From Lachnospiraceae bacterium (lineage in GTDB: Bacteria; Bacillota; Clostridia; Lachnospirales; Lachnospiraceae): a DNA stretch of 42,137 nt. The notes beneath the pieces were generated by a model that made no database searches, was not told the DNA's origin, and worked only from the letters and a program-made list of their open reading frames with translations. The DNA lies in the NCBI GenBank assembly GCA_017622845.1, contig JAGAQJ010000032.1, forward strand, positions 1 through 42,137, written 5' to 3'. A program made the position numbers and the translations under genes. Numbering within the stretch: the first letter of the stretch is position 1; the number at the start of each line of letters is the position of its first letter. Of this stretch, positions 1 through 42,137 are shown piece by piece.

Positions 1-180
1 CGGCGCGTCCGTGTAACGCAGGGCGTCCTTCTCCGAAAGCTGTCCGGCGGATACAAGCTGCAGCGTCAGGGTGCTGTGGCTGTTCGCCTCCTCCACGATA
101 TGGAGTTCCCTGACTGCCTCATAAGGCAGCGGGAAGTCAATAAGTATCCTGCTTAATTCTAAATATTCCCGGTCCGGCAT
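1..180 (-). CDS. VgrG-like spike protein, N-terminal fragment (runs off window)
   Basis: Only the first 60 codons are present; the gene continues beyond base 1. The ATG at 178-180 is preceded by a strong AAAGGAGGG ribosome site. The fragment (residues 15-30, PLPYEAVRELHIVEEA) lines up with the start of the complete VgrG at 1829-3226 (PIEKVLELHISHAPNT), which is the beginning of the gp27-like domain of VgrG/phage D proteins. It overlaps the end of the upstream Imm11-like gene by 22 bp, so the two are translationally close. A second VgrG next to a pentapeptide protein and an Imm11-like protein suggests a spike/cargo module. Which effector it carries cannot be seen from here. Confidence 0.65.
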   Translation of the reverse strand, partial: MPDREYLELSRILIDFPLPYEAVRELHIVEEANSHSTLTLQLVSAGQLSEKDALRYTDAP

Positions 181-731
181 AAAGCGCCCTCCTTTCCTGA
201 ACCCGAAAATGCCACAGGCTCAAATGTGATCCCTGTCATCTGTCGCCGGATCATGCTTTCTGCGACAGGCAGGGATATCACGATCCTGTATTCCAGAATA
301 TCCGCCACGCGGAATACATGGCGGTCATGGATGGGGGCATCCCTGTCCAGCACCAGCTTTTCCAGCATTCCGTTGGGATATTTTCTGCTTTCCATGCCCA
401 TGCAGCTTACAGCCTCAATGTATGGCATCCAGTAGAGCGGGGCTGTCCTGTCCTCCATGTCGTTTGCAAACAGCTGCACCCCCCTGAACTCCATCCTGGG
501 TTCATAGATCAGGAACACCCTCCTGAGTGCATCGGAAACCATAAACGCCGGTTCTTCCAGCACATCGCAGACCTCTGTCTGCTCGGAATGGTCGAAATAT
601 GCAACCTGCAGGCGTCTGATGGCATCAAAGCTTTCTTTTGGGATGCCGTTTTTGTAGATTTGGGTATCGATCTTTTGGATCTGTACCAGATTGGACAGAC
701 CGCGGTCTGCTTTCAGTTCAAAGTACCTCAT
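159..731 (-). CDS. Imm11/DUF1629-like protein
   Basis: This 190-residue protein has no signal peptide or membrane segment. The order of its motifs resembles the Imm11 (DUF1629) family: a mid-protein segment (AFMVSDALRRVFLIYEP), then a YW (residues 99-100) near a short strand, a central acidic/aromatic core, an FRVADI strand, and a C-terminal helix plus TGITFEPV strand (about residues 165-173). Imm11 proteins occur in polymorphic-toxin loci and also fused or next to secreted T6SS/VgrG cargo. Its ATGA overlap with the pentapeptide gene (728-731) and overlap with the second vgrG point to one transcriptional module. It could be an immunity protein, an adaptor or a cargo part; no toxin partner is recognised in the window. 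Family assignment is by eye. Confidence 0.5.
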   Translation of the reverse strand: MRYFELKADRGLSNLVQIQKIDTQIYKNGIPKESFDAIRRLQVAYFDHSEQTEVCDVLEEPAFMVSDALRRVFLIYEPRMEFRGVQLFANDMEDRTAPLYWMPYIEAVSCMGMESRKYPNGMLEKLVLDRDAPIHDRHVFRVADILEYRIVISLPVAESMIRRQMTGITFEPVAFSGSGKEGALCRTGNI

Positions 732-1813
732 GGATTCCCTCCTCCTTCTGCCGCTTTCACTGCTTCCTCAAAGCTTTCAGAAAGCAGGCACTCCTCTGTA
801 TGGACCGATTCCATCCGGCAGCCACGGAAATAACCTGCTGAAAAGTCACTGTCCTTCACGCCCACGCGGGTGAGGAAGCAGCCTGTGAACTCAGCATTTC
901 CGCGCGCATCCGGCAGGCTGTCCGTCTCCCCCTTCAGGAAATATGTACGCATCCCCTCCATCTGCACATCCTCAAACTTGCAGCCGTCAAACCTTGCCCC
1001 TGCAATATCCGTGTCAGAAAAGCTGCAGTTCAGAAACGTACAGCCTTCAAAGAAGGCATCCTTAAAGCTCACCGCGGCAAAGCTGCAGCTTTGGAACATA
1101 CAGGCATGAAACCTGCAGTCATCCAGAACCAGCGTGTCAAATGCCTTGTCCTCATACCATACTTCCCGGAACCGGCAGAATCTCAGGTCCGTATCTTCCT
1201 CACGGAAGAAAATATCTGTCTCCTTTCTGGATATCCATACAGGGCGCTGCCAGTCCATGTATTCGCCGAAAGAAATGCTGAAATCTTCCGCCTTCTTTAA
1301 GCTTTTGAATGCCTCTTTTTTCTCTATGTCACAGAGGTGGTACTTCACAAGGCCTGACCAGAAGTACAGGATATACCTGGATTTCCCCAGTGCATGGCTT
1401 CTGATGTAGGGCATACGTATCACGGCATTCATTCCCTGCCTTCCTGCCTCCTCATGGAGTTTTTCCAGAAGCCGGTCCCACTCCGGAAACAGCCATGGGG
1501 CTGGAAATTCCCTGAAAACCAGCGCGTCATCCATAAACGGCACTCCGGGATACGCCTCAAAGAGCAGATAGGGCGATCCGCATGCCAGCGAGGTGTAGGG
1601 AAATGAGATACAGACCGTCTGGACTTCTCCCAGCTTCCCGTTCTCCTGCAGGAAGGACAGGTTGCCGAGAAACAACTCCACGAAGCCGTTCAGCTTCCGG
1701 TTAATCTCCTCTGCATGGTCTGCCGCATGCTGCATGGCCTCTGCCATATATTCCCTGAAAACAGGGAGGTAACACTTCTCCCTGTACTGTTTTTCCCATT
1801 CCGTCCGATCCAT
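728..1813 (-). CDS. Pentapeptide-repeat protein of the VgrG module
   Basis: The protein has 361 residues from the ATG at 1813. An ATG at 1819 is less likely because it abuts the GGGAGG ribosome site. Residues about 1-210 are a helical, aromatic-rich domain I do not recognise. From about residue 215 to 335 the sequence turns into degenerate pentapeptide repeats with the A(D/N)LXX-type pattern, often with Cys or Phe at the centre (CRFHACMFQSCSF, FEGCTFLNCSF, ARFDGCKFEDVQM), predicted to form a right-handed quadrilateral beta-helix. Pentapeptide proteins occur as T6SS effectors and as VgrG/PAAR partners in the DUF2169-type group, and the position directly after vgrG fits that. No catalytic motif is evident. 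Role (adaptor or cargo) is inference. Confidence 0.55.
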   Translation of the reverse strand: MDRTEWEKQYREKCYLPVFREYMAEAMQHAADHAEEINRKLNGFVELFLGNLSFLQENGKLGEVQTVCISFPYTSLACGSPYLLFEAYPGVPFMDDALVFREFPAPWLFPEWDRLLEKLHEEAGRQGMNAVIRMPYIRSHALGKSRYILYFWSGLVKYHLCDIEKKEAFKSLKKAEDFSISFGEYMDWQRPVWISRKETDIFFREEDTDLRFCRFREVWYEDKAFDTLVLDDCRFHACMFQSCSFAAVSFKDAFFEGCTFLNCSFSDTDIAGARFDGCKFEDVQMEGMRTYFLKGETDSLPDARGNAEFTGCFLTRVGVKDSDFSAGYFRGCRMESVHTEECLLSESFEEAVKAAEGGGNP

Positions 1814-1828
1814 GTGCATCCCTCCCCG

Positions 1829-3226
1829 TCAGTTCAGAATAATATTTTTCGAGCTTACTGTTATCCCTTCATTCCGGATATCCATATAAGAGGATGCCGT
1901 TCCCACCATGACTTCGTTTTTGGCGATAATCTTTACCTCTTTCCCTCCCTGAATGTTTACCCGGGTTCCGGAAGTGATGTTAATATCCATATCCGAGACA
2001 ATCTCTATCCCGTGTTTATCACTGAGCTTCAGATAAAGTGTTCCTTCCTTGCATGTGATAGCCAGTCCCTCCGGCGTCATCAGAATTTGTTTCCCATTTA
2101 AACCGCTCCAGCATTTGTCCGTCACATTTTCACGCACGTTTTTTGCCACAGAGCTGGCAGCAAATGCATCTGCCTCGTTGCCTGATGGAAAGAACACGCG
2201 CACTTCGTCATCCTCAGCCGGCATGCTGTACCAGCCGCTTCCGTCCTGTGAGGAATATGCCGTTGAATATGGAAACCACCAGTCGCCGCCTCCGTCCGCC
2301 TCCGAGTCCACGGAGTTCAGAAATACCTTTACCTTATCTGCCTTCACATCGGTCACGATGCCGGTCATCATGCGCCCGGATGCCTGCTTGTTCTGAATCT
2401 CGGGCACACGGAAGCCAGTCTTGAGCGACAGCGAATAAGTACACTCCAGCATGCCGTCCGCCATGTCTGCCCGTACAGCACTGACTTGGGAACTGCGCCC
2501 GTTCAATGTCACGGTATCCCCCAGATACAGGTAATCATAGGAATGTACCTGCTCTGACGAAAAATCCTCTCTCAGGGCTGATGCTGCCAGTGTATTGTTG
2601 GAGGTCATCGACTGATAGTCTGCATCGCTTTTTGCGAAATCATAAGAAAAGGTCTGAATTGTCTTTGATTGTCCGGCGGGCGGAAGCCCGATATAGATCT
2701 GTGCTGTCTGTGCTATGATATTGGCGAATGCCGGCACTCCAAGCCGGGAGGCCATACGCACGATAAATTCCCAGTCTGTTTCATCACACTGCATGATCAG
2801 CGCACCAATTGGTTTGTCCGAAACCATTACGGACACAGTACCGTTCCCTGCCACAATCTGATTGAGTATCTGACCGTATGTCTTCTGTGTATTCTGGAAG
2901 GTACGGCTGCACTTTTTGGCATCCAGACGGCTGCTTGTCGTCTCTATGGAAAGGTCGATCACTGCATATTCCGGAAGCTGCTCGATGCTGAGCCTGCTGA
3001 TCACTCCATAAAAGAGCCTCCCGGGCTGTCCTTCAGCAGTTGTTGTAATCTCAATTCCTGTCGTCTCGTCTGCGCGCTCTGCAAAATCCCTTGCACTTTC
3101 ATAGGGCGCAATGCCCCTGATGTGCGCAGAACCATGTGTATTGGGCGCATGCGATATATGAAGCTCCAGCACCTTTTCAATCGGCGCGCCGTTTACTTGA
3201 ATATTTTCATAGGTAATCGTACTCAT
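1829..3226 (-). CDS. VgrG-type spike protein (gp27-gp5 fusion)
   Basis: This 465-residue protein starts at an ATG behind GAGGAGGAAG and has the layout of a contractile-machine spike. Residues 1 to about 275 form the hub-like gp27/phage-D domain. Residues 284-360 form a gp5 OB-fold (SGRMMTGIVTDV, WWFPYSTAY, DDEVRVFFPSGNE). Residues about 375-465 are a beta-prism/helix of short alternating strands (GIEIVSDMDINITSG, VNIQGGKEVKI, GITVSSKNI). This is short for VgrG (usually about 600) but near phage and eCIS spikes. It overlaps the upstream DcrB-like gene by ATGA. The spike should trimerise and be capped by the DUF4280 PAAR-like protein encoded two genes upstream. No C-terminal effector extension is present. 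Confidence 0.85.
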   Translation of the reverse strand: MSTITYENIQVNGAPIEKVLELHISHAPNTHGSAHIRGIAPYESARDFAERADETTGIEITTTAEGQPGRLFYGVISRLSIEQLPEYAVIDLSIETTSSRLDAKKCSRTFQNTQKTYGQILNQIVAGNGTVSVMVSDKPIGALIMQCDETDWEFIVRMASRLGVPAFANIIAQTAQIYIGLPPAGQSKTIQTFSYDFAKSDADYQSMTSNNTLAASALREDFSSEQVHSYDYLYLGDTVTLNGRSSQVSAVRADMADGMLECTYSLSLKTGFRVPEIQNKQASGRMMTGIVTDVKADKVKVFLNSVDSEADGGGDWWFPYSTAYSSQDGSGWYSMPAEDDEVRVFFPSGNEADAFAASSVAKNVRENVTDKCWSGLNGKQILMTPEGLAITCKEGTLYLKLSDKHGIEIVSDMDINITSGTRVNIQGGKEVKIIAKNEVMVGTASSYMDIRNEGITVSSKNIILN

Positions 3227-3864
3227 GACTGCACTTCCTCCTCTACCTGCTTTATGCGGAAGGATTTTACCATTTCCAATACGAGGGGCAGAAGCCGTTT
3301 GGCATATTTCTGGTCAAAGGTCACAGAGCCAATCAGCAGACGTCCCTCCAGCGATGTAAAAAACATGACATTATAATTCACCGAATCGATTGTCTGTGAT
3401 ACAAACTGCAGAATTGCAAGGCTGGTTCCTTCCTGTGTTATTTTTTCCTCATTCATAAAATGTGTCTTGGGTCCAATCCGGTCAATTGCATCCTTTGCAA
3501 ATTTGGTAAAGTCAAATATGCTTGCGTCCGGCATCAGGTTATTGGTCCAGTTAAACGCTGTCATAAAGTTCAGGTAGCCGTTGGAGAACACGTATCCCGG
3601 TCTGCTCCCAAGGAAATATACGCTTGCAATCTCATCTTCTGTACGGGGCGTAAAGTCCTCCGGCATCCGCATGACTGCCTTGTCTTCTATAATACTGTGG
3701 TCCCGGAAAATCACAGGAATGCCGAATATCGTGACCACCTCGTCATAGATGGACTGCTTGATTTCTTCCTCTACCACTTCCTCCGAATGGCGCACTTCCT
3801 CCAGCTTTTCCCGTTCCCTGCGTGCCTTCTGGATAAACTCATCACAAAACCCTTCTGCTCCCAT
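3223..3864 (-). CDS. DcrB/Eag-chaperone-like protein
   Basis: The 213-residue reading starts at the ATG at 3864, chosen because AGGGAGGTG lies 7 nt upstream and it begins one base after the PAAR-like gene; a longer ORF would run into that gene. Residues 5-45 are a charged helix (KARREREKLEEV). The rest resembles the DcrB/DUF1795 fold: a strand pair (GIPVIFRD), MPEDF, then a C-terminal pattern of MFFTSLEGRLLIGSVTF followed by LLPLVLEMVKSFRI. That ending is typical of T6SS EagR/EagT-like chaperones that hold effectors or PAAR proteins before loading. Genetic position between the PAAR-like protein and VgrG fits such a chaperone. The fold assignment is by eye and the function is inference. Confidence 0.45.
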   Translation of the reverse strand: MGAEGFCDEFIQKARREREKLEEVRHSEEVVEEEIKQSIYDEVVTIFGIPVIFRDHSIIEDKAVMRMPEDFTPRTEDEIASVYFLGSRPGYVFSNGYLNFMTAFNWTNNLMPDASIFDFTKFAKDAIDRIGPKTHFMNEEKITQEGTSLAILQFVSQTIDSVNYNVMFFTSLEGRLLIGSVTFDQKYAKRLLPLVLEMVKSFRIKQVEEEVQS

Positions 3865-3865
3865 A

Positions 3866-5092
3866 TCATTCACCTCCCTGCACAGGTATGTCTGACCTGC
3901 TGCATTCTGCACAATCACAGATATCCGGCTGCTTATCCGGCTTGTCCACTGTGAGCGTGATTGTACCAAGCTTTGTACGCTCTTTGCCCGAAAGTCTGTT
4001 ATCAAAGCTTTTCAATGTCATGGACTCCTCCACCAGTCCCTCCTCGTTATAGAATGAAAAGGTGCGCTCCTTCGCTTCCGCGTTCACCGGATCTGCACGA
4101 AAAGCTACACATCCGCAGTCTTTTGTCGTTGCATACATCATAATGGCTGCTTCCGCGTTCGCTGCCTCCCTGCTAATCGCCTCTATATCCGTGCCAAAGC
4201 AGTACTGCGTCCTGTAACCCTTTCGGTTCAGGGCATCAGCAATTCCAAGAGACACCGTGCCCAATTCCGGATGCTCAAGCGTTCCATAGCTTTCCATCTG
4301 CCCGGCTGCCTGCTGAAAAGTCATTTCGGTGTCAGGTTCCAATATCCTGACTGTATTATAAAGGGCAGCAGCAGCCGCGCCGACTGCGGAACTCACGCCG
4401 GATGATGACTGAATTGAGGCAGAAGCTCCTCCTTCCTGCGGCGGCATGGCGGACGCCAATGCCAGCGCAGTCTGCACTTTCTCAACTGTTTCCTCTCCAG
4501 CCTCACCCAGCTCAGCGATCTCTCCCATCGCTTCCGCCACTGCCTCATTAAAGGCTTCTCCTACCACATCCTCCGGCACTGGTGTCTGTTCATCTTCCCC
4601 TGCCTCTGCCGCTTCCTCTGCTGTTTCTTCATCTGTACTGCTTTCTTTTACAAAGGTAATCATTCCTCCATAACGACATGCGAGCTGGCTGTCCATAGTC
4701 AATGCAGGCGCCCCCTCCAAAATGCAGTCCTCATTTGCAAAAGTCCACGGCTGCGGTGTATTTGGTTTGCATTTATATGATATAATTCCCAGTTCTTCCA
4801 GCTTATCCATCACCTTATCGCCTATTGTGAATGCCATCGGTCCCATCAGGGCTTTGACCAATGTCTCGCGGAATGCCCGCTCCGGATTTTCTTCTGATTT
4901 GCAGTGTCCAAAATGTATTACATTTTTAGAAGTATGGTCATTTGCATTCATGACTGGCTGTGCATCGCAGTTTCCGCCTGCCAAAATGCCATGATCCTGA
5001 CCTACATTGATATAATTCTGCACCGTTCCCATACTGCATTCCATCTTCATAAGACGCGTGATATATTTCGGTTCGTCCTGTTCGCTTCCCAT
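3866..5092 (-). CDS. DUF4280 PAAR-like tip protein with degenerate C39-like C-terminal domain
   Basis: The product has 408 residues. The ATG at 5092 is preferred over the GTG just before it because of GGGGGG spacing. Residues about 18-150 match DUF4280, a PAAR-like spike tip: a first Cys-rich part, NVIHFGHCKSEENP, CKPNTPQPW, and a closing LACRYGGMITF. Residues about 151-222 are an acidic Ala/Glu/Gly linker. Residues about 236-384 resemble a papain-like C39-type peptidase domain (helix GAAAAALYNTVRIL, GIADALNRKGY, TFSFYNEEG). The expected catalytic Cys before the helix is Val, and the expected His before VAFR is Gly/Cys. The C-terminus ends in a CDCAEC cluster (about residue 392). The gene is one base upstream of the DcrB-like gene. 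Cargo or inactive-adaptor roles are both possible. Confidence 0.7.
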   Translation of the reverse strand: MGSEQDEPKYITRLMKMECSMGTVQNYINVGQDHGILAGGNCDAQPVMNANDHTSKNVIHFGHCKSEENPERAFRETLVKALMGPMAFTIGDKVMDKLEELGIISYKCKPNTPQPWTFANEDCILEGAPALTMDSQLACRYGGMITFVKESSTDEETAEEAAEAGEDEQTPVPEDVVGEAFNEAVAEAMGEIAELGEAGEETVEKVQTALALASAMPPQEGGASASIQSSSGVSSAVGAAAAALYNTVRILEPDTEMTFQQAAGQMESYGTLEHPELGTVSLGIADALNRKGYRTQYCFGTDIEAISREAANAEAAIMMYATTKDCGCVAFRADPVNAEAKERTFSFYNEEGLVEESMTLKSFDNRLSGKERTKLGTITLTVDKPDKQPDICDCAECSRSDIPVQGGE

Positions 5093-5117
5093 CACATCTT
5101 TCCCCCCATCCTTGTCA

Positions 5118-5894
5118 TCACTCTACCAATATGCTCCTATGCTTCTTCCCCTCTGTTCTTTTCCTGCTGCCGCCTCCTTTGACCTCGCGCAGTATGTCCA
5201 GCAGCCCTCTGTATAATTCTTCATTGTCCCCATTTCCGGTCATGTGACCGCTTCGCAGGGAGATATATGCTGTGAGCGCCTCCGCGCAGACAGGTTCCCC
5301 CCGGCTCAGTATTCCCAGACAGAAATTGATATCTGTCTGATTTTCCAGTGTGCAGGAAAGCATTTCTCTCGCAAATGCTTTGGTAAGCTCAGGGTGCAGC
5401 GTGCTGTGCCCCGGCGATGCATACTGGGCATGTACCATACTGAGCGTGTCGTATTCCGTCCCCCAGTCCTCAAAATCCTGATACCTGCAGCGCAGATATG
5501 CACCCTGCTGGAGTGTAAAGCGGCACAGTTCAATCTGCCCATCCTTTTGTACCGGATCCTCATCCAAAAATAATTCCATCTCATAGCGGATCATGGATTC
5601 CGTACGTTCTTCTCCCATATAATGAAGCTTCAGTATCCTCAGCTCATTTGTCGGTGCATAGCTGACAGGCGTCGGTTCTTTGATATAAAACACTTTTCCG
5701 TAAAACAGCACCAGACCCGGATGCACGATAATCGTATCCTTCGTTGTTGTGAGCCGGCATCCGCTGATAATCCCGTTTGCATACCCCGTATACAGAAGTT
5801 CTCCAAACCGGAAGCTGTAATCTGTAAATGCCTCCAACATCTGAGTCCGCAGCAAATATCCCTCACGGAACAGCGGAAAAATCTGTCCTATCAT
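5118..5894 (-). CDS. Baseplate- or fibre-like protein of the injection locus
   Basis: The start is the ATG at 5894 behind GGGAGGAAG; an in-frame ATG 36 bp upstream would overlap the Hsp70 gene and lacks that site. The 258-residue protein has an N-terminal region resembling the short beta modules seen in phage and eCIS baseplate or fibre-associated proteins: a tyrosine- and phenylalanine-rich helix, then NGIISGCRLTTT, TIIVHPGLVLFYGK and a further strand. This is the 'built-in start and initial-value' type of fold. The C-terminal third is helical and ends in a basic tail (KGGGSRKRTEGKKHR). I cannot name the family. It sits between the Hsp70 and PAAR-like genes and is probably co-transcribed with both. 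Confidence 0.45.
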   Translation of the reverse strand: MIGQIFPLFREGYLLRTQMLEAFTDYSFRFGELLYTGYANGIISGCRLTTTKDTIIVHPGLVLFYGKVFYIKEPTPVSYAPTNELRILKLHYMGEERTESMIRYEMELFLDEDPVQKDGQIELCRFTLQQGAYLRCRYQDFEDWGTEYDTLSMVHAQYASPGHSTLHPELTKAFAREMLSCTLENQTDINFCLGILSRGEPVCAEALTAYISLRSGHMTGNGDNEELYRGLLDILREVKGGGSRKRTEGKKHRSILVE

Positions 5895-5913
5895 AACGCT
5901 TCCTCCCTCATGC

Positions 5914-8535
5914 TTATTTCGTTCCATCAAAGAAATTCGTCATCCAGCCCTCTGTCTCAAACAGAAAGAATTTATCCGGTCCCAGCATAAGCTGCTCACC
6001 CTCTCGCAGGACAGGTACTACCATGAATCCCCACCGCTGCTCATCTGCAAGGATAAACGAACGCAGTTCCTTGTTCACAATCGTATCCACATCATCCTGA
6101 GGAATCCTACCATGATATTTCTCCACGATCTCGTCTGCCTCCACAGGACGAAATTCATCAGGGTTAAAGGAACAATTATACTTATAGCGTTCCTGCCCGT
6201 CCATATCTTTCAAGTACAGCTGCAGTGTCAAATCCGCTATGGTTCTTGCGATATATCCCTGAGTCTGCTCCCTGTCCAGACTGTGAATCAGGATGCGCTC
6301 CTCGCCGGTGTGGGTAATGGCTGTCACAATATATGGAAATGCCGCCTGTTCGCTTGTAATCGTGATATCCGCATATCCAAACCGTTTATCCCTGATATAC
6401 TTAATCGCCCCATCCAGACACATCAGCTTCAAACCATAATCTTCTTCCCCGAATGTACTTCGCTTCGACGACTCAATCACTTTCCCCGGAATAAACTCTT
6501 TGAGTGCCTCCCGGAACAGACCGATTTTGCAGGACTGACCTGTCAGCCGCATAATCGCATAGTCCTCCAGCCTGCCATCCTCATACAGCGGCTCGATAAA
6601 ACGTTTCACAAGCCGGTAAATATCCCCCTCCAGCAGACGGCTGACCTGACTGATGTTCAGATAGACAGGCGGAAACTCTTTGACCATCTGCAGCCTGTCA
6701 TCCCTTCTGACAGACAGCTTAAACCGTTCTGCCTGCACATGAATTGTGCCTGTCTCTGAGACCGGAACACTGCTGACAGCCACGCGGAGTGCCTGCTTCC
6801 TGCCATAAAATGCCTTCTTGACCTCCTCCGCCAGACTAAAAAGATAATAAAAGTTATTCATAACAGCAAAGTATTCCACGTTGCTCCTCTGTTCATAATC
6901 CTTAAAGCGCGTCGGAATCACTGCTTCTGCTTCCCGGTATGCTGCATCCAGCGGTCCGTATACACGCTCTGCCCCTTCACGGTCTATCCTTCGGAAGATG
7001 TCAGTTCCCATCTCCTCTATCATGTGTTCTATGGTTTTCTCTGCACTCTGCCCGTTTCCAGTATTCCCTAACAGACATGCAGCTGCGGTCTTGAGAAGCT
7101 CCATAATGCGGTAAGTCAGATTATTTCCTCCAAAATCCGTATCACCGTTTTCGTATGCCGTGGCAATGTTTATCCTGTATGCTACCTTCTTGTCACTGAT
7201 TGTAAAACGGCTTGAAGACAGGTCTGTAGTCCCGCCTCCGCAGTCGATAATTAATGCTTTGAATTCCTTATTATTCCGGAAATGTTTCTGTGCAATAAGC
7301 TCCGAAATGGAATTGTAGAGTACTGCCACTCCTTCATCGAGCATCCCTTCTTCCATAATCTGATACTCCGCAAGCACCTCCTTAAACAGGCGTATAAAGA
7401 GCTGTTTTTGCTTTACCGGTGCTGTCAGATGCAGACTTTTGAACCTGCATTTGAACTTCTGTGTTGCACAGGAAATGACATATTCCAGAAAAGCCTTGAT
7501 AATCTCCCTGCGTTTTACAAAGCGCCGACGTCCCTGCCTGTCCACCAGTTCTTCTTCTTTGTCCGGGTCGCTGATCCAGCGTTTGATATCATAGAATGCA
7601 CAAAACCCCTCATCAATGTAGCTGGAACGAAACAGTCTGTCCGCCTCATAGCCAAACACATACTGCACATCATTTCCATTGATATCCAGCACGCCGACCA
7701 CAGAGGGCAGAAGCGGCGTCTCCTGACCGTCCCCCCTGATATAAGTCACATAGTTTGCCTCGTTTTCTTTGAGGAGTTCCCTTGACGGGTCTCCCTCCAT
7801 CCGTTCGAGGTAGCCGGAATCCAGATAGATGCCTGCAGTGGTATTGGTCGTTCCGAAATCAATGGCAAGCGGCATGTCCATCTCCAGCAGCTCCCTCACC
7901 TGAAAATCCATAACCGGAATCTCATAAAAATCCAGATGCTCTGGGCGCAGCCTTTGATCCTTCTCGTAAAAATAATAAAACCAGTCTGACTGCGCGCGGT
8001 CCATACAGTAAAGCCGATAGTTCTTCACCGCAGATTCCCTGCATTCCATCTTCTCTGACTTGGTAAGATAAAGCCGGTCCGTCTTCCCATTACAGGTACA
8101 GAGATTGAACACGGCACAGATCTGGTTTCCGCTTACAAGGAATGCATTCGTATCGACAAGCTCCGGGCGGTATCCGATTGTCAGACCGTCCAAACAGGTA
8201 ACTGCGATTCCCTGATAGACAACTATCTTCGCACAGCCGCGCAGGGAGTGCTGCTTCCGGTTGATTCCGGACGTCCCAAGCAGCTCCTCGAGCCGTTCTA
8301 TCCCTTCCTTGCTGTACTCTGTGATAAACAGACTGTCCTTTCTCCCCCGAAACCGCATAATCTGCCGGATTAGCTCGTCTTTGTCCAAAGGCGCCTGTAT
8401 TCCATTAATAATCCGTTCCCGCCAGCAGATGTCACGCAGTTGAAATGTTGTCATAAGCTCCAATTCTGCCCTGCTATAGGTTTTTGTCTCCTTGTCCGCC
8501 CTGTCCGGCTTTAGTGTATAGGCATACCTGTCCAT
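5914..8535 (-). CDS. Hsp70/actin-fold ATPase with N-terminal SAP-like segment
   Basis: This 873-residue protein is much longer than DnaK (about 610-640). Its nucleotide-binding motifs are clear: phosphate-1 LAIDFGTTNTTAG (residues 223-235), phosphate-2 LIIDCGGGTTDLS (428-440), a GDTDFGG motif (464-470) equivalent to the GxDFGG loop, and an adenosine motif IMRLTGQS (661-668). Residues about 23-65 look like a SAP/helix-extension-helix segment (MTTFQLRDICWRE, LDKDELIRQIMRFR), and residues 95-215 are an extra beta-rich domain. A typical DnaK substrate-binding domain with lid is not evident. The ATG follows GGGGGA. With a J-domain protein in the same operon, it may remodel or disassemble the machine in place of a ClpV-type ATPase (inference). 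Confidence 0.8.
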   Translation of the reverse strand: MDRYAYTLKPDRADKETKTYSRAELELMTTFQLRDICWRERIINGIQAPLDKDELIRQIMRFRGRKDSLFITEYSKEGIERLEELLGTSGINRKQHSLRGCAKIVVYQGIAVTCLDGLTIGYRPELVDTNAFLVSGNQICAVFNLCTCNGKTDRLYLTKSEKMECRESAVKNYRLYCMDRAQSDWFYYFYEKDQRLRPEHLDFYEIPVMDFQVRELLEMDMPLAIDFGTTNTTAGIYLDSGYLERMEGDPSRELLKENEANYVTYIRGDGQETPLLPSVVGVLDINGNDVQYVFGYEADRLFRSSYIDEGFCAFYDIKRWISDPDKEEELVDRQGRRRFVKRREIIKAFLEYVISCATQKFKCRFKSLHLTAPVKQKQLFIRLFKEVLAEYQIMEEGMLDEGVAVLYNSISELIAQKHFRNNKEFKALIIDCGGGTTDLSSSRFTISDKKVAYRINIATAYENGDTDFGGNNLTYRIMELLKTAAACLLGNTGNGQSAEKTIEHMIEEMGTDIFRRIDREGAERVYGPLDAAYREAEAVIPTRFKDYEQRSNVEYFAVMNNFYYLFSLAEEVKKAFYGRKQALRVAVSSVPVSETGTIHVQAERFKLSVRRDDRLQMVKEFPPVYLNISQVSRLLEGDIYRLVKRFIEPLYEDGRLEDYAIMRLTGQSCKIGLFREALKEFIPGKVIESSKRSTFGEEDYGLKLMCLDGAIKYIRDKRFGYADITITSEQAAFPYIVTAITHTGEERILIHSLDREQTQGYIARTIADLTLQLYLKDMDGQERYKYNCSFNPDEFRPVEADEIVEKYHGRIPQDDVDTIVNKELRSFILADEQRWGFMVVPVLREGEQLMLGPDKFFLFETEGWMTNFFDGTK

Positions 8536-8549
8536 AATAAATCCCCCAT

Positions 8550-9257
8550 TCAGTAAAGCGCCATTTCGTCCAGCTTCATGGTGCCTTCTGCTCCTATAAT
8601 CCCAAAGTGATACTGCCAGAACACCCTAAGCTCAAACCCGACCGGCAGAAACATATCCCACACAAACTGAAGCTGATGTTCCCTCTCCTCCGTCCTTGGG
8701 TATCTGATATAGAGCAGGAGCTTCTTCGGTTCTTTTTTAATCTGGTAAAGCATCGCATCGGGATATAGGATCAGCACGCCCTTCCGAAAGATCTGAAGCG
8801 ACGAGCCTGTTTCCATCTGACTCAGTACCAGTGCTGCAAACCGCCCTTGTTTTGAATTCTCTATCATGCCAAAATCCGCTGCTGTCCCTCTCCAGAATGT
8901 TCTGTCCCTCAGTTCTTCCAATATCTTGTGGATATAGATATCCCGTTTGGTGAGTCCGTGTCTCAAATCCGTGTACAGGATTGTATGCAGCACAGCATCT
9001 ATAAAGTATCTGCAAAACCGGGCATATTCGCCTTCCTCAAGTCCCAGACTTTCCGGTGCGAGAAGCTCTTGAAAGATGTCCGCAAAACGATACAGGAGAT
9101 TCAGTTCAATTACACCTGCTGACACTTTCTTTTCGTTGATACAAGGAAAGGACTGCTCAAAAAACGGGCTGTACTCCTCCGCCTGTGCAAAGAACAGCTC
9201 ATCTTCCCCTATTCCCTGCTCATATGCCCTCAGTGCAATATCCCACATAAAGTTCAT
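8550..9257 (-). CDS. Conserved-looking protein of unknown function, baseplate candidate
   Basis: I do not recognise this 235-residue family. It has no signal peptide or clear membrane segment. It begins MNFMWDIALRAYEQG after a GGGGGGAC ribosome site, contains a helical central part, and ends with strands and the sequence LRVFWQYHFGIIGAEG. That ending has the flavour of phage baseplate assembly proteins but is not diagnostic. Spacing to its neighbours is 13 bp to the upstream 433-residue gene and 14 bp to the Hsp70-like gene, so the three are surely one operon. Being between sheath/tube and spike genes, a baseplate wedge or assembly role is the simplest inference. Not a shadow ORF: it fills the only long frame in the interval. 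Confidence 0.5.
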   Translation of the reverse strand: MNFMWDIALRAYEQGIGEDELFFAQAEEYSPFFEQSFPCINEKKVSAGVIELNLLYRFADIFQELLAPESLGLEEGEYARFCRYFIDAVLHTILYTDLRHGLTKRDIYIHKILEELRDRTFWRGTAADFGMIENSKQGRFAALVLSQMETGSSLQIFRKGVLILYPDAMLYQIKKEPKKLLLYIRYPRTEEREHQLQFVWDMFLPVGFELRVFWQYHFGIIGAEGTMKLDEMALY

Positions 9258-9270
9258 ATTACAGTCCCCC

Positions 9271-10572
9271 CTATATGATTTTCCCTATGCATTGGTAATC
9301 AGGAAAGATTCTTTGTACCTGTGTCACAAGGAAACTCATAATGTCCTCATTCAGATAATTTGCCGGATCTTTTGCCGTGAACTGAATTACCAGCGTTTGC
9401 CCTGAATCTCCTGTCCGCAGCTCATCTGTCAAAAAGCTGTCCATGTTGTAATTGGCATCCCTGCATTCCTGTGAAATCTTTGTGTCAAGCTCAAAACCGC
9501 AAAAAGTCAGATAATCCCCATAATCAAATGCCTCAATCAGCCTCGCCATCTCCGCTTTCGTCTTGATGCTCCTGCGGAACATCTCTGTGATACTTCCCGA
9601 GAAGCTTTCCTTATACTGATTGGAAAGAACCGGATACTGATACTTCTCCCTCCCTGTTCCCTGATGTACTTCATACAAGTGCCATTCACAGGGTCTTTCA
9701 ATCGGGCAGGTGATATACAAATCTCCTTTTATCCGGCGGATATTGGTAATCTCTGCCTCTGTATCCCGAACCAGATATCCGCAGTCCGGCTTTAGACGCT
9801 GTGCAAAAAACTGATGCTCATAGTTTGTCTTGTCAGCACAGGGGTTTGGATATGTACTTGTCTTTTCCGTCATGGGACGCAGATTCCAGAGCGGAATCAT
9901 GCCATATCTGATCTGGCCGGAATATTCTTCAAAGTCAATCTGTATTCTGCTGATTTCCTCATTATCTCTGATTTTTTCGGCTGTGCAGAGATACACATCT
10001 GCGAGTTTCGACAGATATGCGGCACATACTGTGCTCCATGGTTGGAAATTTACCCCAAAAACTGCATAAAGCTCCTCTATCATCTGCATATAATCCGTAT
10101 TCCGTTTCAGCAAAAACGATGCCCTGTATTCTCTTTTTGCCGTTTTAATCGTTCCGTGAAAGAGTCTTCCTTCCTGTCTAAGTATCCTGCAGACCTGTGT
10201 TGCTGTCCCCTTGATAAAGACTGTGTACAGCTTGAGCTGTTTTTCTTCTGCAAGCGCATCATTGATATCCTGACAGGATATTTTTACTTCTTTGGTATCC
10301 TCTGGGCGCATAGGATACAGAAAATGATCCGTCTCATCGTAATGCTGCCTGTCTGTCATGGAGATATAGACTGCATAGCGATACTGTTCCGGGCTGCATT
10401 CGTCCAGAACCCTTTGTTCCAGTTCCTCATATGCCTGACGATTGTAATCATATATGGCAGACAGGATATCACCTACTGTCTTTTTAAATAGCTCCCTGTC
10501 TTTTGGTTCGGTGATTTCCAGCATCCGCTTCCTGATATACTCTTTCATATCAAAATCCTGACCGTGCGCCAT
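9271..10572 (-). CDS. Large unknown protein, baseplate (wedge) candidate
   Basis: This 433-residue soluble protein starts with an ATG behind GGAGGGAA. Residues 10-65 are a long charged helix region (EYIRKRMLEITEPKDRELF), followed by mixed alpha/beta sequence with many aromatic residues (residues 100-330) and an acidic C-terminal half ending DYQCIGKII. The N-terminal helices and the length would suit a wedge protein of the TssF/gp6 class, but I see no motif that proves it. It lies 12 bp after the membrane-anchored PP2C-like gene and 13 bp before the 235-residue gene. Baseplate proteins diverge beyond recognition by eye; structure prediction would decide. Confidence 0.45.
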   Translation of the reverse strand: MAHGQDFDMKEYIRKRMLEITEPKDRELFKKTVGDILSAIYDYNRQAYEELEQRVLDECSPEQYRYAVYISMTDRQHYDETDHFLYPMRPEDTKEVKISCQDINDALAEEKQLKLYTVFIKGTATQVCRILRQEGRLFHGTIKTAKREYRASFLLKRNTDYMQMIEELYAVFGVNFQPWSTVCAAYLSKLADVYLCTAEKIRDNEEISRIQIDFEEYSGQIRYGMIPLWNLRPMTEKTSTYPNPCADKTNYEHQFFAQRLKPDCGYLVRDTEAEITNIRRIKGDLYITCPIERPCEWHLYEVHQGTGREKYQYPVLSNQYKESFSGSITEMFRRSIKTKAEMARLIEAFDYGDYLTFCGFELDTKISQECRDANYNMDSFLTDELRTGDSGQTLVIQFTAKDPANYLNEDIMSFLVTQVQRIFPDYQCIGKII

Positions 10573-10584
10573 ATGTTCCCTCCA

Positions 10585-12438
10585 TTATTCTGAAACCATT
10601 TCCGGACTCTGCTCCTGTGCTGTATTTTCAGCATTGTCTTCTGCTGTATTTTCTTCTGTATTTTTTTCTGTTATGTCTTCTTCCTGTTCTTCCAGCTTAA
10701 TATCCAACCGCTCCATCTTCCGCGTAATCTCCTCGACTTTGTCCTCCATTTTCACGGAAGCGTAGACGTCCTTTGCCAGAAGGTAATACTTTTTGGCAGC
10801 CAGATATTCCTTCTCCTGTGCAGCTTCCTCTGCTTCCTGCACATACTGCTGTGCTTCTTCCTTAAGCTGCTCTCTTTCCTGTAATTTCTCCTCTGTGACC
10901 TGCAGCTTTTCCTCCGCCGCCAATTGTTGTGCCTGCTCTCCCATATCATTGTATAGCTGCTGCGCTGAGAGATAATACACCTTTGCGCCCTCATAATCGC
11001 CTTGTGCAAACGCCGCATCACCCTGTGACACATAATTGGCGCCTGCTTCCTGCTGTTCAAGCTGCTCCTTGCGGTCTGCCTCCTCCGCTTCCTTCTCAGC
11101 TTTCTGATCCTCATAAAGCTTTTCGAGCGCTTCAATGGCAGTTTTCCTTCCATCATCAAAATAAAGCTGTCCGGCAAGCGTTTTTGCTTCCAGATATTTT
11201 TCCTCAGCTTTCTCATACTGCAGATTGAATGCCAGCGAATCTCCCAGATTAATCAAATCATAAACGGCAATGTAATCTGCTGTCAGCGCAAGCCTGTCAT
11301 TGATATAATCCAGTCCGGTGCTGTCCACATAAATCGAACGAACAGCAGCTTCCTTGTATGCCTTCTGCGCCTCGGCATATCTCTGCCCATCCATATGCTC
11401 CTGCGCTGCAAGCACTGACTCGATGAGCTTTTGGTAGTCTCCAAGCTGCTTTGTCATGGTGCGGTCCCGAAGATTCTTTGCAAGCTCCAATGCTTTGTCG
11501 CAGCATTCCTGTGCGCGCGCATAATTATCAATCTGAATGTATTCAATCGTATCCAGATATCCCTGCTCCATCTGCTCTATCTTCCTGATACGCCGGTTAT
11601 GCAGAATTGTCAGCACAACTGCCGCCGCTATTATCAGTACCAGTATCACTACTATTGTCATGACCACACGACGGATTCTGCGCTTTTTATTGGGGTCCGT
11701 GAACACCTTATTGACAAACAATGTCACAAAGGTATACTTGCCCAAATTATCAGGCTGTCTGGAAAGAAGCAGTTCTTCCACATTGTCTACCAGCTCCTGC
11801 GGCTCATTTGATGCCTCTGCGTAGACATCGCCCAGCTCCCCTTCGTCTATGTTTTCCCATATTCCACGTGTATACAAGGCAACTGCGTCTGTGTTCGCCA
11901 GCTTTATTTTTTTGGAGATATATGGATGAAACTCTTTCTCCTGCCCCAGATAAGCATACAGATTGTTTCTTTCTTCATGAATGGCAACCTTATCCGGCTC
12001 TACCTTCTCCTCTTTGACCATATCCATCGTAAGCGACTGGTCTGTCGACTGGTACCTGACAAATCCATCCCGGTACAGGCGCAGCCTGACATTTCCTGCC
12101 TGTCCATAGCGGATTTTCATATAATCGGTTACCACGATGATGACAGATGCCTTTAATTTCTTCTTACTTCCTGTTTCCTTAATCAGTGCATGATTTGCTG
12201 CATTCAGGCATGCCCGCATTGTGCGTTTTCCGATGGAAGGAGCTTCCGAAAATGCGCTGATTGCAGCCGCCACTGCCAGTCGTGCACTGACCGCATCCAA
12301 CTGGTCGTCAATTCCATCTGCAACTACATAGCAGGCATAATCGTCCAGTTCCACAAAACCGAAATAGTCTGTATTTTTCAGGTCGCAGTCCGCCTCCGAA
12401 GTAAAGGCTGTCTTAAATTCTGAATTTTGCTTTCTCAT
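10585..12438 (-). CDS. Membrane-anchored PP2C-like pseudophosphatase with coiled-coil/TPR-like C-terminus
   Basis: This 617-residue protein has three parts. Residues 1 to about 245 have a PP2C/SpoIIE-like fold: NTD at 22-24, VVADG at 38-42, and a GNVRLRLYRDG strand pair at 115-125. The later metal sites are lost: where active enzymes have SDG it has YTRG (189-192), and where they have DN it has GKYT (233-236). A membrane helix spans residues 258-279. The remainder (to 617) is highly charged and repetitive, with paired-helix units like TPRs (for example DAAFAQGDYEGAKVYYLSA), then a Glu-rich coiled coil and an acidic Asn/Thr tail. It overlaps the active phosphatase gene by 26 bp. It may be a sensor or scaffold that binds a phosphoprotein without hydrolysis. 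Confidence 0.75.
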   Translation of the reverse strand: MRKQNSEFKTAFTSEADCDLKNTDYFGFVELDDYACYVVADGIDDQLDAVSARLAVAAAISAFSEAPSIGKRTMRACLNAANHALIKETGSKKKLKASVIIVVTDYMKIRYGQAGNVRLRLYRDGFVRYQSTDQSLTMDMVKEEKVEPDKVAIHEERNNLYAYLGQEKEFHPYISKKIKLANTDAVALYTRGIWENIDEGELGDVYAEASNEPQELVDNVEELLLSRQPDNLGKYTFVTLFVNKVFTDPNKKRRIRRVVMTIVVILVLIIAAAVVLTILHNRRIRKIEQMEQGYLDTIEYIQIDNYARAQECCDKALELAKNLRDRTMTKQLGDYQKLIESVLAAQEHMDGQRYAEAQKAYKEAAVRSIYVDSTGLDYINDRLALTADYIAVYDLINLGDSLAFNLQYEKAEEKYLEAKTLAGQLYFDDGRKTAIEALEKLYEDQKAEKEAEEADRKEQLEQQEAGANYVSQGDAAFAQGDYEGAKVYYLSAQQLYNDMGEQAQQLAAEEKLQVTEEKLQEREQLKEEAQQYVQEAEEAAQEKEYLAAKKYYLLAKDVYASVKMEDKVEEITRKMERLDIKLEEQEEDITEKNTEENTAEDNAENTAQEQSPEMVSE

Positions 12439-13282
12439 ATGCCTTAACCTTGTCCCCCATTCCTATCAGGACAATGCTGGCATTATCCTTTTCTTCCTTA
12501 GGATTTTGGTTTACCAATTCTATAATGTCATAGGCTTTCTGCTGACAATCTCCCTTTTGTCCCAGAATCGCTTCAATTTCCCTTGCACCCAGCAGCTCGT
12601 AGATGCCATCACTCATCAGCACGACAATATCATCCTGTTTCATCCTGACAGGTGCATCAAACAGTTCGATGTCCTTGAAACCATCCTGCCCCAGATAATT
12701 GTACAGTCTTTTATTTTCCAAAAGCCTTATTGCATCCTGACGCGAAATGATTCCTTCATGGAATTTCTGTTCTGCCAGCACAGCAATTGTATGACCGGAA
12801 GATACCGGGATGAGATTTCCTTCCCGGTACACACATATTTTTACATTTCCCACCAATGCATAATACAGAAGACCTGCCCGGATCATCACACACCCAAGGC
12901 TGGCTGAGCCACGGCTGTCATCTCCCAGCACCTTAAGAATCTCCTTATTGGCACGGTGAAAGGCTTTTCTGAAAAAATACTGGGGATTGTGAAAAGCATT
13001 GTAATCTCTGAAAATATCCATACATGCATCTACAGCAATCCGGCTGGCAATCCGTCCTCCATAAGCCTTTCCTGCACCGTCTGCCAGCACAGCCATGATG
13101 CCTGCCGCAGTCTCCATGCTGCCAATCTGATCCTCCTGTACCTCACGTCCGCCGATCGTCATGCTCTTGCCTATATCAGGCATCCGTTCCTTTTTGGACG
13201 GATACCTGATATACAGTCTTATCGTATCCAATATGAGTACACATACCGCCAGCAGTCCAATCATGAAAAAACAGTTATCCAT
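12413..13282 (-). CDS. PP2C-family Ser/Thr protein phosphatase, membrane-tethered
   Basis: The protein has 289 residues with an N-terminal hydrophobic helix (FFMIGLLAVCVLIL, residues 5-18) followed by the catalytic domain. The metal and catalytic residues are intact: ED at 50-51, ADG at 67-69, SDG at 224-226 and the final DN at 266-267. It resembles PppA/Stp-type phosphatases, which reverse threonine phosphorylation. In proteobacterial T6SS a PpkA kinase, PppA phosphatase and Fha protein form a switch. Here the phosphatase lies beside two FHA genes and a dead paralogue, but no kinase is visible. It is transcribed after the FHA genes. The end overlaps the start of the pseudophosphatase gene. 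Confidence 0.85.
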   Translation of the reverse strand: MDNCFFMIGLLAVCVLILDTIRLYIRYPSKKERMPDIGKSMTIGGREVQEDQIGSMETAAGIMAVLADGAGKAYGGRIASRIAVDACMDIFRDYNAFHNPQYFFRKAFHRANKEILKVLGDDSRGSASLGCVMIRAGLLYYALVGNVKICVYREGNLIPVSSGHTIAVLAEQKFHEGIISRQDAIRLLENKRLYNYLGQDGFKDIELFDAPVRMKQDDIVVLMSDGIYELLGAREIEAILGQKGDCQQKAYDIIELVNQNPKEEKDNASIVLIGMGDKVKAYEKAKFRI

Positions 13283-13315
13283 CTGTATCCAACCTCCATA
13301 AGTGAAAAAACTCCC

Positions 13316-13819
13316 TTATGCTTCCCACATAAAGTTATTGCCGCAAAATGGTATGAATACAAATACAGACTTTCCAAGTTCAATCTTGTCGTAAGGATTC
13401 AATGGCGTCGGTACATACACTGCACTTTCATTCAGATATACCAGACCATTCGAATCCCCCGGAAGCAGAACAGACTCTTTCTTCTTCGGGTCAAATACGA
13501 TTACTGCGTGGTTGCGGCGTGATATCTCGTTGTCCCCGAGTATCTGGATATCCATATCATCTGCCCTTCCGACGAAGTTTTTACCTGATACGACTTTGTA
13601 GTCCTTTCCCTGCCGTGGGCCGGATATGCACACAATCCATCCGCAGACAGGCTTGATGTCCTCCTTGAAAAGCGCCTCCTCGACGTCGACCTCCGGCTTT
13701 TCTGTCTCCTTTTTTTCCTGAGTCTCTGTCTCTATATTGCAGTAGGGACATACTGTCCCATACCTTTTTTTGCTAAACATATGTCCGTTCTGACAACGGA
13801 TTAAATTTGATTCTCCCAT
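13316..13819 (-). CDS. Zinc-ribbon FHA-domain protein
   Basis: The 167-residue product starts at the ATG at 13819, chosen because GGGAGG lies just upstream; the in-frame GTG at 13837 is less good. The N-terminus holds a metal-ribbon pattern, Cys9 and His13 then Cys24 and Cys27 (RCQNGHMF, VCPYCN), followed by an acidic linker. Residues about 58-165 are an FHA fold: GR at 84-85, SRRNH at 100-104 and the closing strand KIELGKSVFVFIP. FHA domains bind phosphothreonine peptides. In type VI systems an Fha protein is the target of the kinase/phosphatase switch. The soluble FHA is next to a membrane-anchored FHA (13858-14382). Confidence 0.82.
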   Translation of the reverse strand: MGESNLIRCQNGHMFSKKRYGTVCPYCNIETETQEKKETEKPEVDVEEALFKEDIKPVCGWIVCISGPRQGKDYKVVSGKNFVGRADDMDIQILGDNEISRRNHAVIVFDPKKKESVLLPGDSNGLVYLNESAVYVPTPLNPYDKIELGKSVFVFIPFCGNNFMWEA

Positions 13820-13857
13820 ATTGACCTCCCTGCTCACACAAAATTTTCACAACCTGT

Positions 13858-14382
13858 TCAGCGAATCTGAAGCCTTGCCAGACTGATAAAGATAATGTCT
13901 CCCTTTTCAAGCTTGCACGGTTTCCCATAAGAAAGCTTGTATTTTCGCCCGTCACTTTTCTGTACGCTGACCCCATTCTTTGAGGATATATCCTCCACAT
14001 ACCATGTATCCTTCGTATAATTTAAAACTGCATGCTCCACATCAATCATACTGGCATATTCTGTATGATCGAGATTGACCGTCACCTCGTTTTCTCCCAC
14101 ATCACGTCCGATTACAATCCCGTTTTTTCCATAAATATCCCATGATGCGAGGTCTCCGCCCTGTTCATTCAGAAGCACCAGCTCAGAAGGTGTTCTCAAC
14201 GGCATACATTGTGTTTTATTCTCCTTATTTCCAGATGATGCCGGGAGCATCAGGTGAAAGATGCCTGCGAGCACTGCGAGCACTGCCCATAGCCAGCCTG
14301 CAAGCAGTCCAAGCCGATAACAGAGCAGCCCTGCAATTATCATACACAGCAGGGCTGACGCATAATTTAATTTTCTTACCAT
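13858..14382 (-). CDS. Membrane-anchored FHA-domain protein
   Basis: This 174-residue protein has two adjacent hydrophobic helices near its N-terminus (residues 8-22 and 25-46: LLCMIIAGLL, LWAVLAVLAG), then a short linker and an FHA domain at about 68-174. Diagnostic residues are GR at 92-93 (VIGRDVG), a modified SxxH motif (SMIDVEH, 111-117) and ISSKNGV at 132-138, which corresponds to the N-G turn. It probably docks a phosphorylated partner at the inner face of the membrane. It starts with ATG and lies 9 bp from the upstream J-protein gene. The membrane-FHA, soluble FHA, PP2C and pseudo-PP2C genes are contiguous and overlapping or near-overlapping, consistent with one signalling complex. 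Confidence 0.82.
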   Translation of the reverse strand: MVRKLNYASALLCMIIAGLLCYRLGLLAGWLWAVLAVLAGIFHLMLPASSGNKENKTQCMPLRTPSELVLLNEQGGDLASWDIYGKNGIVIGRDVGENEVTVNLDHTEYASMIDVEHAVLNYTKDTWYVEDISSKNGVSVQKSDGRKYKLSYGKPCKLEKGDIIFISLARLQIR

Positions 14383-14391
14383 AGTGATTCC

Positions 14392-14832
14392 CTACCTCTT
14401 GATGTTTCCCATAAAAGCTTCAAATATCTTTGTCGTGTCCAGCGGATTGCCTGTTTTCATATCAGGTCTTAATTTCTCCTCATTCACCACCTTCTTCGTT
14501 CTCGGATTAAATCCGAAGAACGACTCAAAGCTTTCGGATATGTCCTGAAAATTTACTTTTCCTGTCTCTGCAGCGGTCTTTGTTTTCTCCTTGGTGATAT
14601 CATCAGTGTCCTTTTTCTGATGTCCGCCAAGCTCCTCGTCATATCTGCGGCGTTTCTTTGGGTCTGAGAGAATTGTATATGCCTCTGTTATTTCCTTAAA
14701 CCGGGACTCACACTCCGCATCACCGGGGTGCGCATCCGGATGATATTTTTTTGCCAGCTTCCGGTATGCAGACTTGATTTCTCCCTCGGATGCCTGTCTG
14801 GATATCTGCAGGACACGATACCAGTCTGTCAT
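14392..14832 (-). CDS. J-domain co-chaperone
   Basis: The product has 146 residues from the ATG at 14832 (GGCGGTGG upstream); a longer ATG at 14865 precedes that site and is disfavoured. Residues 1-70 form a J domain with helix [14 protein letters not shown], the invariant HPD at 31-33, and helix [24 protein letters not shown]. After that there is no Gly/Phe-rich region, zinc finger or beta-barrel, so it is not a standard DnaJ. A short tail ([13 protein letters not shown], ending FMGNIKR) follows. It is preceded by a hairpin terminator after the tube genes, suggesting lower expression than the structural proteins. Its natural partner is the Hsp70-like ATPase encoded downstream in the same locus. 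Confidence 0.85.
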
Positions 14833-14938
14833 TGTTCCACCGCCTTTCCTTTTATGGCTGTCCAAAATATTTTTTGAACCGGTATTTTAATGCAGAAAAC
14901 ACTTTGGAGGACCATAAAGCATATGCCTGAATTTTTAA

Positions 14939-14972
14939 GGAAAGGCACATCATCACTGCGACATGCCTTTCC
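14939..14972 (-). terminator. Hairpin after the tube genes
   Basis: A perfect 9-bp stem (GGAAAGGCA at 14939-14947 with TGCCTTTCC at 14964-14972) encloses a 16-nt loop. On the minus strand it starts 18 nt after the tube stop codon and is followed by an A/T-rich stretch, not a pure T run. It probably acts as a partial terminator or 3' stabiliser that leaves sheath and tube transcripts more abundant than the downstream genes. Confidence 0.5.
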
Positions 14973-14989
14973 CTGTGCTCTACCGGCCA

Positions 14990-15418
14990 TCAGGCGCCAA
15001 TATAGCCTCCTTCGATAGCGATTGTATCTAATTTATCTTTTTTCTGTTTAATAACGATTGTAAATTGTCCAATGCCATCGCTGTTTGAGAAATCTTCCTT
15101 GTAATCAACCACGAATGCACGTGGGAAGCTGTATTTTCTCTCCACAATACCGGCATTGATAATCTCTACCTCTACCTGCCTGTAGGCTGCTGATTCCTCT
15201 GCCGGAACCACAGACCACAGCGCAAGCTGTCTGGTGCTGTCAAACGGATCGCCGTCTGTTGCCACCAGAATTTTTCCGGTAATCTCTAATGTACTTCCTA
15301 CATCCTTTGTCCTTGCGTTGGAATCCAGCGGAATATCTGTACGAAACTTTATCTTCTGTACACAATCTTTTGCTACCTCAAAACTATTTGCCCCATTTAC
15401 TTTTACGCGTAATGACAT
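14990..15418 (-). CDS. Tube protein candidate (Hcp-like paralogue 2)
   Basis: This 142-residue protein is all-beta by eye and has no signal peptide. It is clearly paralogous to the next gene (15433-15858): both share a central DSNAR motif (residues 36-40), the I-x-GK-(L/I)-L strand, the A-x-WSVVP stretch, and a C-terminal KQKKDK/KQKKDL region followed by a short I(E)GG. Size and location after the sheath gene are as expected of Hcp/tail-tube proteins. I assign it by synteny and fold impression, not by a diagnostic motif. It begins behind GGAGGTG with 14 bp separating it from the first paralogue and precedes the hairpin at 14939-14972. Confidence 0.6.
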   Translation of the reverse strand: MSLRVKVNGANSFEVAKDCVQKIKFRTDIPLDSNARTKDVGSTLEITGKILVATDGDPFDSTRQLALWSVVPAEESAAYRQVEVEIINAGIVERKYSFPRAFVVDYKEDFSNSDGIGQFTIVIKQKKDKLDTIAIEGGYIGA

Positions 15419-15432
15419 ATGTATCCACCTCC

Positions 15433-15858
15433 TTATTCACTAAATCCGCCTTCGATGCTGGTCAGCCTGGTCAAATCCTTCTTCTGCTTTACATGCAGGT
15501 AAAATTCTCCTACGCCTGTCTCATCATCAAGCTCTTCCTCATACTCCATGACAAATGCATTGGGAAGCGTATACTGTCTTACCACCTGATTAGCGGCTAC
15601 TACGTCTACCTTTACATTTCTGTAAGCATCTGCGCTCTCACTTGGCACCACGCTCCACTTTGCAAGATTGAGTGTGGTATCCTGTGCCTCTGCTCCCAGA
15701 GAAAATAACAGTTTTCCGCGTATTTTCATTGCGGTTCCATTATCTGTTGCTCTGGCATTGGAATCTTTAGGAATCTCTGAAAAAAATTCCACGCTTGTCA
15801 CGCACTGTTCTGTCAGGCTCACCGGACCTGATCCATCAATTGTTACTCTGAAACCCAT
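15433..15858 (-). CDS. Tube protein candidate (Hcp-like paralogue 1)
   Basis: The product has 141 residues, behind a GGAGGTAA ribosome site. It shares the DSNAR motif and the strand pattern of its neighbour, plus the same N-terminal F/L-R-V-x-x-(D/N)G start and a final IEGGF. Two tube paralogues directly downstream of a sheath gene match the order in contractile phages and in some eCIS, where one copy forms the tube and another starts or caps it. The two are similar in length but differ in charge. I see no evidence of effector function. The sheath gene ends 36 bp upstream. Confidence 0.6.
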   Translation of the reverse strand: MGFRVTIDGSGPVSLTEQCVTSVEFFSEIPKDSNARATDNGTAMKIRGKLLFSLGAEAQDTTLNLAKWSVVPSESADAYRNVKVDVVAANQVVRQYTLPNAFVMEYEEELDDETGVGEFYLHVKQKKDLTRLTSIEGGFSE

Positions 15859-15894
15859 AGCTTTACCTCCTTATAGACAAATCTGAGTCTTATC

Positions 15895-18078
15895 TTACAC
15901 TCCGGAAATACGATTGATTTGTACTTCCAAATTCCTTGGACTGCCATTAAAGGAAAGCGTCAGTTCACAGATACCATTCGTGTCATTGATACTGTAATCC
16001 AAACTGTCTCCTTCTGTGATAATCGCATTGATGCAGTCCTGTTTTGCAAGCCACTTGCTCTTCTGGCTCTTGGGATTATTCGAGAAGAAATCGCGTATAT
16101 TATCTTCCTTGAAATCTCCTGTCACATATCTCAAAATCCTCTCAATGTAAGTAGTGACCTGTGTTTTATATACCGGCTCATAAGTTGAGTGCTCTGTATC
16201 GTACAGAAGATTTCTCGCCTTATAGACCGTTATATTCGTAATTGCTGTCCCATCCTGGGATGCATTCTCTGAAGCAAACACCCACCCGAAATTTTTCTGG
16301 TTAATCTGGGTTTTGATCGTGTTGGTAAACCCTGTTATCTCCTTGGGCATGGTCGTATATGCCATCAGCGAATGATTTCCTGCCTCAATATCAAACCGGA
16401 CACCGGGCAGTTCCAAATCCGTTCTTACTTTTGTCATGTTAAAATGATTCTTTAAATATTCCGGACACTGGCATGCTGCACGGAAACCTGCAGCTACATA
16501 GGCGCCGCTTATGTAGACGCCTTCAATCCAGAGTCTTATGATATCCTCTTTTGCCTCTGAAAGCTCTACGCCATTGTCATCTGTAATATGCATCCTGCTG
16601 TCGAGCACCACCCCTGACTTATTCTTGGGAAGTACTGTGAAATTGGGAAGTACCGGTATTGCAAATTCACTGTATGGTTTCCCGATTAGCGGCGCACAGC
16701 GCTCAATCATCTTTTCAATTCCCTCTGCTGCAACAGCATTAAAGGTCGTCTCCTCCCTGTTTTCGAAGGAGAAGAACGTCTCTACCCTGTAATCCTTAAA
16801 GACATTCAAGAGCGTACTCAATGCCTCCATACTGTATACATCGCTTCCTGCTTTCTTGACATTTCCCTGAAAGCGCTCTCTGTGAATTTTATTGCTCACA
16901 TTCTGACTCCATGACAGATTCGGGTAGATAGCATACCATATCGTGTCATTGAAGTTATTTTTGCTGTTCGTTGTATTCAAATATGTAATCAGTCTTGGTA
17001 TATTCGGACTTTTCGCCAATACTTCCGGTGAGATGTTGGCAACCAATAGCGTAGGCGCCATTCCTTTTGTCTTGCTCTTATACTGGTCAAAGAACATCCT
17101 GATGCCTAAGAGCTTTTCTACCAGCGGCTTTACTACCTTGATAAAGTTATCTTTTGAAGTACGGTAAAATTCCAAATAAGAATTGTAATTTGCCACTTCT
17201 GTCTCGACATCAATCTCTGTCGGTGTTGTCACAGTCAGTGGGCAGAATGTTCGTACCACCAAATTTTGTACATAATCGTTAGGCGATTCGTTCACCGATT
17301 GGTAATCGTCTGCCAAAATCTCAACCAGACCTGCTGTCACCTCATCATCCACAACTGCCAGACTGGTAGACTCCTCTTTCGGTGCCTCCAGAATCTTCAG
17401 CTCTCCGTTCTCCCCCATTGTAAGGACACCTGCAACAACACCTTTTCCGTCATTTTCCTGTCCGCCGTTTCCCAGCAGGAGACGTGTCTTGATATCTTCT
17501 ATTGCAAGCGGCAGCATCGCCATAATGTTGTTATAGTTTTTGCTGGCATCTTCAAACAGAAGGTTCAGCTTGTCTCCCAGATCAAGTTTCGCCGGATCTC
17601 CGTCTTCCAGACTGGAATATTTTTGATAGTTGTATTGAATTTCTTTGCGCACCAGTTTGATGTCTTCCATCACTTTCTTGGGGGAAATCATCTCCAAAAG
17701 CTGCTCAAAATGGAACTCAACATTCAGCAGTCCTTGTGCCTTTCTGGATTCCATGACAGTCAGAATTGTCTTGAAGAAGCTGTCATAGTCGTTGAGGTTG
17801 ATTGCTGTCAGCATAGATGCCGGAATCGTCTCGGGACGCTCCAGTGTATATCTGACCGACTGCGAGTTCGCGTCAAAAAATGACCAGACAGTAGGTTCAA
17901 ATTTGCGTTCCATCTCCTCATAACTGTGACATTCCAAATGCTGGTTAATCTCCCGCATCTGGTCATCACTCAGGCTGTCAAGGCCTTTTACATCTCCAAT
18001 CAGTGTCAACAAATCCATTTTGTCCGGATTAATCATATCCAGAAGCAATGTTCGGTTCGTTTGATTGATTATCTCCAT
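15895..18078 (-). CDS. Contractile sheath candidate (TssBC-like)
   Basis: This 727-residue protein starts with an ATG behind AAGGAGTG. It is much longer than TssC (about 500), which could mean a fused TssB-TssC unit. Residues 1-150 are helical with the acidic/hydrophobic pattern of the TssB/VipA part. The C-terminal half has TssC-like features: FIKVVKPLVEKLLGI (about 308-322), an ISGAYVAAGFRAAC stretch (533-546), a KEITGFTNTIKTQINQ helix (580-595), and TTYIERILRYVTGDF followed by the ISGV C-terminus. Position immediately before two tube-like genes supports a sheath. I do not see ATPase motifs or a signal peptide. Contraction and inter-subunit strands are inference. Confidence 0.65.
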   Translation of the reverse strand: MEIINQTNRTLLLDMINPDKMDLLTLIGDVKGLDSLSDDQMREINQHLECHSYEEMERKFEPTVWSFFDANSQSVRYTLERPETIPASMLTAINLNDYDSFFKTILTVMESRKAQGLLNVEFHFEQLLEMISPKKVMEDIKLVRKEIQYNYQKYSSLEDGDPAKLDLGDKLNLLFEDASKNYNNIMAMLPLAIEDIKTRLLLGNGGQENDGKGVVAGVLTMGENGELKILEAPKEESTSLAVVDDEVTAGLVEILADDYQSVNESPNDYVQNLVVRTFCPLTVTTPTEIDVETEVANYNSYLEFYRTSKDNFIKVVKPLVEKLLGIRMFFDQYKSKTKGMAPTLLVANISPEVLAKSPNIPRLITYLNTTNSKNNFNDTIWYAIYPNLSWSQNVSNKIHRERFQGNVKKAGSDVYSMEALSTLLNVFKDYRVETFFSFENREETTFNAVAAEGIEKMIERCAPLIGKPYSEFAIPVLPNFTVLPKNKSGVVLDSRMHITDDNGVELSEAKEDIIRLWIEGVYISGAYVAAGFRAACQCPEYLKNHFNMTKVRTDLELPGVRFDIEAGNHSLMAYTTMPKEITGFTNTIKTQINQKNFGWVFASENASQDGTAITNITVYKARNLLYDTEHSTYEPVYKTQVTTYIERILRYVTGDFKEDNIRDFFSNNPKSQKSKWLAKQDCINAIITEGDSLDYSINDTNGICELTLSFNGSPRNLEVQINRISGV

Positions 18079-18118
18079 TTCTTTTCACTCCTTGTATTTT
18101 CATTATTTGTGATAACGC

Positions 18119-18146
18119 ATAACTATTCAGTATCCTCATAGTTACA
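18119..18146. repeat. Short palindromic repeat, copy A
   Basis: Sequence TAACTAT at 18119-18125 pairs with ATAGTTA at 18139-18145. A near-identical motif, including the central GTA-CCTC bases, occurs at 32390-32416. Copy A lies in the 85-bp gap between the VWA gene and the sheath gene and could be a cotranscribed stem-loop. It lacks a T run, so it is not a typical terminator. Confidence 0.55.
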
Positions 18147-18163
18147 ATAGCGCTTACCCTTTC

Positions 18164-19972
18164 TCAATACATTTCTGACGGTTTTAACTCCCTGTACTGA
18201 AAAGTCAGTTCGCTAATCTCATCTTCAAATGCAATATCGACTTTTGCTCCGGCAAAAAGCTGGTAGCTCTTCCTTTTCATGAGAATTTCCCCGCTTTTCA
18301 TAATGCAGCAGTCCGACTGATTGGTTAAAATGACGCTGTGTCCTTGTCCGGAACTGATAAAAATCCGGTCAGCGCCTTCAAATCTTTCCCTGATCCCACA
18401 GCTTACAAGTATCTCAGCTATCGAGACAACCCTGGTAGACGGAAGCCGGAACAAATCATATGACAGCGGACTGATATCATATCCCGACGCTGTTCTTGTG
18501 ATGTAAATATTCAGCCTCCCTGCATAACTGGACTTTCCCGGCTCCGGACGCCCATCATTCTCCGGAATAACTACCGGCTTCCTTTCTTTGTGCAGCCTGA
18601 CTGCTATGGACACGATTAAAACAATCAATACAAGAATCAGAAATGCGATACCATACACCACACCCGGAATTCCTTCCGGCTCCTCTATGGGAAGTGCAGG
18701 CGGTTCCTCCAGCGTCACTGTCACTGTACTGATACCAAGTATATTCGCAGGAAACTCCATGCAATGAAATGACACTTCATTTATACAGCTCTTTGTCACT
18801 GTCTCGCACATCTTTATTTGTCCTTTTTCCAACGTACCTTCCCTGATTTCTCCCCCTATCTCTGCTGAAAGCTTGCTGTGTGTAAAATACTCTTCTGTCC
18901 ACAACTGGATATTGTCATTTTCCATATCATAAAATGTATATGTAATTTCAGCTTCTCTGTCATACACCAATGCTTCTTCCGCTTCAGGAACATGATCCTT
19001 ATACACAACTGACGCCTTAGTAACAACCCAATATTCTGGTATTAATGTAATGCGCACCTGATTTCCTGACGTCCCTCTAAAGTGTACATCTATCCTGTTT
19101 CCCTTAGGACTGTCAATCTCTATCAGAGAATAGCGTTCCCCATTGACCTGTCTGGCACCTTCTGCATTAAAATTTGTCGTTAAGTCCTGTATGGGAGAAC
19201 TGCTTGTCAGAAGCACACGAACTGTACTTGCATTAGCAAACGGCATGTCTATTTCCATTTTCACCGGTTCCTCACCAGCATCAATGATAGCCGCTGTCAT
19301 CTGTCTGACCTGGAACTGTCCCTGCAGTATGGAATCAATGGAAGTCTGTATTTCCAAAGCCTGCGGAGAATGATACATTCCCCCGCCTGTTTTTACCGCT
19401 GCCTGAAAAATGGAATTTTCTGTATCTTCCATTTCTTCGCCCAACCCGATTACATGAATCCGAATTCCGTCTTTTGCGGCCTGCGCGGATGCCTCCTGAT
19501 ACAATGTATACGAAAGTGCAGTCGCAGCCTCGTCTTCCATCAGACACTCGCCGTCAGAAAGCAAGACAATATCCTTCTCTGCTGCAGAACAGGCTGACAA
19601 CATTCCTACTGCCTGATCCATCCCTGCTCCTGCATTACTATAACCTGTATACCGGACAGCTTCCGCTGCTTCCATTATTCCGCTTCTATGAGTATTATCT
19701 AAAAGCGGCTGGATTGTACAGACCTCCGCATTATATGCCACAAACCCAATTTTGTAATTAGATGGCAGTGTGTAAATGAATTGTGCAATACTGTCAATCG
19801 CATAACGATTGGGATCATTTGTTTTCATGCTTCCGCTTGCATCCAACAGGAATACGACTGCCTTTTCTGTTTCTGTTATATCTTCCGCATATACAGAATA
19901 GGGAATTGTGACAGCCAGCAGGAATATCCAGACTGCGGCAAAACATTTGATCAGAATATTTCTTCTTCCCAA
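18164..19972 (-). CDS. Secreted/anchored VWA-domain membrane protein
   Basis: This 602-residue protein starts at a TTG (19972) with GGGAGGAG upstream and heads the locus. It has an N-terminal signal peptide (residues 1-29, cleavage near VYA-ED). A von Willebrand A domain (about 37-215) follows with MIDAS DASGS at 44-48 and a second metal-site candidate LLSDG at 136-140. A beta-rich middle segment leads to a membrane helix at about 438-459. The cytoplasmic C-terminus (about 480-595) looks like a distorted FHA fold (ISSGQGHSVILTN). The likely topology is VWA outside and FHA-like inside, a receptor that could anchor the apparatus to the membrane. VWA proteins also occur in T6SS-like and chaperone-ATPase loci; this role is inference. 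Confidence 0.78.
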   Translation of the reverse strand: MGRRNILIKCFAAVWIFLLAVTIPYSVYAEDITETEKAVVFLLDASGSMKTNDPNRYAIDSIAQFIYTLPSNYKIGFVAYNAEVCTIQPLLDNTHRSGIMEAAEAVRYTGYSNAGAGMDQAVGMLSACSAAEKDIVLLSDGECLMEDEAATALSYTLYQEASAQAAKDGIRIHVIGLGEEMEDTENSIFQAAVKTGGGMYHSPQALEIQTSIDSILQGQFQVRQMTAAIIDAGEEPVKMEIDMPFANASTVRVLLTSSSPIQDLTTNFNAEGARQVNGERYSLIEIDSPKGNRIDVHFRGTSGNQVRITLIPEYWVVTKASVVYKDHVPEAEEALVYDREAEITYTFYDMENDNIQLWTEEYFTHSKLSAEIGGEIREGTLEKGQIKMCETVTKSCINEVSFHCMEFPANILGISTVTVTLEEPPALPIEEPEGIPGVVYGIAFLILVLIVLIVSIAVRLHKERKPVVIPENDGRPEPGKSSYAGRLNIYITRTASGYDISPLSYDLFRLPSTRVVSIAEILVSCGIRERFEGADRIFISSGQGHSVILTNQSDCCIMKSGEILMKRKSYQLFAGAKVDIAFEDEISELTFQYRELKPSEMY

Positions 19973-20064
19973 TCCTATTCAGCTCCTCCCTAAATAAACT
20001 GCATCCTCATCCGGCAATATCAAATTGTCCTTTGCTTGAATATTTTGTCGAAATTTGTAATTTA

Positions 20065-20093
20065 ATCATACACTTATCTTCTCAAAAAAATTA
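20065..20093 (-). promoter_or_regulatory. Possible promoter of the injection locus
   Basis: On the minus strand a TATGAT -10-like hexamer (20065-20070) lies about 95 bp before the TTG start of the VWA gene. The -35 position 17 bp away falls on the edge of the large palindrome and matches poorly. This geometry suggests regulation by a bound protein, but the call is weak. Confidence 0.3.
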
Positions 20094-20133
20094 TGACGTT
20101 TTATGAAAAAAATTTTTTCATAAAACGTCATAA
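20091..20133. promoter_or_regulatory. 43-bp perfect palindrome in the divergent spacer
   Basis: Two 21-bp arms match perfectly around a single A (left arm begins TTATGACGTTTTATG). On the minus strand it is followed by seven Ts (20090-20084), so it can act as an intrinsic terminator for read-through from the regulator gene. Its size, perfection and location between the injection locus and the peptide gene also fit a regulator binding site. Both roles may hold. Confidence 0.6.
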
Positions 20134-20207
20134 AAAAATGAGGACGATTATAGCATTATATTGTTATAGATAAAATTTTGAAATGTATCGAAGGAGGATT
20201 TTAGAGC

Positions 20208-20330
20208 ATGAAAAAAGCAATTGCAGTTCTTTTAACCTTATGTATGGTTGCGGTTGTCGTTCCGCCCACTACTAACAATGACTTGGGGATTAGTACATAT
20301 GCATATTCTCGCCAGACTCATGGAAATTAA
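20208..20330 (+). CDS. Candidate secreted signal peptide (40 residues)
   Basis: This is too short for most gene callers. The ATG at 20208 has AAGGAGG 10 nt upstream. The peptide starts with two lysines (MKKAIAVLL), has a hydrophobic core to about residue 18 and then a short polar tail of about 20 residues (PTTNNDLGI, then STYAYSRQTHGN), the shape of PapR-like pheromone precursors. It lies convergent with the RRNPP-type regulator, sharing 4 bp at the stop codons, and is divergent from the VWA gene, with the perfect palindrome 75-117 bp upstream of its start codon. Export by Sec, processing, import and binding to the 606-residue regulator are inference. An alternative is a bacteriocin-like or hypothetical small secreted peptide. 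Confidence 0.6.
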   Translation: MKKAIAVLLTLCMVAVVVPPTTNNDLGISTYAYSRQTHGN

Positions 20331-22147
20331 CCAATCTCTTTATGAAACTTATCCTGATATGCACTTTGTAAGATGTCTGTCATATTCTCCCTGCCGTACA
20401 GGGAAATCAAATAATACCCATATCTGAGATATTTTTCTTCGATATCCGGCAAACCCTGTTTCTCATATACCAGAGACAGGTTTGCCAGTATGTCGCCTGC
20501 CATATCGCCGCGACAGCATTCCACACAATGCAGCATGCCTTCCTTTCCAATCATTTCTGCCTTTTCCAGATCATTATTTACTTCCAAAAATCCCGCATAG
20601 TTTATATATAAGGTCAGCCCTGGGACAGCATGATACCTCATTGAAACTCTGCTTCGTTTATAACACTGCATCAGCTCCTCATAAATCCGGAGCGCTTCCT
20701 CCACTTTGCCGTCATCCCTCAGATTCACTGCTATTTTATTGCATATCATATATTCTGTCCGGAAAGGCACGCGGTAAAACAGCCTTCCTAAGTCCGCCGG
20801 CGGCATTGTCAGACAGAGCAGTTCCCAAAGCTGCCCGTTTGCCTGTTCCAGCGATAGTTCCCCCTTTGTAAGCCTTTCATAAATGCGTTCCATTCCGATA
20901 AACTGTTTGTTGACAGTTTTCGTCATGTCCAGTCCGTTCTCGATTTCATCAAGCAGCTTCATTGCCTCATCACATCTGCCTTTGGGAATATTCCGGTTAT
21001 ACTGCCTTACTTTTTCGTATAACTCATAATCATCTGCTTCGATAAACCCATAGTAATTTTCCCGTTCCATTCCCATTTTCTTTAACAACTGGTATATCTT
21101 CTTTTTATTGGGACTCCGCTTTCCGTTCTCAAGCCTCGACAATGTTTCCTGTGAACAGACCGATTCGCAGAGGTGCTCCTGTGACAGCCCTTTTGCCTCG
21201 CGGATATCCTTAATCAGCTCATTTGTAATGACAAACTCTCCCTGAAAGCTGCTTTTCATAAATGCCGTCATCATACTGGATTCCGGACGTGTTCCCACCG
21301 CTTCATATAAAAATAAAACCGCCTCCTGATACTTCCTGCATCGGACAAGGTCGGTCTGCTTTCCCATTTTTTCAAGACAGGCTTCCTCCAGCTCCAGTAT
21401 TTCCCATAACGGACTTAGCGAACCGTTTTCGATCAGAGATTCCCTGCCTTTTCTGCATGCCGCATATGCCTCTTCCACCTTGTTCTGTTCCAGATAGAGC
21501 TGTCCAAGCAGCCATGCACAATGCGGATAAACCTTTACCTGTTCTTCCATATCGGTATAATGATATCGTATATATGTGCCCAACTGTTCCAGCTTCTCTG
21601 CCAGCCCCGCCGTAAATCCAAGCTTCCACCGGCAGTATGCCATCACCAGAATAATGCGGATTTCCTGATTGCAAAGCCCCTGCCCATGCCTGACCTTCTG
21701 CATCCAGTCGTTGTACAGCGTACAGGCAAGCGCCTGTTCCATCAGATGCAGGCAGTCCGCATAATCCTGATTCTTCATATAGCAGACCATCGCTTTCATT
21801 GCCGCTATATACTGCTGATGGATTGGACGCTTTTCATCATTATATTTATAGTATTGGGAAATCCGTTTTTCGAGCATTTCATAATCTCTGTTTTCGATGC
21901 TTCGTTCAATCTCTATCCGGTATGAAATCGAATCATACTCACTGCCCGACACCGCAAGCTCCAGCTTATCAATGGATTTCCCCAGACGTTCAAACAATGC
22001 CTGCAGGGTAAAGTAATCAATTTCCTGTTCCCCACGCTCTACCCTGCACAGCTCAGAGATACTGATCAGTCCTTCTGCTATGCTTTTCTGCGTTTCACCC
22101 ATCTTTTCGCGTTCTTCGCAAAGCATGACCCCTAATTGCTGTATCAT
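20327..22147 (-). CDS. Tandem HTH/helical-repeat regulator (RRNPP/Rgg-like)
   Basis: The protein has 606 residues and is built from two units, each an N-terminal XRE-type HTH followed by TPR-like helical repeats. The first HTH lies at residues 5-60 (EREKMGETQKSIAEG, ISELCRVERGEQEI). The second lies at residues 308-360 (IREAKGLSQEHLCE, QETLSRLENGKRSP). Rgg, PlcR and related pheromone receptors usually have one such unit (about 280-300 residues), so this looks like an internal duplication. The repeats (for example LLGQLYLEQNKVEEAYAAC) form the peptide-binding scaffold in the family. ATG follows AAAGGGG and the gene is 26 bp downstream of a small XRE gene. Its neighbour is the 40-residue peptide gene. 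Regulation of the injection locus is inference. Confidence 0.75.
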   Translation of the reverse strand: MIQQLGVMLCEEREKMGETQKSIAEGLISISELCRVERGEQEIDYFTLQALFERLGKSIDKLELAVSGSEYDSISYRIEIERSIENRDYEMLEKRISQYYKYNDEKRPIHQQYIAAMKAMVCYMKNQDYADCLHLMEQALACTLYNDWMQKVRHGQGLCNQEIRIILVMAYCRWKLGFTAGLAEKLEQLGTYIRYHYTDMEEQVKVYPHCAWLLGQLYLEQNKVEEAYAACRKGRESLIENGSLSPLWEILELEEACLEKMGKQTDLVRCRKYQEAVLFLYEAVGTRPESSMMTAFMKSSFQGEFVITNELIKDIREAKGLSQEHLCESVCSQETLSRLENGKRSPNKKKIYQLLKKMGMERENYYGFIEADDYELYEKVRQYNRNIPKGRCDEAMKLLDEIENGLDMTKTVNKQFIGMERIYERLTKGELSLEQANGQLWELLCLTMPPADLGRLFYRVPFRTEYMICNKIAVNLRDDGKVEEALRIYEELMQCYKRSRVSMRYHAVPGLTLYINYAGFLEVNNDLEKAEMIGKEGMLHCVECCRGDMAGDILANLSLVYEKQGLPDIEEKYLRYGYYLISLYGRENMTDILQSAYQDKFHKEIG

Positions 22148-22173
22148 GTCTTATCCCCTTTATCCATGGTATA

Positions 22174-22410
22174 TTAATATGGTTTTTTGACTTTTCTGGC
22201 ATAAGGAACTTTTTCGTCTGTCAAATCCAAAATATAATCAGTACTTGTATTGTATACGACTGCAAGGCGGATTAATATCTCAGTCGGAATATCGACATCT
22301 CCCCTCTCATAATTGCTGTAAATACGCTGGCTGCAGTGCAGGATTGCCGCAAGCTCCCTTTGTGTCAGATCTTTATCTTCCCTTAAATTCCTCAATCGTC
22401 GATAACGCAT
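22174..22410 (-). CDS. Small XRE-family HTH regulator
   Basis: The product has 78 residues from the ATG at 22410 (GAGGTGATAA upstream); an earlier in-frame start at 22434 is less well placed. Residues about 5-60 are a classic HTH: DLTQRELAAILHCSQRIY (helix-turn-helix) then SNYERGDVDIPTE and a final IRLAVVYNTSTDYIL. The C-terminus is short and basic (RKVKKPY). No inducer domain is present, so it resembles a Cro/CI-like repressor of restricted targets. It is 26 bp upstream of the 606-residue regulator and probably cotranscribed. Its own promoter region carries an inverted repeat (22463-22481) suitable for autorepression. Confidence 0.85.
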   Translation of the reverse strand: MRYRRLRNLREDKDLTQRELAAILHCSQRIYSNYERGDVDIPTEILIRLAVVYNTSTDYILDLTDEKVPYARKVKKPY

Positions 22411-22462
22411 ATTTATCACCTCATGATTCATCATATCTTAGTGAATTATTCGCTATTCCTGT

Positions 22463-22481
22463 TTGGCGAAAATTTCGCTAA
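22463..22481. promoter_or_regulatory. Candidate operator upstream of the XRE gene
   Basis: Arms GCGAAA and TTTCGC are separated by one A, with TT/AA outside (pattern TTnGCGAAA-A-TTTCGCnAA). It lies 53-71 bp upstream of the XRE start codon, near a possible AATAAT -10. This is the size and symmetry expected for an XRE-type dimer site; binding is not shown. Confidence 0.4.
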
Positions 22482-22524
22482 AACTTTTTAGAAGAGGAAA
22501 TATAAGGGAGTATGGGCTATACAT

Positions 22525-22579
22525 AAAAAAATCCCCTAAAGCAGATATCACCAATAACCTGACTCTGCCTTAAAGGATT
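22525..22579 (-). terminator. Intrinsic terminator downstream of the MATE gene
   Basis: The arms at 22530-22545 and 22564-22579 form a stem of about 16 bp including G-U pairs. On the minus strand it is followed by a run of Ts (22530-22525). It lies about 40 bp beyond the MATE stop codon and isolates that gene from the regulator pair. Confidence 0.7.
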
Positions 22580-22619
22580 CCTTTCTTATTTATTCTTTTG
22601 TCGTGTTTCTATCTATGCA

Positions 22620-24008
22620 CTATATGTCTGCAGTATCCCCGGTCTTTTTGCCCAGCCGTCTGAAAATCAGGAACAGTTCAGCCACAGCGGCAATCGCAAG
22701 CACAAATTCCGCCGCAAACTGCGCATATGCAAGTCCGTAAAGCGGAAACAGTGCATTCAGCACATATAAAGCCGGAATCTCAAGAACAATCTTGCGCATA
22801 ATGGCAAATATCAGTGCATTCCTGCCATAGCCCAATGCCTGAAAAACGCCTACTGCCAAAAAGTCCATGCACAAAAACGGCAGTCCAAGGCAGAAGCCCC
22901 TCATAAAACGCACGCCATATCCGATAATATCGGCGTTATCCATGAAAAACCGCACGACGCCGTCTGCGCCCGCATAAAGGAAAACTGCCGCCGCCGTGAT
23001 AAAGCCAATGCTGATTTCTCCTGCAAAAATAATCGTTGACTTCATGCGTTTGTGGTTTCCGCTGGCATAATTATAACTGATTAACGGCATGATGCCCTGT
23101 GATACGCCCATGCACACATACATCGGCACCATGTATATTTTCTGCGTGATTCCCATTGCTGCCACTGCATCTGCTCCAAACACGGATGTAAAATTATTCA
23201 GAATGGTCATGCCTGTGACATTGAGCAGATTTTGAATCGCAGCCGGTATGCCGACACCGCATACACCAAGCACAATCGCCTTTTTCAAGCTGAATTTATC
23301 CGGCCTGATGCAGACATAGGTGCTCTTCCGCCTGATATAGAGCAGAACAAAAAAGTACGCACACGCTGCGCAGTTTGATAAAAATGTTGCAAGTCCGGCT
23401 CCTGCCGCACCCATGTCAAGCCCCCACGGAAGGATAAAGACAGGGTCCAGCACAATATTGAGCAGGCAGCCGCTCATGGTTCCGATGCTCGCGTGAAGCG
23501 AGGCGCCCTCCGAACGCACCATATATGCCAAAACCACATTTAAGATTGCCGGAACAGCGCCAAAAGTGACCGTCCACCGCATATAATCCGCCGTTGCCTG
23601 CATTGTCACCTCATCAGCTCCCAGCAGGGTCAGCAAAGGCGTCCTGGCTGCTGTGCAGGCGGCTGAAAAAATGACACCGCACAGCAGCGCGCAGTAGAAC
23701 CCAAAAGCAGAGCTTCTGTGCACTGTATCATAATCTTTCCGTCCAAGCGCCCTGCTCATCATACTTGAACTTCCGACACCAAACAGGTTGTTGACTGCAT
23801 TAAATGCCAGAAGAACCGGTCCTGCAAGCGTTACTGCCGCATTCTGAACCGGATTGTTCAGCATTCCTACAAAATAAGTGTCCGCCAGATTGTACAGCAC
23901 CATTACAAGCGAGCTGATAATCGTTGGGATACACAGTGACGCCACCGCCCTGGGTATCGGCACACTCTCAAATAAGGCAGTTTTGTTATTGAATTTCATT
24001 TTTCCCAT
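22620..24008 (-). CDS. MATE-family multidrug/cation efflux transporter
   Basis: This 462-residue integral membrane protein has about twelve hydrophobic helices, the usual length for MATE/DinF-type exporters, which use Na+ or H+ gradients to expel cationic drugs. The N-terminus shows PIPRAVASLCIPTI and a VMVLYNLADTYFVG segment, both typical of the family; the second half repeats the pattern (GIPAAIQNLLNVTG, MGITQKIYMVP). The start at 24008 is preceded only by GGTGGCGG, and an alternative ATG three codons later is possible. The terminator at 22525-22579 follows. The gene is 62 bp after the CPBP protease gene and probably has its own or a shared promoter. Substrate is not predictable. Confidence 0.88.
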   Translation of the reverse strand: MGKMKFNNKTALFESVPIPRAVASLCIPTIISSLVMVLYNLADTYFVGMLNNPVQNAAVTLAGPVLLAFNAVNNLFGVGSSSMMSRALGRKDYDTVHRSSAFGFYCALLCGVIFSAACTAARTPLLTLLGADEVTMQATADYMRWTVTFGAVPAILNVVLAYMVRSEGASLHASIGTMSGCLLNIVLDPVFILPWGLDMGAAGAGLATFLSNCAACAYFFVLLYIRRKSTYVCIRPDKFSLKKAIVLGVCGVGIPAAIQNLLNVTGMTILNNFTSVFGADAVAAMGITQKIYMVPMYVCMGVSQGIMPLISYNYASGNHKRMKSTIIFAGEISIGFITAAAVFLYAGADGVVRFFMDNADIIGYGVRFMRGFCLGLPFLCMDFLAVGVFQALGYGRNALIFAIMRKIVLEIPALYVLNALFPLYGLAYAQFAAEFVLAIAAVAELFLIFRRLGKKTGDTADI

Positions 24009-24070
24009 GCCTGTCCGCCACCTATCTTTCTAACATATTTTTCCGTGCATACTGCTGCATTCCGCCGCAT

Positions 24071-24961
24071 TTACCTGGCATCTTTTCGCCGGGCCGCCCT
24101 GTAGTCTGCGGAAAGAAACCACATCGCTGCGGCACTCACTGCTATGGCTGCCACGCAGAATACTGCCGACTGGCAGAACTCCGGAAGCACGCCCAGTACA
24201 AATGACATCAGATTATAAAACAGATGCATGTAAATACTTGGCAGCACCGAACGGCTCTTTACTGCCACATAGCCAAGCGCGGCTCCGATGGGCAGCACAT
24301 AAATTCCCTGTACCCAGTTCATGTGGAAGATGCCGAACATCACTGCCTGTATGATGATTACTGCCGGAACGGAAAAATACTTCTGCAAATTTTTCAATAT
24401 CAGGCCTCTCATAATGCACTCTTCATTAATCGGCGCAAGAATCACTGCCGCAAGCATTGCCAATGCCTGGCTTCCGCCAAGTGCAGACTCCATAAGCTGA
24501 TTGTAGCTTTCCATTGTCTCAGGGCTGATCACGGAAATGATAATTGCTATCAATAATGCCACGAAATAAAGCCCGAATGCAGAGACGCTAATCATGATAA
24601 CAGGCTTTGCTTTCAGTACCTTCTCTTTCAAATACTGTTTATCTTCCTGCGTCTTCTTCCTGCCCCAAATCAGCCAGTAGAAAAATACGGAGAAAACTGC
24701 CGATATCACAGTCGCCACCACGGTCAGCCAGGTCAGAAATCCGCTGTCTGTCTGAAGGTCATAAAGATACTGCATCAAATATGCCGTATCCCCCTGCATT
24801 TCACCTGCTGCCATAAATGCCGCTGCCGCCATCATGACTCCGCCGACAATCATCTGCAGCAGTATGAACAGTCCCAGTATCACAAAGCTGAGCACAATTC
24901 CGCCCAGAAATTTTTTGACGGGTCCGGGTTTCTTCTCTGTTATGTAATTATTATTTTCCAT
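24071..24961 (-). CDS. CPBP (Abi/CAAX-type) intramembrane metalloprotease
   Basis: This 296-residue, multi-pass membrane protein carries the CPBP motifs: EE (residues 180-181) followed by xxxR (Arg185) in APINEECIMRG, FGIFH at 209-213 and the final H-x-x-x-N in MHLFYN. These residues coordinate the metal and catalysis in Rce1-like proteases. It is about 50 residues longer than many family members because of an N-terminal pair of helices. Bacterial members act on small peptides, protect against self-bacteriocins, or act in regulation; which applies here is unknown. ATG is behind AAGGAG. No bacteriocin gene is next to it. Confidence 0.85.
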   Translation of the reverse strand: MENNNYITEKKPGPVKKFLGGIVLSFVILGLFILLQMIVGGVMMAAAAFMAAGEMQGDTAYLMQYLYDLQTDSGFLTWLTVVATVISAVFSVFFYWLIWGRKKTQEDKQYLKEKVLKAKPVIMISVSAFGLYFVALLIAIIISVISPETMESYNQLMESALGGSQALAMLAAVILAPINEECIMRGLILKNLQKYFSVPAVIIIQAVMFGIFHMNWVQGIYVLPIGAALGYVAVKSRSVLPSIYMHLFYNLMSFVLGVLPEFCQSAVFCVAAIAVSAAAMWFLSADYRAARRKDAR

Positions 24962-24986
24962 TTCGTACTCCTTCTTATTATGTCTT

Positions 24987-25071
24987 AAATTGATTGCAGC
25001 GATTCAGTCCCCTTATCGTCTTGACACACCTTGCTGCAAATACGCAGTACTATACTGAACAATCGCAATTT
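24987..25071. repeat. Hairpin repeat between YetA-like and CPBP genes
   Basis: Imperfect arms at 24987-25008 (AAATTGATTGCAGCGATTC) and 25054-25071 (CTGAACAATCGCAATTT) can pair. Its interior, read on the minus strand, shares ACTGCG and GGTGTGT-like stretches with the element at 38560-38697, so the two look related. No coding potential. Confidence 0.45.
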
Positions 25072-25097
25072 ACTGCCATAAAAAGTATCGTACCACA

Positions 25098-27425
25098 TTA
25101 TGGCTTAGCTTGCAATCTGCTTTCCATCAATGCCTTATAGTAAGCTGCAAGCGGTATTAAATTCTGGGCAAAATTTTTAGGACTTATGCTTCCTGCCACC
25201 ACTGCATCTCCATATATTGTTTTTTTGCCTAAAGAACCGCCGGGCTGGTCCTGTACCGCTTTCCGGAAGGTCTGCTCACCATAGCGAAGATACTCCGCAT
25301 CACCAGTCAGCTCGTAAGCAATTGCAAGCGCTTCAAGAAGCAGTGTGTTGCTTCCAAGCCGGTCAAGACTTGGCAGCTCCTTATAATAAAACAGCCCGGT
25401 TCGTTCCATATAGCAGTTTGCAATCAAATCATCCACTGCCCTCAGCATCATCTGACGAAGCTCTTCATCAGGAAATACTCTGTAATACCGCATCAGGCTT
25501 CCCACTGCAATCGATATCATAAAACCTGTGCGAACCACGGTGTTGTCCGTATATGGTGCAAGCCAGCCGCCATATTCCTTCTCCCATGACTTAAAATCCT
25601 GTATAATCTTACGGGATTTCGACAGCCATTTCTCGTCGTGTGTTTCTACATACAATGCTGTCAGGGTCCGAAGCGCCCATCCGGTCTCGCGTGCGCTGAC
25701 TTCCCCTGCATGCGCATACATCGGCGTATCCAAAAGCCTGAGCACATTGTCCCCGATGCCAAGCGCTGTCTCAAGCCCTCTCTCATCTCCCGTAAAATGA
25801 TAATAATCAAGCAGCCCTTCCGCCCATTGGTGAGAGCATACCATCAGTTTTTCACGCGGTATCACATTTCCCTTGCAGTGCCCGTTTGTGTGCTCCCACT
25901 GACCGCCCCAAAACAGCGGCTCTGTGCTGTAATGACACACGTCAACGTCCATCCAGTGGCTTGCTGCCGCAATATTATAGTCCAGAAATCTTCTGGTGCC
26001 GTTGCGCACATAAAGCAGGGCACACGCATGCGGAAAATCATACTCGTTATTGCTCCATACAAGCTCACCGCCGCCCCGTCCCTGTGTCGTATAGTTCATA
26101 TCAGGCGCATCGCCGAAGTTCAGCATGCCGTAGGCTCTTGCATGTCCGTCTGCCTTGGCAATCAACGCCTGCTCCGCTTCCATATCATAATGCTGCGTAA
26201 AAATGTCCATATAACAGCCGGAGTCTCTGTGTACCTCAGGTTTTACATAAGGTCTGTCCGGCATCTGATAAATCAGACTTCTATTGTCAAGCTCCGCAAG
26301 CGGCACATCCGCTTTGTGAAAATGAAGCAGAATTTTCTGTTCCCTTGACATTCCTGATTCCATCACGACCCGACCAACGCCTTCGGGCACAAGCATCACG
26401 CGGATGCCGTTTCTGTCTGCCTGTACTGCTTTCGGGTAATTCTGCTGTGCCTGAAAAACAGTCGCACAGATTCCCCCGCTTTCATCCGTGCGGTCTGCAA
26501 AAAATGTGCCGTAAAAGACCTCGGCAAAATGCTCATTAGACTCATAGACCAGGCTTTTGTCATCAATAATTTTGGTAACTGCTGCACCTGCTTTTCCAAT
26601 CTCAAAATCCGTCTTATAGTTGGACCTCGCTACACAAGTCCGTATTTCTGACACTGGTGTCATATTCTCTATTTCCTGAAGCCCTGACGTTCCCAATGCC
26701 TTATAAACTTCCTGATTCTGTTCGGGCGCATTTCTGACGCTAATGTCATTTATTGCATCTGTCTCAAACACCAGTGACGCCACATGAAGCTGCTGCGGCG
26801 TCGTATTAATAATGCGGTAGGACAGCTCCACCCATGGCTTGCCTGCATATGCTGTCAGCTTTAGTTCAAAAGCTGCCGGGTATGCTGCTTTCGGACTGAT
26901 ATTGGTTCCTTTGACCTTTAAAACCGTACATACCGCTCCGCTCTCGACAATCTGCCATTTTCCCGTCTTGATATCATATGTTCTCCCCTCGCCGTCTGTC
27001 AGCACGGGGCCTTTAAAACAGGTACGCTCATAACGCCTTCCTTCCGCTTCCAGCCATGCAAAGATGCAATCGCTGTCATGCTCCACGCAGAATGAAGCCG
27101 CCCCTGTGTCAACTGTAATCTGCTTTTCATCCGCAGTTACCTGAATACATTCTCCGCTCCGGTCTGCCTCCGCATGATAGTCGCATTGCAGTACCACTCC
27201 CTTATTGGCAGGCAAATCTGCCAAAAAGCGTAAAAACATAAACCGGACAGAACCATCCTGATGCCTCGAGGTAATCTTTTTCTGAAGCGGAAGAGGCTTT
27301 CCATCCTGATATACCGCTACTTTGTCGATATCTGTCAGCTCGCCCTGCTTTACAGGAATACCGATTGCCAACGGCTCCCTGATTCTCGGGTATCGGTACA
27401 GCTTGTCCACATGAATCTCAATCAT
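25098..27425 (-). CDS. YetA/PcRGLX-like (PL26-type) RIFT-barrel protein
   Basis: This 775-residue protein has no signal peptide. The N-terminal region (residues 1-90) shows the YetA-like RIFT barrel pattern: PLAIGIPVKQGEL, then an HQDGSVRFMFLRF strand equivalent to the 'wpDGSikW' motif. The middle (about 100-330) is beta-sandwich; residues 400-770 are an (alpha/alpha)-toroid with many aromatic/acidic motifs (WMDVDVCHYSTEP, HQWAEGLLDYYHFTG, ARETGWALRTLTALY). This is the arrangement of PL26 rhamnogalacturonan exolyases such as PcRGLX, so it likely acts on rhamnogalacturonan oligomers in the cytoplasm. Exact substrate is inference. It has its own promoter (27471-27499) and ATG behind AAAGGAGA. 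Confidence 0.75.
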   Translation of the reverse strand: MIEIHVDKLYRYPRIREPLAIGIPVKQGELTDIDKVAVYQDGKPLPLQKKITSRHQDGSVRFMFLRFLADLPANKGVVLQCDYHAEADRSGECIQVTADEKQITVDTGAASFCVEHDSDCIFAWLEAEGRRYERTCFKGPVLTDGEGRTYDIKTGKWQIVESGAVCTVLKVKGTNISPKAAYPAAFELKLTAYAGKPWVELSYRIINTTPQQLHVASLVFETDAINDISVRNAPEQNQEVYKALGTSGLQEIENMTPVSEIRTCVARSNYKTDFEIGKAGAAVTKIIDDKSLVYESNEHFAEVFYGTFFADRTDESGGICATVFQAQQNYPKAVQADRNGIRVMLVPEGVGRVVMESGMSREQKILLHFHKADVPLAELDNRSLIYQMPDRPYVKPEVHRDSGCYMDIFTQHYDMEAEQALIAKADGHARAYGMLNFGDAPDMNYTTQGRGGGELVWSNNEYDFPHACALLYVRNGTRRFLDYNIAAASHWMDVDVCHYSTEPLFWGGQWEHTNGHCKGNVIPREKLMVCSHQWAEGLLDYYHFTGDERGLETALGIGDNVLRLLDTPMYAHAGEVSARETGWALRTLTALYVETHDEKWLSKSRKIIQDFKSWEKEYGGWLAPYTDNTVVRTGFMISIAVGSLMRYYRVFPDEELRQMMLRAVDDLIANCYMERTGLFYYKELPSLDRLGSNTLLLEALAIAYELTGDAEYLRYGEQTFRKAVQDQPGGSLGKKTIYGDAVVAGSISPKNFAQNLIPLAAYYKALMESRLQAKP

Positions 27426-27470
27426 TTCCCGTCTCCTTTCTGCACTAAAACCTCCTAATCCCTTTCTTCC

Positions 27471-27499
27471 ACTATAAAAGACTCACTTTCTTTTGTCAA
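27471..27499 (-). promoter_or_regulatory. Sigma-A promoter of the YetA-like gene
   Basis: On the minus strand TTGACA (27494-27499) and TATAGT (27471-27476) are separated by 17 bp, an almost ideal housekeeping promoter. The start codon is 46 bp downstream of the -10 box. No obvious operator overlaps it. Confidence 0.75.
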
Positions 27500-27528
27500 C
27501 GAAATCCCTGTCGGCCGGGATTTGCTGC

Positions 27529-27674
27529 GTTACAGTTCAGCCTTTTATGCATTCTTATCCGGACGAAAACTGCAGATAGTATCCTGCAGTTTTCTGTTCA
27601 GTGGAACCATAAAATGGAACAGTTGTCAGTACACAGAAGGTCGGCTAAAATAATCCATACGGCTAAACTGTTAC
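27529..27674. repeat. Palindromic repeat element, compact copy (146 bp)
   Basis: The ends GTTACAGTTCAGCC (27529-27542) and GGCTAAACTGTTAC (27661-27674) are inverted with 12 of 14 matches. Inside are an AAAACTGCAG-type hairpin (27567-27594 area), TTCTGTTCAGTGGAACC and ACACAGAAGGTCGGC, all also present in the long copy at 35254-35827. The two large inner palindromes of the long copy are here reduced to a short hairpin and a short junction. Confidence 0.65.
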
Positions 27675-27703
27675 TTTGCCGCTGCGGATTCTTATTTTCA
27701 GGA

Positions 27704-27732
27704 TAGCCACATTTGATTTTTTGGTATATACT
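27704..27732 (+). promoter_or_regulatory. Possible promoter of the anion permease gene
   Basis: TAGCCA (27704-27709), 17 bp, then TATACT (27727-27732), with TGG just before the -10. Start codon is at 27763. The -35 match is modest (4 of 6). Confidence 0.3.
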
Positions 27733-27762
27733 GTATTCAGTTACAGAAAGGACTTATTTACT

Positions 27763-28917
27763 ATGGATGCATTTTTCAAACAGCTCATGAACATTATCAA
27801 AAAGGAAACGGTCTTGTCAGCCGCTTTCATGCTGGCTGCCATTTCTTCCTTCATCGTTCCCCCCGGCCCCCAATATTTCTCTTATATCGACTGGAACACG
27901 CTGCTGCTTCTGTTCAGCCTGATGGCTGTTATGGCAGGCTTTCAAAAGCTTGGCGTTTTCAGGATAGCGGGAAGTCAATTATTGTCAAAAACCGTTAATA
28001 CAAGGCAGCTTCTTCTGATTCTTGTATTTCTGCCCTTTTTCTTTAGTATGTTTATCACAAATGATGTTGCATTGATTACTTTTGTTCCTTTTGCCATCAT
28101 TGTACTCCGCCTTTCAGGGCAGGAAAAGCTGCTCGTTCCGCTTGTCGTGATGCAGACAATTGCCGCAAACCTCGGCAGTATGCTCACACCGATGGGCAAT
28201 CCCCAGAACCTTTACCTGTATGCCAAATCCGGAATGCCGCTTATGGCTTTCCTGCAGCTCATGCTTCCCTATACGATTGCATCAGGGCTGTGCCTGCTTT
28301 CGGTAATTTTTATCATGAAATCCGAAGCTCTGGCATGCAATGCTTTGTCTGCTGCTGCCTTATCCGGCACTGATATGCCCGCAGGAAACAATTTTCAGAC
28401 GCGCCCGAAACTAATCTGCTTCTGCATCGGCTTCCTGCTGTGTCTGCTCTGCGTGGCAAAGGTGTTAACTCCTATTGTTCCTGCTGTAATTATATTTTTA
28501 TACTTATTATTCACAGACAAGACCCTGCTCAAAAAAGTGGATTATTCACTTCTGGGAACTTTTCTCTGCTTTTTTATTTTTATCGGAAATATGGGAAACA
28601 TTGAGCGCTTCTGTACTCTGCTTGAAAATGTCATCACAGGTCATGAACGCATCATCACTGTGCTTGCAAGCCAGATAATCAGCAACGTGCCTGCCGCTTT
28701 GCTGCTTTCAGGCTTTACAGACGAATGGCACGCGCTGATAATCGGCTCCAATCTTGGAGGGCTTGGCACGCTCATAGCTTCCATGGCAAGCCTGATTTCT
28801 TACAAGCAAATCGCAAAGGAATATCCGGAATCCCGGAAAAAATATTTTCAATGCTTCACCTTTGCGAATGCTGCAATGCTTGCTGTCCTGCTTGTGATGT
28901 CTGTTTTGATATCGTGA
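27763..28917 (+). CDS. ArsB/NhaD/SLC13-superfamily anion or citrate permease
   Basis: The 384-residue reading starts at the ATG at 27763, which has AAAGGA 10 nt upstream; a longer ORF start at 27676 has no ribosome site. The protein is a typical ion-transporter superfamily member with about ten helices and two marker segments: FITNDVALITFVPFAI (residues about 90-105) and a second MLTPMGNPQNLYLY (about 142-155), the pair of helical hairpin loops that hold substrate and Na+/H+. The C-terminal half repeats the order (ISNVPAALLLSGF, GSNLGGLGTLIASM). It is one of only two well-supported genes on the plus strand. The 3' end overlaps the lipoprotein gene convergently by 62 bp. Dicarboxylate, citrate or arsenite as substrate cannot be told apart. 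Confidence 0.85.
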   Translation: MDAFFKQLMNIIKKETVLSAAFMLAAISSFIVPPGPQYFSYIDWNTLLLLFSLMAVMAGFQKLGVFRIAGSQLLSKTVNTRQLLLILVFLPFFFSMFITNDVALITFVPFAIIVLRLSGQEKLLVPLVVMQTIAANLGSMLTPMGNPQNLYLYAKSGMPLMAFLQLMLPYTIASGLCLLSVIFIMKSEALACNALSAAALSGTDMPAGNNFQTRPKLICFCIGFLLCLLCVAKVLTPIVPAVIIFLYLLFTDKTLLKKVDYSLLGTFLCFFIFIGNMGNIERFCTLLENVITGHERIITVLASQIISNVPAALLLSGFTDEWHALIIGSNLGGLGTLIASMASLISYKQIAKEYPESRKKYFQCFTFANAAMLAVLLVMSVLIS

Positions 28918-30217
28918 ACGGCTCCAATCCGTCTGCCGAATACCTGCATGATGCATTCCACAAAATCCACTCCTCGTATCCTGCATCATAGACTGCCTTT
29001 ATCTGCTCCTTTATCTGCTTTCCTCCATAGGAAATGTGCCCCTCTACCCAAGAGGCAGTGAATGCCTGCAGCCACGGACGCACGGTTGCACAATGCTCCC
29101 CTGCATTTTCGCCTAACACCTTTTTGGACAGCAAAAGTGCCTCATATACCGTATCATGCGGATGCGCATCGGGCACATCAAAGCCAAATACCCCCTTTGC
29201 GTAATGTGACGGGTAGACCATGGGACTTAATACATCTAAAATTTCGCCAAGCTCAGCATAGTTTTGTCCGACTCGTTCGATATCCGTCTGACTGTCGATA
29301 ACCGTACCAAACAAGTCGGCACCGACAACAACATTTTTCTCATGGAGCTGCTCACAGGCATATGACAAAAAATCAGATATCGCCTGCTCCTTGGAATAAA
29401 CTGTCATATCCACCTTGTAATCGGCTGCCTCTGCATCTTTTCCTATCGGAAAACGGACATAGTCAAACTGCACTTCGTCAAATCCAACCGCTGAAGCTGC
29501 CTGCGCAATCTCTGTCAGATAATTCCAGACCTTCTTATCATAAGGATTCACCCATGCCAGACCATATGCATCTGTGACCGCCCTGCCGTCCGGCTTTTTC
29601 AGCGCCGAGTCAGTATGATTCTGTGCAAATACGGGGTCCTTAAAGCACACAATTCTTGCAATCGTATAGATATTGTGCTCCTTTAAGGTGGTCATGAGCG
29701 CATTGATGTCTTTGATGTAGGCAACGCCGTTTTCCATCTCATTGACAGAGTCCGTCTGCATTTTCCATGTAATCTCTCCATTATCGTTTTTCACGTCAAT
29801 TACCATGGCGTTAATCTCCGTCTCATCTGCCAGAGTAATCAGGTCGTTCATGCGCTCACTTCCGGCGACCGGCCCTGTCACATAAATACCTTTTACTTTC
29901 GGTCTGTCTATCTTATTTTCCTCTGCCGCGCCGGTTTCTCCGGCTTGTGTCTGCATCCCGGAGATGTCCGGGGTGTCCTGTTCATGCAAGGTTTCCTCCT
30001 GATCTGCAGTTTTCTCCTGATTCGGGGTTTCTCCCTGACTCAAAGTCTCCGACTGGCTCAGGCTTTCTCCCTTATTTGCTGTCTCCAACTGGTTCAAAGC
30101 TTCCGTCATTTCTGTATTTTCCAGGACTTCTGCTGTCTCCTGATTGAACGCAAACTCTGCTTCCTTTTGACCGCATGCCGTCACACCGGGCAGCAGCATA
30201 CCTATTATCAGAAGCAA
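28856..30217 (-). CDS. DUF4015 putative glycoside hydrolase lipoprotein
   Basis: The protein is 453 residues from the TTG at 30217. It has a hydrophobic start and a lipobox ending GVTAC (Cys about residue 15). Residues about 40-80 contain a linker of near-hexameric repeats ending ET/ES/DT (QSET, QGET, QEET, EQDT). From about residue 102 the DUF4015 TIM barrel follows: KGIYVTGPVAGS, INAMVIDVKNDNGEITW, TIARIVCFKDP, GFDEVQFDYVRFP, VVGADLFGT and VLSPMVYPSHY. These barrels resemble polysaccharide-cleaving enzymes acting in the cell wall. The start is odd: TTG lacks a ribosome site, whereas GTGAAGAATTAC just upstream has one in another frame, so a frameshift or an ATT start (30247) may exist. Confidence 0.8.
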   Translation of the reverse strand: MLLIIGMLLPGVTACGQKEAEFAFNQETAEVLENTEMTEALNQLETANKGESLSQSETLSQGETPNQEKTADQEETLHEQDTPDISGMQTQAGETGAAEENKIDRPKVKGIYVTGPVAGSERMNDLITLADETEINAMVIDVKNDNGEITWKMQTDSVNEMENGVAYIKDINALMTTLKEHNIYTIARIVCFKDPVFAQNHTDSALKKPDGRAVTDAYGLAWVNPYDKKVWNYLTEIAQAASAVGFDEVQFDYVRFPIGKDAEAADYKVDMTVYSKEQAISDFLSYACEQLHEKNVVVGADLFGTVIDSQTDIERVGQNYAELGEILDVLSPMVYPSHYAKGVFGFDVPDAHPHDTVYEALLLSKKVLGENAGEHCATVRPWLQAFTASWVEGHISYGGKQIKEQIKAVYDAGYEEWILWNASCRYSADGLEPFTISKQTSQAGQQALQHSQR

Positions 30218-30320
30218 TTGTATTTTACTGTATGTTCTGTTCGTAATTCTTCACACCTTTTATCATTTATTTCAGGAGGTGTCACCCCCCCTAATAAGAT
30301 GCAAGCGTCTTGCAATCACA

Positions 30321-30932
30321 TCATTCCATTGGCGTACTCTCAGAAGTCATCGCCATATCTGAAACACCGTCCACTGACGCTGTTCCCGTCATATCCGGCA
30401 TACCGATATTTGCTTCTGCATTTTCCGCCTTGCCCTGTGGGTCATATTCCTTTTTATCTTTCTCGTCCTCCCACAGAGAATCATATTCTTCCTTTTTCTT
30501 ATGCTTGTTAAGCATCGCCATGTTTTTGGCACACAGGTATACCTCCATGCTGTATTCCATCAGCTTTTTTTCATCGGTGGCAGGCACCTTTGCCCCTTTT
30601 GCAATGCGTCTTGCCACCTCCATGAGCTTTGCCATATCCATACCATATTCCTGCATGGCATCACCCTGCTGTCTTGTCACTTCTGCGTTCCATACTGCGG
30701 CATACTGCTCTGACAAAGAGTCCAATATCTCCTGATTTTCCTCAAACTTCTGTGTGAGGGCACCGATAGAAAGCTCTAAGGTTGCCGCTTCATTTGCATA
30801 GATTTCTTTTCCGTTTACCGTGGTATTGGCTTTCTTTTCAAGTTCTTCCTTTTGCTTTAAAAGCTTCTTTTTCTGCTCCTGAAGCAAATATCGCTGCGCC
30901 TGATACTGCTTCTGTGCTTCACCGATTTTCAT
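30321..30932 (-). CDS. Coiled-coil protein of unknown function
   Basis: This 203-residue soluble protein starts behind a GGGATGTGGTG site. Residues 1-35 and 47-75 are heptad-rich (KQYQAQRYLLQEQKKKLLK), separated by a KANTTVNGKEIY turn; the middle (90-145) is helical with KLMEVARRIAKG and MEVYLCAKNMAM. The C-terminus, after residue 150, is very acidic/Met-rich and likely disordered. No signal peptide, no transmembrane helix. I do not recognise the family; genes of this general shape occur as single copies in Lachnospiraceae. It lies 73-103 bp from the DUF4015 gene, depending on the latter's start, and may share its transcript. Confidence 0.6.
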   Translation of the reverse strand: MKIGEAQKQYQAQRYLLQEQKKKLLKQKEELEKKANTTVNGKEIYANEAATLELSIGALTQKFEENQEILDSLSEQYAAVWNAEVTRQQGDAMQEYGMDMAKLMEVARRIAKGAKVPATDEKKLMEYSMEVYLCAKNMAMLNKHKKKEEYDSLWEDEKDKKEYDPQGKAENAEANIGMPDMTGTASVDGVSDMAMTSESTPME

Positions 30933-31083
30933 ATCACCACATCCCTTTGATTTTGCTGCACTTCCATGTGTTATTATTTATATCGGCTTTTATTGCAAAA
31001 GTTATAGCGAATCTCTGAATGACATATCTGAATATTCTGCAATTTCTTCTTTTGTCAGCTTACCTTACCCGTTTGGCGATTCC

Positions 31084-31311
31084 ATGCTGGGCTTCTGGCA
31101 AAACTGGAGTTTCGATTACAAAATACCAGGAGAGCAGCTGCGGTGGATTGGTGAGAACGTGTTCCCTCAAAAGTATTTCTTCAACGGCCGCGGTTATTCC
31201 TTCACTGGCTTTCAGTTGGAGTGGCTGAGACATTCGGAACGTATTCCGAACTGGGTGGAGTGCTCAATCCCGATGGAAAAATGGCAAAAAGACGGGCAAA
31301 AAGCAATTTGA
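31084..31311 (+). pseudogene. Possible remnant of a lost gene
   Basis: A plus-strand reading frame is open from about 30961 to a TGA at 31309-31311, with one internal ATG at 31084 and no ribosome site. Its aromatic-rich, protein-like sequence (DSMLGFWQNWSFDYKI, NGRGYSFTGFQLEW) is unlike a random antisense shadow, and no minus-strand gene covers it. The interval 30933-31359 otherwise contains only the terminator at 31287-31338. I do not recognise a family; a 3' gene fragment is the best guess. Confidence 0.3.
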
Positions 31312-31338
31312 TATCAAATGGCTTCTTGCCCGTCTTTT
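31287..31338. terminator. Bidirectional terminator downstream of ddh
   Basis: Arms AAAAGACGGGC (31287-31297) and GCCCGTCTTTT (31328-31338) pair perfectly and the stem continues through an imperfect AAGC/GCTT and ATTTGATATCAAAT core. T runs follow on both strands, strongest on the minus strand where ddh ends 22 bp earlier. Confidence 0.8.
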
Positions 31339-31359
31339 GATTCACTTCAATTACAGTGC

Positions 31360-32346
31360 CTACAGCATGGAAGCTCTTAACTCCTCACCGCTCTTTGCGC
31401 TTAAATATGCAGGTGCAATATCAAATACGGTCTTGCATCCGCTCTGTCCTTCCTGCGAGAGACGGTGTGCCGCTCTTGCATATGCAATCAGGACGCTTGC
31501 CGTAAACTCAGGGTTGGAATCAAGCTTTAAGCTGTATTCGATTAAGTGCCTGTTCTCTTTTTCCCAGCCGGTCACGCCGCTTCTAAGAACAAAACCGCCA
31601 TGAGGAATACCGCTGTGGTTTGCCATCAGCTCCTCCTCGCTGATAAAATGTACTGTCGTGTCATAATCCGCAAAATAATTCGGCATGGTCTTGATTTCCT
31701 GTTCTACCTTTGCCGCATCTGCGCCCTCCTCCAAGACAACAAAGCACTCTCTTGTGTGCTTTTCTCTTGTCGTAAGCTCCGGATTGCTTCCGGAACGTGC
31801 TGCTTCCAGCGCCTTCTCGACAGGAATCGTATATTGCTTTGCATTCTTAACGCCCTCAATGCGGCGGATTGCATCGGAATGTCCCTGACTTACACCTTTA
31901 CCCCAGAACGTGTAATCCTTTCCCTCCGGTAAAATCGCATTGGCATACAAACGGTTGAGTGAGAACATTCCCGGGTCCCAGCCCACTGAAATAATACCGA
32001 TGTGTGCGCTTTCCTTTGCTGCGGCATCCACATTTGCAAAGTGCTCAGGAATCCGTGCATGTGTATCAAAGCTGTCGATTACGTTGAAGTACTTCACATA
32101 CTCCGGTGTCTGCTTTGGTAAATCCGTAGCACTGCCGCCGCATATAATCATAACGTCAATTTTATCCTTCCAGTCTGCCGCATCAGCGATATTGCAAACC
32201 TTTGCCGTGTCTGTGAGGATTGATACAGAAGCCGGGTTCCTGCGCGTAAACACTGCCACAAGCTCCATGTCATCATTCTGCCGGATCGCGCACTCAACAC
32301 CGCGTCCCAAATTTCCATAACCTAATATTCCGATACGTGTACTCAT
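31360..32346 (-). CDS. ddh: meso-Diaminopimelate dehydrogenase
   Basis: This 328-residue enzyme makes meso-diaminopimelate from tetrahydrodipicolinate with NADPH and ammonia, feeding lysine and peptidoglycan synthesis. The Rossmann start (RIGILGYGNLGRGVE, residues 4-18) and the family segments VIDSFDTHARIP, ISVGWDPGMFSLNR, FWGKGVSQGHSDAIRRI and TVHFISEEEL are all present. Length and C-terminus (AYLSAKSGEELR) match the Clostridia enzyme. ATG lies behind ATAGGAGAAA. No other lysine gene is nearby, so it is a single-gene unit with a terminator at its 3' end. The sequence looks fully functional. Confidence 0.95.
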   Translation of the reverse strand: MSTRIGILGYGNLGRGVECAIRQNDDMELVAVFTRRNPASVSILTDTAKVCNIADAADWKDKIDVMIICGGSATDLPKQTPEYVKYFNVIDSFDTHARIPEHFANVDAAAKESAHIGIISVGWDPGMFSLNRLYANAILPEGKDYTFWGKGVSQGHSDAIRRIEGVKNAKQYTIPVEKALEAARSGSNPELTTREKHTRECFVVLEEGADAAKVEQEIKTMPNYFADYDTTVHFISEEELMANHSGIPHGGFVLRSGVTGWEKENRHLIEYSLKLDSNPEFTASVLIAYARAAHRLSQEGQSGCKTVFDIAPAYLSAKSGEELRASML

Positions 32347-32389
32347 TTCATTTTCTCCTATCTCAAACTTCGTGTTTCGTAAATAAACA

Positions 32390-32416
32390 GTAACTATCCG
32401 GTACCCTCATAGTTAC
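32390..32416. repeat. Short palindromic repeat, copy B
   Basis: GTAACTAT (32390-32397) pairs with ATAGTTAC (32409-32416) around CCGGTACCCTC. Copy A at 18119-18146 differs at only a few central positions. Both copies lie upstream of a minus-strand gene, here in the ddh leader. Confidence 0.55.
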
Positions 32417-32418
32417 GG

Positions 32419-32460
32419 GCAAAAATCCATGCAGCCTCCGCTTCGCAGATGGATTTTTGC
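32419..32460 (-). terminator. Terminator downstream of metG-HAD
   Basis: Arms GCAAAAATCCAT (32419-32430) and ATGGATTTTTGC (32449-32460) pair perfectly around an 18-nt loop, about 33 bp past the HAD stop. The minus-strand arm ends in TTTTTGC. It probably ends the metG-HAD transcript. Confidence 0.55.
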
Positions 32461-32492
32461 GGCACTATGCACCGATACTGCATCTTGATATC

Positions 32493-33143
32493 CTATACAA
32501 CTACCGTTTCCATAAGCTTTGGCAAGTCTGCAATCGCCTCAAGCGTATAGTCCGGAGCCTTTGCCTCGCCAAAACCGTATTTTGCATAGATAAAGGGGAT
32601 GCCTGCCACTCTTGCTGACTCCTCGTCTCCTGCGGTATCGCCCACATATACTGCCTTGGTCACTCCGTTTCGCTTCATGATAAGCTTGTTGTTCTCACCT
32701 TTGGGAAGCAGATTATTGCCCCAGCATTCAATATCGTCAAAGCAGGCTGAAAGCTTATGTGCCTTGATAAAGCTTTCAATGTAGCCCTTCTGACAATTGC
32801 TCACCACAAAAAGCTTGTACTGCTTTTTCAGCTCCATCAAAGTCTCCTCAAGCTTCGGATAAAGCGTCGCACCGTGTTCGCTTAAGTAAGCATTTTCCAC
32901 CTCACAACATTCGTCCATCAAGGTCTGCTGCTGCGTGGGCGTTGTCCCCGGAAACAACTTTTCTGCAATCTTCGTCATAGGAAGTCCCAGGCATACAGAC
33001 AGCTCCTCGTCAGTGATTGGCTCCTTTCTGCACTCCGGATGGTTTGCCACCACCTGATTCCATGTGCCGCGTATCTCATCTAACGCGTTCCACATCGTTC
33101 CGTCCAAATCAAATAATATCGCTTCTGGTTTCGTCTTTTCCAT
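32493..33143 (-). CDS. HAD-superfamily phosphatase
   Basis: This 216-residue protein has the HAD core: motif I FDLDGT (residues 11-16, nucleophile Asp12, acid Asp14), a helical cap with KIAEKLF, motif II VVSNCQ (Ser), motif III with a Lys in PKGENNKLIM, and motif IV VGDTAGDEESAR. It most resembles phosphoglycolate phosphatase-type subfamily IA enzymes; the substrate is not determined. It starts one base after the metG stop codon, so it is surely translated from the same mRNA, and the terminator at 32419-32460 follows. Confidence 0.88.
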   Translation of the reverse strand: MEKTKPEAILFDLDGTMWNALDEIRGTWNQVVANHPECRKEPITDEELSVCLGLPMTKIAEKLFPGTTPTQQQTLMDECCEVENAYLSEHGATLYPKLEETLMELKKQYKLFVVSNCQKGYIESFIKAHKLSACFDDIECWGNNLLPKGENNKLIMKRNGVTKAVYVGDTAGDEESARVAGIPFIYAKYGFGEAKAPDYTLEAIADLPKLMETVVV

Positions 33144-35117
33144 TTAACAAATCTCCGCTCCTGCGGGCATTGCCTTTTCCGGTGTCACGAGTGCAAGATT
33201 TCCGTCCGCATCCTCCGCACATAAAAGCATGCCCTCTGATAATACGCCTGCAAGCTTCGCCGGCTTTAAGTTGACAAGCACCATCACCTTCTTGCCTACC
33301 ATCTCCTCCGGAGTATAGTACGCCTTGATGCCTGACACAATCTGCTTGACCTGTGAGCCAATCTTAACCTGACTGCACAAAAGCTTTTTCGACTTCGGCA
33401 CTGCCTCGCAGGCAATAATCTCACCTACCTGAAACTGCATTTTCGCAAAATCCTCATATGTGATTTCTTCCTTGGGCTCGATGTCAATCACCGGCTCCGC
33501 GTCCTTTGTCTCCTGCGCCGTACCTGCTTCTGCCTTCTGCTTCTCGGCAAGTTCCGCAACCTTCTGCTCCACTTCCTTCGGGTCAAGGCGCGCAAAGAGA
33601 ATTTCAGGTGTATCTGTCACCTTTGTGCCGGAGGCATAGATGCCAAATTCCTTTGTTGATTCAAAACCGCGCACCTCACCGTTTAACTGCTTCATAATTC
33701 TTTCAGCAGTCTCCGGCATAAACGGCTCAAGCAGTCCTGCGCCAATGGAAATGCTTTCCACAAGGTTGTACATAACCGTCGCAAGTCTGTCCTTCTTCGC
33801 ATCGTCTTTTGCAAGTATCCAAGGCTCTGTCTCATCAATATATTTGTTGCAGCGCTTAAATAAATTAAAGATTTCGGTGAGTGCATCCGCAACACGAAGC
33901 TCGTCCATCTTTGCCTCAACCTTGTCATAGGTTCCTGTGACAACTGCCTTTAAGTCCTCGTCGACTGCCTCTGCTGCGCCCTTGTTCTCCACTACGCCGC
34001 CAAAGTATTTATTGCTCATGGATATCGTTCTGTTTACAAGATTTCCAAGTGTATTTGCAAGATCAGAGTTAAGCCGCTCAACCATCAAATCCCATGTAAT
34101 CGAGCCATCATTTTCAAACGGCATCTCGTGAAGCACAAAATATCTCACGGCATCGACGCCGAACAAATCAACAAGGTCGTCCGCGTACATGATATTTCCC
34201 TTTGACTTGCTCATCTTATCATTGTTCTGCAGCAGCCATGGATGACCAAATACCTGATGCGGAAGCTCCTCGCCAAGCGCCATCAGGAATATCGGCCAGT
34301 AAATCGTATGGAAGCGAATGATATCCTTTCCAATCAGATGTAAGTCAGCAGGCCAGAGCTTCTTGTACTGCTCCGTGCTGTTTCCGTCTGCGTCATAGCC
34401 GATACCTGTAATATAATTTGTCAAGGCATCAAGCCACACATATATGACATGCTTGTCATCAAAATCCACCGGAATTCCCCACTTAAACGAGGTACGTGAC
34501 ACGCATAAATCCTGCAGGCCCGGAAGCAGGAAATTGTTCATCATCTCATTTTTGCGCGATACCGGCTGGATAAACTCCGGATGCTTGTTGATATGGTCAA
34601 TCAGCCTGTCGGCATACTTGCTCATTTTAAAGAAATATGCTTCCTCCTTTGCAGGTTTTACTTCACGTCCGCAGTCAGGGCACTTGCCGTCCTTTAGCTG
34701 GGACTCTGTCCAGAAGGATTCGCAGGGCGTACAGTACATGCCTTCATAAGCGCCCTTATAAATATCACCCTGATCGTACAAACGCTTAAAAATCTTTTGT
34801 ACCTGCTTCTCATGAAAATCATCTGTAGTACGGATAAATTTGTCATAAGAAATATTGAGCAAATCGCAAAGCCCCCTGATAACGCCTGCCACATTGTCCA
34901 CAAACTCCTTGGGCGTCACGCCTGCCTCGGCCGCCTTTAACTCAATCTTTTGTCCGTGCTCGTCCGTACCTGTCTGAAAAAAGACATCATAGCCGTCTTT
35001 TCTTTTATAACGGGCTATGCTGTCAGCCAGCACGATTTCATAATTATTTCCGATATGCGGCTTGCCTGATGTATATGCAATTGCCGTAGTAATATAATAT
35101 TTTCCTTTGTTTTGCAT
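33144..35117 (-). CDS. metG: Methionyl-tRNA synthetase
   Basis: This 657-residue enzyme charges tRNA-Met. Class I signatures are clear: PHIGN (about residues 19-23) and KMSKSKGN; a zinc-binding knuckle lies in between (CTPCESF, CPDCGREV). The anticodon helical domain follows. After a Lys/Glu linker rich in Ala/Gln, residues about 555-657 form the C-terminal Trbp111-like tRNA-binding domain (FQVGEIIACEAVPKSKKL). This is the four-Cys, C-terminally extended form common in Firmicutes. ATG follows AAAGGCGAT and a promoter-like pair lies at 35194-35222. The HAD gene is cotranscribed. Confidence 0.97.
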   Translation of the reverse strand: MQNKGKYYITTAIAYTSGKPHIGNNYEIVLADSIARYKRKDGYDVFFQTGTDEHGQKIELKAAEAGVTPKEFVDNVAGVIRGLCDLLNISYDKFIRTTDDFHEKQVQKIFKRLYDQGDIYKGAYEGMYCTPCESFWTESQLKDGKCPDCGREVKPAKEEAYFFKMSKYADRLIDHINKHPEFIQPVSRKNEMMNNFLLPGLQDLCVSRTSFKWGIPVDFDDKHVIYVWLDALTNYITGIGYDADGNSTEQYKKLWPADLHLIGKDIIRFHTIYWPIFLMALGEELPHQVFGHPWLLQNNDKMSKSKGNIMYADDLVDLFGVDAVRYFVLHEMPFENDGSITWDLMVERLNSDLANTLGNLVNRTISMSNKYFGGVVENKGAAEAVDEDLKAVVTGTYDKVEAKMDELRVADALTEIFNLFKRCNKYIDETEPWILAKDDAKKDRLATVMYNLVESISIGAGLLEPFMPETAERIMKQLNGEVRGFESTKEFGIYASGTKVTDTPEILFARLDPKEVEQKVAELAEKQKAEAGTAQETKDAEPVIDIEPKEEITYEDFAKMQFQVGEIIACEAVPKSKKLLCSQVKIGSQVKQIVSGIKAYYTPEEMVGKKVMVLVNLKPAKLAGVLSEGMLLCAEDADGNLALVTPEKAMPAGAEIC

Positions 35118-35193
35118 TGATTGCCATCGCCTTTCTTATCATTTTATGCAGAATCCAAATCTTCGGCTCTGAATCGCTGCCTCGAATACCTAT

Positions 35194-35222
35194 AATTTAC
35201 CATAATCAAAAGGCTTTGTAAA
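35194..35222 (-). promoter_or_regulatory. Likely metG promoter
   Basis: TTTACA (35217-35222) and TAAATT (35194-35199) on the minus strand, 17 bp apart, 77 bp before the metG ATG. No T-box motif is evident in the short leader. Confidence 0.45.
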
Positions 35223-35253
35223 TGCCAAAGGTTTCTCTGTTGAAGGAAAAGAG

Positions 35254-35827
35254 CAGCAGTTCAGCCTTTTATGCATTTATATCCGGACGAAAACGGCAGA
35301 GAGTATCCCTCCGGCTGCCATTGGTTGCGAATGGGAATTTCCTAATACGATGAATCAAGGTTTTCTAATGAGCACGGAGCCGGCTCGAGTCGGCATCCAT
35401 GCCTCCGTCTCGCCTAAATTTGCCTCCATGCAAATTTACTCCTGCTAAAGCATCATCGTATAAGGAAATATCACCATTCTCCACTGAGGCATTCTACGGG
35501 ATACTCTCTGCCGTTTTCTGTTCAGTGAAACCATAAAATGGCGCAATTGTCAATACACAGAAGGTCGGCAGTCTTATGCCGGAACAGACTGGCGGAGAAT
35601 GCTGACATTTTCTTATGGGTGATTCGATATATCAGCAAAAATCCGCACGGACGCGGATTTAGGACGAAACGCGTCCATGGACGGCGCGTAGAGTCCGGTC
35701 GCGGACGCATTCTAAGACTTTGGCATCACCCATTAGAAAATTCGCATTTGGAGTCCAATTGCCTGTTCCGGCATAAGACTGCCGACCTTCGTCCTGACTA
35801 AAATAATCCACACGGCTGAACTGTTAC
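35254..35827. repeat. Long nested palindromic repeat element (about 574 bp)
   Basis: This fills most of the 737-bp gene-free gap between metG and the truncated dehydrogenase. The outer ends are CAGTTCAGCC (near 35257) and GGCTGAACTGTTAC (35814-35827). Inside are two large palindromes: 35289-35309 with 35498-35518 (21 bp perfect) and 35561-35587 with 35763-35789 (27 bp perfect), each with smaller inverted repeats in its loop. The second module recurs in opposite orientation at 41885-42137; the outer shell recurs at 27529-27674. Short ORFs within it (for example 35522-35710, 35538-35801) mirror each other and are probably not genes. Confidence 0.8.
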
Positions 35828-35854
35828 AGAAAAGGCGCTGCATGGCTTCACAAT

Positions 35855-36340
35855 TTACCGCGCGGTAAATCCTGTGTCATCAATCATGATAGCTCCCAGT
35901 CTGTTTACTTCCTCTGCCATGCCGGAGCTTGCAGCAATTACTACAAGCCTTGTCTGTAATTTTATGACACGTCTGTCATTTTCTTTTCGAATCTCCTCGA
36001 AGCTCATTCCTGAATATTCATAAAGTAAAAGCATCAGCTTTGCCGCATTAATTGTCGTGTCATCTCCTACCGCAATTACCGTATCGGCATTCATCTCCTT
36101 TGCCAGCGCCACCTCCGACATCAACTCTGCAAATGCGGGTTTTTTCCCCATATCACGGTTTACAATATAGTTTGTCTCTTTTTTGCTTAATATATCCTCT
36201 ATTTTTTTCACTGCATTTTGGGCAAATGCTGTCCTGCTGTCCGCAATCACAACAGCATTTTTCACAGACAGCTTCTCCAGATAATCCAAAGCTCCTCCTC
36301 CACACGATATTGCTGATTTTATCAATACGGATTGTTTCAC
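35855..36340 (-). CDS. Truncated iron-containing alcohol dehydrogenase-like ORF
   Basis: The protein has 161 residues from a GTG at 36340 behind AAGGAGG. It matches only the N-terminal Rossmann half of the family (normally about 380-400 residues): CGGGALDYLEKL, an AVVIADSRTA strand, ADTVIAVGDDTTINAAK at 85-101, and VIAASSGMAEEV at 134-145. The GGGSxxD motif is GDDTTIN, the NAD-binding Asp is Asn98, and the metal-binding C-terminal half is absent. It ends 28 bp from the long palindromic repeat, so repeat insertion or a deletion may have cut the gene. A standalone non-catalytic domain is the alternative. Confidence 0.6.
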   Translation of the reverse strand: MKQSVLIKSAISCGGGALDYLEKLSVKNAVVIADSRTAFAQNAVKKIEDILSKKETNYIVNRDMGKKPAFAELMSEVALAKEMNADTVIAVGDDTTINAAKLMLLLYEYSGMSFEEIRKENDRRVIKLQTRLVVIAASSGMAEEVNRLGAIMIDDTGFTAR

Positions 36341-36370
36341 GTTTCCTGCCTCCTTATAATAATAATGTAA

Positions 36371-36410
36371 AAAACGAGCGCATTATCCCTAAAGATAACA
36401 CCCTCGTTTT
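36371..36410 (-). terminator. Terminator of the ATP-grasp operon
   Basis: AAAACGAG (36371-36378) pairs with CTCGTTTT (36403-36410), with a further TTATC/GATAA pairing in the loop. On the minus strand the stem ends in six Ts. It is the first intrinsic terminator after the 41601-to-36631 operon and lies just upstream of the truncated dehydrogenase gene. Confidence 0.6.
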
Positions 36411-36474
36411 CTCTACTCCCTGTTTTCATGATGTTCATTATTTGATGTAAATATATGACGCTTTTAAGGTTATA

Positions 36475-36639
36475 CTAGTATGATCCACGTTAATTAGCGA
36501 TATGTTTCGCGCAGGATAAATTTTCATTCTACAAGGCGGAGGAATGAGGCGATGCGGTGGCATCGTCGATTGACGACAACGCAGTAGATGGAAATTTAGA
36601 CAAGCGAAACATGCTGCTAATTAAAGTGGATCATACTAG
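36475..36639. repeat. Palindromic element spanning the stop codon of the AstE-like paralogue
   Basis: Arms of 36 bp at 36475-36510 and 36604-36639 are inverted with 32 matches (outer CTAGTATGATCCAC, inner ATGTTTCGC). The loop contains two more hairpins (GATGCGGTGGCATC near 36551-36564 and a GTCGATTGAC pairing near 36566-36575). The right arm includes the TGA stop of the 36631-37557 gene. Compact REP-like or structured RNA element; origin unknown. Confidence 0.7.
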
Positions 36640-37557
36640 CTTAATTGCCGTGGTGCTCGCATAGATCAGCGGCGCCTTGTGCTGGAAAAATACCGTACCG
36701 TCTGCCGGAGCGACAAGCTGTTCAAGCACCATACCCTCATAGGGGTCTGTAATCTCGGCAAGAAGCTGTCCCTTGCACACCTCCTCACCGATATCAACCT
36801 TGTTTTCATAAATTCCTGCCTCCCTGCACCGGACGGAAAGCAGGTTGTCATCGCACAGCACCCGTGAGTTGTAATGATACCCCCCATTGACGCTGCTGTG
36901 CAGGATTCCTTCTTTGTTCAACATCTGCTCGATGCCCTTTACGGCATCTGCCGCACTTTTCGCATCTATCTCATCGGTATCTGTCGTGTACACGCTGAAT
37001 GCCCTCGTCTCCCATATCTGCCAGTTATAGTTGAGTGTAGTCGTGTCAAAGGGACGCGTATTTCGTCTAATCACATACGGAAACTCAAATTTCTTCGCGG
37101 TTTCAATATCTTCAAATCCCGTCTGCATCATTCTGATATGCGGAAGAAATCTTCCCGACATATAATTAGAAGCAAACTGTATGCCTATCCCGTAATCCTT
37201 GATGACCTCAAAGATACCTGCCGCAATACGCTGTGTCGTCTCACCCTCATTATAACCCGGAAACATTCTGTTGATGTCCGTATTGTCTGTAGGCCAGAAG
37301 CGTTTGCCGATATTCATGGAATATGTATTGACACAGGGAAGGACGAGAATGCTTTTTCCCTCCACAATTCTGTTTTGCTGTTCCAGCTTTTTTAATCTCT
37401 GTATCAGTTTATTACATGTAAACATCTGCTGTATTTCATTTCCACGCAGACTGCCCACCACGCAGACCGATTTCTCTCCCTCTCCAAACTCATAGCCTGT
37501 CACCTGCATCGGTTCTCTGTACAATGCATTTAACTCATAAATTATTTTCCTGTTCAT
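36631..37557 (-). CDS. AstE/AspA-family protein lacking zinc ligands (pseudoenzyme)
   Basis: This 308-residue paralogue of the next gene resembles succinylglutamate desuccinylase/aspartoacylase (M14-type) proteins: INRMFPGYNEGETTQR at 95-110 and a C-terminal beta barrel (CKGQLLAEITDP, VAPADGTVFF). The zinc site is broken. The G-x-H-G-x-E motif reads GSLRGNE: Arg38 replaces the His ligand, while Glu41 remains. The later D-x-H ligand is FASN with Phe128. The N-terminus therefore cannot hold the metal in the normal way. Its C-terminal stop lies within the palindromic element at 36475-36639. It is 30 bp downstream of the intact homologue and probably works with it as a binding or regulatory subunit. 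Confidence 0.7.
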   Translation of the reverse strand: MNRKIIYELNALYREPMQVTGYEFGEGEKSVCVVGSLRGNEIQQMFTCNKLIQRLKKLEQQNRIVEGKSILVLPCVNTYSMNIGKRFWPTDNTDINRMFPGYNEGETTQRIAAGIFEVIKDYGIGIQFASNYMSGRFLPHIRMMQTGFEDIETAKKFEFPYVIRRNTRPFDTTTLNYNWQIWETRAFSVYTTDTDEIDAKSAADAVKGIEQMLNKEGILHSSVNGGYHYNSRVLCDDNLLSVRCREAGIYENKVDIGEEVCKGQLLAEITDPYEGMVLEQLVAPADGTVFFQHKAPLIYASTTAIKLV

Positions 37558-37587
37558 ATCCGTACTCTTTCCTATATATATTAATAA

Positions 37588-38544
37588 CTATATCCTCAGA
37601 AGCCGGCCCACAAGCGAACCTTCATCCACAATCGGATATTCTCTGATGGTAAAAAGGATTCCTTTCTCAGGAGTCACAATCTCAGCCAGTATATCACCAG
37701 TCAGGGGATTGACAATATTTCCGACCCTGTCGCCCTTTTCCAGTCTTGTCCAATGCTTTGCTGCAGGCACAAAGATACCTGCTTTGGGCGCATTGAAAAA
37801 GACGACGCCGTCTGTCCTGTTCTCCACGAGCGGTTCCCTTACAGGCTTTACCTCACCCTGCCAGATGCCAAGCTCTTTCATGGTGTTCATCAATCCGTCC
37901 ACAAGCTGTTCACAATAACCCTTCGTAATACGCATACCCACGCCCGCCTCGACTACAAGTGTAGGCGTAGCCCTGCTGTTAAGACTATAGGCGAGTGTGG
38001 ACTCGAGCACCGTACTGGAAGCATGCACCCACACAAAGTCCACATTCATATGCCGCGCAAGCGGCACAAGCGTGTCCTCGTTAAGCTCATTGATGCGAAT
38101 CTGCGGTATCTCCGTGAGATAAATATTACTTGCATGAATATCCACGACAAGGTCTGCCCCTGACAATTCTTCAATAATTTTATATGCTACGTATTCTGTC
38201 ATCGCGCCGTCTTTACTTCCCGGAAAAATCCTGTTCATATCCAGATCAAAACCAGGGATTCCTCTTGTCACAGAGTCAATTCCCATCGGATTCATGGCAG
38301 GATAGACGTCCACAATGCCTGTGAGCGCTTCAGGATTTTCCCTGATGCGCCTTATCAGCTCATAGCAGACATATTGCCCCTCCAGCTCATCACCGTGTAT
38401 TCCCGTAACGATGCAGATACGCTTGTTGGTATTGGAAGCGCTGTCTGCCGGAAGCAGCCGGTTCCGCTTGATTTTCAGAGATTCGCCTATCGGCAGTTTT
38501 ACCTGACATACATCGCTTATCTGAGATATTATTTCCTGTGACAT
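37588..38544 (-). CDS. AstE/AspA-family zinc deacylase/peptidase
   Basis: The protein is 318 residues. The catalytic zinc motifs of the M14-type desuccinylase/aspartoacylase family are intact: VTGIHGDELEG (His50, Glu53), MNRIFPG at 103-109, and VVDIHASN with His137. LVVEAGVGMR precedes the C-terminal barrel domain (VFVPAAKHWTRLEKG). Such enzymes remove an acyl or aminoacyl group from small molecules or peptides. Known substrates include N-succinylglutamate and N-acetylaspartate, but the genomic context (ATP-grasp, alpha-E, transglutaminase) hints at a peptide or amide product of those enzymes. A degenerate copy follows directly. Substrate is inference. Confidence 0.82.
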   Translation of the reverse strand: MSQEIISQISDVCQVKLPIGESLKIKRNRLLPADSASNTNKRICIVTGIHGDELEGQYVCYELIRRIRENPEALTGIVDVYPAMNPMGIDSVTRGIPGFDLDMNRIFPGSKDGAMTEYVAYKIIEELSGADLVVDIHASNIYLTEIPQIRINELNEDTLVPLARHMNVDFVWVHASSTVLESTLAYSLNSRATPTLVVEAGVGMRITKGYCEQLVDGLMNTMKELGIWQGEVKPVREPLVENRTDGVVFFNAPKAGIFVPAAKHWTRLEKGDRVGNIVNPLTGDILAEIVTPEKGILFTIREYPIVDEGSLVGRLLRI

Positions 38545-38559
38545 TTCTATCTTCCTGCT

Positions 38560-38697
38560 GTAACATTCCGTACCTTCATGACCACGAACGCCAAGCCATG
38601 CACAACCGCTTTGCGGCAGCTTGATGCCTGACCTGACACAATCAATGCATTTTCACACACTTTGCAGTGAGTGCGCAGTGCTGTACGGAACAGTTAC
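38560..38697. repeat. Hairpin repeat with GTAAC ends
   Basis: GTAACATTCCGTAC (38560-38573) pairs with GTACGGAACAGTTAC (38683-38697), apart from one small bulge. The interior repeats the CACTGCGCA and CACACTTTGCAG-like stretches seen in related form at 24987-25071. It lies between the deacylase gene and the transglutaminase gene and would be cotranscribed with them. Confidence 0.55.
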
Positions 38698-38747
38698 TTC
38701 CTTTCTTATATATAATTTATGTGTATTCAGATATCGGTTTACAAGGC

Positions 38748-39545
38748 TTATTCCTCCTGCACGACCACGCGGACAATCTGTGTCTGTGTTCCAAGTCCCT
38801 GAAACACGCCGCGGTTGACGATACAGTCCTGATAATCCCTGCCGTGTGATATTTTGACATAAGTGTCATCTACCACTCTGTCATTGGTGGGGTCCATTCC
38901 GTACCATTTGCCGTTCACGCACACCTCGACCCACGCATGGGAGTAACCTTCCCCCTGCATCATTCCGACCACATACCTGCTCGGAATATCCGACATTCTG
39001 CACAGCGTAATCATAATATGAGCGTAATCCTGACATACGCCCTGTCCTCCCATGAGAGCCTCCTCCGCTGTCGTGCGTATGTCTGTTACGCCCTGTACAT
39101 ATTTCATATCCTGATAAAGCTGATGCAGGAGCCTTTCGGCAAAGGCAAGCGCATCCTCGCCTTCCCTCCGCCCGTGCATCCGATAATACGCCTTCAAATG
39201 ATTGCCTGCCCTTGTATATAAAGACGGAAAACGATAGGAGGCAAGCTCCAATAACGGCTTGTGATTTGTGACACAAGTGTCATTTTTGACATGTGCCTCC
39301 CCCTTTACTGATACAAGGAACCGGCTGTGCGCCTGCTCGATATTTCCATATACATATTGATTTCCAAAGGCATCTGTACCCGTGTTCAGTCTACAGTCCG
39401 GACTTACCTTAATGCTGCACTCCGCTATCCTCTGTCTTTCGTCAGACTGCGGTATCATGCGCAGCGTAAACTGATGCTTCTGCACCGGCTCTGAGAAATC
39501 AAGCTCCATACTATAGCTGAACCGCAATATTCTTTCTGCCTGCAT
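38748..39545 (-). CDS. Transglutaminase-like cysteine protease/amidase
   Basis: This 265-residue protein has the transglutaminase-core triad: Cys171 in GGQGVCQDYAH, His203 in GYSHAWVEV and Asp218 in YGMDPTN. N-terminal residues 1-110 form a beta domain typical of the 'transglut_N' proteins found together with alpha-E and ATP-grasp genes. No signal peptide is seen, so action is cytoplasmic. In that conserved gene cluster it is thought to cleave or make isopeptide-type bonds, matching amidoligase activity next door. ORFs in other frames across this region are shadows. It is 74 bp after the alpha-E gene. Confidence 0.88.
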   Translation of the reverse strand: MQAERILRFSYSMELDFSEPVQKHQFTLRMIPQSDERQRIAECSIKVSPDCRLNTGTDAFGNQYVYGNIEQAHSRFLVSVKGEAHVKNDTCVTNHKPLLELASYRFPSLYTRAGNHLKAYYRMHGRREGEDALAFAERLLHQLYQDMKYVQGVTDIRTTAEEALMGGQGVCQDYAHIMITLCRMSDIPSRYVVGMMQGEGYSHAWVEVCVNGKWYGMDPTNDRVVDDTYVKISHGRDYQDCIVNRGVFQGLGTQTQIVRVVVQEE

Positions 39546-39619
39546 CGTCTTATCAGCCTCCGTTTAGCCGCCACTTCCTTCTGCTTTTCATTTTAAATCA
39601 GAAGGAAACAGCAGTCTGA

Positions 39620-40300
39620 TTATACCTGCACAAGCTCCTCCACCTGCTTCACAATACTGTGATAGTCAATCGCTGTATTGTCGTCAATCTCCTCTATGAG
39701 TGTCCTTAGCTGCTCCAGACATGATTTGTCATAGTCCATGCCGCTTCGAATCAGCCTTGTCTCCATGCGGTGAAACTCTCTTTTCAGCTCCTTAGAGCCA
39801 ATCTTTAATCTTCCGTACAGGTCAATCCGCTCTATCCGTTTGCCTGTCTTGATGATATTTCTGGTTGTTTCACTGTCAATAAAATCATCTGCAATTCCCC
39901 AGAAAGCGAGAATGTTATCCTCCACATTCTGCAGCTCTAAAAGCGGCGCCCTTGATATCTTAGCCTTATTGATGGCATAGATGGCAAGCTGTATGTAGGA
40001 TAATGTCTCACTTCCAATCTCCTCCCGAAGCACGATGGCATTGTCATATGCGCGCATCAGGTTGCTGAGTATGGAGTTCGGGTCATTTTCATCAAAGCCG
40101 TATCTGGCATTGAAATCCTCTTTGTCGCTGTAAATATTCGGTATCTCAAGCATTTTGCAAAAGCCGCCGTAGTTATCGCCGATATCATCAATCATATCAT
40201 CATAGCACTTCGAATAGAGCCTGATTGTCGTATATACCCGTTCCGAGTATCTGCCAAGCCAATACAGCCTGTTGGTCTGTTCTAACGAGATAATACCCAT
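39620..40300 (-). CDS. Alpha-E domain (DUF403) protein
   Basis: This 226-residue all-helical protein begins with the family signature MGIISLEQTNRLYWLGRYSERV, corresponding to the 'YWlgRylERae' N-terminus of DUF403. Typical members have about 300 residues, so this is a shorter form. The sequence continues with long helices and conserved acidic/aromatic positions (YDKSCLEQLRTLIEEID at the end). No enzymatic activity is known for the fold. It overlaps the ATP-grasp gene by 19 bp, which implies coupled translation, and nearly always neighbours that gene in other bacteria (recalled, not checked). Confidence 0.85.
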   Translation of the reverse strand: MGIISLEQTNRLYWLGRYSERVYTTIRLYSKCYDDMIDDIGDNYGGFCKMLEIPNIYSDKEDFNARYGFDENDPNSILSNLMRAYDNAIVLREEIGSETLSYIQLAIYAINKAKISRAPLLELQNVEDNILAFWGIADDFIDSETTRNIIKTGKRIERIDLYGRLKIGSKELKREFHRMETRLIRSGMDYDKSCLEQLRTLIEEIDDNTAIDYHSIVKQVEELVQV

Positions 40301-41601
40301 GTGTCCTTAAAACCTCCTCCTTGTGATGAGTTCACGATAAACGAATCCGGATTGCGTGAAAATCTGGTCAGACCGCTCTTCCATACATAAGGTTCATCTG
40401 CCATCAGCACGAACGCACGCAAATCCGCCTTTCTTGCCACAACATCACCGTTATCCTGAATATCCAAATCCTGAAAATCAATAACCTCCTGAGCGATAAA
40501 TCGCCTTGGCTCCTTTTTGAGCAGCGCGATAAACTGCTCCTTCTGTTCCCTGGTCATACTGCTGCCGAACACGACTCCGTATCCGCCTGCCTCTGCCACA
40601 TCTTTCAGCACAAGACTGTCAAAATGTTCCAGCACATACGCCATATCCTCCTCATAAAACGGCAGATAGGTCGGTGCATTGGACAATACCGGTTCTTCGC
40701 CAAGATAGTACCGTATCATCTTCGGCACGAAATAATAGATGCCCTTGTCATCTGCAATACCGTTTCCGGGTGCATTTAACAGCGCTACATTTCCCTTCGC
40801 ATACACATCAAAAATATGCGGTATGCCAATCACGGACTCCGGATTAAAGTTCATGGGATCAAGATACTCGTCGGAAATTCTGCGGTACACTGCTCCCACG
40901 CGCTCCTTCTTTCCCCTGTAATCCACATAGTAGAGCTTATCATCTTCCACAATCAATTCGCTTCCGTTGACCAGATGCGCACCTGTCTTCTCTGCAAGAT
41001 AAGAATGTTCAAAATAAGCTGCATTGTATCTGCCAGGCGTCAAAATGACGGTATGTCCTTCCACATTCACATTGTCCATCGTCTTTCTCAACAGACTTGC
41101 GTAATTCCGGTTGTCCTCAAGCTGATTGTCACGGAAGGTCTTGGGGCTGCTCCGCCTGCACAAATCTCTTGCAATCATCGGATACGAGGCTCCTGACGGA
41201 ACACGCAGATTATCTTCGAGAATGTACCACTCGTCATTTTTTCCTTTTACAAGGTCAATACCCGAGATATGCGAGTAAATCTTTTTCACCGGAGTTACAC
41301 CCTCACATTCCGGCATATAGCCGCTTGATGCAAAGATAAAATCCTCGGGTATGACTTTATCCTTTACAATCTTCTTATCGTGATAAATGTCATCAAGGAA
41401 CATGTTGAGCGCAAGTACTCTTTGCTTCAAGCCTCTTTCAAGGTAATCAAATTCCTCCTTCTGTATCACCCGCGGTATCGCATCAAAGGGGAATAACTGC
41501 TCCTTAAATGTGTTATTTTTGTAGATACCGAATTTCACTCCGTATCTGGCTAACAGCCTGTTTACATTTTCCGTGTTGTCAAGCAAATCCATCTCATACA
41601 T
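40282..41601 (-). CDS. Circularly permuted ATP-grasp protein (DUF404/407 type)
   Basis: The protein has 439 residues from the ATG at 41601. A GTG 12 bp upstream also opens the frame, but the AAAGG site is better spaced to the ATG. It matches the circularly permuted ATP-grasp type 2 family: IYSHISGIDLVKGKNDEWYILEDNLRVPSGASY (residues about 112-145), ILTPGRYNAAYFEHSYLA, LVNGSELIVEDDKLYY, VALLNAPGNGIADDK, FDSLVLKDVAEAGGYGVVFG and AQEVIDFQDL. Family members are believed to be amidoligases that activate a carboxylate with ATP. The operon continues with alpha-E, transglutaminase and two AstE-like genes. Product is unknown. Confidence 0.85.
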   Translation of the reverse strand: MYEMDLLDNTENVNRLLARYGVKFGIYKNNTFKEQLFPFDAIPRVIQKEEFDYLERGLKQRVLALNMFLDDIYHDKKIVKDKVIPEDFIFASSGYMPECEGVTPVKKIYSHISGIDLVKGKNDEWYILEDNLRVPSGASYPMIARDLCRRSSPKTFRDNQLEDNRNYASLLRKTMDNVNVEGHTVILTPGRYNAAYFEHSYLAEKTGAHLVNGSELIVEDDKLYYVDYRGKKERVGAVYRRISDEYLDPMNFNPESVIGIPHIFDVYAKGNVALLNAPGNGIADDKGIYYFVPKMIRYYLGEEPVLSNAPTYLPFYEEDMAYVLEHFDSLVLKDVAEAGGYGVVFGSSMTREQKEQFIALLKKEPRRFIAQEVIDFQDLDIQDNGDVVARKADLRAFVLMADEPYVWKSGLTRFSRNPDSFIVNSSQGGGFKDTWVLSR

Positions 41602-41623
41602 ACGCTCACGCACCTTTCCTAAT

Positions 41624-41653
41624 GCAGCAGTTTGGATACATTTAAACTGCTGC
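41624..41653 (-). promoter_or_regulatory. Perfect leader hairpin before the ATP-grasp gene
   Basis: GCAGCAGTTT (41624-41633) and AAACTGCTGC (41644-41653) form a 10-bp perfect stem with a 10-nt loop, ending 22 bp before the ATG. It is part of a GC-rich, structured leader (another perfect stem is GTCAGC/GCTGAC at 41731-41745). Confidence 0.55.
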
Positions 41654-41773
41654 TTCCAATTACCTGCCCCTCACAGGAGACAATCGAGCGAGGGAATCCC
41701 CTTCTCCCTACTCGCCGCACCGGGCACCCGTCAGCTTTGCTGACAATCTTCCTTTGGGTTCCCATGCGCAAAA

Positions 41774-41804
41774 AAAGGCGCTCTGCTTAACGCAGAACGC
41801 CTTT
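41774..41804 (-). terminator. Strong intrinsic terminator in the ATP-grasp leader
   Basis: AAAGGCGCTCTGC (41774-41786) pairs with GCAGAACGCCTTT (41792-41804); on the minus strand the stem ends in seven Ts (41773-41767 area). It lies only about 25 bp after the predicted start of the transcript from the 41828-41855 promoter, so it can act as an attenuator of the operon. It could also terminate transcription from a gene beyond the right edge. Confidence 0.75.
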
Positions 41805-41827
41805 GTTCAAACTACGAATATACTATT

Positions 41828-41855
41828 AGTTTACTCTAATCTGCGCGTTTGTCAA
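41828..41855 (-). promoter_or_regulatory. Promoter upstream of the ATP-grasp operon
   Basis: Minus-strand TTGACA (41850-41855, perfect) and TAAACT (41828-41833) are 16 bp apart. The start codon is about 225 bp downstream, giving an unusually long leader that holds the terminator hairpin. Confidence 0.6.
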
Positions 41856-41884
41856 TAAATTCTTTCAATTTTTTTCAATTTATT

Positions 41885-42137
41885 GTAACAGTTCAGCTTT
41901 ATGGATTATTTTAGCTAGGACGAAGGGCGGCAGTCCGATACTGGTACAGGCAATCGGACTCCAAATGCGAATTTTCTAATGGGTGATGCCAAAGTCTTTG
42001 AATGCGTCCGCGACCGGACTCTACGCGCCGTCCATGGACGCGTTTCGTCCTAAATCCGCGTCCATGCGGATTTTCACTGATGCATCGAATCACCCATAAG
42101 AAAATGTCAGCATTCTCCGCCAGCCTGTTCCGGTATC
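41885..42137. repeat. Nested palindromic repeat element, inverted copy (truncated by window)
   Basis: It begins GTAACAGTTCAGC (41885-41897) and continues with TGGATTATTTTAG, then an inverted copy of the second module of the element at 35254-35827 (GGCGGCAGTCC..., GCGTCCGCGACCGGACTC region at 42003-42021). The right half runs off the window. ORFs inside (for example 41911-42093) mirror ones in the first copy and are unlikely to be genes. Confidence 0.75.

What the first reader, a model, noticed from the sequence alone, without database searches (positions are those of the whole stretch)
1..19972. Complete-looking Gram-positive contractile injection locus with chaperone and FHA/PP2C parts
The sequence shows VgrG, a PAAR-like tip, a large TssBC-like protein and two Hcp-like paralogues in one dense minus-strand block. 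The same block has Hsp70/J proteins, two FHA proteins, a PP2C and a VWA membrane protein. Known T6SS or eCIS classes would bring ClpV, TssJLM or an AAA+ ATPase, none of which I see here. A Lachnospiraceae version of this kind is, to my knowledge, little described. The naming of sheath and baseplate is inference.
Basis: partly seen in the sequence, partly recalled or inferred. Interest (0 to 1): 0.9.

Follow-up and report, generated by a model that had tools for sequence, protein, structure and literature searches.

The report
Phage-tail-like injection machine in Gram-positive bacteria
This gut bacterium carries an 18-gene block that looks like a spring-loaded, phage-tail-like syringe for firing proteins into other cells, of a kind known from Gram-negative bacteria but built here with different support parts and also found in many Gram-positive bacteria, where such a machine had been suspected but not described in the papers I could search.

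Summary
The block is real. Eighteen minus-strand genes (window 159-19972) encode a VgrG spike, a DUF4280 PAAR-like tip, two Hcp-type tube proteins, a 727-aa sheath candidate, a DcrB/Eag-like chaperone, Imm11, an Hsp70/actin-type ATPase, a J protein, two FHA proteins, two PP2Cs, a VWA membrane protein and three conserved families of unknown fold. The set recurs, mostly in the same order, across Bacillota (Lachnospiraceae, Paenibacillus, Pelosinus and others); a viral-contig scan found no relative. TssF and IcmF/TssM were absent from 8 of 8 carrier genomes and none had ClpV above the cut-off. Best reading: a cell-anchored, T6SS-like contractile injection system with its own envelope and chaperone parts. 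The tube call is sub-threshold but specific; the sheath call rests on a TssB-like N-terminal part (profile E 2e-4; next of 24 profiles 0.044). [quoted passage not shown] this locus is a strong candidate. Window base 1 is a contig edge, so completeness is undecided.

The parts
18164..19972 (-). VWA membrane protein, 602 aa: signal-like segment 4-29, VWA domain, TM 432-463, C-terminal tail
   Evidence: Pfam VWA 7e-12; hydropathy; counted before the sheath in 61 of 65 loci with >=2500 b upstream (two of the four misses, L075 and L082, do list a VWA)
15895..18078 (-). Sheath candidate, 727 aa; TssB-like in residues ~24-147, the rest without a significant match
   Evidence: hhalign A2 vs TssB E 2e-4, best of 24 profiles (next 0.044), reversed control best 0.11; 0.008-0.009 with wide alignments; no credible Pfam/PDB/NCBIfam/PHROG hit
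15433..15858 (-). Hcp-type tube protein B, 141 aa
   Evidence: A5 family: TssD hit at E<=1 in 26 of 47 members; none alone in Pfam
14990..15418 (-). Hcp-type tube protein A, 142 aa (40% identical to B)
   Evidence: Pfam TssD 0.015; family TssD 26 of 47 at E<=1; only PDB hit Hcp1 6bdc, E 0.5
14392..14865 (-). J-domain protein, up to 157 aa
   Evidence: Pfam DnaJ 2.8e-27; 56 of 57 loci with >=9900 b downstream
13858..14382 (-). FHA protein with N-terminal hydrophobic segment(s), 174 aa
   Evidence: Pfam FHA 6e-9; hydrophobic 8-51
13316..13837 (-). FHA protein with cysteine-bearing N-terminus, 167-173 aa
   Evidence: Pfam Yop-YscD_cpl 6e-9, FHA 8e-6; likely start at codon 7
12413..13282 (-). PP2C phosphatase with N-terminal TM, 289 aa
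   Evidence: Pfam PP2C_2 6e-9; TM 1-26
10585..12438 (-). PP2C-like / TM / TPR-like protein, 617 aa
   Evidence: Pfam PP2C_2 0.0016, SpoIIE 0.0014, TPR_2 0.008, all under cut-off; TM 253-284
9271..10572 (-). p433, conserved protein of unknown fold (baseplate candidate, inference)
   Evidence: A3/A10: no family or PDB match; homologous to the ~430-aa protein of four divergent loci, E 5e-38
8550..9257 (-). p235, conserved protein of unknown fold (baseplate candidate, inference)
   Evidence: A4: no match; found in the four divergent loci
5914..8535 (-). Hsp70/actin-superfamily ATPase, 873 aa, with extra N-terminal ~220 residues
   Evidence: hhalign vs DnaK E 1e-5, vs MreB 1e-4, seven T6SS profiles >=0.2; DFG...T and DCGGGTTD invariant in 17 sequences
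5118..5930 (-). p270, conserved protein (likely 258 aa from codon 13), unknown fold; TssK-like is only a hunch
   Evidence: A6: no credible Pfam/PDB hit; TssK E 0.19, 0.31; start
3866..5095 (-). DUF4280 PAAR-like tip with a C-terminal extension of ~250 aa
   Evidence: Pfam DUF4280 2e-20, residues 17-151 of 409
3223..4005 (-). DcrB/DUF1795-like (Eag-type) chaperone; likely real start at codon 48, giving 213 aa
   Evidence: A7 profile: best two PDB hits DcrB 13cz E 8e-4 and DUF1795 6e8a E 0.002, though the best single stretch of DcrB has only E 0.1; no Pfam hit in 22 members; start
1829..3226 (-). VgrG spike, 465 aa
   Evidence: Pfam Phage_GPD 4e-8, base_V 1e-4; hhalign of the family vs T6SS VgrG E 8e-15
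728..1819 (-). pentapeptide-repeat protein, cargo-module member
   Evidence: Pfam 1e-11; same place in several relatives
159..731 (-). Imm11-family protein; the contig ends 158 b further on
   Evidence: Pfam Imm11 4e-8
20327..22147 (-). HTH-TPR protein upstream of the block (possible regulator, not core)
   Evidence: Pfam HTH_3, TPR; kept upstream in G002 and G009

Best explanation
A cell-anchored contractile injection system that works like a T6SS but uses its own envelope and chaperone parts. Shown: the gene set, its recurrence, and family matches for VgrG, DUF4280 tip, J protein, FHA, PP2C, VWA and an Hsp70/actin ATPase; weaker but specific matches for the Hcp-type tube and the DcrB/Eag-type chaperone. 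Inferred: the 727-aa protein is a one-chain TssB+TssC sheath around the tube; p433, p235 and p270 form the baseplate that holds VgrG; the VWA, PP2C-TM-TPR and FHA-TM proteins replace TssJLM as the envelope dock; firing is set by Ser/Thr phosphorylation read by FHA and reset by PP2C, with a kinase-like gene beside the locus in several relatives; the Hsp70-type ATPase, helped by the J protein, folds or recycles sheath subunits in place of ClpV. On contraction the VgrG/DUF4280 spike and attached cargo (in relatives PAAR-Rhs, extended VgrG or PAAR-nuclease proteins), loaded by the Eag-like chaperone, are driven into a neighbouring cell, and Imm11 proteins protect kin.
For: Commonest order VWA-sheath-Hcp-Hcp-DnaJ-FHA-FHA-PP2C-PP2C-[cargo]-p433-p235-Hsp70-p270; Hcp in 72 of 73 loci with >=1800 b downstream, DnaJ 56, FHA 53-54, PP2C 53 of 57 with >=9900 b. 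TssD the only recurring family: 26 of 47 at E<=1, and 2 of 3 divergent tubes over most of the model, E 0.003. Sheath vs TssB E 2e-4 over the GD..G..SL..K, FDE and NVDF..ISPKKV stretches; in the wide set TssB (0.008) and TssC (0.036) are the best two of 24. VgrG E 8e-15. DcrB/DUF1795 top two PDB hits. An Hsp70-type gene in each long map that reached that end of the locus, including four divergent loci without FHA/PP2C/DnaJ hits; one of these holds an Hsp70-VWA fusion. DUF4280-Rhs proteins of 1707 and 1715 aa in the islands. Kinase-like genes beside some loci. No viral relative.
Against: No structure. TssC match not significant (E 0.036 at best; 0.06-0.13); no match to P2 or Mu sheath. The TssB match weakens from 2e-4 to 0.008-0.009 with wider alignments. 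No TssE/F/G/K match for p433/p235/p270. The tube profile is not significant against proteobacterial Hcp (E 0.12). Selenomonas ruminantium G406 shows sheath to Hsp70 but no p433, p235, p270 or VgrG in its 40 kb, and L096, L101, L113 and L124 show p433-p235 followed by VgrG with no Hsp70 before the stretch ends. Order varies (G010, G012:C18, G034, G296, G408, L098, L107). Kinase in only 1 of 80 genome-contig loci. Hsp70-as-ClpV and dock roles rest on position and analogy. The contig edge hides the end of this copy.
Confidence: 0.72

Rival explanations
1. It is an extracellular particle (eCIS or tailocin-like): assembled in the cytoplasm and released on lysis, the membrane proteins serving regulation only.
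For: eCIS are reported in Gram-positive bacteria (PMC10598620, passages); no recognisable TssL/TssM dock.
Against: No AAA+ ATPase, gp25 or tail-fibre family in Pfam for the 20 window proteins and the p433/p270 relatives scanned; four proteins with membrane segments plus FHA/PP2C and an Eag-like chaperone fit a cell-anchored, reloaded device.
Confidence: 0.13
2. The 727-aa protein is not a sheath; the block is a phospho-regulated protein-export or surface-assembly system that borrows VgrG/PAAR/Hcp-like parts.
For: No significant TssC match, no baseplate homologue; TssB match weakens with wider alignments.
Against: A tube-like protein and VgrG are kept beside it even in four divergent loci; TssB-like N-terminus; VgrG/PAAR have no role outside contractile machines that I recall.
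Confidence: 0.1
3. It is simply a known T6SS class (i-iv) with diverged genes.
For: Shared spike, tube, FHA, PP2C; firmicutes are listed for T6SS in Table 1 of PMC3482391 (passage).
Against: TssF 0 of 8, IcmF-related 0 of 8, ClpV above cut-off 0 of 8 carrier genomes, with the E. coli control ringing; VipB 0 of 1; three core families unmatched. Classes ii-iv were not compared by profile.
Confidence: 0.04
4. Defective prophage tail.
For: VgrG and PAAR domains are phage-derived (recalled).
Against: No relative in viral contigs (44 pattern-bearing stretches, none confirmed); no head, portal or integrase family among the 20 window proteins scanned; relatives over several Bacillota families.
Confidence: 0.01

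Closest known systems
Type VI secretion system (T6SSi, e.g. E. coli W cluster L146)
   Same: VgrG, PAAR-type tip, Hcp-type tube, TssB-like sheath part, FHA protein; Eag-type chaperones and Rhs cargo as in T6SS (that parallel is recalled; parts found here)
   Different: No TssE/F/G/K or TssL/M match in the block, no TssF, IcmF or cut-off-grade ClpV in 8 of 8 genomes; one-chain sheath candidate; Hsp70-type ATPase, J protein and VWA membrane protein; many hosts lack an outer membrane (recalled)
Francisella T6SSii (IglG, DUF4280 tip)
   Same: DUF4280 PAAR-like tip in a non-canonical set (PMC5349215 whole text, PMC5014421 passages)
   Different: Francisella has separate IglA/IglB sheath proteins and an IcmF-family protein (PMC5014421 passages); not compared by sequence here
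Bacteroidetes T6SSiii
   Same: Lacks the trans-envelope complex (PMC4793230 passage). The only PDB hit of the tube profile is Hcp1 6bdc, E 0.5; its Bacteroides origin is recalled
   Different: T6SSiii has TssN/O/P and nine T6SSi homologues (PMC4793230 passage); TssN/O/P not tested here
eCIS (Afp/PVC/MAC type)
   Same: Contractile, VgrG and PAAR-type spike (recalled)
   Different: AAA+ ATPase, gp25 and fibre families not found among the proteins scanned
T6SS threonine phosphorylation pathway (PpkA/PppA/Fha; recalled)
   Same: FHA plus PP2C, with a kinase-like gene beside some loci
   Different: Two FHA and two PP2C-like proteins; no kinase seen in this block

Membership tests
T6SS | TssB/TssC contractile sheath | tested here: inconclusive
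   TssB E 2e-4 (0.008-0.009 wide); TssC E 0.036 at best; no structure
T6SS | Hcp tube | tested here: met
   weak but specific: TssD in 26 of 47 members at E<=1, best 0.001, only recurring family; 2 of 3 divergent tubes E 0.003; against: proteobacterial Hcp profile E 0.12
T6SS | VgrG spike | tested here: met
   Pfam, hhalign E 8e-15
T6SS | PAAR or PAAR-like tip | tested here: met
   DUF4280 2e-20
T6SS | Baseplate TssE/F/G/K | tested here: not met
   no profile match in the block; TssF 0 of 8 genomes; TssE/G/K not searched genome-wide
T6SS | Membrane complex TssJ/L/M | tested here: not met
   IcmF-related_N 0 of 8 genomes; no block protein matches TssL/TssM profiles; TssJ not tested
T6SS | ClpV/TssH | tested here: not met
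   0 of 8 genomes above the TIGR03345 cut-off; all 8 carry lower-scoring Clp-type matches
eCIS | AAA+ ATPase, gp25, tail fibre in the cluster | tested here: not met
   Pfam on 20 window proteins and on 34 and 14 members of the p433 and p270 families; genome-wide not tested
eCIS | released as free particles | not testable with these tools
   needs microscopy
prophage / tailocin | relatives in viral contigs | tested here: not met
   44 pattern-bearing stretches in viral contigs, none encoding a relative
Hsp70/actin (ASKHA) ATPases | phosphate-1 and phosphate-2 motifs (names recalled), DnaK-like profile | tested here: met
   invariant motifs in 17 sequences; DnaK E 1e-5, MreB 1e-4
Hsp70 (Pfam PF00012) | match to the Hsp70 model | tested here: not met
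   window gene not among the G000 matches at E<=0.001
Eag/DcrB chaperones | DUF1795/DcrB fold | tested here: met
   weak but specific: best two PDB hits of the profile, E 8e-4 and 0.002 for whole chains; Pfam on 22 members gave none

The most novel reading that the evidence does not exclude
A separate class of contractile injection system, long established in Bacillota with one or two membranes, in which a one-chain sheath, a private baseplate (p433/p235/p270), an Hsp70-type ATPase in place of ClpV/AAA+, and a VWA/PP2C/FHA envelope dock replace the parts that define T6SS and eCIS: the 'unknown phage-like translocation system' of Gram-positives foreseen in PMC5349215 and PMC8651086.
Probability: 0.55. 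Interest if true: 0.93.

Novelty: new variant of a known kind. Interest (0 to 1): 0.84.

Why it matters
T6SS had been described only in Gram-negative bacteria (PMC5349215), and a survey of secretion systems found no diderm-type secretion locus in the monoderm genomes it examined (PMC4793230, passage). Orphan PAAR/VgrG genes in Firmicutes led two papers to ask whether Gram-positives own an unknown phage-like device (PMC5349215; PMC8651086). This locus supplies a tube, a sheath candidate, chaperones and membrane parts, in hosts with named genomes (Pelosinus fermentans, Paenibacillus ehimensis, Lacrimispora, Selenomonas), so the question becomes directly testable. If an Hsp70 drives sheath turnover, that is a new energy source for such machines; and gut Lachnospiraceae would hold an unrecognised weapon in community competition.

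Tried and rejected
Structure prediction of the sheath (A2) was asked 32 times, each time answered 'busy'; hence no fold search. Family and PDB searches of sheath, p433, p235 and p270 gave nothing credible (Pfam; NCBIfam and PHROGs; PDB; p235 relatives were not scanned in Pfam). The 3wrn (NS-1) hit to the A2-like profile A1 at E 0.006 covers 43 residues and vanished with the wider A9, set aside. p270 as a TssK shoulder domain: E 0.19, kept only as a hunch. Imm11 as a structural adaptor, because of its fixed place beside VgrG or sheath in many maps: put second after a 593-aa protein beside an Imm11 gene in a divergent locus showed an AHH nuclease hit 1.3 bits under its cut-off; PMC3482391 lists Tox-AHH among Imm11 partners (passage). 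I call that 593-aa protein PAAR-like by eye and place; DUF4280 did not hit it at E<=1. G886 as a distant carrier (E 3e-4): its 40-kb stretch shows no other core gene, rejected. In one search the first MreB control used a wrong frame; redone. Vertical descent is not claimed: the quick tree mixes some names.

Full report
WHAT IS THERE. The window is one whole contig (G000:C15, 42,137 b). From 19972 down to 159 eighteen minus-strand genes follow each other with gaps of -26 to 124 b; 16 of 18 have a purine-rich ribosome-like site before their first or a later start, DnaJ and the 617-aa gene do not. Pfam identifies VWA, TssD (weak, one of two copies), DnaJ, two FHA, PP2C, a PP2C/SpoIIE-TPR protein, DUF4280, Phage_GPD/base_V (VgrG), pentapeptide repeats and Imm11. 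The 727-, 433-, 235-, 270-, 260- and 873-aa proteins have no credible hit alone. Upstream lies an HTH-TPR protein, kept in two relatives.

HOW WIDESPREAD. The 727-aa protein has matches in 29 of 98 relatives (own genome included; G029 and G032 by parts only), 13 of 398 genomes drawn over the phylum (own included, two by parts), 14 of 200 in the class of G441 and 29 of 299 in the class of G402 (G886 in the last set is probably chance). In genome contigs 414 of 517 pattern-bearing stretches encode relatives; only the best 80 were kept (L051-L130), Bacillota wherever the tree listing names a phylum. In viral contigs 44 stretches bore a pattern and none encoded a relative. A quick tree of 89 rows separates a Paenibacillus-type group, Selenomonas/Pelosinus and two large Lachnospiraceae groups with support of 96 or more for most of these forks, but Oscillospiraceae and single Erysipelotrichaceae and Paenibacillaceae MAGs fall inside other groups, so some transfer or mis-binning is likely.

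WHAT IS CONSERVED. Of the 80 loci 79 have a usable sheath frame. Hcp follows in 72 of 73 loci with >=1800 b downstream; DnaJ in 56 of 57, FHA2 in 54 of 57, FHA1 and PP2C in 53 of 57 with >=9900 b; VWA precedes in 61 of 65. p433, p235 and Hsp70 are seen in 37, 34 and 34 of 57 (any of the three: 42), since cargo islands often push them beyond the 10-kb flank; but L096, L101, L113 and L124 show p433-p235 followed by VgrG without Hsp70 before the stretch ends. In longer maps they are present in G002, G010, G012 (two loci), G059, G037, G009, G023, G034, G082, G001, G402, G196, G296, G408, G871, G754 and G509, in varying order in some. The exception is G406 (Selenomonas ruminantium): sheath, two Hcp, DnaJ, FHA, PP2C and Hsp70, but no p433, p235, p270 or VgrG hit in 40 kb. 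Four divergent loci (G441, G324, G627, G575) keep sheath (about 25% identity for the two aligned), Hcp, VgrG, p235, Hsp70-type ATPases, Imm11, and p270 in three (in G441 the stretch ends before its place), and a 420-446-aa protein that is p433 (profile E 5e-38); no FHA, PP2C or DnaJ hit. So the smallest shared set is sheath, tube, VgrG, p433, p235, p270 and an Hsp70-type ATPase, with a tip that I name by eye only in the divergent loci (DUF4280 did not hit the one tested). G441 carries three further HSP70-model matches within the locus, one in a protein fused to a VWA domain (HSP70 1e-91, VWA 1e-21).

IDENTITY OF PARTS. Tube: TssD is the only family hit by more than 2 of 47 members (26 at E<=1; best 0.001); 2 of 3 divergent tubes hit it over most of its length at E 0.003; the only PDB hit is Hcp1 6bdc at E 0.5. 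Against proteobacterial Hcp the profile is not significant (0.12), its best of 24 being the P2 tube protein (0.037). Sheath: the A2 profile matches TssB from nine clusters at E 2e-4; of 24 T6SS and phage profiles the next is TssE 0.044, TssC has 0.13, and the reversed alignment gives 0.11 at best. With wider alignments TssB falls to 0.008-0.009 (0.002 for the N-terminal half alone) but stays first; in the widest set TssC comes second at 0.036. Chaperone: the 260-aa family's best PDB hits are DcrB (8e-4) and a DUF1795 protein (0.002), with a single-stretch E of 0.1 for DcrB; that Eag chaperones have the DUF1795 fold is recalled. ATPase: DnaK E 1e-5, MreB 1e-4, seven T6SS profiles >=0.2. VgrG: E 8e-15 to T6SS VgrG. 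p433, p235, p270: nothing below 0.02 in 24 profiles each.

WHAT IS ABSENT. In eight carrier genomes TssF and IcmF-related_N have no match (0 of 8 each) and no gene passes the ClpV cut-off (0 of 8), with the E. coli control positive in each; VipB is absent from the own genome. TssE, TssG, TssK, TssJ and TssL were not searched genome-wide.

CARGO. Islands between the second PP2C and p433, and beyond VgrG, hold extra VgrG, DcrB-like, Imm11 and DUF4280 proteins. Two DUF4280-Rhs proteins of 1707 and 1715 aa and a protein with an AHH nuclease hit just below cut-off beside Imm11 look like toxins, the last with an immunity partner. In the window only the DUF4280 protein with its 250-aa tail and the Imm11 protein are seen; a partner may lie past the contig edge.

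MECHANISM. See Best explanation. Shown: gene set and family matches. Inferred: contraction, baseplate, docking, Hsp70-driven turnover, phospho-gating. Kinase-like genes (named from their sequence starts by eye, no family search) lie beside the locus in G402, G196, G296, G034 and, in part, G001; a profile of four of them finds one in 1 of 80 genome-contig loci (L129) and in G871 and G754. I saw none in the block.

LITERATURE. Ten searches. From titles and abstract starts of the papers listed (several lists are capped, e.g. 25 of 2,642) I saw no description of such a locus; preprints and most subscription papers are not held. PMC8651086 (passages) states that Phage_GPD-type genes lie mainly beside PAAR_H2 (DUF4280) genes in Firmicutes without conserved T6SS or eCIS genes and speculates on an unknown phage-like system; PMC5349215 (whole text) raised the same idea; PMC4793230 (passages) found no diderm-type system in monoderms; PMC3482391 (passages) lists firmicutes under T6SS in a table, without this locus in the passages I saw; PMC10598620 (passages) says eCIS occur in Gram-positives; PMC5014421 (passages) gives the Francisella parts.

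VERDICT. A real, widespread contractile-injection-type locus, undescribed in what I could search; new variant of a known kind, possibly a class of its own. The missing proof is the sheath and baseplate folds.

Noticed in passing
window 35322-35486 (-), 35590-35756 (+), 41956-42122 (-): Three copies of the TwoAYGGAY candidate RNA (RF01731; 86-92 bits, cut-off 43), two of them back to back about 100 b apart.
   Followed up: no
L038/L039 (G034:C3), L145 (G001:C50): Second (and in G034 third) sheath-like paralogues of about 680 aa at 25-31% identity beside Hsp70 and p433, in loci that also have the normal sheath: a mixed sheath or a second device.
   Followed up: partly
L133:3584-5647 (-): One protein joining an Hsp70 and a VWA domain in the divergent locus G441, with two more HSP70-model matches near it.
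   Followed up: partly
L139-L140 (G406): Selenomonas ruminantium locus with sheath, tube and Hsp70-type gene but no p433, p235, p270 or VgrG hit within 40 kb, and a third, longer Hcp-like protein of 241 aa.
   Followed up: no
L133-L136, L165: A ~1000-aa protein before the PAAR-like gene in the divergent loci G441, G324 and G627 (994-1030 aa, similar starts), not searched for a family.
   Followed up: no
window 20327-22147 (-): HTH protein with TPR repeats and a second HTH in the middle, kept upstream of the block in G002 and G009: possible peptide-sensing regulator.
   Followed up: no
window 5914-8535 (-): Strongly conserved N-terminal stretch of the Hsp70-type protein (LELMTTYQLREIC..KDELIR.IMRFRG) that looks to me like a SAP/HeH-type helix pair (recalled, not searched), unusual in an Hsp70.
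   Followed up: no
G037:C77 8274-8953 (L031): Two short frames 89% identical to parts of the Hsp70-type gene lie downstream of an intact copy, across a cargo island: a partial duplication, perhaps left by island insertion.
   Followed up: no
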